A stretch of DNA of 47,596 nucleotides, from contig JACIWI010000112.1 of assembly GCA_014361055.1 (NCBI GenBank), positions 1 to 47,596 on the forward strand, in the 5' to 3' direction. The notes beneath the pieces are model-generated. The model was not told the origin of the DNA. It made no database searches and saw only the letters and a list, made by a program, of their open reading frames with translations. This stretch comes from Candidatus Bipolaricaulota bacterium. Lineage in GTDB: Bacteria; Bipolaricaulota; Bipolaricaulia; Bipolaricaulales; Bipolaricaulaceae. This document shows positions 1 to 47,596 of the stretch, one piece after another (position 1 is the first letter of the stretch; each line of letters opens with the position of its first letter). A program made the position numbers and the translations under genes.

Positions 1-47
1 CCGGGCGCGGCCCCCCCCCACGAGAGAACAAAGGAAGGACTGGATTA

Positions 48-941
48 ATGAAGGGTTGGCGGCAGATCGTTCAGGTGTTCTCCACGCGAGACAGTATGGG
101 GTATTTGTTCATCGCCCCAGCGATGTTGTACCTCTTGACACTTCTTGTTTACCCAGTTCTGTACAACTTCTGGCTGAGCTTCTACAAAAGCGAGTACGGA
201 TCATCGGCTTTCGTTGGCCTGCAGAACTACATTCGCGCTGTCACAGCTCGTGGTTTTGGACAAGTCATGCTGAACACCGTGGTCTGGACAGTGGGGAATA
301 TGGTGGTGATGTATGTCCTCGCACTGCTCGCGGCGGTCATCCTCCGGAATATCCCCCGAGGGAAGGTGGTATTCAGGACGATCTTATTGTTACCTTGGGT
401 CGTCCCCGGGGTCGTCGCCGGGATCCTTTGGCAGTTCATGCTGCATTCACGCTTCGGTATCGTGAACGACCTTCTCATGAAGCTCGGGTTCATTGACAAG
501 CCTGTCTTCTGGCTGGCTAACCCGAACACGTCACTCCTCGCCGTGATGGTTACCTACATCTGGAAAGTCTATCCCTACATCATGATCCTCCTCATGGCGG
601 GACTCGAAGCAGTCCAAAACGAGCTATATGAAGCGGCAGCAGTCGATGGTGCCAACGGGTGGCAGCAGTTCCGGCACATCACGCTCCCACTGCTTGGACC
701 TGTCACCCGGGTGATTGTGATCCTTATGGGCATCTGGACGTTCAACTCGTTTGACCTCACATTTATTATGACAAAGGGAGGCCCTCTCTATAGTTCTGAG
801 ATCCTCGCCATGAGGATCTATTCGACAGCGTTCAGCGACTTCCGCTTCGGGTTAGCATCGGCGACGTCCGTCCTAGCCTTCTTCATCACCTTCACCTTTG
901 CATCCGTCTACATCCTGTTTACGCGTCGGCAGGAGAAGTAG
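48..941 (+). CDS. Sugar-type ABC transporter permease (MalF/UgpA-like)
   Basis: This 297-residue inner-membrane permease is one half of a carbohydrate-type importer. It is very hydrophobic, with a first membrane segment near residues 18-45. It carries the cytoplasmic EAA loop (YEAAAVDGANGWQQF, about residues 195-209) that contacts the ATPase. An AAGGAAGG ribosome site lies just before the ATG. The second permease follows after 17 bases, so the two are co-transcribed. The binding protein is not in the window and may lie upstream of base 1; no ATPase of this type is adjacent. The substrate cannot be read from the sequence. The epimerase and AOR downstream suggest a sugar or sugar acid. Confidence 0.93.
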   Translation: MKGWRQIVQVFSTRDSMGYLFIAPAMLYLLTLLVYPVLYNFWLSFYKSEYGSSAFVGLQNYIRAVTARGFGQVMLNTVVWTVGNMVVMYVLALLAAVILRNIPRGKVVFRTILLLPWVVPGVVAGILWQFMLHSRFGIVNDLLMKLGFIDKPVFWLANPNTSLLAVMVTYIWKVYPYIMILLMAGLEAVQNELYEAAAVDGANGWQQFRHITLPLLGPVTRVIVILMGIWTFNSFDLTFIMTKGGPLYSSEILAMRIYSTAFSDFRFGLASATSVLAFFITFTFASVYILFTRRQEK

Positions 942-958
942 CTGGAAAGGAGAAATGC

Positions 959-1783
959 GTGAAGAAGCGCTTATGGAACGCCGCAAAGTACGGGGTCTTG
1001 GTCCTGCTCTCGATCTGGTCGCTCTTTCCGTTTGCATGGATGCTGATTACCTCTCTCAAGCCTGAGTCCGAGGTGTACGCCGTGCCTCCGATCTGGATTC
1101 CTTCACGAGTCACCGGCGAGCACTACGTCAGGGTGCTGCGATCGCAATTTCCACGCGCAGTCGTGAATAGCACAGTGATCGCACTTGCGGTTACGTTCCT
1201 TGTCCTTTTGCTCTCGTCCTTGGCTGCCTACGGGTTCACTCGCTTTCGGTTTCGGGGGAACCGTGCCCTTCTTCTATCCTCATTGTTCGGCCACTTTCTC
1301 CCCGAAGCCGTCCGGTTCTTCCCGCTGTACATGTTCTTTCTCTGTTTCGGGCTTGTGAACACACACCAGAGCCTGGTCTTGACCTACATCTCCGTCCTTC
1401 TACCGATCTCCATCTGGACGCTGACCGGGTATTTCCAATCGATCCCGGAGGAACTCGATGAGGCCGCGATGATCGATGGGTGTTCGAGACTTCGGATTTT
1501 GTTTCGGATCGTTCTCCCGTTAGCCTCGCCGGGCCTGATTTCTGTTGGGGTGTTTTGCTTCATCTGGGCATGGCAGGAATTTCTGTTTGCTCTTGTCCTT
1601 ATCAACGATCCTGAGAAGCGGACGATCGCCCTCGCCCTCGCCCAGTTCCTCGGTCAGTACTATATCGATTGGGGTGGAATCATGGCAGCAACAACAATCA
1701 CCGTCCTCCCTACGACCATTGTCTTCGTGTTGTTTCAAAAGTGGCTTGTCGCTGGCCTTACGAAGGGGGCTTTGAAGGGATGA
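959..1783 (+). CDS. Sugar-type ABC transporter permease (MalG/UgpE-like)
   Basis: This 274-residue permease partners the preceding gene. The GTG start at 959 follows a GGAAAGGAG ribosome site at 943-951; the ATG at 955 is out of frame. The N-terminus shows the usual positive stretch and membrane helix (KKRLWNAAKYGVLVLLSIW). The EAA loop DEAAMIDGCSRLRILFRIV lies near residues 165-183 and matches the MalG subfamily. It ends 61 bases before the M29-like enzyme and probably belongs to the same operon. Family assignment is firm; substrate is unknown. Confidence 0.92.
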   Translation: MKKRLWNAAKYGVLVLLSIWSLFPFAWMLITSLKPESEVYAVPPIWIPSRVTGEHYVRVLRSQFPRAVVNSTVIALAVTFLVLLLSSLAAYGFTRFRFRGNRALLLSSLFGHFLPEAVRFFPLYMFFLCFGLVNTHQSLVLTYISVLLPISIWTLTGYFQSIPEELDEAAMIDGCSRLRILFRIVLPLASPGLISVGVFCFIWAWQEFLFALVLINDPEKRTIALALAQFLGQYYIDWGGIMAATTITVLPTTIVFVLFQKWLVAGLTKGALKG

Positions 1784-1815
1784 CGCATCTGTATATGTTT
1801 TAGGAGGAGCGTACT

Positions 1816-1842
1816 ATGGTTCCTTTAGAAGGAGGCGCATAA
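1816..1842 (+). CDS. Possible 8-codon leader ORF
   Basis: ATG at 1816 is preceded by a strong AGGAGG (1802-1807) and encodes MVPLEGGA before a TAA at 1840-1842. Two bases later the ATG of the M29-like gene begins. The GAAGGAGG inside the mini-ORF is also the ribosome site of the downstream gene. The arrangement could couple translation of the leader to the next gene, or it may be a chance in-frame start. There is no family support. Confidence 0.3.
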   Translation: MVPLEGGA

Positions 1843-1844
1843 CA

Positions 1845-2906
1845 ATGTCGGATTGGGAGTTGAAAACCGCAGCGAGGGCTGTGGCCGAGTACATGTGCAA
1901 CATTAGGAAGGGCGAAAATGTCGTTGTGTACGCTGATACTGCGATTGAGGAGTCCGTCGCGGAGAGCATTGCGGAAGCAGCGCACGTGGCTGGGGGTGAA
2001 GTGATTCTAATCCGTTACCGTACGCGATCTCAAGTGGACATGGAGCCTCCTTCTCCTCTCGCTGCCGCACTGCAGAGTGCTGACGTGATTATCGAGCTTG
2101 CTGCCATGTTCCTGATCCACACCCGAGCGCTCTCCTCTGCTCTTGACCGGGGGGCCCGCTATGCTTGCTTGACGGGGGTTACATCCGACATCATGAAGCG
2201 GTGCATTCGGGACACCGAGTTTTACTCTAAGGTAATCGAATTAGGGGAGGCCATAGCAGAGATGTTGAGAAAAGCAAAGAAGCTCCACATAACCACAGGG
2301 TTAGGGACGGCGCTTACCTGCGATATACAGGGCCGACCGATCGACCACGCCTCGAAGCGCATTTTCGGGCCTAAGGAACAGAGCTATCTCGGAGGGCAGG
2401 TCTCTTGGTACCCGCGACCGGAGTCGTTGAACGGAACCCTCGTCATTACGGGGTCAATCTGGCCTCCGGATGAGCTCGGCCTCATCCGCAATCCGATTCG
2501 ACTTGCCATTCAGGAGGGCCGTGTCGTCGGCGTCACTGGGGGGGCGGAAGCGGAGGTGCTCAAGCGGTGGTTCTCGCGCTACACAAACGCAAACATCTAC
2601 AACCTTGCTCACATTTCGTACGGACTCAACCCAGGAGCCAGGCTCACAGGGAACATCCTTGAGGACGAGAGGGTGTTCGGCTGTATTGAGGTTGGAATCG
2701 GAGCACAGCCCCCCCACTTGGGGATCTTCGACATCGATCGGGAAAGGGACGTTGACGGCCATACAGACGCGATCATATTGAACCCCACAGTTGAGCTCGA
2801 TGGGGAAGTAATTGAGAGGGACGGCCGTTTCGTTCACCCCAAGGTTGTGGCGCTCATCCAGTCGTTTTGGCCAGCCGCTGGAGAGCTCCAGGAAATGGGA
2901 CCCTGA
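1845..2906 (+). CDS. M29 aminopeptidase T / NicX-like metalloenzyme
   Basis: This 353-residue protein resembles the superfamily that groups M29 leucyl aminopeptidases with NicX-type 2,5-dihydroxypyridine dioxygenases. The N-terminal Rossmann-like half opens with the typical stretch around KGENVVVYADT (about residues 24-34). The C-terminal half has the metal-site signature region: AHISYGLNPGARLTGNI, then CIEVGIG, then HTDAIILNPTVELDGEVI near the end. Members hydrolyse N-terminal amino acids or open hydroxylated rings, and the sequence does not decide between these. The ribosome site GAAGGAGG lies 8 bases before the ATG. A truncated relative follows, and an Asp/Glu-racemase-family gene after that; such neighbours are common in amino-acid or ring-derivative catabolism. 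Confidence 0.75.
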   Translation: MSDWELKTAARAVAEYMCNIRKGENVVVYADTAIEESVAESIAEAAHVAGGEVILIRYRTRSQVDMEPPSPLAAALQSADVIIELAAMFLIHTRALSSALDRGARYACLTGVTSDIMKRCIRDTEFYSKVIELGEAIAEMLRKAKKLHITTGLGTALTCDIQGRPIDHASKRIFGPKEQSYLGGQVSWYPRPESLNGTLVITGSIWPPDELGLIRNPIRLAIQEGRVVGVTGGAEAEVLKRWFSRYTNANIYNLAHISYGLNPGARLTGNILEDERVFGCIEVGIGAQPPHLGIFDIDRERDVDGHTDAIILNPTVELDGEVIERDGRFVHPKVVALIQSFWPAAGELQEMGP

Positions 2907-2932
2907 TCCGAGAAATGACGAAAGGAGACCCC

Positions 2933-3286
2933 ATGTTAGACGTTTTGCCGATGACGAGAGCAGCGATGGTTGCGGTCACAAAGTGCCTCGCTGCGCACCA
3001 TAACGAGTCCGCGCTCGTCGTGACGGATACGGAACGGCTGGAGATTGCCGGCGCCTTCCTTTTAGCCTTTCACGCCGTGGGAACCGGCGCCGACCAAATG
3101 CCCAACCATTACATTATAGCCTCCACGGCTGGGCCTCTAAGACGGGCCGCTCGACGCGAGAAACTCTCGAAGAACTGGGGCTTGAGTTCGTGTTGGCCGA
3201 CTTGTGTGGTCGGGGAGTCCGCGATCCGTCGAATTGGGACGGTGCCAGGAGTGAAACAGGGGATGCACAAGGTAGGTAGCCCGTGA
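2933..3286 (+). pseudogene. Truncated M29/NicX-like gene, fused out of frame
   Basis: The ATG at 2933 has a good AAAGGAGA ribosome site. The first ~55 residues (MLDVLPMTRAAMVAVTKCL..., then ALVVTDTERLEIAGAF) look like the N-terminus of the same superfamily as the preceding gene. After GTGADQM similarity stops, and the frame continues as an arginine-rich tail to 3286, about 117 residues instead of the usual 320-370. A different frame from about 3105 to the TAG at 3277-3279 reads more like protein (RSTRETLEELGLEFVLADL) and ends 3 bases before the next start. The simplest reading is a deletion plus frameshift that joined two genes. All of the metal-binding half is missing. Confidence 0.6.
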
Positions 3287-4059
3287 GGATCGGGTTCATT
3301 TTCGTGGCAGGAGAGACGAGCGGGACGTTCTTCGCTCGGCAAGTGAGTGCGCGCAAAGCGATGGTCTCCCCTGGAACCGAGGTTTGCATCTTTCCCTTGG
3401 GGGGGCCTGGGGACGCTATCGAAACGGAGCTAGACGAGGCGCTTGCCACTCCATTCATCCTTGCTCGCGTTCGCGAGGCTGCCCAGGCTGGTTGCGACGC
3501 AATCATCATTGATTGCGCATTGGATCCGGCCTTGGCTGCTGCGTCAACTCTGGTCGATGTCCCTGTCATCGGCCCGGGAAGGTCAGCGCTGTCGCTTGCC
3601 GCGGCTCTCGGCGATCGGATCGCCCTCCTTCTGCACGATGCTGTCGCCCTTCCCGCCTTCCGCCGTCGGCTTGCGATGTACGGATTCAGTGAGCGGGTCG
3701 TCTCTGTCCGTGCACTGGGGTTGCAGATCCTACGCATGGGAGTTGACCGCGCCGTTGAGCAGGTAGTCGAAACAACCGCTCGTGTGGCGGTAGATGAGGA
3801 AGGAGCGGAGGTGGTCATCCTTGGCTGCACAGGCCTTGCCCCTGTGGCAGAGCGGGTGCGCTCCCGTCTGCCAGTTCCGCTGATTGAACCAGTGGCTGCC
3901 GCAGTCCGGGTCGCCGAGTCCATGCTCGCGGCGGGGGGGATTCCAGGCGAGCGGGAACGGCGGCCTTCCCCCTGGCTCCCGGTTCTGGACTGGCCTGAAC
4001 TGTGCTCTGGCTCGGGGCGTGCTGAAGAGGAGAGCACCGGTGACAAGAAAGTTGATTGA
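3283..4059 (+). CDS. Asp/Glu/hydantoin racemase family protein
   Basis: This is a 258-residue cytoplasmic enzyme of the cofactor-independent racemase superfamily (hydantoin racemase, Asp/Glu racemase, maleate isomerase). The two catalytic cysteines are visible: DCALDPAL near residue 75 and LGCTGL near residue 185. The last ~25 residues are charged and low in complexity. The GTG start overlaps the degraded gene upstream, and the 3' end overlaps the next gene by 20 bases, so translation is probably coupled. Hydantoin racemase is the closest pattern (IDCALDPALAAA), but a maleate-isomerase-type role cannot be excluded. Confidence 0.8.
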   Translation: MRIGFIFVAGETSGTFFARQVSARKAMVSPGTEVCIFPLGGPGDAIETELDEALATPFILARVREAAQAGCDAIIIDCALDPALAAASTLVDVPVIGPGRSALSLAAALGDRIALLLHDAVALPAFRRRLAMYGFSERVVSVRALGLQILRMGVDRAVEQVVETTARVAVDEEGAEVVILGCTGLAPVAERVRSRLPVPLIEPVAAAVRVAESMLAAGGIPGERERRPSPWLPVLDWPELCSGSGRAEEESTGDKKVD

Positions 4060-4554
4060 CGAGACAGGCAATGTCCAGCCGCAATGGCTCATCCTGAGTG
4101 GAGTCTTCCTCGTCACCCTGCGTTCCGAGGCTCGCGTGAACGCCTACGCAGCGGGTTGGGTAGTCCGCGTCTCCGAGGCCCCGTGATGGTCCAAGTCGCT
4201 GTTTGGGAAGAGAACTTCTCCTACGAGCTTGCTCAGCGGGCACCCGCGTTTGTCTTGCAGATTCTTGGTGAAGGACAACAGGACCTAGCACACCGTTTTG
4301 GGAGCGTATCGGGACGAACAGTGGATAAGTTGGTCGGACTCGAGACGTTCACTGGTGTTACGGGATTCCCTATCCTGCGTGATTGCTTAGCGTACCTCGA
4401 GTGCGACGTGGTCTTCCGGTGGAAGGCTGGCGACCACTTGATCTTGGTCGGACGGGTTATCCACTCTGAAGTCCGCCGTCCCGGTCGCCCCCTCATCTAC
4501 GACCACGCGGACTATGATGCTCCCACAAAGGAGGGAACAGTCGGAAAGGCCTGA
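4040..4554 (+). pseudogene. Flavin reductase-like split-barrel protein, frameshifted
   Basis: Two frames together make one FMN-binding split-barrel protein. Frame one starts at GTG 4040 (ribosome site GAAGAGGAGAG) and reads through AYAAGWVVRVSEAP, the usual flavin-contact strand, to a TGA at 4184-4186. Frame two continues without a gap at GTG 4183 as VMVQVAVWEENFSYELAQRA and runs to 4554. Adding a single C to the CCCC run at 4179-4182 restores one ORF of about 171 codons. Both halves look conserved, so the lesion is either very recent or a base-calling error. Relatives reduce flavins with NAD(P)H or bind FMN as oxygen/nitrogen-chemistry enzymes. It overlaps the racemase-family gene by 20 bases. 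Confidence 0.72.
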
Positions 4555-4599
4555 GCCCCCGTTCGCGCGGGCGGAGGCCAGTGGCCGACAAGGCATCAT

Positions 4600-5808
4600 A
4601 TGGAACAGAAGCGGATCGATGACCTCCGCAGGATCTACCGAAGTGCATTGCTCAACGACATGATCCCGTTTTGGATCGAGTACTCGTTGGATGATCAATG
4701 GGGTAGGTACCTGACATGCCTGGACCGGGATGGCTCCGTCTACAGCACCGACAAGACGACGATCCTCCAGGGCCGCGCGATCTGGGCTTTCTCAAGGTTG
4801 TACAACCGAGTGGAAAGACGTAGAGAATGGCTGGACGTGGCACGACTGGGGTGCGAGTTCATCTCCGCCAACGGGTTTGACGCGGATGGGCAGACGTTCT
4901 TCTCCGTCACGCGAGATGGCCGCCCCCTCCGCAGGCGCCGGTACTTCTTTGCCGAGGTTTTCGTGGCGATCGGCTTCGCCGAGTTCGCGTCAGCTTCGGG
5001 GGATGCCGCCGCAAGGACGAAGTCAAGAGAGCTGTTCGCCCAGGTTGTCCGTCTCTACCACCAGCCAGAACTCCTGCCAGCGAAGGTCTTCCCCGAGACA
5101 AGGCCAACCAAGTCGCTCCTCACCCAACTTGTGCTCCTAACCATGTGCCACGAGCTCTGGAGGAACGATCCGGGAGGTCGCTACGACGACCTTGTGGAGG
5201 AGGTAACCTTCCAGATCCAACGCCACTTCTACGATCCCCGCGCCTCGGTGGTTGTGCAGACCGTCGCTAGAAACGGAGAGCGGCTTGATCTTCCTGAGGG
5301 CCGTTGTTTGAACCCTGGACATGCGCTCGAGACCTCCTGGCTCCTGCTTCACGAGGCGCTACGGTGCGGTGATGGCGCACTCAAGGAGTTCACCCTGGCG
5401 ATCTTGGACGGAATCCTCACACAGGGATGGGATCAGGAGTACGGCGGTCTCTTCGCCTACGTCGACCTCGAGGGGAAGCCGCCCGAGCAGCGCGAGTGGG
5501 ACATGAAGCTTTGGTGGCCCCATAATGAGGTACTCTACGCGACGCTTCTCACCCACCATCGGACCGGAGAGGCGGGGCATCTGGAATGGTTTCAGAATGT
5601 TCACGACTGGACGTTCGGTCACTTCCCTGACCCCCGGTTCGGGAGGTGGTACGGCTACCTTCACCGGGGTGGAAGCGTCGCCCTTCCCGTGAAGGGATCC
5701 CTTTGGAAGAGGATGCTGCACTTGCCGCGTTGCCTGTTCCATTGCTTGACCGTGCTTAACGAAATGACGTGCAGCGATGGCCCCTCACCTGCGATTTGGA
5801 CTGGCTGA
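4600..5808 (+). CDS. AGE family epimerase (N-acylglucosamine 2-epimerase-like)
   Basis: This 402-residue enzyme has the (alpha/alpha)6-barrel AGE fold, whose members epimerise or isomerise sugars at C2 (N-acylglucosamine/mannosamine, cellobiose, mannose/fructose). Family marks are GRAIWAFSRLYN near residue 58, NPGHALETSWLL near residue 240 with the first catalytic His, KLWWPHNEVLYA near residue 305, and the C-terminal GSLWKRMLHLPRCL with the second catalytic His. Length is normal for the family. It sits between the flavin-reductase-like gene and the AOR ferredoxin, which suggests it prepares a sugar for the oxidation pathway. The exact sugar cannot be read. Confidence 0.87.
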   Translation: MEQKRIDDLRRIYRSALLNDMIPFWIEYSLDDQWGRYLTCLDRDGSVYSTDKTTILQGRAIWAFSRLYNRVERRREWLDVARLGCEFISANGFDADGQTFFSVTRDGRPLRRRRYFFAEVFVAIGFAEFASASGDAAARTKSRELFAQVVRLYHQPELLPAKVFPETRPTKSLLTQLVLLTMCHELWRNDPGGRYDDLVEEVTFQIQRHFYDPRASVVVQTVARNGERLDLPEGRCLNPGHALETSWLLLHEALRCGDGALKEFTLAILDGILTQGWDQEYGGLFAYVDLEGKPPEQREWDMKLWWPHNEVLYATLLTHHRTGEAGHLEWFQNVHDWTFGHFPDPRFGRWYGYLHRGGSVALPVKGSLWKRMLHLPRCLFHCLTVLNEMTCSDGPSPAIWTG

Positions 5809-5819
5809 GAGGAGGATTT

Positions 5820-6230
5820 ATGAAGAAGCTAAAAGTCAATGCCGAACGGTGTACGGGCTGTGAGAGCTGTGTTCTCAGCTGCTCTTTCGCGCACTGGGAC
5901 AGCTTTAGCCTTACCCTTTCGCGGGTGCTGGTTGATCGGCAGACGGAGCACGCCCGGTTTATTCCTCGGGTGTGCATTCAATGCGAAGAACGGTTGTGTG
6001 TCCAAGCCTGTCCTGTGGGTGCGCTATCAGTAAACCTGGAGACGGGCGCGATAGCGGTAGCGAAAGACCTTTGCATGGGTTGCCGCATGTGCGAGAGAGC
6101 GTGTCCCTACAAAGGGATCCACTTTGTCAGGGAGATGATGACCCCGCTCGTCTGCGATTTATGCGGGGGCGACCCTGAATGTGTCCAAGTCTGTCAAAAG
6201 CCCAAGGCATTGGAGTTCGTGGAGTACTAA
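5820..6230 (+). CDS. 4Fe-4S ferredoxin, AOR electron partner
   Basis: This 136-residue cytoplasmic protein has several 4Fe-4S cluster motifs: CTGCESCVLSC near residues 11-21, CIQCEERLCVQACP near 52-65, CMGCRMCERACP in the middle, and CDLCGGDPECVQVCQ near the C-terminus. This HycB/AorX-type multi-cluster layout is typical of small electron-transfer subunits placed beside aldehyde oxidoreductases. The ATG at 5820 was chosen over an upstream in-frame codon because GAGGAGGAT lies 4-12 bases before it. The AOR gene follows after 22 bases, so the pair is almost certainly one operon. It should accept electrons from aldehyde oxidation and pass them to the low-potential ferredoxin pool. Confidence 0.92.
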   Translation: MKKLKVNAERCTGCESCVLSCSFAHWDSFSLTLSRVLVDRQTEHARFIPRVCIQCEERLCVQACPVGALSVNLETGAIAVAKDLCMGCRMCERACPYKGIHFVREMMTPLVCDLCGGDPECVQVCQKPKALEFVEY

Positions 6231-6252
6231 AGAACGAAAGAAGGAGGATAAC

Positions 6253-8175
6253 ATGAGCGCTGAATATAGGTGGCTTCAACAGAGGTGTTTGGAGGTCGAC
6301 CTCTCGACAAGGCAAATTCGGGAGAGGGAGATTTCTGAAAAAGAACTCCGCCTTTTCCTTGGAGGTCGTGGGATCGGCGCTTACCTCTTGTGGAACAGGC
6401 TTCCCAAGGCGGTAGATCCTTTCGACCCTGATAACCCGCTCATCTTCTCCACGGGGACGCTAACAGGCACCAACGTACCCATGTCTGGCCGGGCAGGCAT
6501 CACTTTCGTGAGCCCTGCAACGGGGCTCTACTTCAAGGGGAATGTAGGTGGACACTTTGGGGTCTACTTAAAACTCAACGGAGTCGATTATATTGTAGTT
6601 CACGGCGTTGCTAGCAGCCCCGTCTACCTGTTGCTCGATGACGAGGAGGTCGAGATTAGGGACGCCGGTGATTTGTGGGGCAGGACCGTTCGGGAAACAA
6701 ACCGGGCTCTGGCGGAGCTCCACGGCGATGACATCGAGGTGGCGTGTATTGGTCCGGCAGGTGAGAACAGGGTCAGGTTTGCCTCGGTTATGGTTTCGGT
6801 CTACAACGCCCTAGCCCGGGGCGGTATTGGTGCAGTCATGGGGAGCAAGTTTCTCAAGGCTGTAGCGGTGAAAAGGCCGCACGGGACAGTGCGCCCGCGG
6901 GATGTAGTTGCCTTCCGTCGGACGGTCAGAGAGCTACGCCAGGCCCTTCTGGCTGACACGATGGCAGATAGCTACTACAAGTATGGGACAGCGGCGTCTA
7001 TTGGCTTCATGAATGAAATCGGCACGTTGCCCTCGTACAACTTCCAGCGCGGAAGCGTCGAATCAGTCGAACAGTTGACAAGTGAGTATTGGAATGAAAG
7101 GGGCCTCTTAAAAGGACGTATTGGGTGTGCTTCCTGTGTGTACTCCTGTCATCGCTTCATCAAGATTGACGAAGGGCGCTACGCAGGTACCTATTCTGGG
7201 GGGCCGGAGTACGAGACCGTGAGTGCCCTAGGCAGTGGCCCTGGGGTCACTTCCATCGGGGCATTGCAGAAAGCGAATGCGCTGTGCAATGATCTTGGCC
7301 TAGACACCATTTCTACGGGAGGGGTCATCCAGTGGGCAATGGAGACCTACGAGCGTGGTCTTCTTCCCAATGCTCTGACTGAAGGCTTGGACCTTCACTT
7401 TGGCAGCGAGGAAGCCGTAACTGAGTTGCCCCGCCTTATCGCCTATCGAAAGGGGATTGGTGATCTGCTGGCTGAAGGGGTCAAGCGAGCTGCTGAGAAA
7501 GTCGGTGGTGAAAGTTGGAAGTGGGCAGTCCACACCCGTGGCCTGGAGCAGAGCCGCGTGGAGACGCGAGGAGCCATGGGTTATGCGCTGGCTTTCGCAG
7601 TCAATCCTCGAGGGCCAGACCACCTGCACACGGAATGTCTCGCCGAGTTTGGTATGACCCCGGAGATGCGGGCGTTGATCCGAGAGATCACCGGGAGCGA
7701 GGAATACGCCAGGCCTGACATCGTGGAGAAGCGGGCGGAGATCGTGCGATGGCATGAGGATATATACGCCGTCTCCGACGCCCTCGGCCTGTGCGCGTTT
7801 ACCTCTACGGCAGCCTATGGCGCTACTCCGGAGCGCTGCGCGCGGCTGTTTGCCGCTCTCACGGGGATTTCGATGGACAAGGACAGGGTCATGGAAGCTG
7901 GACGTCGAATCATCACGTTGGAGCGCATGATCAACCTAAGACTCGGCTGGAAGGAAGACCCTTCGTCTTATGCTCCTTGGCGGTTGATGAACGAGCGCGT
8001 GGAGTCCTTACACACCGATGACCCTATCTTGAGCATTGACAAGATGCGGTTCATGGTGCGCCAGTACTATCGCCTGCATGGGTGGGATGAGAAGACCGGT
8101 GTACCTTCCCGCAGTGTTCTGGAGAGACTTGGTCTGCTCGAACTCGCGAATGATAAAGTAGGGAAAGAGAGTTAA
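6253..8175 (+). CDS. aor: Aldehyde:ferredoxin oxidoreductase (tungsten type)
   Basis: This 640-residue enzyme oxidises an aldehyde to an acid using a tungsto- or molybdo-bispterin. The N-terminal pterin-binding domain has the family signatures GGRGIGAYLLWNRLP and STGTLTGTNVPMSGRAG and the KGNVGGHFG region. The cluster ligands are C292, C295 and C299 (CASCVYSC) plus C514 (GLCAFTS), matching the CxxCxxxC...C pattern of archaeal AORs in spacing. The ATG at 6253 has AAGGAGGATAAC just before it, which excludes the longer in-frame extension. It ends the low-GC block and follows its ferredoxin. Which branch (AOR, FOR, GAPOR, WOR4/5) cannot be told; the epimerase and KDPG aldolase nearby suggest a sugar-derived aldehyde. 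Confidence 0.93.
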   Translation: MSAEYRWLQQRCLEVDLSTRQIREREISEKELRLFLGGRGIGAYLLWNRLPKAVDPFDPDNPLIFSTGTLTGTNVPMSGRAGITFVSPATGLYFKGNVGGHFGVYLKLNGVDYIVVHGVASSPVYLLLDDEEVEIRDAGDLWGRTVRETNRALAELHGDDIEVACIGPAGENRVRFASVMVSVYNALARGGIGAVMGSKFLKAVAVKRPHGTVRPRDVVAFRRTVRELRQALLADTMADSYYKYGTAASIGFMNEIGTLPSYNFQRGSVESVEQLTSEYWNERGLLKGRIGCASCVYSCHRFIKIDEGRYAGTYSGGPEYETVSALGSGPGVTSIGALQKANALCNDLGLDTISTGGVIQWAMETYERGLLPNALTEGLDLHFGSEEAVTELPRLIAYRKGIGDLLAEGVKRAAEKVGGESWKWAVHTRGLEQSRVETRGAMGYALAFAVNPRGPDHLHTECLAEFGMTPEMRALIREITGSEEYARPDIVEKRAEIVRWHEDIYAVSDALGLCAFTSTAAYGATPERCARLFAALTGISMDKDRVMEAGRRIITLERMINLRLGWKEDPSSYAPWRLMNERVESLHTDDPILSIDKMRFMVRQYYRLHGWDEKTGVPSRSVLERLGLLELANDKVGKES

Positions 8176-8240
8176 GTTATATCTGTGAAATATATGCAAC
8201 TTAGACCTATACGTGTAGGTAAAGTCTTTAAGGAGGTTAC
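8176..8240 (+). promoter_or_regulatory. AT-rich spacer with dyad symmetries before KDPG aldolase
   Basis: This spacer is strikingly AT-rich compared with its surroundings. It holds an imperfect dyad AAGTTATAT...ATATATGCAACTT (8174-8202) and a near-palindrome CCTATACGTGTAGG (8206-8219), then the ribosome site TAAGGAGG (8229-8236). The first could be a weak terminator of the AOR operon and the second an operator for the aldolase. No clear -35/-10 pair was found. Confidence 0.35.
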
Positions 8241-8888
8241 ATGCATGGCACAACTGTGTTGAGATCGGTTATCATGAAAAAGAGCGTCATTGGAATCATT
8301 CGTGCCAACCAGTCTGGTGAACTCTTTAACGTTGCCCAGGCCCTACACGAAGGCGGGCTCTCCTGTATTGAGATCACGATGACCACACCAGGGGCCCTGC
8401 GGGCGATCGAGGAGGCGGTGGGCAAGATCGATGGCGTCATCATGGGTGCTGGAACCGTCCTCGATGCTCCCACCGCCCGCCAGGCCATCCTCGCCGGGGC
8501 CCAGTTCCTCGTCACCCCCACGGTGAAGCTCGACGTCCTGGAGATGGCTCACCGGTACGGGGTTCCCGCCATCATCGGGGCCATGACCCCCACCGAGATC
8601 CTCACCGCGTGGGAAGCAGGTGCGGACATGGTCAAGGTGTTCCCAGCCTCCACGCTCGGCCCCAAGTACCTGCAAGAGGTGCACGGTCCGCTCCCCCAAA
8701 TCCCCCTCGTGCCCACCGGAGGGATCACCGCCGACAACGCGGGCGAGTTCATCCGCGCCGGGGCAGCCGCCGTCTGCGCCGGCTCCTGGCTTGTCGACAA
8801 GCAAGCCGTGGCCGAAGGCCACTACGAGGTCCTCACCGAGCGGGCCCGGCGGCTGGTGGAAGCCGTACGCAAGGCGCGTAATCCGTGA
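8241..8888 (+). CDS. eda: KDPG/KHG aldolase
   Basis: This 215-residue class I aldolase splits 2-keto-3-deoxy-6-phosphogluconate into pyruvate and glyceraldehyde 3-phosphate; relatives also cleave 4-hydroxy-2-oxoglutarate. The Schiff-base lysine is K132 in MVKVFPAS, the catalytic glutamate is E44 in IEITMTTPGAL, and the phosphate-binding loop PLVPTGGI follows. The ATG at 8241 is placed by TAAGGAGG; a second in-frame ATG at 8274 fits the family's usual N-terminus better, so the first 11 residues may be extra. With the KDG kinase at 10180 it forms the lower half of a semi-phosphorylative Entner-Doudoroff route. Confidence 0.92.
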   Translation: MHGTTVLRSVIMKKSVIGIIRANQSGELFNVAQALHEGGLSCIEITMTTPGALRAIEEAVGKIDGVIMGAGTVLDAPTARQAILAGAQFLVTPTVKLDVLEMAHRYGVPAIIGAMTPTEILTAWEAGADMVKVFPASTLGPKYLQEVHGPLPQIPLVPTGGITADNAGEFIRAGAAAVCAGSWLVDKQAVAEGHYEVLTERARRLVEAVRKARNP

Positions 8889-8915
8889 TCCGTGATAGGT
8901 GATCGGTGAGGCGTT
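8876..8915. repeat. Short degenerate tandem repeat (GTGATCC type)
   Basis: The end of the aldolase gene and the spacer hold GTAATCC, GTGATCC, GTGATAG and GTGATCG in tandem 7-8 base steps. The stop codon of the aldolase lies inside the array. The same words occur in reverse orientation at 35029-35058 before tsaD. Confidence 0.5.
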
Positions 8916-9003
8916 AGAGATACCAAGAGAAGGGGTCCTCACAAACCCTAAAGCTAGGTACAATGGCTTGGGAAGACATGAGGGAACGGGGCGGATTCGA
9001 GAC

Positions 9004-9393
9004 ATGCAGGCCCTAATTGAAGTGTTTAGGCGATATCCGCAGGTTCGGGCGGTGTACGTGTTCGGCTCGCAGGCTTCGGGAAAGGCTGGCCGCGGAAGCG
9101 ATTTAGACTTGGCCATTGTCCTCGCAGATCCTTTCCTAAAGGAGAAGAAGCTCGACATCCTCACCGAACTTGCCCGAATGGGCTACTGCGATGTTGATCT
9201 CGTTTTCTTGGACGAGGACGACCTGGTCCTTGCCTACGAGGCGGTCCGGCAGAACCGGCTCATCTACGCAGGGCCCGGCTTCGATCGGGGAGCTACCTAT
9301 TCCCGGATCGTCCGCAAGTACTTGGATTTCGAACCCTACCTGCGAGTCCAGCGCGAAGCGTACAAGAGGAGGATCATCGGTGCTCAGGCCTGA
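9004..9393 (+). CDS. Minimal nucleotidyltransferase (MntA-type antitoxin)
   Basis: This 129-residue protein has the polymerase-beta-type nucleotidyltransferase fold. The signature GSQASGKAGRGSDLDLAIV (about residues 21-39) gives the GS motif and the paired DxD metal ligands; a third acidic residue lies in DVDLVFLDE. Such MNT proteins act as antitoxins of HepT (HEPN) toxins by AMPylating them. The start at ATG 9004 removes an upstream extension made from repeat sequence. Its normal partner is reduced to an 18-codon stump at 9380. Without a toxin it may be a relic or may act on another HEPN protein. Confidence 0.82.
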   Translation: MQALIEVFRRYPQVRAVYVFGSQASGKAGRGSDLDLAIVLADPFLKEKKLDILTELARMGYCDVDLVFLDEDDLVLAYEAVRQNRLIYAGPGFDRGATYSRIVRKYLDFEPYLRVQREAYKRRIIGAQA

Positions 9394-9436
9394 GGTGATC
9401 CGCCGGGGGATATACAGTGTTATGCTGGGCTTATAG
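9380..9436 (+). pseudogene. HepT (HEPN toxin) N-terminal stump
   Basis: A GTG at 9380, overlapping the end of the MNT gene as hepT genes usually do, reads VLRPEVIRRGIYSVMLGL and stops at 9434-9436. The opening LRPEVIRR matches the typical N-terminus of HepT proteins; everything after that, including the RX4-6H active site, is absent. A deletion of about 110-130 codons explains it. Confidence 0.5.
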
Positions 9437-9460
9437 GTGAGGTCGAGGAGGTGGGAGAGG

Positions 9461-9778
9461 ATGGCCGTTGAGACGAAGTATCCACACGTGGTCCTCGATG
9501 AACATGGTGTCCCCATGGTAGAGGGCACTACCCTCAAGGTCGTGGAGCTGGTAGCTGAGAAGCTGGCTTACGGCTGGAGTCCCGAGGAGGTTCACTTCCA
9601 GCATCCGGATTTGACGCTCGGGCAGATCCACGCCGCGTTGGCATATTACTGGGACCACGCCGAAGAGCTGAATCGAGACATCGCCGAGAGGATGCGGAGG
9701 GTGGAAGAACTTCGCCGCGCTGCTCAACGCGAGCTATCGCCTCTGCTTTCCAAGCTCAAGGCCCAGAGACTTCTTTAG
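9461..9778 (+). CDS. DUF433-type antitoxin-like protein
   Basis: This 105-residue protein resembles the DUF433 family, small winged-helix proteins paired with PIN-like toxins. The core motif GTTLKVVELVAEKLAYGWSP followed by LTLGQIHAALAYYWDH (about residues 20-64) is characteristic. The tail is a charged helix, probably the part that binds the partner. ATG 9461 follows a GGAGGTGGGAGAGG purine tract. The DUF5615 gene starts 3 bases after its stop, so the two are translated together. It may autoregulate the pair through its helix-turn-helix; no operator is evident. Confidence 0.75.
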   Translation: MAVETKYPHVVLDEHGVPMVEGTTLKVVELVAEKLAYGWSPEEVHFQHPDLTLGQIHAALAYYWDHAEELNRDIAERMRRVEELRRAAQRELSPLLSKLKAQRLL

Positions 9779-9781
9779 CCG

Positions 9782-10126
9782 GTGATCGCTTTCTACCTGG
9801 ATGCCCATGTTCCCCGGGCGATTGCCCTGGGGCTGCGCATGCGAAGGATAGACGTGTTAACCGCGCAAGAGGACGGAGCGGCTATGTTCTCTGATGTAGA
9901 GCTTTTGGATCGCGCGACCCATCTGGGCCGAGTCCTCTTCACCTTCGACGACGACCTCCTAGCGGAGGCGGCGAAGAGACAGCGTTTGGGGCAGCACTTT
10001 AGCGGTGTCGTTTACGCTCACCCTTTGCGGGGCACCATTGGGCAATGTGTTCACGATCTTGAGCTCGTGGCAAAAGCCGGTGAGCCTGAGGATTTGAGAA
10101 ACCAAGTTTTGTTCCTACCCCTTTGA
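9782..10126 (+). CDS. DUF5615 PIN-like protein, putative toxin
   Basis: This 114-residue protein starts with GTG and opens with FYLDAHVPRAIALGLR, the first acidic motif of the DUF5615 (Mut7-C/PIN-like) family. It continues with the central FTFDDDLLAEA stretch carrying further acidic residues. These proteins are predicted Mg-dependent RNases. The pair with DUF433 upstream is a common toxin-antitoxin arrangement. Activity has to be inferred from the family. The acidic residues all look intact, unlike the neighbouring HepT remnant. Confidence 0.75.
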   Translation: MIAFYLDAHVPRAIALGLRMRRIDVLTAQEDGAAMFSDVELLDRATHLGRVLFTFDDDLLAEAAKRQRLGQHFSGVVYAHPLRGTIGQCVHDLELVAKAGEPEDLRNQVLFLPL

Positions 10127-10179
10127 CCAGCGCTGGGAGCAGGTTAGGGAAAATTGGTGAAAGAGAGGAGGGCCTGAAA

Positions 10180-11166
10180 ATGCGGTACGACCTGGTGACG
10201 TTTGGGGAAACGATGATTCGGCTTTCGCCGCCCAGCTTCCGGCGGCTGGAGCAGACGGACATCCTTGAGGTGAACGTGGGGGGCGCTGAGCTCAATGTGG
10301 CCGTGACCGCCCAACGGCTCGGGCTCAAGACCGCCTACATCACCCGCCTCACGCAAAATGCGCTTGGGCGGATGATCGCGAATAAGGCCCGCGAGCACGG
10401 GGTGGACACGTCCCACATCGTGTGGACCGACGCGGACCGGGTGGGCCTCTATTTCGTGGAGTTCGGGGCCAGCCCCCGCGCCAGTTCCGTCCTCTACGAT
10501 CGACGCGACTCAGCGATGGCCCGCATTCGCCCCGGGGAAGTGGACTGGGACAGGGTGTTCCAAGATGCGCGGGCGTTCCACACGTCCGGGATCACCCCCG
10601 CCCTCTCCCCCACCGCCGCCGAGGCCACGCAGGAAGCGGTGCGGAAGGCCAAGGAAGCCGGCCTCCTCGTGTCGGTCGACCTCAACTACCGGGCCCGCCT
10701 GTGGCGGGAGGAGGAGGCGCGGCGGGTGATGACGGACCTCGTCCGTCAGGCGGACATCCTCATCACCACCGAGGAGGACACGGAACGGGTATTCGGGATC
10801 AAAGAGCCCTCCTACGATAAGGTGGCGGAGCGCCTGAGCCGGGAGTTCGACCTCGCCGCGGTGGCGATCACCGTACGGGAGACGCCGTCGGTGTGGCGGA
10901 ACACGTGGACGGCCATCGCCTATGCCAAAGGGAAGCTCATCCGGGGGCCCGTCTACGACATCGAGATCGTAGACCGCGTGGGGGCAGGGGATGCGTTCGC
11001 CGGTGGGTTCCTGTTCGGGTACCTCACCGACGGCCCGGAGGCCGGGGTGCGGTACGGGGTGGCGGCGTCCACCCTCAAGCAGACGAACCCTGGGGACCTC
11101 CTGTGGGCGAGCCAGGAGGAAGTCGAACGGCTTCTTAAGGGCGGCGGTCTGCGCATCGTGCGCTAG
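10180..11166 (+). CDS. kdgK: PfkB-family 2-keto-3-deoxygluconate kinase
   Basis: This 328-residue ribokinase-fold sugar kinase phosphorylates KDG to KDPG with ATP. The N-terminal substrate region is DLVTFGETMIRLSP...VNVGGAELNVA. The conserved C-terminal PfkB signature holds the anion hole and catalytic base in VDRVGAGDAFAGGF (catalytic D271). The KDG-kinase subgroup is suggested by the GETM(I/V)RLSP opening and by the KDPG aldolase 1.3 kb upstream. ATG 10180 was taken because AGAGAGGAGGG precedes it by 7 bases. A fructokinase or other PfkB specificity is possible but less likely. Confidence 0.87.
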   Translation: MRYDLVTFGETMIRLSPPSFRRLEQTDILEVNVGGAELNVAVTAQRLGLKTAYITRLTQNALGRMIANKAREHGVDTSHIVWTDADRVGLYFVEFGASPRASSVLYDRRDSAMARIRPGEVDWDRVFQDARAFHTSGITPALSPTAAEATQEAVRKAKEAGLLVSVDLNYRARLWREEEARRVMTDLVRQADILITTEEDTERVFGIKEPSYDKVAERLSREFDLAAVAITVRETPSVWRNTWTAIAYAKGKLIRGPVYDIEIVDRVGAGDAFAGGFLFGYLTDGPEAGVRYGVAASTLKQTNPGDLLWASQEEVERLLKGGGLRIVR

Positions 11167-11194
11167 CTCCGCGAACGTCCCCGCGGTCGACGGG

Positions 11195-11200
11195 TATCAT
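11195..11200 (+). promoter_or_regulatory. -10 element, leaderless start of ROK gene
   Basis: TATCAT lies 9 bases before the ATG at 11210, with no Shine-Dalgarno sequence in between. The expected transcription start, about 7 bases after the hexamer, falls within a few bases of the start codon. No convincing -35 was seen. Confidence 0.45.
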
Positions 11201-11209
11201 CTCCTTCTC

Positions 11210-12094
11210 ATGGAAGGGACCGTTGGGGTGGATATTGGAGGTACGCGGACCCGGGTGGGGGCGGTGGCCAGGGGGAGGATCCTCGCCCGCCGGGCGTTCC
11301 CCACCCAGGGAATTGCCGAGGTCAAGGACGCGATCCGCGCGGTGATGGCGGAAGTAGGGTGGGCCCGGCCGGGGGCGATTGGGGTGGGAGCCCCTGCCCC
11401 GATGGACATGCGGGGCGGCAAGATCCTGGGGTGCCCGAACCTCCCTCACTGGAACGGGGTGGAGGTGACGCGGGAGCTCGGGGATGCGTTTGCCTGCCCC
11501 GTCTACCTCGCTAACGACGCCACCTCCGCCGCCATCGGCGAGCTCGTGTTCGGCCACCGTGCCCACGATTTCGTGTACATCACATGGTCCACCGGGATCG
11601 GCGGTGGGGTCGTGTCGGGAGGGCGGGTGGCCTGGGGGGCCACCGGACAGGCTGGCGAGGTAGGGCATATGGTGCTCGATCCCGACGGCCCCCCGTGCCG
11701 GTGCGGAAAGCGTGGGTGCCTGGAGGCGATCGCCGCGGGGGTGGGGATCGCCCGGGCCGCTCGGGAGAGGCTCGGGGAGAGGCTCTCCGCTCGGGAGGTG
11801 GTGGACCGGGCCCGTCGCGGGGATGCGGGGGCCTTGGCCATCGTGGATGAGGCCTGCCGGGCGATGAGCCAGGGGATCGCCATCCTGTGGGAGGTGCTGG
11901 AACCCGAGTTGATCGTGCTCGGTGGGGGCCTCACCGGGTCGTGGGACTTCCTCGGCCCCAAGGTCCTCGCCGCGGCCCACGGGCTCGCCCGGACCCCCGT
12001 CCGGGTGGAGCTGACCCCGCTTGGGGACGACGTGGGCCTCCTCGGCGCCGCCGCCCTCCCCGATCACTTCCCCGAGGAGTGGCGTTCCGGTTAG
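11210..12094 (+). CDS. ROK family sugar kinase (glucokinase-like)
   Basis: This 294-residue cytoplasmic kinase probably phosphorylates glucose or a related hexose. The ATP site is VGVDIGGTRTRVGAV (D8, G10, G11); the sugar-binding and catalytic segment is YLANDATSAAIGEL; the ROK zinc motif CRCGKRGCLE gives ligands C163, C165 and C170; and ITWSTGIGGG is present. It has no N-terminal helix-turn-helix, so it is not a ROK repressor. The gene lies 43 bases after the KDG kinase but appears to have its own leaderless promoter. It is the last gene of the sugar module. Glucose, mannose, N-acetylmannosamine and others are possible substrates. Confidence 0.88.
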   Translation: MEGTVGVDIGGTRTRVGAVARGRILARRAFPTQGIAEVKDAIRAVMAEVGWARPGAIGVGAPAPMDMRGGKILGCPNLPHWNGVEVTRELGDAFACPVYLANDATSAAIGELVFGHRAHDFVYITWSTGIGGGVVSGGRVAWGATGQAGEVGHMVLDPDGPPCRCGKRGCLEAIAAGVGIARAARERLGERLSAREVVDRARRGDAGALAIVDEACRAMSQGIAILWEVLEPELIVLGGGLTGSWDFLGPKVLAAAHGLARTPVRVELTPLGDDVGLLGAAALPDHFPEEWRSG

Positions 12095-12146
12095 CAGCCT
12101 GTACGGCTATCGCCACCCATGGGGGCCCCAGGCTTTTCCCTGGACG

Positions 12147-12962
12147 TTACTCCCCCAGCACCAGCTTGACCTCCACCGTGGTCTTTTCCCAGCCCGCTTG
12201 GGAGAAGGTCGCGGTGACCGAGGCTCGCCAATCCCCCGCGCTGGCAGCAACGCTGACGCTCCCCGACCACTTCCCCAGGGCGCGCACCGTCAGCCGGCCC
12301 TGAATGCGCAGGGATTCCTCGCCCATGCCCACGGCGATCGACTGCAACGCAACAGGGAATAGGGAGAGGTAGCTCATGGCGGACAGGATCCCATCCTCGC
12401 AGCCCAGCTCCAAGCTCGCTGCGGTGGAGGAAATGGCCACGGTGGCCCAGCTCGTGCCACTCAGGCCGAACTGGAGCTCGCCCCGAGGGAGGTCACCCGG
12501 CCAAGTGGTACTGAGGTTCGCCTCGAACCAGAAAGGAACGCGATCGATTCGGGCGGAGGCCCAGGCGGCGGCGGTGGGAAACCGCACGCCGAGCACATCG
12601 ATCCAGGCCATCTTCGTCCCGGCCACGCTGGAGAGTGTTCCGAACTCGGCATCGGTCGCTCCCTTCCAGCCGGCGGTGACCGCCAGGTCCAACCGGCCGG
12701 TGGGGAGGAGGATCGTCTCCGCGTTCAGGGACCATCCGTCCCATGTGGAGCCAGCACCGAGCGCAATCCGACGAGGGCGCAACGGGAGGAGGCCCATCTC
12801 CGCTCGTCCGGACAGGGTCAACCCCCCAACCTCGCTGGACAGGGAGAGCCATCCGATCCCGGTGGACACGCTTTCGCCGGTTTCGAATCGGGTCCCGATC
12901 TCTCCGGCTAACGCCAGCCCGGCTCCGACGGCAAGCGCTACCAGGAGCCATTTCCCGTTCAT
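12147..12962 (-). CDS. Secreted beta-rich protein of unknown function
   Basis: This 271-residue protein has a clear Sec signal peptide (MNGKWLLVALAVGAGLALAG). The rest alternates polar and hydrophobic residues with many short strands (for example GRLTVRALGKWSGSVSVAAS) and no cysteine motif, heme site or recognised enzyme motif. It ends VEVKLVLGE. The pattern would suit an outer-membrane or surface beta structure. Its ATG overlaps the TGA of trmB, so it is translated with that gene. I recognise no family. Confidence 0.7.
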   Translation of the reverse strand: MNGKWLLVALAVGAGLALAGEIGTRFETGESVSTGIGWLSLSSEVGGLTLSGRAEMGLLPLRPRRIALGAGSTWDGWSLNAETILLPTGRLDLAVTAGWKGATDAEFGTLSSVAGTKMAWIDVLGVRFPTAAAWASARIDRVPFWFEANLSTTWPGDLPRGELQFGLSGTSWATVAISSTAASLELGCEDGILSAMSYLSLFPVALQSIAVGMGEESLRIQGRLTVRALGKWSGSVSVAASAGDWRASVTATFSQAGWEKTTVEVKLVLGE

Positions 12963-13897
12963 CTCCCCTCCAACGCGGCGGCCACCGCGGCCACCGACCG
13001 CTTCACCGCCGGGGTGCGGAACGGGACCGTGGCCCCGTCCAGCTTCACCATCGCCCCGGCTTGATCCGGCACCACCGCGAGGAAGTAGTGCTGCTGGAAG
13101 TCATCATCGGTGGCGAACGCCCGAAGGAGCGCGATTTTCCCGTCCGGGGCGAAGAACGCCTCCTTGACCGCAAACGCCCCTCCCGGCCAGGCCTCCCTGA
13201 GGCCCACCGCCCGCGCCACCGTTTCCGGCGTAACCGGTACCGCGATCCGCACGTGGGGCATCGTTCCCTCCGCGATCCGCTGTATAGCTCCCTTGACCTT
13301 TCGTTCGGCCACCACCTGCCAGATGGCCCGGCCCTGGCCGCGCCACTTGCGTTCATACCGCGTCCCCGGGCCCTCTTCCACCAAGGGTTGAGGGCCCGTC
13401 ACCCGAAATGGGTTTGCCTCGGCCAAGCACGCCGCGGCGTCCTCGGCATACCATAGCACGTCGGTGGTGAGGGTGAACAGCCCATCCGGGGCGAGGACCG
13501 CGGCCAGGGTCTGCCCGAATCCAGGTCCCACCAGCCGTCGTTCGGCATGGCGGGCCTTGGGCCAGGGACAGGGGAAGTGCACGTAAACACGGGCCACGCT
13601 TTCGTCGGGGAAAAGCTCCCGCAGGGCGAACTGGCCGTCCACCAGCGCCAGGCGGACATTCCCTGCGCCCCAGTGGGCCAACTTCCGTCCCGCCTTGGTG
13701 ATGCAGGTGAGGCTCGTTTCGAACCCGACCCAGTTCCAACCAGGGTGCTCCCGGGCGGCCCAGGAGAGGAACTCCCCGCTGCCGAACCCGATCTCGACCG
13801 CAAGCGGGGCCGAGCGGCCGAACACGGCGTCCCAGTCCGCGGGGAGCGCCTCCCACCGTTCCGGACGGACGAGGTACCTGTTGAGCTCGGAGCCCAT
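12959..13897 (-). CDS. trmB: tRNA (guanine-N7)-methyltransferase
   Basis: This 312-residue SAM-dependent enzyme makes m7G46 in tRNA. The Rossmann SAM site is AVEIGFGSGEFLSWAA (about residues 34-49). VHFPCPWPKARHAERR (about residues 106-121) is the TrmB catalytic signature with the conserved Pro-Lys-Arg-His run. LFTLTTDVLWY and the GPGTRYERKW stretch, which closes the usual core, follow. About 100 further residues form a C-terminal extension of the kind known from Thermotoga and Aquifex TrmB. The gene lacks a ribosome site and has TAAGCT 6 bases before the ATG. Confidence 0.9.
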   Translation of the reverse strand: MGSELNRYLVRPERWEALPADWDAVFGRSAPLAVEIGFGSGEFLSWAAREHPGWNWVGFETSLTCITKAGRKLAHWGAGNVRLALVDGQFALRELFPDESVARVYVHFPCPWPKARHAERRLVGPGFGQTLAAVLAPDGLFTLTTDVLWYAEDAAACLAEANPFRVTGPQPLVEEGPGTRYERKWRGQGRAIWQVVAERKVKGAIQRIAEGTMPHVRIAVPVTPETVARAVGLREAWPGGAFAVKEAFFAPDGKIALLRAFATDDDFQQHYFLAVVPDQAGAMVKLDGATVPFRTPAVKRSVAAVAAALEGR

Positions 13898-13903
13898 ACC
13901 CCG

Positions 13904-13909
13904 AGCTTA
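13904..13909 (-). promoter_or_regulatory. Candidate -10 element upstream of trmB
   Basis: On the minus strand TAAGCT ends 6 bases before the trmB ATG. A TTGCCC at 13930-13935 would leave a 20-base spacer, longer than ideal. No ribosome site is present, in line with a leaderless mRNA. Confidence 0.35.
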
Positions 13910-14039
13910 CCCGAGTCCGGTTGCGTGGAGGGCAAGCGGGCTCCCGTGGCCGGGTAAAATGGGGGTGTTCCGGTGAGGCAGCGCTCAAGGCGGCCCGGAG
14001 CGCACAGGTTGGGTTGCCGTACCGAAAGCAGGGGGGATC

Positions 14040-14837
14040 ATGGCCAAGGAGTGGGTCAAGGATCTGTTCATCGAGCACGCGGAGCTATTCCAGGTGTTCC
14101 TGGAGGAACGGTTCGCCAAGGCTGAGGAGGAGGTGCGGGGGCTCGCCCACCTGTTTGCAGCGCATGGGGTCGAGCCCGGGGCTACGGTGCTCGACCTTAA
14201 CTGTGGGATCGGTCGCCACAGCATCCATCTCGCGAAAGTCGGGTACAGGGTGGTTGGGGTGGACCTCTCCCCCCGCTACGTCGCCCGCGCCGTGGAGCTC
14301 GCCTCGGAGCACGGCGTTCAGGACCGGACGGAGTTCCTCGTCCTCGACGCTCGGGAGGTGGGGCGGGGGTTGAGCGAACGGCGGTTCGACGCGGTGATCA
14401 ACATGTTCACCTCGTTCGGCTACTACGACGAGGCCACCGACGAGGCGATCCTCCGGCAGTGCCTCGGGCTGGCCAATCCCGGCGGTTTGTTCGTGCTGGA
14501 GACAAGTTTTCGCGACTGGGTGGTGCGCCACTTCCAGCCATCGGGCGTGGCTCGGGTTCGCGACCTCCTGGTGATCGAGGAGCGCAAGCTCAACCTCGAG
14601 AATTCGCGGATGGAGAACGTGTGGACGTTCTTTGAGCGGCGGGGGAACAAATACGCGTTCAAGGCAGAATTTTCGCTCAACCTCCGCATGTACTGCTTGC
14701 ACGAGCTGATCGAGCTCTTTGCCCGGGCCGGGTGGAGGTACCGCACGGCGTACGGAAACTGGGAGCTCAAGGAGCCCGCGATCGACGCGTCGCGTCTCAT
14801 CTTCGTGGCCCAGAACGCTGGCCAGGAGCGTGTGTGA
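14040..14837 (+). CDS. SAM-dependent methyltransferase (class I)
   Basis: This 265-residue protein has a class I methyltransferase core: the SAM-binding motif ATVLDLNCGIGRHSIHLA (about residues 47-64), the acidic loop VVGVDLSPRYVARA, FDAVINMFTSFGYY for motif IV, and NPGGLFVLET for motif VI. The start follows CAGGGGGGATC. The C-terminal part, with RMENVWTFFERRG and a YCLHELIELFARAGW helix, matches ubiE-like small-molecule methyltransferases more than RNA enzymes. The substrate is unknown. It stands alone between the divergent trmB and the PK_C-like gene. Confidence 0.83.
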   Translation: MAKEWVKDLFIEHAELFQVFLEERFAKAEEEVRGLAHLFAAHGVEPGATVLDLNCGIGRHSIHLAKVGYRVVGVDLSPRYVARAVELASEHGVQDRTEFLVLDAREVGRGLSERRFDAVINMFTSFGYYDEATDEAILRQCLGLANPGGLFVLETSFRDWVVRHFQPSGVARVRDLLVIEERKLNLENSRMENVWTFFERRGNKYAFKAEFSLNLRMYCLHELIELFARAGWRYRTAYGNWELKEPAIDASRLIFVAQNAGQERV

Positions 14838-14855
14838 TGATCAGGCTATGCCCAG

Positions 14856-14897
14856 CCTCTCCTGTCACACCGGAGAGGGTGCGGGTGAGGGGGATCG
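14856..14897. repeat. Palindromic repeat, CCTCTCC/GGAGAGG family
   Basis: CCTCTCC (14856-14862) pairs with GGAGAGG (14872-14878), followed by GTGCGGGTGAGGGGG. Its reverse complement closely matches the element at 31806-31844. It lies just after the methyltransferase gene and could form a hairpin in its transcript. Confidence 0.6.
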
Positions 14898-14918
14898 TGA
14901 TGGGAAGGAGGCCCCGCT

Positions 14919-15617
14919 ATGCTCAAGGAGGAGCCGTTGGGTGATGCCAGCCCGAGCTTCTACTTCCGGTGCCGAGGCGAGGCCAACACGGAGAAGGTCC
15001 TGGAGCTGGCGCGGGAGCGGGCGCTTGCCCTGGGGATCGAGAAGATGGTCGTGGCCTCGGAGACCGGCCGCAGCGCCCTTGCGGCCCTGGCGGCGGTGAA
15101 GGACATCGGCATCAAGCTGATCGTGGTCACCCACTGGCCGGCTACCACCTGGGGCCCCAAAGGGGACATCCCCATCGGCCTTGGTCGACCCGAATACGCC
15201 CGTGTGAAACGGTTCCTGGAGGAGCACGGGGCGGCGGTGGTGCAAGGCACGCGGCCGCTTGCCGGGATCGACCGGGCCCTGGGGTGGGCGGCCCCGGTCC
15301 CGACCACCTGGGTGGATAAGACGCTCGAGCTGTTCGGCCCGGGGACGAAGATCGCGGTCGAGGCGGCGGTGATGGCTACCGATGCCGGGGCCGTGGCTGC
15401 GGGGGAAGAGGTGGTGTCCCTGGGCGGCACGTTCAAGGGGCTGGACACCGCGTTGGTGGTACGGACGAGCCACAGCGGAGACCTGTTTGCGCGGTTTGCG
15501 GTGCTCGAGCTTGTGGCCAAGCCGCGTGATCCGGGAAGGCACCTTCCGGAGTACGAGGACGCGGGGTGGAAGGGCGACCTCGACCCGTACTACCATCCGC
15601 CCAAGCTTGAAGGGTAA
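14919..15617 (+). CDS. Pyruvate kinase C-terminal-like (PK_C) protein
   Basis: This 232-residue stand-alone protein resembles the regulatory alpha/beta domain of pyruvate kinase, as in the archaeal AF0103-type proteins. Typical features are the N-terminal NTEKVLELARERALALGI, the VVASETGRSALAAL nucleotide- or phosphate-binding turn, and EAAVMATDAGAVAAGEEVVSLGG (about residues 147-169), followed by DTALVV. The catalytic TIM barrel of pyruvate kinase is absent, so it cannot be a pyruvate kinase itself. Its biochemical role is unknown; allosteric ligand sensing is one idea. The AAGGAGG before the ATG supports the start. Confidence 0.75.
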   Translation: MLKEEPLGDASPSFYFRCRGEANTEKVLELARERALALGIEKMVVASETGRSALAALAAVKDIGIKLIVVTHWPATTWGPKGDIPIGLGRPEYARVKRFLEEHGAAVVQGTRPLAGIDRALGWAAPVPTTWVDKTLELFGPGTKIAVEAAVMATDAGAVAAGEEVVSLGGTFKGLDTALVVRTSHSGDLFARFAVLELVAKPRDPGRHLPEYEDAGWKGDLDPYYHPPKLEG

Positions 15618-15637
15618 GGGCATGGCCTACCCAAGAT

Positions 15638-15666
15638 TTGTTTCCTTCGGCCGAGGTCCCGAAAAT
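15638..15666 (+). promoter_or_regulatory. Possible promoter of lipoprotein gene
   Basis: TTGTTT (15638-15643), 17 bases, then GAAAAT (15661-15666). It would start transcription about 25 bases before the lipoprotein ATG at 15699. The hexamers are only moderate matches. Confidence 0.35.
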
Positions 15667-15698
15667 GGCGAATCTCATTCATGTTTAGGGGGCAAGCG

Positions 15699-16289
15699 AT
15701 GCGGACGGGGGTGCGCGTTGTGCTGGCGGTGGGGGTTGTGCTTTCCACGGGTGCGCTGAGCGGTTGTTTCCTCAATGTGTTTCAGACGGCCCAGATCCTC
15801 CGGCATGGGGATGTGGCGTTCACGGTGGGGATGGCCGTGCTGGACCTGGCGCCAGCGGTTCTCACCCCCCAGGGGAGGTTGGCGGTGGGCCTGTCCGATG
15901 GGGTGGAGTTCGGGGTCCAGGCCGGGGGGATGGTCAACCCCGGCACCGGAGGGGTGGGGTTCCTCGGGGCAATAGCCGAGCTGAAGCTGTCGCTGGTGGA
16001 CCAGCCGGATGCGCTGGCCCTGGCCGTGGGGGTTGGGGGTGGGTGGAGCGTGATCATGGGCGGATGGGGGCTTCAGGCCTCCCTCTACCTTGACAGCAAC
16101 CTGTGGTTCCTCCCCCTGTACGTGGCGTACCGGCCGATCCTCCCCTTGGGGGCCGAGGAGTTTGCGCCCTTTCACCAGTTGGCAGGAGGCCTGTGCCTGG
16201 ACATTTCCGACAAGGCCCGGCTTCTCCTCGAGGCCGACTTCCTCGGGGGGCTTTGGAGCCCCGGGCTCGCCCTGGAAGTCCAGTTTTAA
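15699..16289 (+). CDS. Lipoprotein, possible outer-membrane barrel
   Basis: This 196-residue protein has a lipoprotein signal: a positively charged start, a hydrophobic stretch and the lipobox LSGC with the acylated cysteine near residue 23. The mature part is rich in short amphipathic strands and glycine (for example GVEFGVQAGGM and ALAVGVGGGWSVIMGGWG) and ends in phenylalanine (LEVQF), as many outer-membrane barrels do. TAGGGGG at 15685-15691 supports ATG 15699 over the one at 15681. The 3' end overlaps the end of the convergent xanthine dehydrogenase gene by 4 bases. No family is recognised. Confidence 0.7.
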   Translation: MRTGVRVVLAVGVVLSTGALSGCFLNVFQTAQILRHGDVAFTVGMAVLDLAPAVLTPQGRLAVGLSDGVEFGVQAGGMVNPGTGGVGFLGAIAELKLSLVDQPDALALAVGVGGGWSVIMGGWGLQASLYLDSNLWFLPLYVAYRPILPLGAEEFAPFHQLAGGLCLDISDKARLLLEADFLGGLWSPGLALEVQF

Positions 16290-18616
16290 CCCGTCCTACT
16301 GCGCAAGGCCGAGAGGACCCGCTCCGGGGTGAACGGGGCCCGGGTGAGGCGGATCCCCACCGCGTCGTAGATGGCGTTGGAGATGGCCGGCAAGGGCCCG
16401 TTGATCCCGACCTCGGCGATCGACTTCGCCCCAAACGGCCCGGTGGGCTCCTCGCTCGGGACCAGGATCGCCTCCACCTCGGGCACGTCCAGGGCCGAGG
16501 GGATCTTGTAGTCGAAGAAGCTTGGGTTTACGCACCGGCCGCGCCCGGAGAACAGCATCTCCTCGTAGAGGGCATGGCCGATCCCCTGGACGACAGCCCC
16601 CTCGAGCTGCCCCTCGGCCTGCTTGGGGTGGATGGCGACCCCGCAGTCGGCCACGGCCACGAACCGCTCCACCCGCACGAGCCCGGTCTCCGTGTCCACC
16701 GCCACCTCACAGAAGAACGCGGCGAACGGGGGCGGGGACTCAGGCGCGACGCAGGATGCGGTGGCCGCGATCTGGTGCTGGTCCACCACGTACGTCGCGC
16801 GGTGCCCCACGTCGGCCAGGGTCACCGCCCGCCCACTGCGCACGCTGCGCACGGCCCCTTGGGAGAGCTCCAGGTCCTCCGGAGCTTCCTCCAGCGCCGC
16901 TGCGGCCACGTCCAGGATCTGGCGCCGCACATCCTCCGCCGCCTTGAGGACCGCGAGCCCCGACACGTAGGTCGTGCTGGAGGCGTACGCCCCCACGTCG
17001 AACGGGGTGAAATCGGTGTCCGAGGAGTAGACAAGTACCTTGTCCACCGACACGCCCAGCGCCTCGGCGGCGATCTGGGCGAGCACGGTGTCGGAGCCGG
17101 TGCCGAGGTCGGTGGCCCCCACGAGGAGGCGGAACGAGCCGTCCTCGTTCATCACAATCGTCGCCGCGCCCATGTCGATCCCGGTGATCCCCGACCCCTG
17201 CATCGCGCACGCCATCCCCACCCCGTACGCCCACGGACCCTCGCGGCGTCGGCGGCCGCGGTTCCTCTTCCACCCGATGCGCTCGGCCCCGATCCGCAGG
17301 CACTCGGGAAGGGCACACGACCGTACGATCTGGGCCTTCCCTTCCCTCCCCTCCCCGATCTTCTCGAAGATGGGGGAGGTCTCCCCGACCCGGATGTGGT
17401 TCCGCTGGCGCAGCTCCAGGGGGTCCAGACCGAGCTTCTCGGCCAGGATGTCCATCGCCACCTCGAGGGCGAAGTAGCCTTGGGTGGCCCCGTACCCGCG
17501 GTACGCCCCGGCCACAGGGAGGTTGGTGTACACCGCCTTCCCATGGAACCGGAGGTGGCGGGCCTTGTTGTAGAGGGGCAGGGTCTTGGAGCCGACGTTT
17601 GAGAGCACGGTCAGGGAATGGGTCCCGTAGGCGCCGGTGTTGGACAGGGCTTCCATGTCGATGGCGCGAAGGGTCCCGTCCCGGCCAGCCCCCAGCTTCA
17701 CCGTGACCCGCATCGGGTGCCGGGTGCGGGAGGCGACGAATTCCTCCTCCCGGGTGTAGGCGATCCGCACCGGCCGCCCGGTGCGCAGGGCAAGGGCCCC
17801 GGCCACCGGCTCGAGGATGATCTCCTGCTTGGCCCCGAACCCCCCGCCGATCCGGGGTTTCACCACCCGGATCCTGGACATCGGGAGCGCGAGCACCCGG
17901 GCCACGATCCGCCGCACATGGAACGGAACTTGGGTCGAGGTACGGATGACGAGCCGGCCGTCCTCGTCGAAGTAGGCGATCACGCAGTGGGGTTCGATCG
18001 GGGTGTGCTGGAGGTAGGGGATCTCGCAGGTCGCTTCCGCCGTCACCGGGGACTCGGCCAGGGCCCGGTCCACGTCCCCGACCGGGATGTCCACCGCGGC
18101 GGCGATGTTGCGCTGGGCGTCGTAGATCCCCTCGGCATCGGGCTCGTCGTGGATGACCGGGGCCCCGGGGGCGAGGGCTTCGTCCACCGATAGGACCGCC
18201 GGCAGGACCTTGTACTCGACCCTGATCTTCCGCAGGGCCTCGTCGGCCGCCTCCTCGGAGGTCGCCGCCACCGCCGCCACCCGGTCCCCCACGTACCGGA
18301 CCTTCCGATCGAACAGGACCGTGTCGTACGGGGAGGGCTCCGGCCACCCCTGGCCGGCGGTGGTGTGGGGGATCCGCGGAACGTTCCCGAAGTGGAGGAT
18401 GCACGCCACCCCGGGGATAGCCTCTGCCGCGGAGGTGTCGATGGCCTCGATCATGGCGTGGGCGTGGGGGGAATGGAGGATCTTCCCCACCAAAGCCCCC
18501 GGCACGTCCATGTCCAGCGTGAACAGGGGCTTCCCACACACCAGGGCTGGCCCGTCCACCTTGTGCACATTCTGGCCCACCACGTCCCTGGCCTTCGCCG
18601 CCACGCTCACCGCCAT
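16286..18616 (-). CDS. xdhA: Xanthine dehydrogenase, molybdenum-binding subunit
   Basis: This 776-residue catalytic subunit binds the molybdopterin cofactor and hydroxylates purines or another N-heterocycle. The Q-loop is IGGGFGAKQ. The substrate-site arginine lies in AYRGYGATQGY (the usual AFRGFG). The MCD-binding GTGSDTVLAQIAAEALG and GPFGAKSIAEVG, with catalytic Glu E735, are present. The length is usual for the separate large subunit of trimeric enzymes. The ATG at 18616 overlaps the 2Fe-2S subunit gene by 10 bases. Gene order on the minus strand is FAD, 2Fe-2S, Mo. Xanthine is the likely substrate because of the nucleoside-type transporter beside it, but aldehyde or CO-dehydrogenase-like specificities share the fold. 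Confidence 0.9.
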   Translation of the reverse strand: MAVSVAAKARDVVGQNVHKVDGPALVCGKPLFTLDMDVPGALVGKILHSPHAHAMIEAIDTSAAEAIPGVACILHFGNVPRIPHTTAGQGWPEPSPYDTVLFDRKVRYVGDRVAAVAATSEEAADEALRKIRVEYKVLPAVLSVDEALAPGAPVIHDEPDAEGIYDAQRNIAAAVDIPVGDVDRALAESPVTAEATCEIPYLQHTPIEPHCVIAYFDEDGRLVIRTSTQVPFHVRRIVARVLALPMSRIRVVKPRIGGGFGAKQEIILEPVAGALALRTGRPVRIAYTREEEFVASRTRHPMRVTVKLGAGRDGTLRAIDMEALSNTGAYGTHSLTVLSNVGSKTLPLYNKARHLRFHGKAVYTNLPVAGAYRGYGATQGYFALEVAMDILAEKLGLDPLELRQRNHIRVGETSPIFEKIGEGREGKAQIVRSCALPECLRIGAERIGWKRNRGRRRREGPWAYGVGMACAMQGSGITGIDMGAATIVMNEDGSFRLLVGATDLGTGSDTVLAQIAAEALGVSVDKVLVYSSDTDFTPFDVGAYASSTTYVSGLAVLKAAEDVRRQILDVAAAALEEAPEDLELSQGAVRSVRSGRAVTLADVGHRATYVVDQHQIAATASCVAPESPPPFAAFFCEVAVDTETGLVRVERFVAVADCGVAIHPKQAEGQLEGAVVQGIGHALYEEMLFSGRGRCVNPSFFDYKIPSALDVPEVEAILVPSEEPTGPFGAKSIAEVGINGPLPAISNAIYDAVGIRLTRAPFTPERVLSALRSRTG

Positions 18617-19080
18617 CGCCCCTCCCGTTTCCACTCCGCCGCGAGCATCACCGCGTCCACGATCTTCCGGTACCCGGTGCACCGACACAGGTTCCCCACG
18701 ATCGCCGTCCGGACTTCCTCCGGGGTGGGATCCGGGTGGCGGGAGAGGAGCTCGTAGGCGACGAGGATCATCCCCGGGGTACAGAACCCGCATTGGACCG
18801 CCCCGGCATCGAGGAACGCCTCCTGAAGGGGATGAGGATCGTTCACCGTGCCTAAGCCCTCCAGGGTGATGATCCGCTTCCCCTGGGCCCGGGCGGCGAA
18901 GGCGATGCACGACCGCACCGCCCGTCCGTCCACGAGCACCGTGCACGCCCCGCAATCTCCGGTGCCGCACCCCTCCTTCACCGACTTCATCCCCAGCCGG
19001 CGGAGGAGCTGGAGCAGGGACTCCCCCGGCTCGACCTCCGGGTACTGGGGAACCCCGTTCAACTCAAAGTAGATCTTCAT
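18607..19080 (-). CDS. xdhC: Xanthine dehydrogenase, 2Fe-2S subunit
   Basis: This 157-residue subunit carries two 2Fe-2S clusters that pass electrons from molybdenum to FAD. The plant-ferredoxin-type cluster uses the cysteines of GCGTGDCGACTVLVDG (about residues 37-52). The second, four-helix cluster uses QCGFCTPGM (about 97-105) and NLCRCTGY (about 132-139). All eight ligands are present. Its ATG overlaps the stop of the FAD subunit gene (ATGA), and the molybdenum subunit starts inside its 3' end, so the three are translated as a coupled set. Confidence 0.93.
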   Translation of the reverse strand: MKIYFELNGVPQYPEVEPGESLLQLLRRLGMKSVKEGCGTGDCGACTVLVDGRAVRSCIAFAARAQGKRIITLEGLGTVNDPHPLQEAFLDAGAVQCGFCTPGMILVAYELLSRHPDPTPEEVRTAIVGNLCRCTGYRKIVDAVMLAAEWKREGRWR

Positions 19081-19934
19081 CGCGCGGCCCTCTCTGCGGC
19101 CCGGGCCACGGCGCGACGCACGACGACCCCCGCCACGCTCCGGCGCCAGGCGGCGCTCGCGCGGCGGTCGTCCCCCACCTTGGCCCGGCGCTCCACCTCC
19201 TCCTGGACCTGGCGCCAAAGGGTGTCGGAGGGGGCCTCCCCCTGGAGGGCCTCCTCGAGCCAGGTGAGGCGCTCGGCCCGGGCCGGGGTTGCCCCCACCG
19301 CCACCCGTGCCCACGCGATCTTTCCGTCCTGAATCCCTACCCCGCACGCGGCGTTGAGGAGGGCGATGTCCCCGGCGGAGCGGGAAAGCTTCTCGAACGC
19401 AAACGCCCCATTCCAGGGCGGAAGGGCGATCTCGGTCAACACCGCCCGGCGGAACACGGCCCGGAACGGCTGGCGGTAGAGCTCCTCTACCAGGGCGTGC
19501 TCCTCCCGCTCACCCTCCCAGCGCGCCTCGGCCCCCAGGGCGACGAGGGCGGTGGGGATGTCCGCCCACGGATGGGCGGAAACCACGGCCCCGCCCAAGG
19601 TGGCCATGTTCCGCAGCGGGGGAACCGCCACCCGACACAGCACCTCGACCAGGGCACCGTGCAGGTACCGCCGCGCCGCTGGGTGTTCCAGGATCTCGGT
19701 GAGGGTGGTCGTGGTCCCGATGCGCAGCCGCCCGTCCTCCTCCCGGACGTAGGAAAGGCCGATCCCCATGATGTCGATCAGCCCCTCGAGGTCGGTACGG
19801 GCGGAGCGGCCGAGATCCACCCCCCCGGCGAGGAGCGCTCCCCGGCCGTGGTAGGCGTCGAGGAGGGACAGCGCTTCCTCTACGTCCCGGGCCCAATGGA
19901 AACGACGGACCCCCGTCAGGCGCACGTCGGTCAC
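19077..19934 (-). CDS. xdhB: Xanthine dehydrogenase, FAD-binding subunit
   Basis: This 285-residue subunit takes electrons from the 2Fe-2S subunit and reduces NAD or ferredoxin. It has the pyrophosphate-binding loop ALLAGGVDLG (about residues 32-41), the second FAD motif NMATLGGAVVSAHPWAD (about residues 108-124), and the CO_deh_flav C-terminal domain. The usual AGGTDL has V for T. The GTG start at 19934 has no ribosome site but sits 7 bases after TATACT, so the operon is probably leaderless. It is the first gene of the trimeric XDH operon and diverges from the BMP transporter. Confidence 0.9.
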   Translation of the reverse strand: MTDVRLTGVRRFHWARDVEEALSLLDAYHGRGALLAGGVDLGRSARTDLEGLIDIMGIGLSYVREEDGRLRIGTTTTLTEILEHPAARRYLHGALVEVLCRVAVPPLRNMATLGGAVVSAHPWADIPTALVALGAEARWEGEREEHALVEELYRQPFRAVFRRAVLTEIALPPWNGAFAFEKLSRSAGDIALLNAACGVGIQDGKIAWARVAVGATPARAERLTWLEEALQGEAPSDTLWRQVQEEVERRAKVGDDRRASAAWRRSVAGVVVRRAVARAAERAAR

Positions 19935-19941
19935 CTGATGG

Positions 19942-19971
19942 AGTATAGCGCCCGGGCCACCTGTAAGGCAA
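19942..19971 (-). promoter_or_regulatory. Sigma-70 promoter of XDH operon (leaderless)
   Basis: On the minus strand: -35 TTGCCT (19971-19966), an 18-base spacer, -10 TATACT (19947-19942). The GTG start lies 7 bases downstream, about where transcription should begin. The -35 is one base away from the -35 of the divergent promoter. Confidence 0.75.
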
Positions 19972-19972
19972 C

Positions 19973-20002
19973 TTGACCGTTGTGGTGGCTCAACGGTATA
20001 CT
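19973..20002 (+). promoter_or_regulatory. Sigma-70 promoter of BMP transporter operon (leaderless)
   Basis: -35 TTGACC (19973-19978), an 18-base spacer, -10 TATACT (19997-20002). The ATG at 20012 is 9 bases further on with no ribosome site. The two divergent promoters would compete for polymerase, or one factor bound at the centre could control both. Confidence 0.78.
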
Positions 20003-20011
20003 GGCCGGGCC

Positions 20012-21580
20012 ATGGGTGGGTGTGCTGGAGTGGGTGTCCCAGGGCAAGGCCGTTCACCGCCCGTACCTACCGTTCTGCTCCAGGACATCACCAAGGCTTT
20101 CCCCGGGGTGCTGGCCAACGACCGGGTGACGTTGGAGCTCCGCGCGGGCGAGGTCCATGCCCTCCTCGGGGAGAACGGGGCCGGCAAGACTACGCTCATG
20201 AACATCCTCTACGGCCTCTACCGGCCGGACTCGGGCGAGATCCTCATCCGCGGCGTTCCCACTCAGATCCATTCTCCCCGCGATGCCATCGCCCACGGGA
20301 TCGGCATGGTCCACCAGCACTTCAAGCTCGTCTTCCCCCACACCGTGGCCGAGAACGTCGCCCTCGGCCTCAAGAGGACCCCGTTCTGGGCCCCGATCCG
20401 GGTCGTGGAGCGAAAACTGCGGGAACTGTCCGAACGCTATGGGCTCCCCGTGGACCCCGGAAGCCGGGTGTGGGAGCTCTCGGCCGGGGAGCAGCAGCGG
20501 GTGGAGATCCTCAAGGCCCTGTATCGGGGGGCAGAGATCCTCATCCTGGACGAGCCGACGAGCGTCCTCACCCCGCAGGAGGCGACCGAGCTGTTCAAGG
20601 TCCTCCTGCGGATGAAGGCCGAAGGGCACGTGGTGGTGTTCATCACGCACAAGCTCGGGGAGGTCATGGAGGTGGCGGACCGGGTGACGGTGATGCGCCG
20701 GGGGCGGGCGGTGGGGACGGTGGCGGTGGCGGGCACCGACAAGGCCGAGCTGGCGCGGATGATGGTCGGCCGCGAGGTCGTGTTCCGGCTTTCCAAGGGG
20801 AAGTGCATGCCCGGGGAGGAGGCGCTCCTCGTCCAGGACCTGTGGGCGAGGAACGACCGGGGGCTCCACGCGGTGCGGGGCGTGTCGCTCCGGGTGTGCC
20901 GGGGGGAGATCTTGGGGATCGCCGGCGTGGCCGGGAACGGCCAACGAGAGCTGGTGGAGACGATCACCGGCCTTCGGCGGGCGGAGCGGGGTCGGGTGGT
21001 GGTCCTGGGCCGGGACCTCACCAACCGTTCGGCGCGGGCGGTGGCCGACGTCGGGGTGGCCCACATCCCCGAGGAGCGATTGCGGATGGGGATCGTCCCG
21101 GGGATGGCGGTGGAGGATAACCTGATCCTCAAGCGGCATCACCGGCCGCCGTTCTCATGGGGGCCGTTCCTCCGGTTGCGCGAGGTGCGGCGGTTCGCCC
21201 AAGAGTCCATCGTGGGGTACGACATTATGACCCCCGCGGCGCGCGCCCCGGCCAAGCTCCTCTCGGGGGGGAACATCCAGAAGCTGATCCTGGCCCGGGA
21301 GCTCTCCGGAGAGCCTGGGCTGATCGTGGCCGCCCACCCCACCTACGGCCTCGACGTGGGGGCCACGGAACAGGTGCGGCGCTACCTCCTCGGGGGGCGG
21401 GAGAAGGGGGTGGGGGTGCTCCTCGTCTCGGAGGACCTGGAGGAGATCATGGAGCTTTCGGACCGGATCGCGGTCATGTTCCGGGGGGAGATCATGGGCG
21501 TGGTTCCGGCGGCGGAGGCGAATCTCGAGGAGATCGGGCTGATGATGGCCGGCGAGCGCCGGCTGGCACCGCAGCCATGA
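20012..21580 (+). CDS. Nucleoside-type ABC transporter, double ATPase subunit
   Basis: This 522-residue cytoplasmic protein has two ABC ATPase domains in tandem, as in the YufO/NupO and sugar MglA-type importers. Domain 1 has Walker A GENGAGKTT, signature LSAGEQQRVE and Walker B ILILDEPTSVLTPQE. Domain 2 has a degenerate Walker A (GVAGNGQREL lacks GKT), signature LSGGNIQK and an altered Walker B (LIVAAHPTYGLDVGA), so only domain 1 should hydrolyse ATP efficiently. The first ~25 residues are extra and glycine-rich. Start 20012 was chosen for its leaderless promoter; a TTG at 19973 lies inside the -35 element. ATGA overlap with the first permease. Confidence 0.9.
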   Translation: MGGCAGVGVPGQGRSPPVPTVLLQDITKAFPGVLANDRVTLELRAGEVHALLGENGAGKTTLMNILYGLYRPDSGEILIRGVPTQIHSPRDAIAHGIGMVHQHFKLVFPHTVAENVALGLKRTPFWAPIRVVERKLRELSERYGLPVDPGSRVWELSAGEQQRVEILKALYRGAEILILDEPTSVLTPQEATELFKVLLRMKAEGHVVVFITHKLGEVMEVADRVTVMRRGRAVGTVAVAGTDKAELARMMVGREVVFRLSKGKCMPGEEALLVQDLWARNDRGLHAVRGVSLRVCRGEILGIAGVAGNGQRELVETITGLRRAERGRVVVLGRDLTNRSARAVADVGVAHIPEERLRMGIVPGMAVEDNLILKRHHRPPFSWGPFLRLREVRRFAQESIVGYDIMTPAARAPAKLLSGGNIQKLILARELSGEPGLIVAAHPTYGLDVGATEQVRRYLLGGREKGVGVLLVSEDLEEIMELSDRIAVMFRGEIMGVVPAAEANLEEIGLMMAGERRLAPQP

Positions 21581-22692
21581 GGCGCGTCGGGCCCTTGCTC
21601 GTGGAACGCCGGATCACCCCGCCCCGCTCGGCGGTGATCGGGGTGTCGGCATTGGCGGTGGTGATCGCCCTCCTGGTGGCGGCGATCATCTTCTGGGGGT
21701 ACGGGGTCAGCCCGTGGCAGGCCTACGCTGCCATCGCCCGGGGCACGGTGGGTAGCCGGGACGGGATCAACGAGATCCTGCGCCGGTCGCTTCCCCTCAT
21801 CCTGTGCGGGGTCGGGTTGACCCTGGCGTTCCGCGCCCAGTTCTGGAACATCGGCGCCGAGGGGCAGCTCCTCGCCGGGGCGGTGGCGGCGACCGGGGTT
21901 GCCCTGTTCGCCCCGCTCCCTGGGCCGTGGTTATTGCTGGCGATGTTCGCGGCCGGGTTCCTTGCCGGGGGGGCCTGGGGGATCGTGCCCGCCCTTCTGC
22001 GGGCCAAGCTCCACGTCAACGAAGTGATCTCCACCCTGATGATGAACTACATCATGATCTACATCGTGGAGTGGCTGATCCACGGGCCGTGGAAAGGGGC
22101 CACCATGCGGGGATTTGCGTACTCCGACTTCTTTCCCGCCGCCGCGCGCCTCCCGTGGATCCCGGGGAGCCGCGTCCACTGGCCAACGCTGGTGATCGGC
22201 GTGGCCGCAGCAGTGGCGGTGGCGCTGATCCTGGCGCGGACGCGCCTCGGATACGAGATCCGGGTGGTGGGCCAGAGCACCGACGCCGCCCGATATGCGG
22301 GCATCGACTTCCTGCGGGTGATCGCGTGGGCGATGTTCCTGTCCGGGGGCCTGGCGGCGCTGGCTGGGGTCGGGGAGGTGGCCGGGGTCCACTTCCGCCT
22401 GCGCAGCCCGACCCACATTTCCATGGGCTACGGGTACACCGCGATCATCGTCGCGTGGCTGGCTCGGGGGAGCCCGCTCGCCGCGGTGTTCACCGCGCTC
22501 CTCTTTGGCCTCATCTTCGCGGCCGGGGACGTGATCAAGGTGGCCCTCAGGATGCCGTTCCAGATCACGGGCGTGTTCAACGGGCTCATCCTGTTTTTCT
22601 TGATCGGAAGCGAAATGCTGATGTACTGGCGGGTGCGGCTTGCCCCGAAGGGGGAACGGTGGACTGGCAGAGCTGGCTCATCGGAACGGTAA
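21577..22692 (+). CDS. Nucleoside-type ABC permease 1 (YufP/NupP-like)
   Basis: This 371-residue inner-membrane protein belongs to the BPD_transp_2 family used with BMP binding proteins. Conserved stretches are FWNIGAEGQLLAG (about residues 88-100), KLHVNEVISTLMMNYI (about 144-159), and RYAGIDFLRVIAWAMFLSGGLAALAGV, the cytoplasmic loop that touches the ATPase. The ATG overlaps the ATPase stop. Its own 3' end overlaps the second permease by 34 bases. The NEVI(S/V)TLMMNYI motif is typical of nucleoside importers. Confidence 0.9.
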   Translation: MRRVGPLLVERRITPPRSAVIGVSALAVVIALLVAAIIFWGYGVSPWQAYAAIARGTVGSRDGINEILRRSLPLILCGVGLTLAFRAQFWNIGAEGQLLAGAVAATGVALFAPLPGPWLLLAMFAAGFLAGGAWGIVPALLRAKLHVNEVISTLMMNYIMIYIVEWLIHGPWKGATMRGFAYSDFFPAAARLPWIPGSRVHWPTLVIGVAAAVAVALILARTRLGYEIRVVGQSTDAARYAGIDFLRVIAWAMFLSGGLAALAGVGEVAGVHFRLRSPTHISMGYGYTAIIVAWLARGSPLAAVFTALLFGLIFAAGDVIKVALRMPFQITGVFNGLILFFLIGSEMLMYWRVRLAPKGERWTGRAGSSER

Positions 22693-23588
22693 GCCGGGCG
22701 CTGGCGTTTGGGACGCCCCTCCTGTGGGGAACGCTTGGGGAGATCTACACCGAGCGGGCCGGGGTGGTGAACCTCGGCGTGGAGGGGATGATGATCCTCG
22801 GGGCATTCTCCGCGTTCGCTGTTGCCCAGACCACCGGCCATCCTGGGCTAGGGGTGCTGATCGCGGCGGTGGTGGGCGGTGCGGCGGCTGTCCTCCACGC
22901 GTTCCTCACCGTGACCCTGCGCGCCAACCAGTACGTGTCCGGGCTGGCCCTGAGCCTGTTCGGCCTTGGGCTGGCCGGCCTCCTCGGTCGGGGGTGGGAG
23001 GGGATCCCGCTTCGCCAGCCCCTCCCCAACGTGACCATCCCCGGGCTTTCCAGGATCCCCGTGCTCGGGCCGATGCTGTTCCAGGGGCAGAGCGTGCTCA
23101 CCTATGCCGGGCTCTTCTTGGCCGTGGTGTTGTGGGTTCTCCTCTACCGCACCCGGTGGGGGATCAGCGTCCGGTCGGTGGGGGAGTCGCCGTCCACTGC
23201 AGACGCACTGGGGGTCAACGTGTTCCTGGTGCGCTACCTGTGTGTAGGCTTCGGCGGGCTCCTCGCCGGGGTGGCGGGGGGGTTTCTCTCGGTGGCGTAC
23301 CGGCCGGCGTGGACGGAGGGGATGACCGCAGGCATGGGCTGGATCGTGATCGCCCTCACCATCTTCGCCGCCTGGGATCCCCTTCAGGCAGTGTGGGGGG
23401 CGTTCTTGTTCGGGGGCCTCTACCACCTCTCGTTCCGGCTGCAGGAGTTCGTGGCCCCCGAGCTCCTCAAGCTCATGCCCTACGCGTTCGCTATACTGGT
23501 GTTGGCCCTTACTGGGCTTGGTAAGGCCCGCCGGCGGTGGGGTGCCCCCGGCGCGTTGGGGTTGCCCTACACCCGCGGCGAGCGGTGA
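22659..23588 (+). CDS. Nucleoside-type ABC permease 2 (YufQ/NupQ-like)
   Basis: This 309-residue permease completes the channel. It shows GTPLLWGTLGEIYTERAGVV near the start, NLGVEGMMILGAFSA, and RANQYVSGLALSLFGLGLAGLLGR, all usual in the smaller permease of BMP systems. The GTG at 22659 has AAGGGGGAACG before it and lies inside the preceding gene. It ends 71 bases before the binding protein. The family transports purine and pyrimidine nucleosides or nucleobases in the characterised examples. Confidence 0.9.
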   Translation: MDWQSWLIGTVSRALAFGTPLLWGTLGEIYTERAGVVNLGVEGMMILGAFSAFAVAQTTGHPGLGVLIAAVVGGAAAVLHAFLTVTLRANQYVSGLALSLFGLGLAGLLGRGWEGIPLRQPLPNVTIPGLSRIPVLGPMLFQGQSVLTYAGLFLAVVLWVLLYRTRWGISVRSVGESPSTADALGVNVFLVRYLCVGFGGLLAGVAGGFLSVAYRPAWTEGMTAGMGWIVIALTIFAAWDPLQAVWGAFLFGGLYHLSFRLQEFVAPELLKLMPYAFAILVLALTGLGKARRRWGAPGALGLPYTRGER

Positions 23589-23659
23589 CGGGAGGTGAGA
23601 GCAGGCGGTAGATGGCTCGGGGTGCGATCGATGATCCATTCTCGCAAGGAGGTGTGCGC

Positions 23660-24811
23660 ATGAGGCTAGTGCGGTTGGTGGCGGCGGTGATGGTGGCGAC
23701 GGCGGTCCTGGGCGCGGTGGGCTTTGCCCAGGCGAAGCTCAAGGTGGGGTTCATCTACGTGGGCCCGATCGGCGACTACGGGTGGAGCCACGCCCACAAC
23801 CTGGGGCGCCTGATCGTGGAGCGGGACCTCGGGGTGGAGACAGTGTACGTGGAGTCCGTGCCCGAAGGGGAGGTGGAGACGTACATCGATCAGCTGGTCC
23901 GTCAGGGGTGTAACGTCATTTTCACCACCAGCTTCGGGTTCATGGACGGGACGCTGGCTGCTGCTCAGCGCTACCCGAACGTGATCTTCGCCCACTGCTC
24001 CGGGTTCAAGCGGGCCCCGAACCTGGCCACGTACATGGCCGACTTCTACCAGGTGTACTACCTGAACGGGCTCATGGCCGGGGCCCTCACCAAGACCGGC
24101 AAGGTCGGGTACGTGGGGGCGTTCCCGATCCCTGAGGTGAAGCGGCACATCAGCGCGTTTACGATCGGGGTGCGCGAGGTGAACCCTAACGCCACGGTGC
24201 ACGTGCGCTGGATCTACGAGTGGTTCAACCCGGCCGCGGCCAAGGAGGCCACCGAGGCCCTGATCGCCGAGGGGTGCGATGTGTTCGCGTTCACTGAGGA
24301 CTCCCCGACCGTGGTCCAGGTGGCGGCGGAGAAGGGGTTCCCGTCCTTCGGCCACTATTCCCCGATGTACGACTTCGCCCCGAACCACGTGGTGTCCGGG
24401 CAGATCGTGCACTGGGAGGAGATCTACGTCGACTTCCTCGGCAAGGTGAAGGCCGGGGAGTACACGGCGAAGAACCTGGCCAACGTGGACTACTGGTGGC
24501 TCCTCTCCCAGAAGGCGGTGGAGCTCGGGGCTAAGTCCGGCATGCCCGTCAACCCTGTGTTCGAGGGCGCGCTTAAGGCCTACATCGTCGACCACCCGGT
24601 CTTCGGGAGGATCTCCGTTTACGATCTTGTGTTCGTTCGCTTGGCGCAGATGGGCAATCCGGGGATCACGTTCGATCCGTTTGAGGGACCTGTGTACGAC
24701 CGGAAGGGTGGCCTCCAGGTCCCCGCAGGCCACTGGATGTCGTACGACGCCCTGATCACCATGGAGTGGGCGGTGGAGGGCGTGGTCGGCCCGTGGCCAG
24801 GTGAGCCGTAG
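23660..24811 (+). CDS. BMP family substrate-binding protein
   Basis: This 383-residue exported protein captures the substrate for the transporter. It has a Sec signal peptide (MRLVRLVAAVMVATAVLGAVG, cut near FAQA) without a lipobox, so it is periplasmic or externally held rather than a lipoprotein like PnrA. The mature part begins KLKVGFIYVGPIGDYGWSHAH, the conserved BMP opening with the substrate-contact Asp-Tyr-Gly-Trp. Later come KTGKVGYVGAFPIPEVKRHI and EDSPTVVQVA. A strong AAGGAGGTG ribosome site supports a high expression level. Close relatives include xanthine/purine-utilising BMP proteins, which fits the neighbouring XDH genes. Confidence 0.9.
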   Translation: MRLVRLVAAVMVATAVLGAVGFAQAKLKVGFIYVGPIGDYGWSHAHNLGRLIVERDLGVETVYVESVPEGEVETYIDQLVRQGCNVIFTTSFGFMDGTLAAAQRYPNVIFAHCSGFKRAPNLATYMADFYQVYYLNGLMAGALTKTGKVGYVGAFPIPEVKRHISAFTIGVREVNPNATVHVRWIYEWFNPAAAKEATEALIAEGCDVFAFTEDSPTVVQVAAEKGFPSFGHYSPMYDFAPNHVVSGQIVHWEEIYVDFLGKVKAGEYTAKNLANVDYWWLLSQKAVELGAKSGMPVNPVFEGALKAYIVDHPVFGRISVYDLVFVRLAQMGNPGITFDPFEGPVYDRKGGLQVPAGHWMSYDALITMEWAVEGVVGPWPGEP

Positions 24812-24828
24812 GCCCCCACGGCAAGGGG

Positions 24829-24854
24829 GAGGGGCCGCCATCGCGCGGCCCCTC
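24829..24854 (+). terminator. GC-rich hairpin after BMP gene
   Basis: GAGGGGCCGC (24829-24838) pairs perfectly with GCGGCCCCTC (24845-24854) around a 6-base loop. No T-run follows, so it may act as a processing or partial termination signal rather than a classic terminator. Confidence 0.45.
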
Positions 24855-24882
24855 CTCTCCCTCCAAGAAGCGCGGTCACTTC

Positions 24883-24911
24883 TTGGGGGCCCCGGACTAA
24901 ACCCGTAAACT
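24883..24911 (+). promoter_or_regulatory. Promoter of ssnA (leaderless)
   Basis: -35 TTGGGG (24883-24888), a 17-base spacer, -10 TAAACT (24906-24911). The ATG at 24918 is 6 bases downstream with no ribosome site. Confidence 0.6.
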
Positions 24912-24917
24912 ACGGGC

Positions 24918-26237
24918 ATGGCGTTGATCATCGAGCGGGCGAGGATCGCGGACTTCTTCGGGACCTTCCACGAGTCGGGGTACGTGCTGATCGACGGCGG
25001 GCGGATCGAGGTGGTGGGCCCAGACCCGGCCCCGGCCGCTCCCGGGGCCCAGCGGATCGACGCCGGCGGTCGCCTCCTCACCCCCGGGCTCGTCAACGCC
25101 CACGCTCACCTGTACTCGTCCCTTGCCCGGGGGATGCCCCTCCCCGGGTTTGCCCCGAAGGGCTTCCGCCAAATCCTCGAGCAGCTCTGGTGGCGGGTGG
25201 ATCGGGCCCTCGACCTGGACGGGGTGTACCACTCCGCCCTCGTCGGGGCGCTCCAGCAGCTCAAGGCCGGGGTCACGGCGTTCTTCGACCATCACGCTTC
25301 CCCGACGGCGATCGCTGGGTCGCTGTCCCAGATCCGGCGGGCGGTGGCGGAGGTGGGCCTGCGCGCGGACCTCTGCTACGAGGTCACCGACCGCGGGGGG
25401 CCGGCGGAGCGGGACGCCGGGATCGCCGAGAACGTGCGGTTCGCCCAAGAAGAAGCCGGGGGCGGCCGGTTTGCCGCCCACATGGGCCTTCACGCCTCGT
25501 TTACCCTGTCCGACGAGACCCTCGCCAAGGTGGTTTCTGCTGCCGAGCCGCAGAAGCTCCCGTTCCACCTCCACCTCGCCGAGGGGAAAGAGGACCCGGT
25601 GGACGCCCTCCAGAAGTACGGGATGCGCACCGCGGAGCGGCTGGACCAATTCGGGATCTTCACCCCGGGGACCCTCCTCGCCCACGGGATCCAGCTCGCC
25701 CAGGCCGAGCTCGACCTCCTCGCTGGGCGGTCGGCGAGCGTAATCCACAACCCCCGGTCGAACATGAACAACGCCGTGGGCGTGGCCCAGGTGGCGGCGA
25801 TGCTCGCCCGCGGGATCAATGTGGGGATCGGTACGGACGGGTTCGGATGCGACATGGTCGGCGAGCTCCTCACCGCCCGCCTCCTCGCCCACCACACAAG
25901 CGGCGATCCCACCGTGCTCGGGGATCCGGCCCTGCTCTCCTTGATCCGTCACAACTATGCCCTTGCGGAAGCGTCGTTTGGCGTGCCCATGGGGCGGCTC
26001 GCCGCCGGGTGTGCGGCCGACCTCGTGGTGTGGAACTACGAGCCGCCAACCCCGCTTGTGCCGGAGAACCTCCTTGCGCACCTCCTGTTCGCCTCCGTCT
26101 CCGAGGGGCTCCGGCCCCGGGTGGTGATCGTGGCCGGGGAGGTCCGGTTCGCGGACGGCAAGGTTCAGGGCGTGGACGAACGGGCGGCCCTCGCTCGGGC
26201 CCGCGAGGTCGCCCAGAAGCTGTGGGCCAGGTTGTAG
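24918..26237 (+). CDS. ssnA: SsnA-like amidohydrolase
   Basis: This 439-residue metal-dependent hydrolase of the amidohydrolase/TRZ family resembles SsnA, found in purine-degradation clusters with YgfK and XDH. Metal ligands are visible: NAHAHLY near residue 60 for the HxH pair, HLHLAEG near 218 for the third His, LLAHGIQL near 254, and GTDGFG near 300 for the Asp. Family members deaminate or hydrolyse purine-like rings (guanine deaminase and related), but SsnA itself has no settled reaction. The gene appears to have its own leaderless promoter and is followed by a repeat-rich spacer and ygfK. Confidence 0.87.
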   Translation: MALIIERARIADFFGTFHESGYVLIDGGRIEVVGPDPAPAAPGAQRIDAGGRLLTPGLVNAHAHLYSSLARGMPLPGFAPKGFRQILEQLWWRVDRALDLDGVYHSALVGALQQLKAGVTAFFDHHASPTAIAGSLSQIRRAVAEVGLRADLCYEVTDRGGPAERDAGIAENVRFAQEEAGGGRFAAHMGLHASFTLSDETLAKVVSAAEPQKLPFHLHLAEGKEDPVDALQKYGMRTAERLDQFGIFTPGTLLAHGIQLAQAELDLLAGRSASVIHNPRSNMNNAVGVAQVAAMLARGINVGIGTDGFGCDMVGELLTARLLAHHTSGDPTVLGDPALLSLIRHNYALAEASFGVPMGRLAAGCAADLVVWNYEPPTPLVPENLLAHLLFASVSEGLRPRVVIVAGEVRFADGKVQGVDERAALARAREVAQKLWARL

Positions 26238-26270
26238 GGCCGGACATTGGACAACGAGGCCCGACCGAGA

Positions 26271-26337
26271 TCGGGGACAAGCCCCGACCCCAACGTCGGG
26301 GACAAGCCCCGACCCCAACGTCGGGGACAAGCCCCGA
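26271..26337. repeat. 25-bp tandem palindromic repeat
   Basis: TCGGGGACAAGCCCCGA occurs at 26271, 26296 and 26321, an exact 25-base period with CCCCAACG between copies. Each copy is itself a hairpin (TCGGGG/CCCCGA). The tail joins CGCTACAG. It lies between ssnA and ygfK. Confidence 0.85.
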
Positions 26338-26390
26338 CGCTACAGTGGGTGGAATGAAGGGGATTGGGGTGGTGATCCCAACGGATACGT

Positions 26391-26445
26391 GTAGCGTCGC
26401 ACTTCATCTGCGACGTTACGCGTTGGAGCGTGCCTGCGACGCTAT
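26391..26445. repeat. GTAGCGTCGCA-type palindromic repeat
   Basis: GTAGCGTCGCACTTCATCTG continues as CGACGTTACG, a hairpin with TCGCA/TGCGA arms; TGCCTGCGACGCTATGG follows at 26431-26447. The same words recur at 32242-32267 and, in part, at 36087-36104. Confidence 0.7.
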
Positions 26446-26457
26446 GGGAGATAGGCG

Positions 26458-29400
26458 ATGTCGGACAAGATGAGGGTGCAGCCGTTCGACGTCCTCCTCG
26501 ATTGGATGCTCGGGGAGCTTGAGCACAGCGGCTCCATCTTCGGCATCCACCGGTCTCTTTTCTATGCGCCCCGGAAGGATGCCCCGTACGCGAGCGAGGT
26601 GTTCGGCCACCGCCTCGGGACCCCCATCGGCCCCGCGGCCGGGCCTCATACTCAGCTCGCCCAGAACATCGTCTCGGCCTGGCTCTGCGGGGCGCGGTTC
26701 ATCGAGCTCAAGACGGTCCAAGTTCTGGACGAGCTTGCGATTCCCCGGCCGTGCATCGACATGGAGGACGAGGGGTACAACGTGGAGTGGTCCCAGGAGC
26801 TCAAGCTCGAGGAGTCCGCCCGCGAGTACATCCACGCCTGGGCCCTGATCCACGTCCTGCGCTCACGCCTCGGGTTCGATGACGTGCCGCTCGGCACAAT
26901 CTTCAACATGAGCGTCGGCTACAACCTCGCGGGGATCCAGAGCCCGCCCATGACCCGCTTTCTGGATCGGCTGCAGGACGCGTCCGCGGAAGTGGCGGAG
27001 ATCCGGGACACCTTGCGTCGGCGGTTCCCCCAGTTCGCCGACGTCGAGATCCCCTGCCGGATCACGGACAACGTCACCCTGTCCACCATGCACGGGTGTC
27101 CCTCGGACGAGATCGAGCGGATCGCGCGCTTCCTCCTCGAAGAGCGTGGGTTGCACACGTTCATCAAGCTCAACCCGACCTTGCTTGGCAAGGACGAGGT
27201 GATGCGCATCCTCCACGACCGCCTCGGCTACCGCGAGATCGACATCCCCGACCGGGTGTTCGCGCACGACCTGGAGTACCCCCGGGCGGTGGCGTTGATC
27301 AGGACCCTTCAGAAGGTCGCTTCCGAGCGTGGCCTCTCGTTCGGCGTGAAGCTCAGCAACACCCTGGCCATGGCCAACCACAAACGGGTTCTCCCCGGCG
27401 ACGAGGTGTACATGTCCGGCCGCGCCCTCTATCCCATCACCATGAACCTGTTCCGGAAGCTGGCCCAGGACTTCGACGGGGATCTCGCCGTGTCCTACTC
27501 CGCCGGCGCCGACGCCCACAACCTCACGACGATCCTCGCCTGCGGTGCCCGGCCCGTCACCGCCGCCACCGACCTCCTCAAGCCCGGCGGCTACGCCCGG
27601 TTCCTGCAGTGGCTCGAGGTCCTCGAAGCGGAGATGCGCGCCCGGGGCGTGGCCAGCCTGGACGAACTTGCCCAAGATAGGCTTGCCAACCTGGACCGGG
27701 CCGCCGCCGATGCGCTTGCGAACCCGCGCTACAAGAAGGGCTACTTCCCGTATGGGCTCCCCAAGGTGGAATCGGGGCTGGATCTGTTCGACTGCATCGC
27801 CGCCCCATGTGTGGAGAAGTGCCCCGTCCGCCAGGACGTGCCCGAGTACGCGTGGTGGGTTGCCCACGGGGAGTACGGCCGGGCCCTCGCGGTGATCCTC
27901 GGTCGGAATCCCTTGCCCGCCGTGACCGGGCACGTGTGCACGGCAGCTTGCCGGACCCGCTGCACCCGCAATGGCTACGAGGAGCCGGTGGCGATCCGCG
28001 CCCTGAAGCGGTTCGCCGTGGAGAAAGGACAGTCACAGCTCACAACGCATAAGCCGCCCCAGACGAAGGGAAGGGTGGCGATCGTGGGGAGTGGGCCGTC
28101 CGGCCTCGCCGCCGCCTACTTCCTGGCGCTAGCTGGGGTCCAGGTCACGATCTTCGAGGCGCAGGACGTCCCGGGAGGGATGCTCGCCCTCGCCCCCCAG
28201 TTTCGGCTCCCGCGGGAGGCGGTGGCGGCGGACATCGCGCGGATCAAAGGACTGGGGGTGGAGATCCGGCTCTCCACCCCCATCACCCGCCCCCCGGAGG
28301 CGCTCCTTGCGGACGGCTTCGCCGCGGTCTACGTGGCGTGCGGGTTCCAGCGGGACGCGCGCCTCGGGATTGAGGGCGAGGACGGCGGGGGCGTGTTCGG
28401 CGCCCTCGACTTCCTGCGCCGGCTGAGCCGGGGAGAACGACCGGACCTGGGGTCGAGGGTGCTCGTCATCGGCGGTGGCAACACCGCGATGGACGCGGCC
28501 CGGGCCGCCCGGCGCCTCACCGGGCGGCCGGCCACGGTGGTCTACCGGCGGACCCGGGCCGAGATGCCGGCCGAAGCGGAGGAGATCGAGGAGCTCCTCG
28601 CCGAAGGCAACGTCCTCCTGGAGCTCGTCAGCCCGGAGCGGATCGTCCTCAAGGACGGACGGGTGGCGGCACTCCAGTGCGTGCGCAACGCGCTGGGCGA
28701 GCCGGGGCCCGATGGGCGCCGGCGGCCGGTGCCCATCGCGGGAAGCGCGTTCCAGATCGAGGCCGATGCCATCATCGTCGCCGTCGGCCAGCGCCCGGAC
28801 CTCGCCTTCCTCGCCGGGAGCGGGATCTCCCTGCGTGGGGACGGGAGGATCGCCGTCGACTCCGACACCGGGCGGGCGGCGGAGCACGTGTACGCCGGTG
28901 GGGATGCGGTCCGGGGACCGGCGACCATCGTCGAGGCCTGCGCCGACGGGCGCCGGGCGGCAGAGGCGATCTCGCGGGAGCTCGGCATCGCGTTCCGGAC
29001 GTGGCCGGCTCGGCCGGTGGCCCTTTCGGAGGCGGACATCCTGGAGGTCAAACGGGCCCGCGCCCGTAAGGAGCCCCAGCATCGGCCGGCGCTGCTCCCG
29101 GTGGAGGAACGCGAGGGCTTCGCTCTCGTGGAGCAGACGCTGGTCGAGGACGAGGCCCGTCGGGAGGCGGTCCGGTGCCTCCAGTGCTCGACCTTGTGCG
29201 ACAAGTGCGTCGAGGTTTGCCCGAACCGGGCCAACCATGTCTACACCGTGGACCCCGTGAGCTGGGCCGTGCCCCGCTTGAGCTGCCAGAAGGGCAAGCT
29301 GGTCGTGGCCGGGACGGAGCCGTTCCGCATCGAACAGTCCCGGCAGATCGTCCACGTGGACGACTTCTGCAACGCGTGCGGCAACTGTGCCACGTTCTGC

Positions 29401-29739
29401 GTGCACCACGGGAAGCCTTACCTCGATAAGCCACGGCTGTTCCTCTCGGAGCGCGACTTCGAGCAAGAATCGGACAACGCCTTCCACATCGAGGGGAACA
29501 CGATCCGGCGGCGGGAAGGGGGCGAGGAAGCGCGCCTGGAGGTCAAGGACGGCGCGCTGATCTTTGCGGACGCGCACGTCCGGGTGCGGTTCGCCCCCGA
29601 TTTCAGGATCGAGGGGATGACGTTGAAGGCAGGGTTTCCCGGGATGCGTTCCCTGAGGCCGGCGGCGGAGATGGCGGTCCTGCTCCGGAGCGTTCGGAAT
29701 TCGCTCCCGTTCCTGCTCGGCACCGGCAAGCGTGGCTGA
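26458..29739 (+). CDS. ygfK: YgfK-like FAD/Fe-S oxidoreductase
   Basis: This 1093-residue multi-domain protein matches the YgfK ('selenate reductase subunit') family. Residues 1-430 form a dihydropyrimidine/dihydroorotate-dehydrogenase-like barrel, with GPAAGPHTQLAQNIVSAWL and IELKTVQ. Residues ~451-520 are a GltD-type Fe-S region beginning CVEKCPVRQ. Two Rossmann folds follow: FAD-binding VGSGPSGLAAAYF near 544 and NAD(P)H-binding VIGGGNTAMDAARAA near 668. The C-terminus has Fe-S motifs CLQCSTLCDKCVEVCP near 907 and CNACGNCATFC near 971. YgfK genes occur with ssnA and xdh in purine fermenters, where they may reduce an N-heterocycle or pass electrons. The order ssnA-ygfK-XDH subunits is kept here. 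Confidence 0.9.
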   Translation: MSDKMRVQPFDVLLDWMLGELEHSGSIFGIHRSLFYAPRKDAPYASEVFGHRLGTPIGPAAGPHTQLAQNIVSAWLCGARFIELKTVQVLDELAIPRPCIDMEDEGYNVEWSQELKLEESAREYIHAWALIHVLRSRLGFDDVPLGTIFNMSVGYNLAGIQSPPMTRFLDRLQDASAEVAEIRDTLRRRFPQFADVEIPCRITDNVTLSTMHGCPSDEIERIARFLLEERGLHTFIKLNPTLLGKDEVMRILHDRLGYREIDIPDRVFAHDLEYPRAVALIRTLQKVASERGLSFGVKLSNTLAMANHKRVLPGDEVYMSGRALYPITMNLFRKLAQDFDGDLAVSYSAGADAHNLTTILACGARPVTAATDLLKPGGYARFLQWLEVLEAEMRARGVASLDELAQDRLANLDRAAADALANPRYKKGYFPYGLPKVESGLDLFDCIAAPCVEKCPVRQDVPEYAWWVAHGEYGRALAVILGRNPLPAVTGHVCTAACRTRCTRNGYEEPVAIRALKRFAVEKGQSQLTTHKPPQTKGRVAIVGSGPSGLAAAYFLALAGVQVTIFEAQDVPGGMLALAPQFRLPREAVAADIARIKGLGVEIRLSTPITRPPEALLADGFAAVYVACGFQRDARLGIEGEDGGGVFGALDFLRRLSRGERPDLGSRVLVIGGGNTAMDAARAARRLTGRPATVVYRRTRAEMPAEAEEIEELLAEGNVLLELVSPERIVLKDGRVAALQCVRNALGEPGPDGRRRPVPIAGSAFQIEADAIIVAVGQRPDLAFLAGSGISLRGDGRIAVDSDTGRAAEHVYAGGDAVRGPATIVEACADGRRAAEAISRELGIAFRTWPARPVALSEADILEVKRARARKEPQHRPALLPVEEREGFALVEQTLVEDEARREAVRCLQCSTLCDKCVEVCPNRANHVYTVDPVSWAVPRLSCQKGKLVVAGTEPFRIEQSRQIVHVDDFCNACGNCATFCVHHGKPYLDKPRLFLSERDFEQESDNAFHIEGNTIRRREGGEEARLEVKDGALIFADAHVRVRFAPDFRIEGMTLKAGFPGMRSLRPAAEMAVLLRSVRNSLPFLLGTGKRG

Positions 29740-29829
29740 CCCACCCGGCGAACACAGCCTGACCGGAAGCCTGAGGGTGTCATGGTTATCCCCATCGGTA
29801 CCTCTGTGTACGGATGTGTGTTTCCTCGC

Positions 29830-29835
29830 TATACT
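29830..29835 (+). promoter_or_regulatory. Possible -10 element before PLP enzyme gene
   Basis: TATACT stands 76 bases before the ATG at 29912, in the 172-base gap after ygfK. The -35 region at 29807-29812 is poor. A GAAGGGA ribosome site precedes the ATG, so this mRNA would have a leader. Confidence 0.35.
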
Positions 29836-29911
29836 CCAGGTGTGAGCCCGACCCATCGCTTCGCGTTGAGCACGGTGGGGGCGGCGTGGGTCGCCGCCGT
29901 GAAGGGACGCC

Positions 29912-31159
29912 ATGGGTGAGCCGATCGCGTTCCGCTGTGTCTCCTGTGGCCGAGAGTACGACCCGTGGTCGGTGGACTACGCCTGCCCCCGGTGCGGGCC
30001 CTTGAGCGGGACGCTGGAGGTGCTCTACGACTACCGGGCCCTGGCCAGGCGCCTTGTCCCCGGGAGCTTCGCCGAGACGCGGCGGAACTCGCTGTGGCGG
30101 TACGAGGAACTCCTCCCGGTGGGGGTGGAGTACGCGGTGCCCCTGCGGCCGGGGTGGACCCCGCTCTACGAGAGCCCGACTTTGGCCGCCGAGCTCGGCC
30201 TTGGGGCGCTGTGGATCAAGGACGACACCCTCAACCCCACTGCCTCCTGCAAGGATCGGGGCACGGCGGTGGCGGTGGCCGCGGCGAGGAAGCTTGGTCG
30301 GGATGCATGCGCCTGCGCCTCCACCGGGAATGCGGCCACGTCCCTCGCCGGGTTCTGCGCTGCGGCCGGGATCCCCTGCTACATCTTCGTTCCCAAGAAC
30401 GCCCCCCGTCCCAAGGTCGCTCAGCTCCTCGCGTTCGGGGCGATGGTGTTCGTCGTGGATGGCACCTACGACGAGGCCTATGAGCTCGCGATCCAAGCTG
30501 CAGACCGGTTTGGGTGGTACAACCGCTCCGATGGGTGGAACCCGATGGTGGTGGAGGGGAACAAGACCGGGGCCCTCGAGGTGTGGGAGCAGATCGGCGA
30601 GGCCTCCCTGGACTTCGCCCTGGTGGCCGCAGGGGATGGGTCGGTGGTGTCCGGGGTCTGCAAGGGGTTCCAGGAGCTGGTGAAGGTGGGGCTGGCCGAC
30701 CGGGTGCCCCGGGTGTACGGGGTGCAGGCGGCCGGGGCAGCGGCCATCGCCCATGCCTTTGAGCGCCACGAACAGGGCCGGCCGATCCTCCCCGCGGAGG
30801 AGGGGGCGGACACGGTGGCCGACTCGATCCGGGTGGGGAAGCCACGCGACGTGGTGAAGGCGGTGCGCTACGTGGCCGCCACCGGCGGTGGGTTTGTCAC
30901 CGTGACCGACGACGAGATCGTGTCCGGGGCCCAGGAGCTGGCCCGCCGGGCCGGGGTGTTCGCCGAGCCAGCCGGGGCCGCCCCCTGGGCCGGGCTCGTC
31001 CGGCTCCTGCGCGAAGGGGCCGTGCCGGAAGGGGCGAAGGTGGTCTTGTTCATCACCGGGTCTGGGCTTAAGGACCCGGAGGGGGCGCTGAGAGGGCTTC
31101 CCGAGCCCACCCTGATCCCGCCGCGGATCGAGGCGGTGGCGGAGGCGGTGGGCGGATGA
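29912..31159 (+). CDS. Threonine synthase-like PLP enzyme
   Basis: This 415-residue fold-type II PLP enzyme opens with a zinc-ribbon (CVSCGREY...CPRCGP, residues 10-30), as in many threonine synthases. The PLP lysine is in NPTASCKDRG (about residues 110-119; the common form is NPTGSFKDRG). The PLP-phosphate loop is ASTGNAATS, and the C-terminal FITGSGLKD closes the site. Sequence type favours threonine synthase, which makes threonine from phosphohomoserine. The surroundings (ygfK before; XDH 2Fe-2S subunit overlapping by ATGA after) suggest instead a catabolic role like the diaminopropionate ammonia-lyase YgeX found in related clusters. Neither thrA nor thrB is near. Confidence 0.8.
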   Translation: MGEPIAFRCVSCGREYDPWSVDYACPRCGPLSGTLEVLYDYRALARRLVPGSFAETRRNSLWRYEELLPVGVEYAVPLRPGWTPLYESPTLAAELGLGALWIKDDTLNPTASCKDRGTAVAVAAARKLGRDACACASTGNAATSLAGFCAAAGIPCYIFVPKNAPRPKVAQLLAFGAMVFVVDGTYDEAYELAIQAADRFGWYNRSDGWNPMVVEGNKTGALEVWEQIGEASLDFALVAAGDGSVVSGVCKGFQELVKVGLADRVPRVYGVQAAGAAAIAHAFERHEQGRPILPAEEGADTVADSIRVGKPRDVVKAVRYVAATGGGFVTVTDDEIVSGAQELARRAGVFAEPAGAAPWAGLVRLLREGAVPEGAKVVLFITGSGLKDPEGALRGLPEPTLIPPRIEAVAEAVGG

Positions 31160-31623
31160 GGATCCAGTTTCGACTGAACGGGCGTCCGGTGGCGGTGGAC
31201 GTGCCGCCGGGGCGCCGCCTCCTCGACCTCCTGCGCGAGGACCTGGGCCTGATCGGGACCAAGGAGGGATGCGGGGAGGGGGAATGCGGGGCGTGCACGG
31301 TGGTGGTGGACGGGAAGCCCCGCCTGGCCTGCCTCACCGCCGCCGTCCAGGTGGAGGGGAAGGACGTCCTGACCATTGAGGGCTTGAGCGAGGCCGGCCA
31401 GCTGGATCCTCTGCAGGAGGCGTTCATCGAGACGGCAGGCGTGCAATGCGGGTTCTGCACGCCGGGTCTCGTCATGGCCGCGTACGCCCTCCTCCGGGAG
31501 AACCCACGCCCGACGCGGGATGAGGTGCGGGCGTATCTTTCCGGCAACCTATGTCGGTGCACCGGGTACGCGCAGGTGGTGGAGGCGGTGCTGCGGGCGG
31601 CGGAGAAGGCCTGCCCCCGGTGA
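31156..31623 (+). CDS. Xanthine dehydrogenase-type 2Fe-2S subunit (second copy)
   Basis: This 155-residue subunit has all eight cluster cysteines: GCGEGECGACTVVVDG (about residues 37-52), then QCGFCTPGL and NLCRCTGY. It overlaps the PLP enzyme stop (ATGA) and the MocA-like start (GTGA), so it is embedded in a translationally coupled run. It differs clearly from the first copy at 18607. No molybdenum subunit is next to it, so it must either pair with the XdhA at 16286, with a gene outside the window, or with an enzyme such as YgfK. Confidence 0.9.
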   Translation: MRIQFRLNGRPVAVDVPPGRRLLDLLREDLGLIGTKEGCGEGECGACTVVVDGKPRLACLTAAVQVEGKDVLTIEGLSEAGQLDPLQEAFIETAGVQCGFCTPGLVMAAYALLRENPRPTRDEVRAYLSGNLCRCTGYAQVVEAVLRAAEKACPR

Positions 31624-32246
31624 CCGGGGTCGTGCTCGCCGCCGGGGCCGGCCGCCGGATGACCTCCCCCGGGCCCAAACTCCTTTTGCCCCTGAACGGA
31701 TGGCCAATCCTGGCCTGGGTTTTGGAGCTAGTGGAGCGCTTGCCCCTCGCGGAGCGGGTGCTCGTCCTCGGGGCCGATGCCCAAGCGATCCGTCAAGCGT
31801 TGTTTCCCCCTCACCCCGGCCCTCTCCCGCAAGGGGGAGAGGGCGGAGGGAGGTGGCGGATCGTGATCAACGAGGATTGGCACGAGGGGATCGGGGCCTC
31901 GCTCAGGCGAGCGGCGGAGGAGGTGGAGGGAGGGATGCTCCTGTTCCTTGGGGACATGCCGTGGGTGCCGGAGGCCGGGGCACGGGCCGTGCTCGCGCGG
32001 GTCGGGGACCGGCCGGTGGCGCTCTCCTACCGTGGGCAGCGGGGGTTCCCGGTGTACCTTCCCCCTTCGCTCAGGCCGGGGCTTCTCGCGCTGGCGGGCG
32101 ATGTGGGCGCCCGGTGGCTCCTCTCCGACTGTGAGCTGATCCCGTGGGACGACCCCGGGGTGATCCGGGACGTGGACGTGGCCGACGACCTGGGGCAACC
32201 TCGACCAACGGCGGGCATAAAGCCCGACGCTACGGAAGGATCGTAG
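31620..32246 (+). CDS. MocA/MobA-like molybdopterin nucleotidyltransferase
   Basis: This 208-residue protein should attach CMP (or GMP) to molybdopterin for XDH-type enzymes. The nucleotide loop is VVLAAGAGRRM; PKLLLPL carries the conserved lysine; FLGDMPWVP gives the Mg-binding Asp; GFPVYLPP and LAGDVGARWLL complete the MocA pattern. The GTG start overlaps the 2Fe-2S gene by 4 bases. Residues ~62-78 (FPPHPGPLPQGGEGGGR) come from a palindromic repeat inserted in frame, and the last ~12 residues (PTAGIKPDATEGS) come from another repeat family, so the protein carries two repeat-derived segments. The insertion sits in a surface loop position. Confidence 0.83.
   Translation: MTGVVLAAGAGRRMTSPGPKLLLPLNGWPILAWVLELVERLPLAERVLVLGADAQAIRQALFPPHPGPLPQGGEGGGRWRIVINEDWHEGIGASLRRAAEEVEGGMLLFLGDMPWVPEAGARAVLARVGDRPVALSYRGQRGFPVYLPPSLRPGLLALAGDVGARWLLSDCELIPWDDPGVIRDVDVADDLGQPRPTAGIKPDATEGS
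31806..31844. repeat. Palindromic repeat inside the MocA-like gene
   Basis: GCCCTCTCCC (31819-31828) pairs perfectly with GGGAGAGGGC (31835-31844), preceded by CCCCCTCACCCCG. Read in frame it gives the HPGPLPQGGEG peptide seen wherever this dispersed repeat enters genes. The element at 14856-14897 is a second copy in reverse orientation. Confidence 0.85.
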
Positions 32247-32313
32247 CGTCGCAGCTTGTCTGCGACGGCGTTTTTCCCTTGGACCGGCGTCGGGGGCAAG
32301 TCCCGCCGCTACG
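32210..32313. repeat. Cluster of palindromic repeats (CGTAGCGTCG family)
   Basis: Three units: GCGGGCATAAAGCCCGACGC (32210-32229, ending CTACG), CGTAGCGTCGCAGCTTG then TCTGCGACG (32242-32267), and CGTCGGGGGCAAGTCCCGCC (32288-32307, ending GCTACG). They share the CGTAGC edges with the units at 26271-26445. The stop codon of the MocA-like gene lies inside the first unit. Confidence 0.75.
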
Positions 32314-32372
32314 AAACCGCGGGGGTCGTCGGACCTTGGGTCTGACGTCAAGCCGTTGCGAGGTGATGTGGG

Positions 32373-33227
32373 GTGCACACAACCGGACTTGCGGAGATCG
32401 TGAGGCCGCGGGACCTCGCGGAGGCGGTGCGCCTGGCCGCCGAGGGGGGGGAACCCCTCGCCGGGGGCACGGACCTGTTCGTGCGGCTGCGGAAGGGGGT
32501 CGAGCGCCCGCCGTTCTTGGTGTACATCGGGGACCTCCCCGAGCTGCGCCGGATCTCGGTGGGCGAAAGCAAGGTCGAAATCGGGGCCGCGGCCACCCAC
32601 GCCGAGATCCTCGCCTCCCCGGCCGCAGCGCGGCTCCCCATCCTCAGGCTGGCCCTGGAGGCCATCGCCTCCCCGGCCATTCGGGCCATGGGGACCCTGG
32701 GCGGGAACCTGGCCAACGCCTCCCCGGCCGGGGATGGCCTTATCCCCCTGTACCTCCTTGGGGCGCGGGTGAACTTGGTGGGACCGGACGGGGAGCGGGC
32801 GCTTGCGGTGGAGGAGTTCGTCCTCGGCCCTGGGAAGACGGCCCTGCGGCCGGGGGAGGTCATCCGTTCCCTGGACCTGCCGTTCCCCGAGGGGGCACCT
32901 CGGGCCTACTTCCGCAAGGTGGGACGCCGCCGGGCCCTGATCATCGCCATCGCTTCCCTGGGGGCCCTTCTCTGGCTGCGGGATGGGACGATCGAGCGGG
33001 CGCGCCTTGCTCTGGGATCGGTCGCCCCCACCGTGGTCCGACCGCGGGAGGTGGAGCAGGCCCTCGTCGGGCGGCCTCTGGCCCCGGATGCCCTTGCCGA
33101 CCTGGTGGAGGCGCTGTCCGCGGCCACCCGGCCCATCTCCGACCTCCGGGCCTCGGCCGGCTACCGGAGGACGGTCGCCGGACGCCTCCTCCTGGACCTG
33201 GCGTGCACCATTTCTCCGGGCGGTTAG
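32373..33227 (+). CDS. Xanthine dehydrogenase-type FAD subunit (second copy)
   Basis: This 284-residue subunit has the FAD pyrophosphate loop PLAGGTDLFVR (about residues 29-39), the second FAD motif AMGTLGGNLANASPAGD (about 109-125), and the CO_deh_flav C-terminal domain ending SAGYRRTVAGRLLLDL. The GTG at 32373 has GAGGTGAT 6 bases before it. It resembles the YgfM-type subunit that accompanies ygfK and ssnA elsewhere. A repeat cluster separates it from the MocA-like gene. No molybdenum subunit follows; FBP aldolase/phosphatase begins 9 bases later. Confidence 0.88.
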   Translation: MHTTGLAEIVRPRDLAEAVRLAAEGGEPLAGGTDLFVRLRKGVERPPFLVYIGDLPELRRISVGESKVEIGAAATHAEILASPAAARLPILRLALEAIASPAIRAMGTLGGNLANASPAGDGLIPLYLLGARVNLVGPDGERALAVEEFVLGPGKTALRPGEVIRSLDLPFPEGAPRAYFRKVGRRRALIIAIASLGALLWLRDGTIERARLALGSVAPTVVRPREVEQALVGRPLAPDALADLVEALSAATRPISDLRASAGYRRTVAGRLLLDLACTISPGG

Positions 33228-33236
33228 GAGGTGGAG

Positions 33237-34340
33237 GTGAACGAGATCACGCTATCGGCGATCAAGGCCGATGTGGGAAGCGTCGGCGGGCATCTGGCCC
33301 CGTCCCGGGAGATGGTGGCCCGGGTCAAGGAGTTCCTGTCGCGCGAGGGAGGCGGTATCCTGGTCGATCACCACGTGACCCACCTCGGGGACGACATCTG
33401 CCTCCTCCTTTCCCATCGCGAGGGGGTGGGGAGCCACGAGGTGCACAAGCTCGCGTGGGAGGCGTTCAAGATGGGGGCGCGGATCGCTCGGGAGGAGGGG
33501 CTATACGGCGCCGGCCAGGATCTCCTCCGGGACGCGTTCTCCGGCAACGTGCGCGGGCTGGGGCCGGGGGTGGCCGAGCTTTCGTTCCGCGAACGCCCTG
33601 GCGAGGCGTTCCTCCTGCTCCTCGCTGACAAGACCTCCCCGGGGGCGCTGAACCTCCCCCTGTACCTGGCGTTCGCCGACCCGATGCACTGTTCCGGCCT
33701 GATCCTGTCTCCGTCCTTGGGGCAGGGGTTCCGGTTCACGGTGATGGACGTGGCCCATACCAAGGCCGACCGGGTGATCGAACTCGATGCTCCGCAAGAC
33801 CTGTACGATCTGGCCGCCCTCCTTCGTGATAACGACCGGTTCGTGGTCGAGAAGGTCCACGCCCGAGCAACCGGGGACCAGGCGGTGGCCTGTTCTACCA
33901 CGCGCCTCACCGCCATCGCCGGCCGCTACGTGGGCAAGGACGACCCGGTAGCCATCGTGCGGGTACAGAAGGACTTCCCCGCCACCGGCGAAGTGCTGGC
34001 TCCCTTTGCCCTCGCCCATTACGTGCCCGGGTTCATGCGCGGGAGCCACATCGGGCCCTTGATGCCGGTGCGCGCAGGCACCCCGGTGTCCTACTTCGAC
34101 GGCCCACCTCAGGTCATGGCCCTCGCCTTCTCCTGTCACGGGGGGCGCCTCTCCGATCCGGTGGACGCGTTCGACCATCCGTTTTGGGACCGGATCAGGG
34201 ACCGAGCGGCGGACAAGTCCCTGGAGATCCGACGTCAAGGGTTCTTCGGCCCGGCCATGCTCGGAATGGCCGAACTCGAGTACACCGGGATCGCGGACCG
34301 GCTGAAGGCGCTCGAGGCGCGGTTTACCGTACGTGAGTGA
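33237..34340 (+). CDS. fbp: Fructose-1,6-bisphosphate aldolase/phosphatase
   Basis: This 367-residue bifunctional enzyme joins triose phosphates and dephosphorylates FBP, driving gluconeogenesis one way. It was characterised in archaea and deep-branching bacteria. The N-terminus has the metal and catalytic residues in SAIKADVGSVGGH. ILVDHHVTHLGDDI and ADKTSPGALNLPLYLAFADPM supply more metal ligands. The aldolase residues are Y231 and K234 in RYVGKDDP (Tyr/Schiff-base Lys spaced as in the archaeal enzyme). The GTG at 33237 is placed by AGGAGG at 33226-33231. It suggests thermophily and a life that needs gluconeogenesis. It starts 9 bases after the FAD subunit. Confidence 0.93.
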   Translation: MNEITLSAIKADVGSVGGHLAPSREMVARVKEFLSREGGGILVDHHVTHLGDDICLLLSHREGVGSHEVHKLAWEAFKMGARIAREEGLYGAGQDLLRDAFSGNVRGLGPGVAELSFRERPGEAFLLLLADKTSPGALNLPLYLAFADPMHCSGLILSPSLGQGFRFTVMDVAHTKADRVIELDAPQDLYDLAALLRDNDRFVVEKVHARATGDQAVACSTTRLTAIAGRYVGKDDPVAIVRVQKDFPATGEVLAPFALAHYVPGFMRGSHIGPLMPVRAGTPVSYFDGPPQVMALAFSCHGGRLSDPVDAFDHPFWDRIRDRAADKSLEIRRQGFFGPAMLGMAELEYTGIADRLKALEARFTVRE

Positions 34341-34454
34341 GCCGCCCGGCCTGCGACTGGCATGGGTCAGGGGATCGGGGTATCCTGAGGTATCTTCCCC
34401 CAAGATGTTGTCCTGGTGAGGGCGTTTTTGGGGGCCAGCCGTTCGAGGCAGAGA

Positions 34455-35012
34455 ATGCTGAACACGATCGAGCGGATGATCATTTCGGTCGACGAGATCG
34501 GCCAGCGGGTGCGGGAGCTCGGGGCCCAGATCTCCGCGGACTACCGCGCCGGGGCCGGGCGCGATCCCCACCGGCGGCCGCTCTTGGTGGTGGGCCTCCT
34601 CAAGGGGGCGATGCCGTTCATGGCCGACCTCATCCGGGCCATGGACATCCCCCTCGAGTACGATTTCATGGCCGTGTCCAGTTACCGCAACGGCACCAGC
34701 CCCGGGGAGGTACGGATCCTCAAAGACCTCGACTGCGCCATTGGCCGCCGCGATCTCCTCATCGTCGAGGACATCGTGGACACCGGCCGGACCCTCCACC
34801 GCATCCTGAAGGGCCTCTCCGCCCGGGAGCCGGCCACGCTCCGGGTGTGCACGCTCCTGGACAAGCCGCATCGGCGGGAGGTGGAGGTGCCGGTGGACTA
34901 CGTGGGGTTCGTGCTGCCGGAGAACCTGTTCGTGGTGGGGTATGGGCTCGACTACGCCGAGCTCTACCGGAACCTGCCGTTCATCGGCGTGCTCAAAAGG
35001 CGTGAGGCGTGA
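34455..35012 (+). CDS. hpt: Hypoxanthine phosphoribosyltransferase
   Basis: This 185-residue salvage enzyme joins PRPP to hypoxanthine or guanine. The PRPP motif is LLIVEDIVDTGRTL (about residues 99-112). LLVVGLLKGAMPFMADL is the flexible-loop region near residue 39, and VDYVGFVLPENLFVVGYGLDYAE is the base-contact hood near the C-terminus. ATG 34455 gives the usual N-terminus; a GTG at 34416 would add 13 residues. Salvage of hypoxanthine fits the nucleoside uptake and purine breakdown genes upstream. Confidence 0.92.
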   Translation: MLNTIERMIISVDEIGQRVRELGAQISADYRAGAGRDPHRRPLLVVGLLKGAMPFMADLIRAMDIPLEYDFMAVSSYRNGTSPGEVRILKDLDCAIGRRDLLIVEDIVDTGRTLHRILKGLSAREPATLRVCTLLDKPHRREVEVPVDYVGFVLPENLFVVGYGLDYAELYRNLPFIGVLKRREA

Positions 35013-35064
35013 GGCGTGAGGAGTAACGGCTCACGGATTACGGATCACGGATAGGGGATAGGGG
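35003..35064. repeat. Simple tandem repeats between hpt and tsaD
   Basis: GCGTGAG occurs three times in 7-base steps (35002-35022), followed by GGATTACGGATCACGGATA and two GGATAGG units that end at the tsaD ribosome site. The middle section is the reverse complement of the array at 8876-8915. Confidence 0.6.
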
Positions 35065-36066
35065 ATGATCGTCCTCGGCATCGAGACCTCCTGCGACGAG
35101 ACGGCGGTGGCGGTGGTGCGCGACGGGGGAGAGGTGCTGGTGAACCTCGTCTACTCCCAGGCCGACCTTCACGCCCGCTACGGGGGTGTGGTGCCGGAGG
35201 CCGCGTCCCGCGATCACCTGCGCAAGCTCCCCTGCCTTGCCCAGGAAGCGCTCGCCGCGGCCGGGCTGGGCTGGGACGGGATCGACCTCGTGGGGGTGAC
35301 CTACGGGCCCGGGCTCATCGGCCCCCTATTGGTGGGGGTGACCTACGCCGCCGGCGTGGTCCTCGCCCGGGGGGTGCCGTTGGTGGGGGTGAACCACCTC
35401 GCCGCGCACCTGTTCGCTCATCGGTTGGGCTGGCCCGAGGTGCCCCCGCCGTTCCTGGGGGTGATCGCCTCCGGCGGCCATACCCTGCTCGTGGCCGTGC
35501 CCCGGTGGGGGGAGTACCGGGTGGTGGGGGGAACCCGGGACGACGCGGCCGGGGAGGCGCTGGACAAGTTCGGGAGGCTCCTTGGTCTGGGTTACCCCGC
35601 CGGGCCGAGGATCGATGCCCTGGCGGAAGAGGGGGATCCGGGAGCGGTGCCGTTCCCCCGCCCGATGCTGGAGTCGGGATTGGACATGAGCTTCGCCGGG
35701 CTTAAGACGGCGGCGGTGTACTGGCTGCGGGACCATCCGCACACCCCGGCTCCCGACCTCTGTGCCGCTTACCTGGAGGCCGTTGTCGATCTGCTTACGG
35801 AGAAGGCGATCCGGGCGGCGCGCCGGTTTTCCCTGCCGCGCATTGTGGTGGTGGGCGGGGTGGCCGCCAACCGGCGCCTGCGCCAGGTCCTTCCGGGCCG
35901 GGTGAGGGAACGGGGGTTCGAGGTCCACTTCCCGCCACCGGAGCTGTGCACGGACAACGCCGTCATCGTCGCCGCGTGCGCCCACCACCGGTTCGTCGAG
36001 CTCGGCCACGCCGATCCGCTGTCGCTTTCCCCGGATCCCAACCTGTCCCTCGACGGCTGGGCATAA
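35065..36066 (+). CDS. tsaD: tRNA N6-adenosine threonylcarbamoyltransferase
   Basis: This 333-residue ASKHA-fold enzyme transfers the threonylcarbamoyl group to A37 of ANN-decoding tRNAs. The N-terminus is IVLGIETSCDETAVAVV (nucleotide site). The metal histidines are H111 and H115 in VNHLAAHLFAHR. ASGGHTLL and GVAANRRLRQVL, with the final TDNAVIVAACAHHRF, complete the family pattern. Length is normal. The ATG is preceded by GGATAGGGGATAGGGG, so the ribosome site itself is part of a repeat. Convergent with the DUF5317 gene. Confidence 0.95.
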   Translation: MIVLGIETSCDETAVAVVRDGGEVLVNLVYSQADLHARYGGVVPEAASRDHLRKLPCLAQEALAAAGLGWDGIDLVGVTYGPGLIGPLLVGVTYAAGVVLARGVPLVGVNHLAAHLFAHRLGWPEVPPPFLGVIASGGHTLLVAVPRWGEYRVVGGTRDDAAGEALDKFGRLLGLGYPAGPRIDALAEEGDPGAVPFPRPMLESGLDMSFAGLKTAAVYWLRDHPHTPAPDLCAAYLEAVVDLLTEKAIRAARRFSLPRIVVVGGVAANRRLRQVLPGRVRERGFEVHFPPPELCTDNAVIVAACAHHRFVELGHADPLSLSPDPNLSLDGWA

Positions 36067-36086
36067 CACCGCTCGTCACACATAAG

Positions 36087-36134
36087 ATGCGACTGCCGTC
36101 GCATCCACTCCTGGTGTCGGGGTTCATCCCCGAC
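36087..36134. repeat. Two hairpin repeats between tsaD and DUF5317 gene
   Basis: ATGCGACTGCCGTCGCAT (36087-36104) and GTCGGGGTTCATCCCCGAC (36116-36134) are perfect hairpins of the same family as the 26271 and 32210 clusters. Lying between convergent genes, they may end both transcripts. Confidence 0.75.
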
Positions 36135-36135
36135 G

Positions 36136-36753
36136 TTAGGGCGGGCCTTGGGCCTGACGGTGGTCTGGGTTCGTGTTCGGTGGCGGCGGGGACCCGTGTC
36201 CGGCGCGAGGGCGAACCATCCGCCGGGCGAGGAGGAGCACAAACCCCACCGCGAGCACCACGTCGCCGATGCTGAACGCGGAGCTCAACGGCACGGCGGC
36301 GGGGAGATAGAGGAAGTCCCCAAGAAAGTTGAGCCTCGTTTTCGGCCCCATGAGCACTATATTTCCCTGACGGGTCCCCTGTTCCAGGGCCGCGGCCACC
36401 CCCGCCAGCCCGGCCTGGCGGAGGGCCTCGGCCGAGGCCGGCATGTACCCCCCGTTGGCGGCGATGGCGATCAGGTTGAGCAGGAGTCCGGCCCCCATGA
36501 CGAGGATCTCCGGGTACCGCCGGTTCAGGCCGGTGAATACCAGCAGGAACAGGTAAGAGGTCAGATGGAGCCAGGTCGTGCCCACCGTCACCAGTGGTCC
36601 GGCGCTGCCCAACGGGAAGATGAGGACTTGGATCACCAGTGCCATCACGATCAGCCACAGGCCCCGCAGCCGGAGCTGGGCAAGGTGGGCCAAGCTCCCT
36701 CGGCGCAGAAAGCCGACCAAGACCCCGATGACGACCGCCCAGAGGAGGACCAT
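36136..36753 (-). CDS. DUF5317 family membrane protein
   Basis: This 205-residue protein has about five hydrophobic segments, starting with MVLLWAVVIGVLVGFL. It shows the conserved core of the DUF5317 family: LIAIAANGGYMPAS (about residues 90-103) and TRLNFLGDFLYLP...FSIGDVVLAVGFVLLL (about 137-175). The start codon follows the HD-GYP stop directly (TAGATG), so translation is coupled. The last ~20 residues (GSPPPPNTNPDHRQAQGPP) are proline-rich and run into repeat DNA; the native C-terminus probably lay earlier. Family function is unknown. Its genes often accompany HD-type phosphohydrolases, as here. Confidence 0.78.
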   Translation of the reverse strand: MVLLWAVVIGVLVGFLRRGSLAHLAQLRLRGLWLIVMALVIQVLIFPLGSAGPLVTVGTTWLHLTSYLFLLVFTGLNRRYPEILVMGAGLLLNLIAIAANGGYMPASAEALRQAGLAGVAAALEQGTRQGNIVLMGPKTRLNFLGDFLYLPAAVPLSSAFSIGDVVLAVGFVLLLARRMVRPRAGHGSPPPPNTNPDHRQAQGPP

Positions 36754-38004
36754 CTACGGAACGAGGTTGAGGAACTCATCCACCAACTGGGGATCGAGCT
36801 CCTTCCCTTTCATCTCCTGGAGGATCCGGCGGGCTTCCTGTTTGGAGTAGGCCTTCCGGTAGGGGCGGTTGGAGGTGAGGGCGCTCCACACATCGGCCAC
36901 GGCGAGGATCCGCGCCCCGAGCGGGATCTTGTTGCCGGCCAGGCCATCCGGGTACCCAGTTCCGTCCCAGTGTTCGTGCTCGTGCTTGACGATGTCCAGG
37001 ACCCCCTCGTAGATCTCCAACCCCCGAAGGAGCTCGGCGCTGGTCACCGGATGCCGCGTCATGATCGCCCATTCCTCGGGGGAGAGCTTGGCCGGTTTGA
37101 GAAGGATGCGGTCAGGGACAGCGATCTTGCCCAGGTCATGGACCCGCGCCGCGGCGGCGATCTGTTCCACTTCCTCCTCCGGGAGGCGCAGGGCCCGGGC
37201 GAGTTGCTCGGCGAGCTTGGCCACCTTGGTGGAGTGCTCTCCGGTGTAGGGGTCGCGCTCCCCGACGACACGGGCGATGCGCTCAAACGCCTGTTGGGCC
37301 TGTTGGCGCAACCGGGTATAGCCACGGATGGACGCCTGCACCACCGTGAGCGGGCTGAGCATGAGCAGGATGTACCATGGAGAAAGGGTGTACAGAACCG
37401 CAATAAGGATTCCGAGGGTTCCGATGGATAATAATTGAGTGAGCAAATGACGCAAGTAGAACTTGAGCTGATAGACAAAAGAGATCTTTTCAGTAAGGTA
37501 GACAATGAGGGCCACCGCCGACTTATTTACAATTGTGTACGTAATGAAAGCGAAGGATAGAGGGACAAAGTGCCAAATCGTTGTGTATGGTGGGGGAGTT
37601 CCGCCGATGGCTTTAAACACAAGGGCCGTCGTGGTAACCGAGACCACGAGCTGGCCCACGTTGAACCCGATATAGGCTGTGAAGAGGAACTTGTTCTTGC
37701 TCAGGACTTTCCAGCGAAGGAGGAGCTCGGCCGGCAAGGTGGCGAGAAGCACGGTGAGGATCCCAAGCGGGGCGCCTCCGATGTAGACCGCGGCGATGCA
37801 TACCGCCATTGCCGCGGAGGTGCTCCTCTTGGCGATGACCTCCACCTCGAAGATCTCGCACAGAAAATCGATGCCGGCAAGGAGAAGCCAGGCGAGGATG
37901 AACTGAGAGCTGAACTCGGCCTGGGGTACGAACAGGACGATACAAGCGAGTGCAGCCACCGCCACCGCGGCGATGTAAACCCGAGCCCTCGTAGGTAAGC
38001 GCAT
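36754..38004 (-). CDS. Membrane HD-GYP domain phosphodiesterase
   Basis: This 416-residue protein has an N-terminal sensor of about six to seven membrane segments (residues ~8-220) and a C-terminal HD-GYP domain that should degrade cyclic di-GMP. The catalytic residues are present: ARVHDLGKIAVPDRI for the HD pair, HEHWDGTGYPDGL for the GYP motif, and ADVWSALTSNRPYRKA. GERDPYTGEHSTKVAKLAEQLA opens the domain. No cytoplasmic PAS or GAF domain is seen, so signals probably enter from the membrane. There is no ribosome site; TAAGCT lies 8 bases before the ATG, just downstream of the terminator of the small membrane gene. The segment near 37380-37620 is AT-richer than its surroundings. Confidence 0.88.
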   Translation of the reverse strand: MRLPTRARVYIAAVAVAALACIVLFVPQAEFSSQFILAWLLLAGIDFLCEIFEVEVIAKRSTSAAMAVCIAAVYIGGAPLGILTVLLATLPAELLLRWKVLSKNKFLFTAYIGFNVGQLVVSVTTTALVFKAIGGTPPPYTTIWHFVPLSFAFITYTIVNKSAVALIVYLTEKISFVYQLKFYLRHLLTQLLSIGTLGILIAVLYTLSPWYILLMLSPLTVVQASIRGYTRLRQQAQQAFERIARVVGERDPYTGEHSTKVAKLAEQLARALRLPEEEVEQIAAAARVHDLGKIAVPDRILLKPAKLSPEEWAIMTRHPVTSAELLRGLEIYEGVLDIVKHEHEHWDGTGYPDGLAGNKIPLGARILAVADVWSALTSNRPYRKAYSKQEARRILQEMKGKELDPQLVDEFLNLVP

Positions 38005-38021
38005 TGTCAGTAAGCTTAGCG

Positions 38022-38047
38022 AAAGCTAAAGGGGGGCACCGCCCCCC
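38022..38047 (-). terminator. Intrinsic terminator of the 47-residue gene
   Basis: Minus strand: GGGGGGC, loop GGT, GCCCCCC, then TTTAGCTTT. A second, weaker hairpin (ATCACC/GGTGAT) lies just before it. Its T-tract overlaps the promoter region of the HD-GYP gene. Confidence 0.75.
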
Positions 38048-38083
38048 TTGATCACCTTTGCCGGTGATAAACGACCTAGAGCT

Positions 38084-38227
38084 TCAGGGCTTCCACTTGT
38101 CGTTGGCCCCGCTGAGGAGCATGAACGCCGCCAGGGCCAGCAGCACATAGAGGCCGCGCACGCCCAGCGCCTTGACGATGAACCGCTCCACCCGATCCGC
38201 AACCTTGCTCGAAGTCCCCCACTTCAT
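38084..38227 (-). CDS. 47-residue single-span membrane protein
   Basis: This short ORF reads MKWGTSSKVADRVERFIVKA, then LGVRGLYVLLALAAFMLLSG and a charged tail NDKWKP. An amphipathic charged N-terminal helix precedes one membrane span (about residues 23-40). It has a textbook AAAGGAGGGCAACG ribosome site, an almost perfect sigma-70 promoter about 130 bases upstream and an intrinsic terminator downstream, so it is very likely a real, strongly expressed small gene. No family is recognised. It lies upstream of the HD-GYP gene on the same strand. Confidence 0.75.
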   Translation of the reverse strand: MKWGTSSKVADRVERFIVKALGVRGLYVLLALAAFMLLSGANDKWKP

Positions 38228-38357
38228 CGTTGCCCTCCTTTTACACGAATTTACCTTCTTTGTTCATCTTTTCCTAGCCATTTGTCCCGTTAACCGAGGA
38301 AATCCATCTTAAACCAACCATCACCCCCAGTTTGTGATCTATATTGCTTTCAACCGC

Positions 38358-38387
38358 ATCATACAGGAATCCTCCTAGGTATGTCAA
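38358..38387 (-). promoter_or_regulatory. Strong sigma-70 promoter with ~120-base leader
   Basis: Minus strand: TTGACA (38387-38382), an 18-base spacer, TATGAT (38363-38358). Transcription should start near 38351, giving an AT-rich leader of about 120 bases before the small membrane gene. The leader could fold or bind a regulator, but no riboswitch class was recognised. Confidence 0.8.
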
Positions 38388-38461
38388 GTAACAAGGGGGA
38401 CGGCCGTCTTGCTCCTGTTCCCGTGCCTGTCCCACGCTTCCCTCAATGGCCGAGGAGCGCG

Positions 38462-40213
38462 TCACGCGCCCGCGATCAACGGACCCACGACGAGCACCGT
38501 GAGCGCGATGTCCACCCCCACGAACAGGGCCCACGCCGGGAGCAACCCTGGCTCCTGGGACCGCCGCCAGTACAGGGCCAACACCCCACCGTCCACCAGC
38601 AGAAGCCCGAACGGCAGCGACAAGGCCAGGGACCGGGCGAGCCCGGACGAGAACCAGGCAGCAAAAGGCATCGTGGGCACCAACCCCGCGGTGAACAGGA
38701 TCTTGAGCAGCACATACGGCGAAAGCCCCAGCACCAAGAGGATGCGGGCGGTCCAGGTGTGCAGGTCTCCCTCTCCCCCGAACACGTAGTGCCCCACCAC
38801 CAGGAGCAATCCGGGGACGGCGGCCATCAGGAACAACGGGATCATGGTCAGGCCGCTCACGAACCCGGATAGCACCGTGAGGAACATGTGCAGCACGTCG
38901 GCCATCTCCACCCGGTTCAGCACGGCCCGTTCGGCAGGGGCCGTGGTCGCATAGTAGATGCGGTAAGCGCCATAGCCGTGCATGTCCGACCACACCGCGT
39001 GCCAGCCGTCGGGGGATGGACGCAGTTGGGGCGAGATGGACCACCCGGTGGTGTTGGCGAGGGGACACCAACCCACGATCGCCCCGTCTTTCAACGCCAC
39101 CACCGCAGGTTGAACCTCGGCCCTCCGGCCATCGCTGACCTTGACCCCTACCGCTACCAGGGCGTGGTCCCGCTGTCCAGGAAACGCCACCGGGGTATGG
39201 GTATCGGTGCCGAGGCGTGCTCCCTGCGGCGGCAACGGGGCAAGGGGGAGGCCTTCCCGAGGGCAGGTGTACTCTTCGGGGAATTCCCCGGGAAGGCTCA
39301 ACAGGAACGGTTCAGCCTGGTCCGGGTCAGCCAAGGGAGCGGCCACCACGTGCGTCTCGGCCGTCCCCTGCTTGAGCCCGCTGCGGTACTCCACCGAGAC
39401 CAGGGCGTAGAGCCATCGCGTGTCCAACGCCACCGTCGGGGTGGAGAACACCGCCCCCAGGCTCACGTTGACCCCCCACAGGAGACAGGGTGGCGTCGCC
39501 AGGGCGGCGTCGGCGGATAGCTTGGCGTACATGAGCTCCCGTCGCTCGTAGCCGGGTATATCCAGCCAGATTACGTGTGTCCAGCCGTCTCCGTCGACGG
39601 CCAGTGCCGGCGCTCCGCCTCGCTCTGCGAGGTGCAGCGGGGGGCCTAGAGGGATGCCCTCCTCGCCCAACGCCTGGGCCCAGACCCCTGCGTCCCCAGC
39701 GTTCCACACGACCACGAAGCCGGTGGGGATGGTCCCCACGTCGTACGCGTCCACACTTTGCTCGGCGGGGGAAACGAGGAGGGCACCCCCGGTTGGGGCG
39801 CCGTGGGCGTCGAGGGGTTGCACGAAGATCCGGTACCGACCAGGAGCGGTGCGGGCCAGGAAGAACAGAGAGAAGCCGTCTGGGGCAGCGAACAGCTGCG
39901 GGGCATGGGGGTAATCGAGGGCCAGTGGGATCGAAGTCGGTGGGGTGGCATGCCCCATCGGGTCGAACCGGCTCAAGAACAAGGTGGTATTGCCGCCAGC
40001 CTGACCGGTCCACACCAGCCACCGGCCGGTGGGGGCGACGGCTAGGGATGGGGCCTCCCCGATCTCGGTCTCCGCCACCGGGAGTCCCCGGCTCCACCCG
40101 GAGCGGATGGGGTCGCTCTTTCGCTGGGCACACCCGCTCAAGGCCGCGAGAGCACAAGCAAGAAAGAGGAAAACCATCCCCTGAGCCCATCGCCTGCTGA
40201 AGCACCTGTTCAT
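38462..40213 (-). CDS. Lipoprotein with propeller-like domain and polytopic membrane tail
   Basis: This 583-residue protein begins with a lipoprotein signal peptide (MNRCFSRRWAQGMVFLF...ALSGC, acylated Cys near residue 28). Residues ~45-440 have repeated segments with Trp, Gly and Asp in a beta-propeller-like rhythm (GRWLVWTG, GFVVVWNAG, GWTHVIWLDI, GWHAVWSDM). The last ~150 residues form at least four hydrophobic segments beginning MADVLHMFLTVLSGFVSG. A lipid anchor at one end and a polytopic domain at the other is unusual. ATG 40213 follows TATGAT by 7 bases without a ribosome site. It lies just past the opp terminator. No family is recognised. Confidence 0.75.
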   Translation of the reverse strand: MNRCFSRRWAQGMVFLFLACALAALSGCAQRKSDPIRSGWSRGLPVAETEIGEAPSLAVAPTGRWLVWTGQAGGNTTLFLSRFDPMGHATPPTSIPLALDYPHAPQLFAAPDGFSLFFLARTAPGRYRIFVQPLDAHGAPTGGALLVSPAEQSVDAYDVGTIPTGFVVVWNAGDAGVWAQALGEEGIPLGPPLHLAERGGAPALAVDGDGWTHVIWLDIPGYERRELMYAKLSADAALATPPCLLWGVNVSLGAVFSTPTVALDTRWLYALVSVEYRSGLKQGTAETHVVAAPLADPDQAEPFLLSLPGEFPEEYTCPREGLPLAPLPPQGARLGTDTHTPVAFPGQRDHALVAVGVKVSDGRRAEVQPAVVALKDGAIVGWCPLANTTGWSISPQLRPSPDGWHAVWSDMHGYGAYRIYYATTAPAERAVLNRVEMADVLHMFLTVLSGFVSGLTMIPLFLMAAVPGLLLVVGHYVFGGEGDLHTWTARILLVLGLSPYVLLKILFTAGLVPTMPFAAWFSSGLARSLALSLPFGLLLVDGGVLALYWRRSQEPGLLPAWALFVGVDIALTVLVVGPLIAGA

Positions 40214-40220
40214 GCTTTCC

Positions 40221-40226
40221 ATCATA
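40221..40226 (-). promoter_or_regulatory. -10 element, leaderless start of lipoprotein gene
   Basis: Minus strand TATGAT ends 7 bases before the ATG at 40213. The -35 region is weak. No Shine-Dalgarno sequence is present. Confidence 0.5.
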
Positions 40227-40266
40227 CCAAGGGAGGGGAGATCTGCCATGTGGACTGGCACCGAGC

Positions 40267-40297
40267 AAAAAGGCCTCCCCGGTTTCCCGGGGAGGCC
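40267..40297 (-). terminator. Intrinsic terminator of the oligopeptide transporter operon
   Basis: Minus strand: an 11-base-pair perfect stem GGCCTCCCCGG/CCGGGGAGGCC with a 4-base loop, followed by TTTTTGCT. It stands 26 bases after the binding-protein stop codon. Confidence 0.9.
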
Positions 40298-40323
40298 CTG
40301 TTGTTCCCTGAGCAACCGTTAGG

Positions 40324-42081
40324 CTACCCGGTGGCTTTCTTCTTGGCGGCGGCGTCGAGGATCCACGTGTCCCAGTGCGGCGTGTCGTGCCAGCGGCGCT
40401 GGAGCCACGGCTTGTTGAGCACGACCTGGGTGTAGTAGTAGATCGGGGCGATGGCCACGATCTCGTCGACGAGGAGCCGCTCCGCCTCGAAGTACAGCTG
40501 TTTGCGCACCTCGGGGTCGGATTCGCGGCCAGCGCGGCGGGTCAGCTCGTCGAACTTGGCGACGGCCGCACCCACCTCTGGATCATCGGCGCTCATCCGC
40601 GTCTTGTTCTCGCCCACGGTGGGGTTGAACACCTCGTGCACCCAGTTGTTCTCGTCCGGGTAGTCCTGACACCACCCAAGCCGGTACACGTGGGGCACGT
40701 TCTCCACCGGGGTCGTCTTCACCAGGGTCTGCAGGTAAACCTTCCACTCCTGGGTCTCGATGATGAACTTGGCCTTGGGGAACGCCTTTGCCCACATGGC
40801 CTGGATGGCCTGGGCGATGCGGGCGTGACCCTCGGACACGTTGTGCATGAGCACGATCTCCAGGCCCGCACCGTCAGGATAGCCGGCCTGGGCCATGAGC
40901 TGTTGCGCTTCCGTCACCGCCCGATCGTAGCCCCACCCGCCGAGCTCCTCGGGGAGGGCCCATGGGGCGATCCTAGGATCGAGGGCGGCGTTACCGAAGA
41001 TCATCCCCGGGGCGAACGTGTTCGCCGGAAGCTGCCCGCCCTTCGTCACCTGGTCGATCAAGGTCTTCCGGTCGATGGTCATGGACAGGGCCTTTCGAAC
41101 CGCGACCTTGTCCATGGGCGGCTTCGTGACGATGAACCCGTAGTAGTAGGTGCAGGGGTAGGGGCGAATGACGAGCTCCTTGGACAGGACCGGATCGGTC
41201 TTCACCCGGTCCATCTCCGGGAGCGGCACGCCGCTGGTGTCGAGCTCGTTGTTGAGGTACATCGCGAACTCGGTGGACGCCTCCACCACCATCACCGCGT
41301 ACACCTCGTCGATGTTGCCGCCACCCCATAGCTCGGCCGGGATGTACGGGTTCTTCACGAACACCATGTGGTCGTTGTGGACCCACGTCTTCATCGCGTA
41401 CGGGCCGTTGGTCACGATGTTCTCGGGCTCGATCCACGCATCGCCATAGGCGTCGATCGCCCACTTCGGCTGCGGGCGGGCCACCCACATCGACGCGATC
41501 TGGCCGAAGTAGCCCGCCGGGGCCTCGAGGGTGAACTGGACCGTGTACGCGTCAAGGGCCTTCACGCCCACGCCATCGATGAGCTCCTGGAAGTTCGGCG
41601 CCCCCGGATCGGCGGTGTTCAGGGCCTCACCGCCCTTGATGATGTACAGCACGTACGCGTAGTTGGAACCCGTATTGGGGTCGAGGGTCCGCTTCACCCC
41701 GTACTCCACGTCGTACGCCGTGACCGGGCGGGGCTTGCCGTCCGCGTCCAGGTCATAGACCACCTCGCCCTTCTTCGGGTCGTACTTCACCCAGAACACG
41801 TCGTTGCGCATGTGGAACGTCCAGGTGAGCCCATCGGGCGAGACATCCCAGCTGGTGGCCAGCTCGGGGATGGGATGCATGTCGACTTCGTCCATGTCGA
41901 CCAGGGCAAGGAACATGTTCTCGATAATCTCTACGGACGTCGTGTCCTCAGCCAGGGCGGGGTCAGCCGTGGGGGGTTCCGTGCCCAGGTTCCGGTTCAG
42001 CACCACCTTCGCCGCCAGCGCCGGCCATACCATCAGGGAGAGCCCGACAATCGCCAGAACCGCAATCTTGCTCCACTTCAC
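40324..42081 (-). CDS. oppA: Oligopeptide/dipeptide ABC transporter binding protein
   Basis: This 585-residue SBP_bac_5 protein has a Sec signal peptide (MKWSKIAVLAIVGLSLMVWP, cut near ALAA) and no lipobox. The mature part shows the family signatures: LNRNLGTEPPTADPALA at the start, ELATSWDVSPDGLTWTFHMR (about residues 77-96), DKVAVRKALSMTIDRKTL near the middle, and YPDENNW late. The GTG start follows GGAGGTAAGC. It sits last in the operon, after both permeases, but has its own promoter in the end of the preceding gene. The peptide-transporter type is clear; the true cargo could be peptides, oligosaccharides or nickel-like ligands. Confidence 0.92.
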   Translation of the reverse strand: MKWSKIAVLAIVGLSLMVWPALAAKVVLNRNLGTEPPTADPALAEDTTSVEIIENMFLALVDMDEVDMHPIPELATSWDVSPDGLTWTFHMRNDVFWVKYDPKKGEVVYDLDADGKPRPVTAYDVEYGVKRTLDPNTGSNYAYVLYIIKGGEALNTADPGAPNFQELIDGVGVKALDAYTVQFTLEAPAGYFGQIASMWVARPQPKWAIDAYGDAWIEPENIVTNGPYAMKTWVHNDHMVFVKNPYIPAELWGGGNIDEVYAVMVVEASTEFAMYLNNELDTSGVPLPEMDRVKTDPVLSKELVIRPYPCTYYYGFIVTKPPMDKVAVRKALSMTIDRKTLIDQVTKGGQLPANTFAPGMIFGNAALDPRIAPWALPEELGGWGYDRAVTEAQQLMAQAGYPDGAGLEIVLMHNVSEGHARIAQAIQAMWAKAFPKAKFIIETQEWKVYLQTLVKTTPVENVPHVYRLGWCQDYPDENNWVHEVFNPTVGENKTRMSADDPEVGAAVAKFDELTRRAGRESDPEVRKQLYFEAERLLVDEIVAIAPIYYYTQVVLNKPWLQRRWHDTPHWDTWILDAAAKKKATG

Positions 42082-42200
42082 CGCTTACCTCCTTCCTCCC
42101 ATTTCTGAGGATCTCCAACGCTCAAGCCTGGGACCCAGGAAGCTTCTTCCTCTGGCCATCACCCCCTTTTCCCCAAACCGAACAGGGATAAAGACAATGC

Positions 42201-43208
42201 CTACTTAGTATACGTACCTCGTAAACGGGGGTCAAACGCATCCCGCAGGCCATCGCCGAGGAAGTTGAACGCAAGCGTGGTTGTGGCCAGAGCCGCTCCC
42301 GGGACCAGCGTCTCCCACGGGTAGGTGCGCAACCCCTGGTACGTCTCCGAGATCATCAGGCCCCAGCTCGGGGTCGGGGGGGTAACCCCGAGGCCGATGA
42401 AGCTCAGGAACGCCTCGGTGAGGATGTACCCGGGGATGGCGAGCGTCTCGGCCACGATGCACGGCCCGATGATGTTGGGCAGCACGTGGCGGAACACGAT
42501 GCGCAGGTTGCTCGCCCCCACTGCCCGCGCGGCCTCGATGTATTCTTTCTGCTTCACGGAGAGCGTTTGTCCCCGCGCCAACCTGGCCATGCCGATCCAG
42601 TTGAGGATCCCGAGGGCGACGAACAAGAAGAACATCCCTCCTAGGGCCTTGTCGATGTTCACCATCACCCCGATGAACCCGGTGGCCCCCTGGCGGCTCA
42701 CCGCCTTGAAATAGGCCTGGAGCAAGATGATGAAGATGAGGAGTGGGAAGCCATACAGGAAGTCCACGAACCGCATCATGACGTTGTCGACACCGGTCGG
42801 GGAAAATCCGGAGATCACCCCATAGGTGAGGCCGATCACCAGGCTGACCGTGGCCGCTACCACCGCCACCGAGAGGGACACCCGTGTTCCGTAGAGCGTG
42901 CGGCTCAGGATGTCCCGCCCCAGGTAGTCCGACCCCAGCGGGTACCCTGGGGTTCCCGGGGGCAGGTCCCGCTCGAAGAAACTCACCTCGGCGTAGTGCT
43001 TGGGGGCGATGAGGGGCCGCGGCTCGCGGCCGATGATCTTGGCGAAGATCGTGGTGTCCACGAACAGGGCCACCAGGATGAGGAGGATCACGTAGATCCC
43101 CCCGATCACCGCTGCCCGGTGCTTGAACAGGCGGTGGAACGCTTCCCGTAGCGGGCTTCGCCCGACGTCCCCCCTCTCCTGTTTGAACCGTGCTTTGCGC
43201 AGCCTCAT
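42201..43208 (-). CDS. oppC: Oligopeptide ABC transporter permease (OppC/DppC)
   Basis: This 335-residue inner-membrane permease starts with a cytoplasmic arm (MRLRKARFKQERGDVGRSPL), then the first helix near residues 35-55. It has a periplasmic segment with LGSDYLGRDILSRTLYGTRVSL, typical of DppC, and the EAA loop YIEAARAVGASNLRIVFRHV (about residues 220-239). ATG 43208 lies 2 bases after the oppB stop; an upstream in-frame codon at 43241 would overlap it. The insert FKAVSRQGATGFIGVMVNIDK between helices is longer than usual. Confidence 0.92.
   Translation of the reverse strand: MRLRKARFKQERGDVGRSPLREAFHRLFKHRAAVIGGIYVILLILVALFVDTTIFAKIIGREPRPLIAPKHYAEVSFFERDLPPGTPGYPLGSDYLGRDILSRTLYGTRVSLSVAVVAATVSLVIGLTYGVISGFSPTGVDNVMMRFVDFLYGFPLLIFIILLQAYFKAVSRQGATGFIGVMVNIDKALGGMFFLFVALGILNWIGMARLARGQTLSVKQKEYIEAARAVGASNLRIVFRHVLPNIIGPCIVAETLAIPGYILTEAFLSFIGLGVTPPTPSWGLMISETYQGLRTYPWETLVPGAALATTTLAFNFLGDGLRDAFDPRLRGTYTK
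42207..42235 (-). promoter_or_regulatory. Internal promoter for the binding protein gene
   Basis: Minus strand: TTGACC (42235-42230), a 17-base spacer, TATACT (42212-42207). It lies in the last codons of the permease gene and would start a transcript near 42200 with a ~120-base leader before oppA. Confidence 0.72.
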
Positions 43209-43210
43209 CC

Positions 43211-44188
43211 TCAGTCGTACCGAATGCGGGGATCGAGCCAAGCATAGCTGATGTCCACGAGCAGGTTCGCGAACACCAAAAGCAGGGAGTACATCAGAGT
43301 GGCTCCCATCACCAGCGGATAATCCCGGTTGGTCACCGAGGTCACGAAGTACTTGCCCATCCCGGGGATGCCGAAGATCTGCTCCACCACCATGCTCCCG
43401 GTGACCACCGCTGCGAACATCGGCCCGAGCACGGTCGCCACCGGGATGAGGCTGTTTCGGAGGCCGTGGAGGATGATCACCCGCCGCGAATGGAGCCCCT
43501 TGGCGTAGGCCGTGCGTATGTAGTCCTCCCGGATCACCTGGAGGAGGCTCGCCCGGGTCAGGCGGGCGATGGACGCAGAATAGGCGGTGCCGAGGGTGAA
43601 CGCAGGCAGGATGGCATGGAGCCAGAATTTAGCCGATGTGATCGGGGGGAAGAACCCCAAGTGGAGCTGCGTGTAGTCCGTCCCCCACCGGGCGGCAGGG
43701 AACCACCCAAGCTTAAGGGCAAAAATCCAGATCAACAGTGGGCCAAGCACCATGTTCGGGATGGATACCCCGAGGATGGCCACGAACGTTGCCCCGTAGT
43801 CCACAACCGTGTTCTGTTTGACGGCGGCGATGGTCCCCATGGGGATGCCGATGCACAGCGCGAGGAGCAGGGCCAGGAGGCCGAGCTGGAAGGAGATGGG
43901 GAACGTCCGCTTCAGGATGTCGTTCACCGTTTGGGCGCGGGTGGTGTAGGACGGGCCGAGGTCCAACCGGAGCGCGTCCCAGATCCACTTCCCGAGCTGT
44001 ACATACACCGGCTTGTCGAGCTGGTACTTCCGCTCCAGATTCTTGCGGATGCTTTCCGGGAGCTGCTTTTCGCCGCGGAAGTCGAACGGCCCTCCCGGGA
44101 TGGCATGGGCCAGAATGAAGGTCGCGGTCATGATGGCCAAAAGGACGGGGATCGTCCACAGCAGCCGCCGCACGATGTACTGAACCAT
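43211..44188 (-). CDS. oppB: Oligopeptide ABC transporter permease (OppB/DppB)
   Basis: This 325-residue permease begins MVQYIVRRLLWTIPVLLAIM, the standard OppB opening. It shows FILAHAIPGGPFDF, the EAA loop YIRTAYAKGLHSRRVIILHG (about residues 223-242) and the C-terminal NLLVDISYAWLDPRIRY. It is the first gene of the operon, driven by a near-consensus promoter with only 12 bases between -10 and ATG and no ribosome site. No ATPase genes (oppD/oppF) follow; those must be elsewhere. Confidence 0.93.
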   Translation of the reverse strand: MVQYIVRRLLWTIPVLLAIMTATFILAHAIPGGPFDFRGEKQLPESIRKNLERKYQLDKPVYVQLGKWIWDALRLDLGPSYTTRAQTVNDILKRTFPISFQLGLLALLLALCIGIPMGTIAAVKQNTVVDYGATFVAILGVSIPNMVLGPLLIWIFALKLGWFPAARWGTDYTQLHLGFFPPITSAKFWLHAILPAFTLGTAYSASIARLTRASLLQVIREDYIRTAYAKGLHSRRVIILHGLRNSLIPVATVLGPMFAAVVTGSMVVEQIFGIPGMGKYFVTSVTNRDYPLVMGATLMYSLLLVFANLLVDISYAWLDPRIRYD

Positions 44189-44200
44189 ACCGCAACGCGG

Positions 44201-44229
44201 TTTATACCTCCGCTGGGCTGGCCTGTCAA
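44201..44229 (-). promoter_or_regulatory. Near-consensus promoter of the opp operon
   Basis: Minus strand: TTGACA (44229-44224), a 17-base spacer, TATAAA (44206-44201). The oppB ATG is 12 bases downstream, so the leader is about 5 bases or none. Confidence 0.85.
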
Positions 44230-44259
44230 CCCACCGTATGCAATCGGGCTCCACCCTGC

Positions 44260-44288
44260 TTGCCACGGCCCTCCCCCGTTCCTATCCT
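44260..44288 (+). promoter_or_regulatory. Promoter of the sucD operon
   Basis: TTGCCA (44260-44265), a 17-base spacer, TATCCT (44283-44288). Transcription would start near 44295, leaving room for the ATGAGGTGAG ribosome site before the GTG at 44320. Confidence 0.6.
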
Positions 44289-44319
44289 ATGCCATCCACC
44301 GTGAAATGAGGTGAGACGA

Positions 44320-45189
44320 GTGGCGATCTTGATCGACGCGGACACCCACGTGCTGGTCCAGGGGATCACCGGGAGCGAGGGGGCGTTCCACACCCGCCAC
44401 ATGGTGGCCTACGGCACGAAGGTCGTGGCTGGGGTCACCCCGGGCAAGGGCGGGCAAACGCTGGATGGGATCCCAGTTTATGATTCCGTGGCCGAAGCGG
44501 TGGAGCGGCATCGGGTGGATGCCTCAGTCCTGTTCGTCCCTGCCGCGTCCGCCCCCGATGCAATGCTCGAGGCGGCCGACGCCGGAATCCCCCTCCTCGT
44601 GTGCATCACCGAGGGGATCCCCCTCCACGCGATGCTCCGTACCTACCACCTCCTCAAGGGCTATCGGGTACGGCTGATCGGTCCCAATTGCCCCGGGATC
44701 ATCTCCCCGGGCAAGGCGAAGGTTGGGGTCATCCCCAGCGCCGTGTTCCGGCCCGGTCCGGTGGGGATCGTGTCCCGCTCCGGCACCCTGACCTATGAGA
44801 TCGCCCACCACCTCAGCTCAAGCGGGTTTGGCCAGTCCACGGTGGTAGGGATCGGCGGCGACCCCATCGTCGGGAGCTCCTTTACCGACCTCCTCCCCCT
44901 GTTCGAGGAGGATCCCCAGACGGAGCTCGTCGTGCTGGTGGGGGAAATCGGGGGAAATGCTGAGGAGGAGGCAGCGGAGTACGTGGCCGAGCACATGGAA
45001 AAACCGGTGGTCGCGTACATGGCGGGGTTTTCCGCCCCGCCGGGGAAGCGGATGGGGCATGCCGGGGCGATCATCACCGGGAGCGAGGGCACGGCCCAGG
45101 CCAAGGCGGAGCGGCTGGAGAAGAAGGGCATCCCCGTGGCCCGTACCCCGGCCCAAGTGGCAACCTTGGTGAAGGAGGCTCTCCGGTGA
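44320..45189 (+). CDS. sucD: Succinyl-CoA ligase (ADP/GDP-forming), alpha subunit
   Basis: This 289-residue subunit binds CoA and carries the phosphohistidine. The CoA-binding Rossmann fold is [18 protein letters not shown] (about residues 10-27). The conserved [18 protein letters not shown] lies near residue 124. The active histidine is H247 in RMGHAGAII. The GTG at 44320 is favoured over 44311 because ATGAGGTGAG then has normal spacing. The beta subunit gene sucC is not adjacent and not in the window after it. The 3' end overlaps ychF (GTGA). It conserves energy by making ATP from succinyl-CoA or a similar acyl-CoA. Confidence 0.93.
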
Positions 45190-46274
45190 GCCGGAGCTTC
45201 GGGCTGGTGGGCCTGCCCAACGCCGGCAAGTCCACGATCTTCAACGCCCTGACCGCGGCCGGGGCGAAGGTCGAGGCCTATCCGTTCTGCACCATTGACC
45301 CCAACCACGGGGTGGCCGCGGTGCCCGACGAGCGCCTGGACCGACTCCACGCCCTGTTCCCGGTGAAGAGGAAGGTCCCCACCACGATCGAGGTGGTGGA
45401 CATCGCCGGGCTCGTGCAGGGGGCGGCCCATGGCGAGGGCCTGGGGAACCAGTTCCTGGCGGAGATCCGCGGGGTGGATGCGATCCTCCACGTGGTGCGG
45501 TGCTTCGAGGACCCGGAGGTGGCGCACCCCACCGGAACCGTGGACGTCCGCCGCGACATCGAGATCGTGGAGGCCGAGCTTCTCCTCAAGGACCTGGAGA
45601 CCCTGGACCGCCGGCGGGAGCGGCTGAGCAAGGTGGCGAGGATCGGGGACAAGACGGCCCGGGCCGAGCTTGCGCACCTGGAGCGGCTGATCACCGCGGT
45701 GGGGGCCGGGACCCCGATCCGCAACCTCGACCTCTCCACGGACGAGCTTGCCCTGGTGAGGGACCTCGCCCCCCTCACGGCGAAACCGGTCCTGTACGTG
45801 GCCAATGTCGGCGACGCCGGCGAAAACGCGCACTCCCGGGAGGTGGCCGCGGTCGCCCGGGAGACGGGGGCGGGATGGGTGGCCGTCCGCGGCCGCCTCG
45901 AGGCCGAGGTGGCCGAGGCGTGTGCGGACGAGGAGGAGCGGCGGGCGTTCCTCGCCGAGTACGGCCTGACCGAATCGGCCCTGGTGCGCCTGGTGCGGGC
46001 TGCGTACACGCTCCTTTCCGTGATCACGTTCTACACCGTGGAGGGGCCGGAGGTGCGGGCGTGGACGGTCCCCCAGGGGGCGAAGGCCCCGGACGCCGGT
46101 GCCGCCATCCACACCGACTTCCGTGACCGGTTTGTGCTCGCCGAGGTGATGCGGCTTGACGACCTTCTCGCCCTCGGATCGGAACGTGCCCTTAGGGAGA
46201 TGGGGAAGGTCCAGCGGGCGGGGCGGGACTACATCGTCCAGGATGGGGACGTGATACACTTCATCTGCGCCTGA
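45186..46274 (+). CDS. ychF: YchF/Ola1 family ATPase (GTPase fold)
   Basis: This 362-residue ribosome-associated P-loop protein has G1 GLPNAGKST, switch region [13 protein letters not shown] with DIAG for G3, a coiled-coil insert near residues 125-160, and the G4-position motif NVGDAGE, where NxxE replaces NKxD and gives ATP preference. A C-terminal TGS domain includes [13 protein letters not shown] and ends with [10 protein letters not shown]. The GTG start overlaps the sucD stop. The role is in translation and stress responses. Length is normal. Confidence 0.95.
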
Positions 46275-47110
46275 TGGCCACCCTCGTCCTTCTCCTCGCC
46301 ACCGTGGTCTGGGGGTGGACGTTCGCCCTGGTCAAGGATGCCCTCCGCGAGGTCGGTCCGTTTTGGTTTCTCGCACTGCGCTTCCTGTTCGCCACCTTGC
46401 TCGCCGCGCCCTTGCTTCGGCGCGAGGGGGCGTGGTCGCGGCGGAACTGGACCGGGGGTGGAGTGCTCGGGATGGCGCTGTTCGCCGGGTACTTCTTTCA
46501 GACGTGGGGGCTCACGTACACCACGGCCCAGAAGTCGGGGCTCATCTCGGGGATGGCGGTGGTGCTCGTGCCAGCGGTGGCGTGGCTGTTCGGGAGTCGG
46601 CCCACCGCCCGGACCTGGCTCGGGGTGGGGTTGGCCGGGGCCGGGGTCGCCCTCCTCACCCTGGGCGGGGGAGATCCCCTCGGGGCCACCGGGTTCGGGG
46701 ATTTCTTGACTTTCCTGTGTGCGGTGTCGTTCGCAGTGTACATGGTGCTCCTGGAGCGGTATGTCCGGGCCGGGGATTGGCAGGCCCTCCTCCCTCCCCA
46801 GCTCGGGGTGGTGGCGTTGCTCTCGCTCGTCGGGGCCTGGACGTGGCGCGAGCCGACGTTCGCGTTCTCCCGCGGTGTGTGGGGCGCGCTCGCCATCACC
46901 GGGGCCCTGGCCACCACCGGGGCCTACTACGCCCTCGCGTGGGCGGAACGGCGGATCCCAGCGGCGCGGGCGGCGATCGTGCTGGCGATGGAGCCGGTGT
47001 TCGCCGGTATCTTCGGGTGGTGGCTCCTCGGGGAGGTGCTCGCGCCGGGGCAGCTCGTGGGGGCGGGCCTTGTCCTCTCGGGCATCTTCTCCCAACGGTC
47101 CTCACGGTGA
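46274..47110 (+). CDS. EamA/DMT superfamily transporter
   Basis: This 278-residue membrane protein has about ten hydrophobic segments in two EamA repeats. The first begins [20 protein letters not shown] with the conserved WGxxF; the second follows near residue 145 at FGDFLTFLCAVSFAVYMVLL. The motif TSGAxAL-like PAARAAIVLAMEPVFAGIFGW near the end is typical. Its ATG overlaps the ychF stop (TGATG). Members export amino acids, nucleobases or other metabolites, so the substrate is open. Confidence 0.88.
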   Translation: MATLVLLLATVVWGWTFALVKDALREVGPFWFLALRFLFATLLAAPLLRREGAWSRRNWTGGGVLGMALFAGYFFQTWGLTYTTAQKSGLISGMAVVLVPAVAWLFGSRPTARTWLGVGLAGAGVALLTLGGGDPLGATGFGDFLTFLCAVSFAVYMVLLERYVRAGDWQALLPPQLGVVALLSLVGAWTWREPTFAFSRGVWGALAITGALATTGAYYALAWAERRIPAARAAIVLAMEPVFAGIFGWWLLGEVLAPGQLVGAGLVLSGIFSQRSSR

Positions 47111-47213
47111 CTGGCGCACAGCGGCACCGCGGACACCGCCGCGGACGCAGAGCTCGTTTTGGAAAGGGCGATCACGGGGAGGAATCAGACGCTGTCAAAA
47201 CCGGGGCCTTTCG

Positions 47214-47242
47214 TTGACGGTCCTTCGTAGGCGGACGATAAT
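47214..47242 (+). promoter_or_regulatory. Promoter of tRNA-Ser
   Basis: TTGACG (47214-47219), a 17-base spacer, GATAAT (47237-47242). Transcription would begin about 47249, the first base of the tRNA. Apart from this, the 138-base gap after the EamA gene shows nothing recognisable. Confidence 0.75.
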
Positions 47243-47248
47243 CGCGAG

Positions 47249-47335
47249 GGAGGGATGTCCGAATGGTAAGGAGCCGGTCTCGAAAACCGGTACGGCCTCA
47301 CGGCCTTCGGGGTTCGAATCCCCGTCCCTCCGCCA
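47249..47335 (+). tRNA. tRNA-Ser (anticodon CGA)
   Basis: The acceptor stem GGAGGGA pairs with TCCCTCC. The anticodon stem CCGGT/ACCGG encloses loop CTCGAAA, anticodon CGA, reading UCG. A long variable arm (GGCC TCAC GGCC) and the T-loop GGTTCGAATCC identify a class II serine tRNA. CCA is encoded at 47333-47335. Confidence 0.96.
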
Positions 47336-47421
47336 GCATACAGTCGGAAGTTGCAGGTTCCAAGTCGCAATGAGAAGTTGGACTTTCGGCTTGTGGACTC
47401 TAGACTTGTGATGGTGTTGAT

Positions 47422-47494
47422 GCGCCCGTAGCTCAGAGGATAGAGCGCTGGCCTGCGGAGCCAGAGGTCGCAGGTTCAAATCCTGCCGGGCGTA
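47422..47494 (+). tRNA. tRNA-Arg (anticodon GCG)
   Basis: The acceptor GCGCCCG pairs with CGGGCGT (one G-U). The D-arm is GCTC/GAGC with A20 in the loop. The anticodon stem CTGGC/GCCAG encloses loop CTGCGGA, giving anticodon GCG (codon CGC, and CGU by wobble). The T-arm is GCAGG TTCAAAT CCTGC. CCA is not encoded; TTTTC follows. Confidence 0.93.
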
Positions 47495-47596
47495 TTTTCT
47501 TTCACGGAACCGAAGTTTCGCTTCGTTGGGCACGGCTCTCCTTGGGGAGCAACACCGTACCCGGTTAACGGTCCGGGCGGGAGGACTTCTTCACCT
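47495..47596 (+). other. Unassigned structured sequence at the window end
   Basis: After a T-rich stretch there is a small hairpin (CGAAG/CTTCG near 47511-47525), then complementary GC-rich words (GCTCTCC/GGGGAGC and CCCGG/CCGGG). No convincing ORF was found in either direction. A small RNA gene cut by the window edge is possible; no class could be named. Confidence 0.3.

Follow-up and report, generated by a model that had tools for sequence, protein, structure and literature searches.

Promoter hexamers next to start codons suggest leaderless operon starts in one family of Bipolaricaulota

Introduction

Where does transcription begin when a promoter hexamer lies only a few bases before the start codon and no Shine-Dalgarno (SD) site is present? 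The question is raised by a contig stretch of 47,596 nucleotides (JACIWI010000112.1, assembly GCA_014361055.1; hereafter the window) from a Candidatus Bipolaricaulota bacterium. The original prediction, made from the letters alone, listed eight such gene starts on both strands and suggested that the lineage starts many operons with leaderless mRNAs, as in Deinococcus-Thermus and actinobacteria.

In a survey of complete genomes across bacteria, leaderless genes of Deinococcota make up about 30% of ORFs, occur in every species tested and mostly lack a -35 element (Zhong 2025, PMC12340547); another estimate puts the share at about 40% of genes in Deinococcota and about 20% in Actinobacteria (Zheng 2011, PMC3160421). 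Our literature search found no link between leaderless genes and Bipolaricaulota, with the qualification that the supplementary tables of the Zhong survey may include members of the phylum. The kind of arrangement is already known, and its presence in Bipolaricaulota appears to be unreported.

Methods

The host of the window is a metagenome-assembled genome (MAG) of 1.56 Mb in 150 contigs with a listed contamination of 3.7%, of which ~799 kb, about half, was sampled; the window is its contig 16. The YchF protein it encodes shares 72% and 61% identity with two Candidatus Bipolaricaulota entries and no more than about 54% with other organisms among the matches listed, which places the host in this phylum. 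Its family, labelled f1, comprises 40 genomes, and eight other families of the same class add 60 more. Within f1, the closed genomes G004 and G005 were sampled at 200 kb each. Five other families (f4, f5, f6, f7 and f9) contributed 100-200 kb apiece, i.e. small samples of 37-96 first genes each, with f2, f3 and f8 left out. We note that L117 (G000 contig 34) and the G000 contigs under 5 kb fall below the rest of the MAG in GC/GC3 and coding density, possibly reflecting contamination or mobile DNA.

Genes were called with a simple, custom-written caller in which only the coding score and the start codon decide where a gene begins, upstream signals being ignored (blind starts); when alternative starts within 5 nats of coding score were admitted, the background rose and the TANNNT excess was diluted. 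An SD-like site is one of the 4-mers GGAG, GAGG, AGGA or AAGG at -16 to -3, and a full promoter is TTG, 16-18 bp and TANNNT. A promoter matrix was trained on G004 and G005 only, with the window genome excluded. Searches for relatives of genes beyond trmB, as in the ssnA and HD-GYP alignments, used coordinates and identity only.

As a positive control, Thermus/Deinococcus plasmid stretches gave a TANNNT peak of the same kind by the same method (11 vs 2.2 expected); a de novo motif search on this small sample was underpowered, though the direct TANNNT count was positive there. One small E. coli stretch, the negative control, gave no TANNNT signal.

Results

Eight gene starts in the window

All eight hexamers were located in the window sequence at their predicted positions. 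The promoter elements and genes are as follows, with P values giving the promoter score against each start's own shuffled null.

11195..11200, + strand: -10 box TATCAT, 9 bases before the ROK start at 11210; P 0.0013
11210..12094, + strand: ROK-family sugar kinase (PF00480, E 2e-59), predicted leaderless or near-leaderless start, also chosen blind
13904..13909, - strand: -10 box TAAGCT, 6 bases before trmB; similar hexamer in 25 of 30 f1 orthologues
12959..13897, - strand: trmB, tRNA (guanosine(46)-N7)-methyltransferase (TIGR00091, above cut-off), predicted leaderless
19966..19971, - strand: -35 box TTGCCT of the XDH FAD subunit gene, 18 bp from the -10
19942..19947, - strand: -10 box TATACT, 7 bases before the XDH FAD subunit gene; P <0.0001
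19077..19934, - strand: molybdopterin (xanthine) dehydrogenase (XDH) FAD subunit (PF00941 and PF03450), predicted leaderless at GTG
19973..19978, + strand: -35 box TTGACC of the ABC ATPase gene, 18 bp from the -10, back to back with the XDH -35
19997..20002, + strand: -10 box TATACT, 9 bases before the ABC ATPase start at 20012; P <0.0001
20012..21580, + strand: sugar/BMP-type ABC transporter ATPase (NF047930, residues 20-514)
24883..24888, + strand: -35 box TTGGGG of ssnA, 17 bp from the -10
24906..24911, + strand: -10 box TAAACT, 6 bases before ssnA; P 0.007
24918..26237, + strand: ssnA aminohydrolase (NF005540, above cut-off), predicted leaderless
38013..38018, - strand: -10 box TAAGCT, 8 bases before the HD-GYP gene, without a good -35; weak, P 0.022
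36754..38004, - strand: HD-GYP (HD_5) phosphodiesterase-like protein (PF13487), predicted leaderless, least certain of the seven
40221..40226, - strand: extended -10 box TATGAT (TG one base ahead), 7 bases before the lipoprotein gene; P <0.0001
38462..40213, - strand: lipoprotein, family unassigned, predicted leaderless; n-region and LSGC lipobox from start 40213
44224..44229, - strand: -35 box TTGACA of oppB, 17 bp from the -10
44201..44206, - strand: -10 box TATAAA, 12 bases before oppB; fails the 6-9 model
43211..44188, - strand: oppB-type ABC permease (NF045471, PF00528)

An SD-like 4-mer at -16 to -3 is absent from all eight genes, and four (XDH, ATPase, ssnA and oppB) carry a TTG-type -35 at 17-18 bp, in agreement with the original prediction on both points. 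The reading of all eight as leaderless held with one correction: seven hexamers have the leaderless-type spacing of 6-9 and oppB, at 12, does not. Scored with the G004/G005 matrix, these seven beat their own shuffled null (P 0.022 to <0.0001), trmB and HD-GYP being the weakest individual scores (P about 0.02), whereas oppB fails because 12 bases lie outside the 6-9 range of the model. Its perfect TTGACA-17-TATAAA at that distance would be expected to yield a leader of about 5 nt, and we consider oppB more likely leadered than leaderless. Seven positives among ~25 first genes of the window correspond to P about 3e-7 against shuffles and 3e-4 against position-shifted real sequence, for starts that were partly reader-chosen. 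With blind starts, the hexamer falls at 6-9 in four of the eight (ROK, trmB, XDH and ssnA).

In the divergent gap at 19935-20011, 77 bp hold two complete back-to-back promoters, one leading to the predicted leaderless start of the XDH FAD subunit gene and the other to that of the ABC ATPase gene. The ATPase start at 20012 is placed mainly by its promoter and lies about 17 residues ahead of the point where the family profile begins. No Pfam or NCBIfam match was found for the lipoprotein at 38462..40213.

Two further features of the window are recorded here. Positions 1-10100 have 57.7% GC vs 67.8% in 10101-47596, with low coding scores in the first 10 kb; no match to a 402-aa protein from the low-GC part (4600-5808) was found in G026, G004 or G005, and the gene just past the boundary (10180-11166) has a 96% identical counterpart in G026. 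The segment may be an acquired island or an assembly join. At 16286-35012 lies a cluster like E. coli xdhA-ygfT, with molybdopterin dehydrogenase subunits, ssnA, ygfK (TIGR03315, above cut-off), a threonine-synthase-like PALP enzyme and a MocA-like protein, adjoined by the BMP/sugar-type ABC transporter; it probably serves anaerobic purine use in a Bipolaricaulota.

Hexamer position across operon-first and internal genes

A TANNNT hexamer is a loose pattern, expected occasionally near starts when a few short upstream stretches are inspected, and chance could account for such a list where some starts were chosen by the reader and where trmB and HD-GYP alone reach only P about 0.02. Against this stands the enrichment at blind starts. 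TANNNT occurs at 5-9 in 38 of the 278 operon-first genes sampled from the window genome, vs 16.4 expected from the local upstream rate (P 4e-6), and before first genes in G004 (21 vs 4.1 expected, P 3e-9) and G005 (20 vs 4.2, P 2e-8). The genome-wide tabulation of hexamer distances suggested by the original prediction, carried out over about half of the genome, thus gave strong enrichment at 6-9 and none at 10-14, and the claim was not refuted. Taken together with the sharp position at 6-9, the -35 at 17 bp and the conservation between orthologues described below, this refutes chance at the family level, and we regard it as a very remote explanation.

Operon-internal genes behave differently. 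As had been proposed from the window, they use normal SD sites: SD-like sites precede 64% of them in the window genome vs 3% with TANNNT at 5-9, and across this genome, G004 and G005 the figures are 55-64% and 2-4%. The two signals occur together in only 4 of the 278 first genes. A de novo motif search over all first and internal genes returned AGGAGG, mostly 4-8 bases before the start; restricted to SD-less first genes of f1, it returned T-A-t-a-a-T at 6-9 bases.

When the f1 sites are aligned on the hexamer, a T-T-G begins 23 bases further up and a G stands two bases ahead of the hexamer. TTG at 16-18 bp is present in 31 of 76 sites (~41%), vs about 1.5% per three positions at other spacings, the rest having no or a weak -35.

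The distance of full promoters to the start codon is informative in a further respect. Counts per 5-base bin in f1 run 1, 30, 2, 10, 12, 7, 11, and so on, i.e. 30 at spacing 5-9 and 2 at 10-14, with 5.2 per bin beyond; the corresponding figure in shuffled sequence is 0.4 per bin, and only 2 of 382 internal genes have a full promoter at 5-9. Such a profile would correspond to a leaderless class, a gap where leaders are too short to hold an SD site, and then ordinary leadered promoters. This two-class picture is the strongest sequence argument for transcription starting at the codon. Alternatively, the promoters could be real and leave very short leaders of about 3-8 nt that are translated without SD pairing, as the 5-nt leader fitting oppB and the spacing of 8-9 in nearly half of the f1 sites would allow. 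However, a continuum of short leaders would fill the trough at 10-14, and 6 is the commonest single spacing; we therefore judge short leaders throughout the class to be very unlikely.

With the G004/G005-trained model, 11-12% of first genes in the window genome score positive, vs 1-2.5% of shuffled and about 5% of position-shifted sequences. On blind starts, the predicted leaderless share of first genes is about 12% for the window genome, compared with 18-23% for G004/G005; only the 12% is independent of training, since the model was trained on the other two genomes. As blind starts are often wrong, these shares may be underestimates. TTG start codons are fewer in leaderless than in other genes (1 of 69 vs 9 of 158), a difference that is not significant.

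Conservation between orthologues

The start codons themselves may be misplaced, with real promoters serving translation from a downstream codon that has an SD site, and for the ABC ATPase, HD-GYP and lipoprotein genes the start favored by coding score indeed lies further in. Evidence against this comes from trmB, for which 25 of 30 f1 orthologues, down to 54-58% identity, keep TATCCT, TAAGCT, TATGCT or TAATCT at 6-7 bases (background 1.3%). Their flanks are unrelated and the start (ATG/GTG) shifts, in many two codons further in, yet the distance from hexamer to codon is kept. Moreover, relatives of ssnA align from residue 1-4 and homologues of the HD-GYP protein from residue 2-3, and the lipoprotein start is backed by a charged n-region ahead of the lipobox. 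Misplacement is, in our assessment, a highly improbable account of the seven starts.

Among first-gene orthologue pairs with a homologous start, 13 of 54 share the hexamer vs 4.4 expected if independent, compared to 0 of 47 internal-gene pairs. One of the 13 probably reflects a falsely called start, in a HypF-like coding match; the predicted leaderless share in the orthologue set is about 22% after removal of this doubtful pair. A conserved case outside the strict first-gene set is ssnA, whose orthologue in G005 has TAGACT at 6 bases.

A contrasting case is sucD:

44260..44288, + strand: sucD promoter TTGCCA-17-TATCCT, 31 bases before sucD (44320)

Here an SD-like GAGGTGA is found upstream of sucD, and relatives with the same start have TATCCT at 6 bases (L024) or TATACT at 9 bases (L025). 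This suggests that the start mode can switch, with sucD leadered in the window and leaderless-looking in relatives. We also note that ychF lies directly downstream of sucD (45186-46274). Work cited in PMC12641178 reportedly links ychF to an effect on leaderless mRNA translation; the gene is near universal, so its position beside sucD is probably coincidence.

Distribution within the phylum

No clear peak at 5-9 was found in the f9, f7, f4, f6 and f5 samples by TANNNT count, motif search or full promoters, the absence being clearest in G072 (f9) and G060 (f7) and less certain in f4, f5 and f6. The de novo search on SD-less first genes of these families returned nothing positioned like the f1 hexamer, and among their 338 pooled genes 12 have a full promoter at 5-9, a density similar to that at neighboring spacings. 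When promoters at 5-9 are set against those at 10-39, f1 has a different ratio from the other families (P 0.0035; G004 and G005 alone, P 3e-5). With both the -35 and the -10 strictly required, this contrast comes from G004/G005, as the window genome taken by itself (12 at 5-9, mean bin 3.8) is not significantly different (P 0.35). Low-level leaderless use in the other families, sampled by 37-96 first genes each, is possible.

The anti-SD GGATCACCTCCTTTCT is intact and normal, and an S1-like protein, considered as a machinery correlate, is present in all 100 genomes searched without family contrast; hence no machinery marker separates the families.

Discussion

Based on hexamer position, -35 spacing, lack of SD sites, conservation, restriction to operon-first genes and an intact anti-SD, all observed in the sequences, we propose that in ~12-22% of f1 operon-first genes sigma-70-type promoters very probably set the transcription start on the start codon itself or no more than about 3 nt from it. 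RNA polymerase with the housekeeping sigma factor would read TANNNT, often with TTG 16-18 bp further up and a G two bases before the hexamer. In bacterial promoters, initiation falls 7-10 bp downstream of the -10. At the spacings seen here this would coincide with the A or G of ATG/GTG, and the resulting mRNA would have no 5' leader and no SD site. Three points of this picture are inferred, namely the precise transcription start, the lack of a leader and the translation route; leaderless mRNA would presumably be translated from its 5'-terminal start codon by 70S-type initiation, a route discussed for other organisms in PMC12340547. Where the spacing is 8-9, a leader of 1-3 nt could remain, and extra upstream promoters could also give these genes transcripts with leaders. 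Ordinary GGAGG sites, with the anti-SD intact, serve the downstream genes and many of the other first genes.

The view that the lineage starts many operons leaderless is supported but needs narrowing. The enrichment and conservation argue for leaderless starts, but the predicted share is ~12-22% of first genes, the SD-led class is the larger of those detected, and a clear peak was seen in only one of the sampled families. Whether sister families kept SD-led starts while one Bipolaricaulota family went over to leaderless mRNA for much of its operon starts is, in our estimate, evenly balanced.

The proposed likeness to Deinococcus-Thermus holds in that TANNNT near the start, lack of SD sites and conservation between orthologues are shared. 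Deinococcota, as described in PMC3160421 and PMC12340547, likewise have TANNNT about 6-7 bases before the start beside GGAG sites on other genes, in high-GC genomes and with the hexamer kept between orthologues. They differ in the extent of leaderless genes (~30% of ORFs vs ~12-22% of first genes in f1), in mostly lacking a -35 (vs TTG at 16-18 bp in about 40% of f1 sites) and in showing the mode in every species tested, whereas in Bipolaricaulota the peak is seen in only one of the sampled families. In Actinobacteria, likewise high in GC, the TANNNT signal lies about 10 bp upstream and SD-led genes occur alongside (PMC3160421); they are an unrelated phylum, and this likeness is drawn from the published description.

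In conclusion, these results would add a deep, uncultured phylum to the few in which leaderless starts are frequent. In f1 genomes, a sizeable share of starts will be called wrongly by programs that rely on SD sites, and a model with the promoter next to the start is advised. The contrast between families allows gain or loss of the leaderless mode to be tested in closely related genomes. Should the shift have arisen independently of that in Deinococcota, it would provide a within-phylum pair for identifying what drives or permits it, including genes such as sucD that appear to switch.

Follow-up and report, generated by a model that had tools for sequence, protein, structure and literature searches.

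Back-to-back divergent promoters that share one operator are classically known from bioA/bioB with BirA and from tetA/tetR. Divergent operons are also controlled by GntR regulators of the FadR subfamily, for which Suvorova et al. 2015 (PMC4494728) describe the consensus GTM-N0-1-KAC and single sites that, in the divergons covered there, tend toward a position mid-way between the genes. A longer form of the FadR consensus, TNGTNNNACNA, has also been published (PMC2230225). A cluster for the reductive degradation of uric acid, comprising YgfK, SsnA, HyuA, YgeW, YgeY and YgeX, was recently described (PMC12507026); that paper names no regulator, and our literature search found no GntR regulator of anaerobic urate or xanthine genes.

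The stretch of DNA analysed here (the window, 47,596 nucleotides) is contig C16 of a Bipolaricaulota MAG whose assembly of 1.56 Mb is divided among 150 contigs, and its named relatives are Candidatus Bipolaricaulota/Acetothermia MAGs. We consider it likely that an 18-bp element in the window has two roles, providing the -35 boxes for a pair of divergent promoters and acting as the operator of a distant FadR-type regulator (GntR HTH plus FCD), probably for their joint repression. With bioA/bioB (BirA) and tetA/tetR this arrangement would share one repressor site lying across two divergent promoters, but it differs from them in regulator family and pathway, and here the -35 boxes themselves make up much of the predicted operator. 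Like the FadR-subfamily divergons (PMC4494728), it would pair a GntR HTH plus FCD protein with a GTMNKAC-type core palindrome, and it has a single site between divergent operons plus a site at the regulator's own gene. Unlike those divergons as that study describes them, the putative operator is fused with -35 boxes one base apart, the candidate regulator is encoded elsewhere, and the predicted regulon is purine/urate degradation.

Divergent promoters and the genes they serve

The junction separates the genes of a xanthine-dehydrogenase-type (XDH-type) enzyme from those of a BMP-type (nucleoside-like) ABC transporter. Minus-strand genes encode an xdhB-like FAD subunit (19080..19925), an xdhC-like [2Fe-2S] subunit (18610..19083) and an xdhA-like molybdenum subunit (16286..18637). 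The plus strand carries the transporter ATPase (20012..21580), two permeases (21577..23588) and the BMP-type substrate-binding protein (23612..24811), followed by an SsnA-type amidohydrolase (24918..26237) and a YgfK-type reductase (26458..29739), both above their NCBIfam cut-offs. The co-conserved cluster is completed, at 29912..33227 on the plus strand, by genes for a PALP enzyme, another [2Fe-2S] subunit, a MocA-like protein and another FAD subunit. The gene layout around the junction is maintained across most of the family, and the occurrence of SsnA together with YgfK marks the reductive uric-acid degradation pathway (PMC12507026).

Several features of the surrounding DNA were observed in addition. 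The second XDH-type [2Fe-2S] and FAD subunits lie with the MocA-like gene at 31156-33227 with no second molybdenum subunit adjacent to them, and they may pair with a common xdhA. Within 29820-29850, about 75 nt ahead of the PALP gene, a TATACT lies in an intergenic gap of 170 bp and suggests an internal promoter of the urate operon. The first part of the window (1-10000) has a G+C of 0.54-0.60, against 0.63-0.71 elsewhere in the window, and is possibly acquired DNA.

The promoter of xdhBCA on the minus strand consists of a -35 box TTGCCT (19971-19966), an 18-nt spacer and a -10 box TATACT (19947-19942), while the promoter of the transporter/urate operon on the plus strand consists of TTGACC (19973-19978), again an 18-nt spacer, and TATACT (19997-20002). 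Base 19972 is the sole base between the two -35 boxes. The boxes, the spacers and the one-base gap had all been called in a sequence-only reading of this DNA, and each was found where that reading placed it; these are real divergent promoters. Sigma70-like sites are scarce in sequence with a G+C of ~67%, and between 15 and 25 kb the search returned exactly these two promoters against 0.7 expected. No other back-to-back promoter pair was found in the whole window, and 60 first-order Markov copies of it contained none.

The same reading took both genes to be leaderless, which holds on the transporter side only. There the ATG lies 9 nt past the -10 box in the window and 5-10 nt past it in nearly all relatives, without a Shine-Dalgarno sequence, and the gene is leaderless. 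On the minus side a GTG (19934) occurs 7 nt past the -10 box and could provide an alternative leaderless start, but it most likely belongs to a Shine-Dalgarno sequence, AGGTGA (19936-19931), serving a GTG at 19925, which is probably the start of xdhB. In most genomes GGTGA or AGGAGG is found 5-10 nt past the -10 box on the xdhB side and is followed by a conserved start, and in two genomes (G015 and G020) a GTG at the position first proposed would meet an in-frame TGA. Given these Shine-Dalgarno sequences and in-frame stops in relatives, xdhB probably has a short leader.

Conservation of the element beyond the -35 boxes

The conserved element, CTGTAAGGCAACTTGACC (19961..19978), includes both -35 boxes. 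Its core, CTGTAAGGCAA (minus strand TTGCCTTACAG; 19961-19971), contains the minus -35 box, and the plus -35 box would form the right arm of the operator. In comparisons across the family the form CTGTMAGRCAACTTGACM is kept with the one-base gap in 28 genomes from 11 genera, the gap being a single base in every case. Ten of the 18 positions are invariant, with a genus-weighted information of 2.0 bits, and most of the remaining positions are two-letter. Around this block the spacers drift in length (17, 18 or 19) and mostly carry less than 1 bit, near random, and the -10 boxes vary among TATACT, TATAGT, TATATT and TATAAT. Of 28 relatives, 27 have TTGACA or TTGACC as the plus -35 box.

These data bear on whether two divergent promoters have simply been pushed together, with the -35 boxes alone conserved and control left to polymerase exclusion or global signals rather than to a dedicated regulator. 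Real -35 and -10 boxes are present on both strands and retained in relatives, and no regulator gene adjoins them, as that reading would have it. Conservation nevertheless exceeds the -35 boxes: a conserved TGTM lies within the minus spacer, external to either box, and the minus -35 box is held at the non-consensus hexamer TTGYCT in 27 of 28 genomes and is never TTGACA. The TGTM and the fixed TTGYCT together go beyond what plain promoter conservation predicts, and a second copy of the site, described below, is found at a GntR gene without serving as a -35 box there. We regard control without a dedicated regulator as distinctly unlikely. Since the conserved letters outside the boxes and the second copy are both left unaccounted for by it, polymerase exclusion alone is insufficient; mutual exclusion of the two polymerases, which the sequence-only reading put forward, is physically plausible and may coexist with an operator.

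The element also persists where the genes around it have changed. It is retained with a swapped plus-side partner in three genomes, namely ssnA in G011 and an adenine-deaminase-type gene in G023 and G036, and in G013 and G019 it lies between two ABC systems, XDH having been relocated. In the latter two genomes (L094 and L095) the element has an additional ABC transporter of like type on its other side, facing the first, and XDH is now in the operon of this additional transporter. The one plus-side exception to the conservation of the promoters is G010: no purine partner was recognised there, the plus -10 box is lost and the plus -35 box reads TTGGCG, yet TGTAAGACAACTTG is intact. With this exception, the check proposed in the sequence-only reading, whether relatives conserve both boxes and the one-base gap, is passed in the 28 genomes.

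Nitrogen control by GlnR and TnrA acts through boxes of the consensus TGTNA-N7-TNACA, and the element in several relatives spells TGTAAGACAACTTGACA, which agrees with it. Although the element occurs in most of the family, just 8 of 37 relatives have a MerR-type protein; no MerR-family regulator was found in the window's own genome, and the general pattern shows no clear enrichment relative to its reversed control. On the grounds of this mismatched distribution and lack of clear enrichment, we rejected a GlnR/TnrA-type box as a highly improbable explanation.

A second site at a GntR/FCD gene

Genome-wide pattern searches returned essentially two exact matches per genome, one at the XDH junction and the other just upstream of a GntR-family gene that is divergent from a PALP gene. 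Beyond these two sites the searches gave only a few stray one-mismatch matches as signs of a wider regulon. The operon of the GntR gene includes carbamate kinase and carbamoyltransferases, as well as YgeY in G015. The encoded protein has an N-terminal GntR winged helix (PF00392, 71.4 bits, cut-off 27) and a C-terminal FCD effector domain (PF07729, 87 bits, cut-off 24.3), and its relatives in the PDB include PdhR, NanR and FadR, the first two of which are repressors. The promoter of the regulator gene itself, for example TTGACC-17-TATCAT, lies upstream of the site, which starts 1-2 bases past the -10 box. With a -35 and -10 box already placed upstream, the TTGACA arm does not act as a -35 box there, and operator and promoter signals are thus separated at this locus.

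A matrix built from the regulator-gene sites alone, with the tested genus excluded, was applied to 17 stretches of 9-48 kb. The XDH element ranked first in 14 of the 17, both with a 21-mer matrix (pseudocount 2) and with a 13-mer core matrix. The window's own site ranked 8 of ~47,600 positions with the 21-mer and 1 with the 13-mer, and with a very small pseudocount it fell outside the window's top four. A further match at 37486 falls inside an ORF and was taken as chance.

The core also resembles published FadR sites. In most genera it reads GTCTTAC or GTCTGAC and agrees with GTM-N0-1-KAC, and the minus-strand core TTGYCTKACAG fits the longer consensus in all but its last base. The window's core, GCCTTAC, has one mismatch to GTMNKAC (GC for GT), which adds one further mismatch to the longer form and places it among the weaker sites. 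The palindrome can be read in two overlapping registers 8 bp apart, which leaves its register ambiguous.

Two further observations concern the regulator locus. Ahead of the regulator gene (L131-L152), a conserved ATGCTANCAT resembles a pair of overlapping, divergently oriented -10 boxes, one for the regulator and one for the PALP gene; in one genus it forms a perfect palindrome. In another family of the class, TGTCAGACAAATTGACA occurs upstream of a PALP-GntR gene pair (L128 2329; G044:C44:3828), which suggests that the pairing of regulator and operator predates the family.

The sequence-only reading had proposed that the two promoters might be jointly controlled by one event, although no regulator gene was nearby. 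The core's match to the site at a GntR/FCD gene bears out the first proposal in spirit. As to the second, no regulator gene is adjacent, and none was recognised beside the purine cluster in the neighbourhoods of 16 relatives, where unlabelled ORFs were only partly identified, but the matching site points to the involvement of a regulator encoded at a distance. Two genomes with the element, G011 and G036, gave no clear regulator orthologue, and both are incomplete. The regulator gene is likewise absent from the assembly of the window's own genome (G000), whose best GntR match (39%) looks like a paralogue; the sister species (G001) has the orthologue, at L161 4712-5428. Contig C98 of the window's genome matches the sister's regulator locus at 93% and stops inside the PALP gene (L161:4341), ~370 bp short of the regulator gene, and the far flank is on C31. 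The absence is therefore probably due to an assembly gap between C98 and C31.

A predicted operator for anaerobic purine degradation

In the model we propose, the regulator would be encoded at the distant locus and probably be autoregulated through the second site, which closely follows the -10 box of the regulator gene. Because the core spans the whole xdh -35 box and lies one base off the transporter -35 box, a dimer bound there would presumably obstruct the two of them; it would most likely cover both boxes and exclude both polymerases. A metabolite of the purine/urate pathway would release the regulator, and the resulting derepression would turn on uptake, the oxidation of xanthine and the reductive steps of urate breakdown (SsnA and YgfK) together. 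We infer binding by the regulator, its action as a repressor instead of an activator, the ligand and any mutual exclusion of polymerases; repression and release by a metabolite are suggested by the regulator family and the geometry of the sites.

The same GntR protein could instead bind the junction and activate one promoter or both. Transcription is predicted to start near 19935 on the minus strand and at 20009-20012 on the plus strand, which puts the centre of the core at roughly -31 and -44, respectively, and FadR-type regulators are reported to activate at some sites (PMC2230225); both would suit activation. The site overlaps both -35 boxes and its counterpart at the regulator gene lies just downstream of the -10 box, geometries that we take to be typical of repression, and activation seems to us unlikely, if conceivable. 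Joint repression from a shared operator is the reading carried forward here.

The predicted system can be set beside the described reductive uric-acid cluster (PMC12507026). SsnA and YgfK, encoded in the window, are common to both, as are YgeY (from G015) and carbamate kinase, whose genes lie at the regulator locus in relatives; all four score above curated cut-offs. The carbamoyltransferases match YgeW below its cut-off, and the PALP enzymes allow no assignment to YgeX. Unlike the cluster as published, the Bipolaricaulota genes come with BMP-type ABC uptake and a proposed dedicated GntR regulator.

The junction is a real and conserved feature that is now largely explained as a predicted divergon of the FadR type whose operator is fused and unusually compact. 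We think it reasonably probable, though less firmly than the operator assignment itself, that the two sites make up a regulon in which one GntR/FCD protein serves the entire anaerobic purine/urate pathway of the Bipolaricaulota, its operator and the -35 boxes being fused, inseparable in evolution and carried with the pathway through rearrangements. Two promoter hexamers would here serve as an operator as well, a strict example of such dual use that is kept family-wide. In a phylum that is uncultured and lacks genetics, the junction offers concrete and testable candidates for the regulator and operator of the reductive urate pathway, itself described only recently, and with them a lead toward the regulator of anaerobic purine degradation in the Bipolaricaulota.
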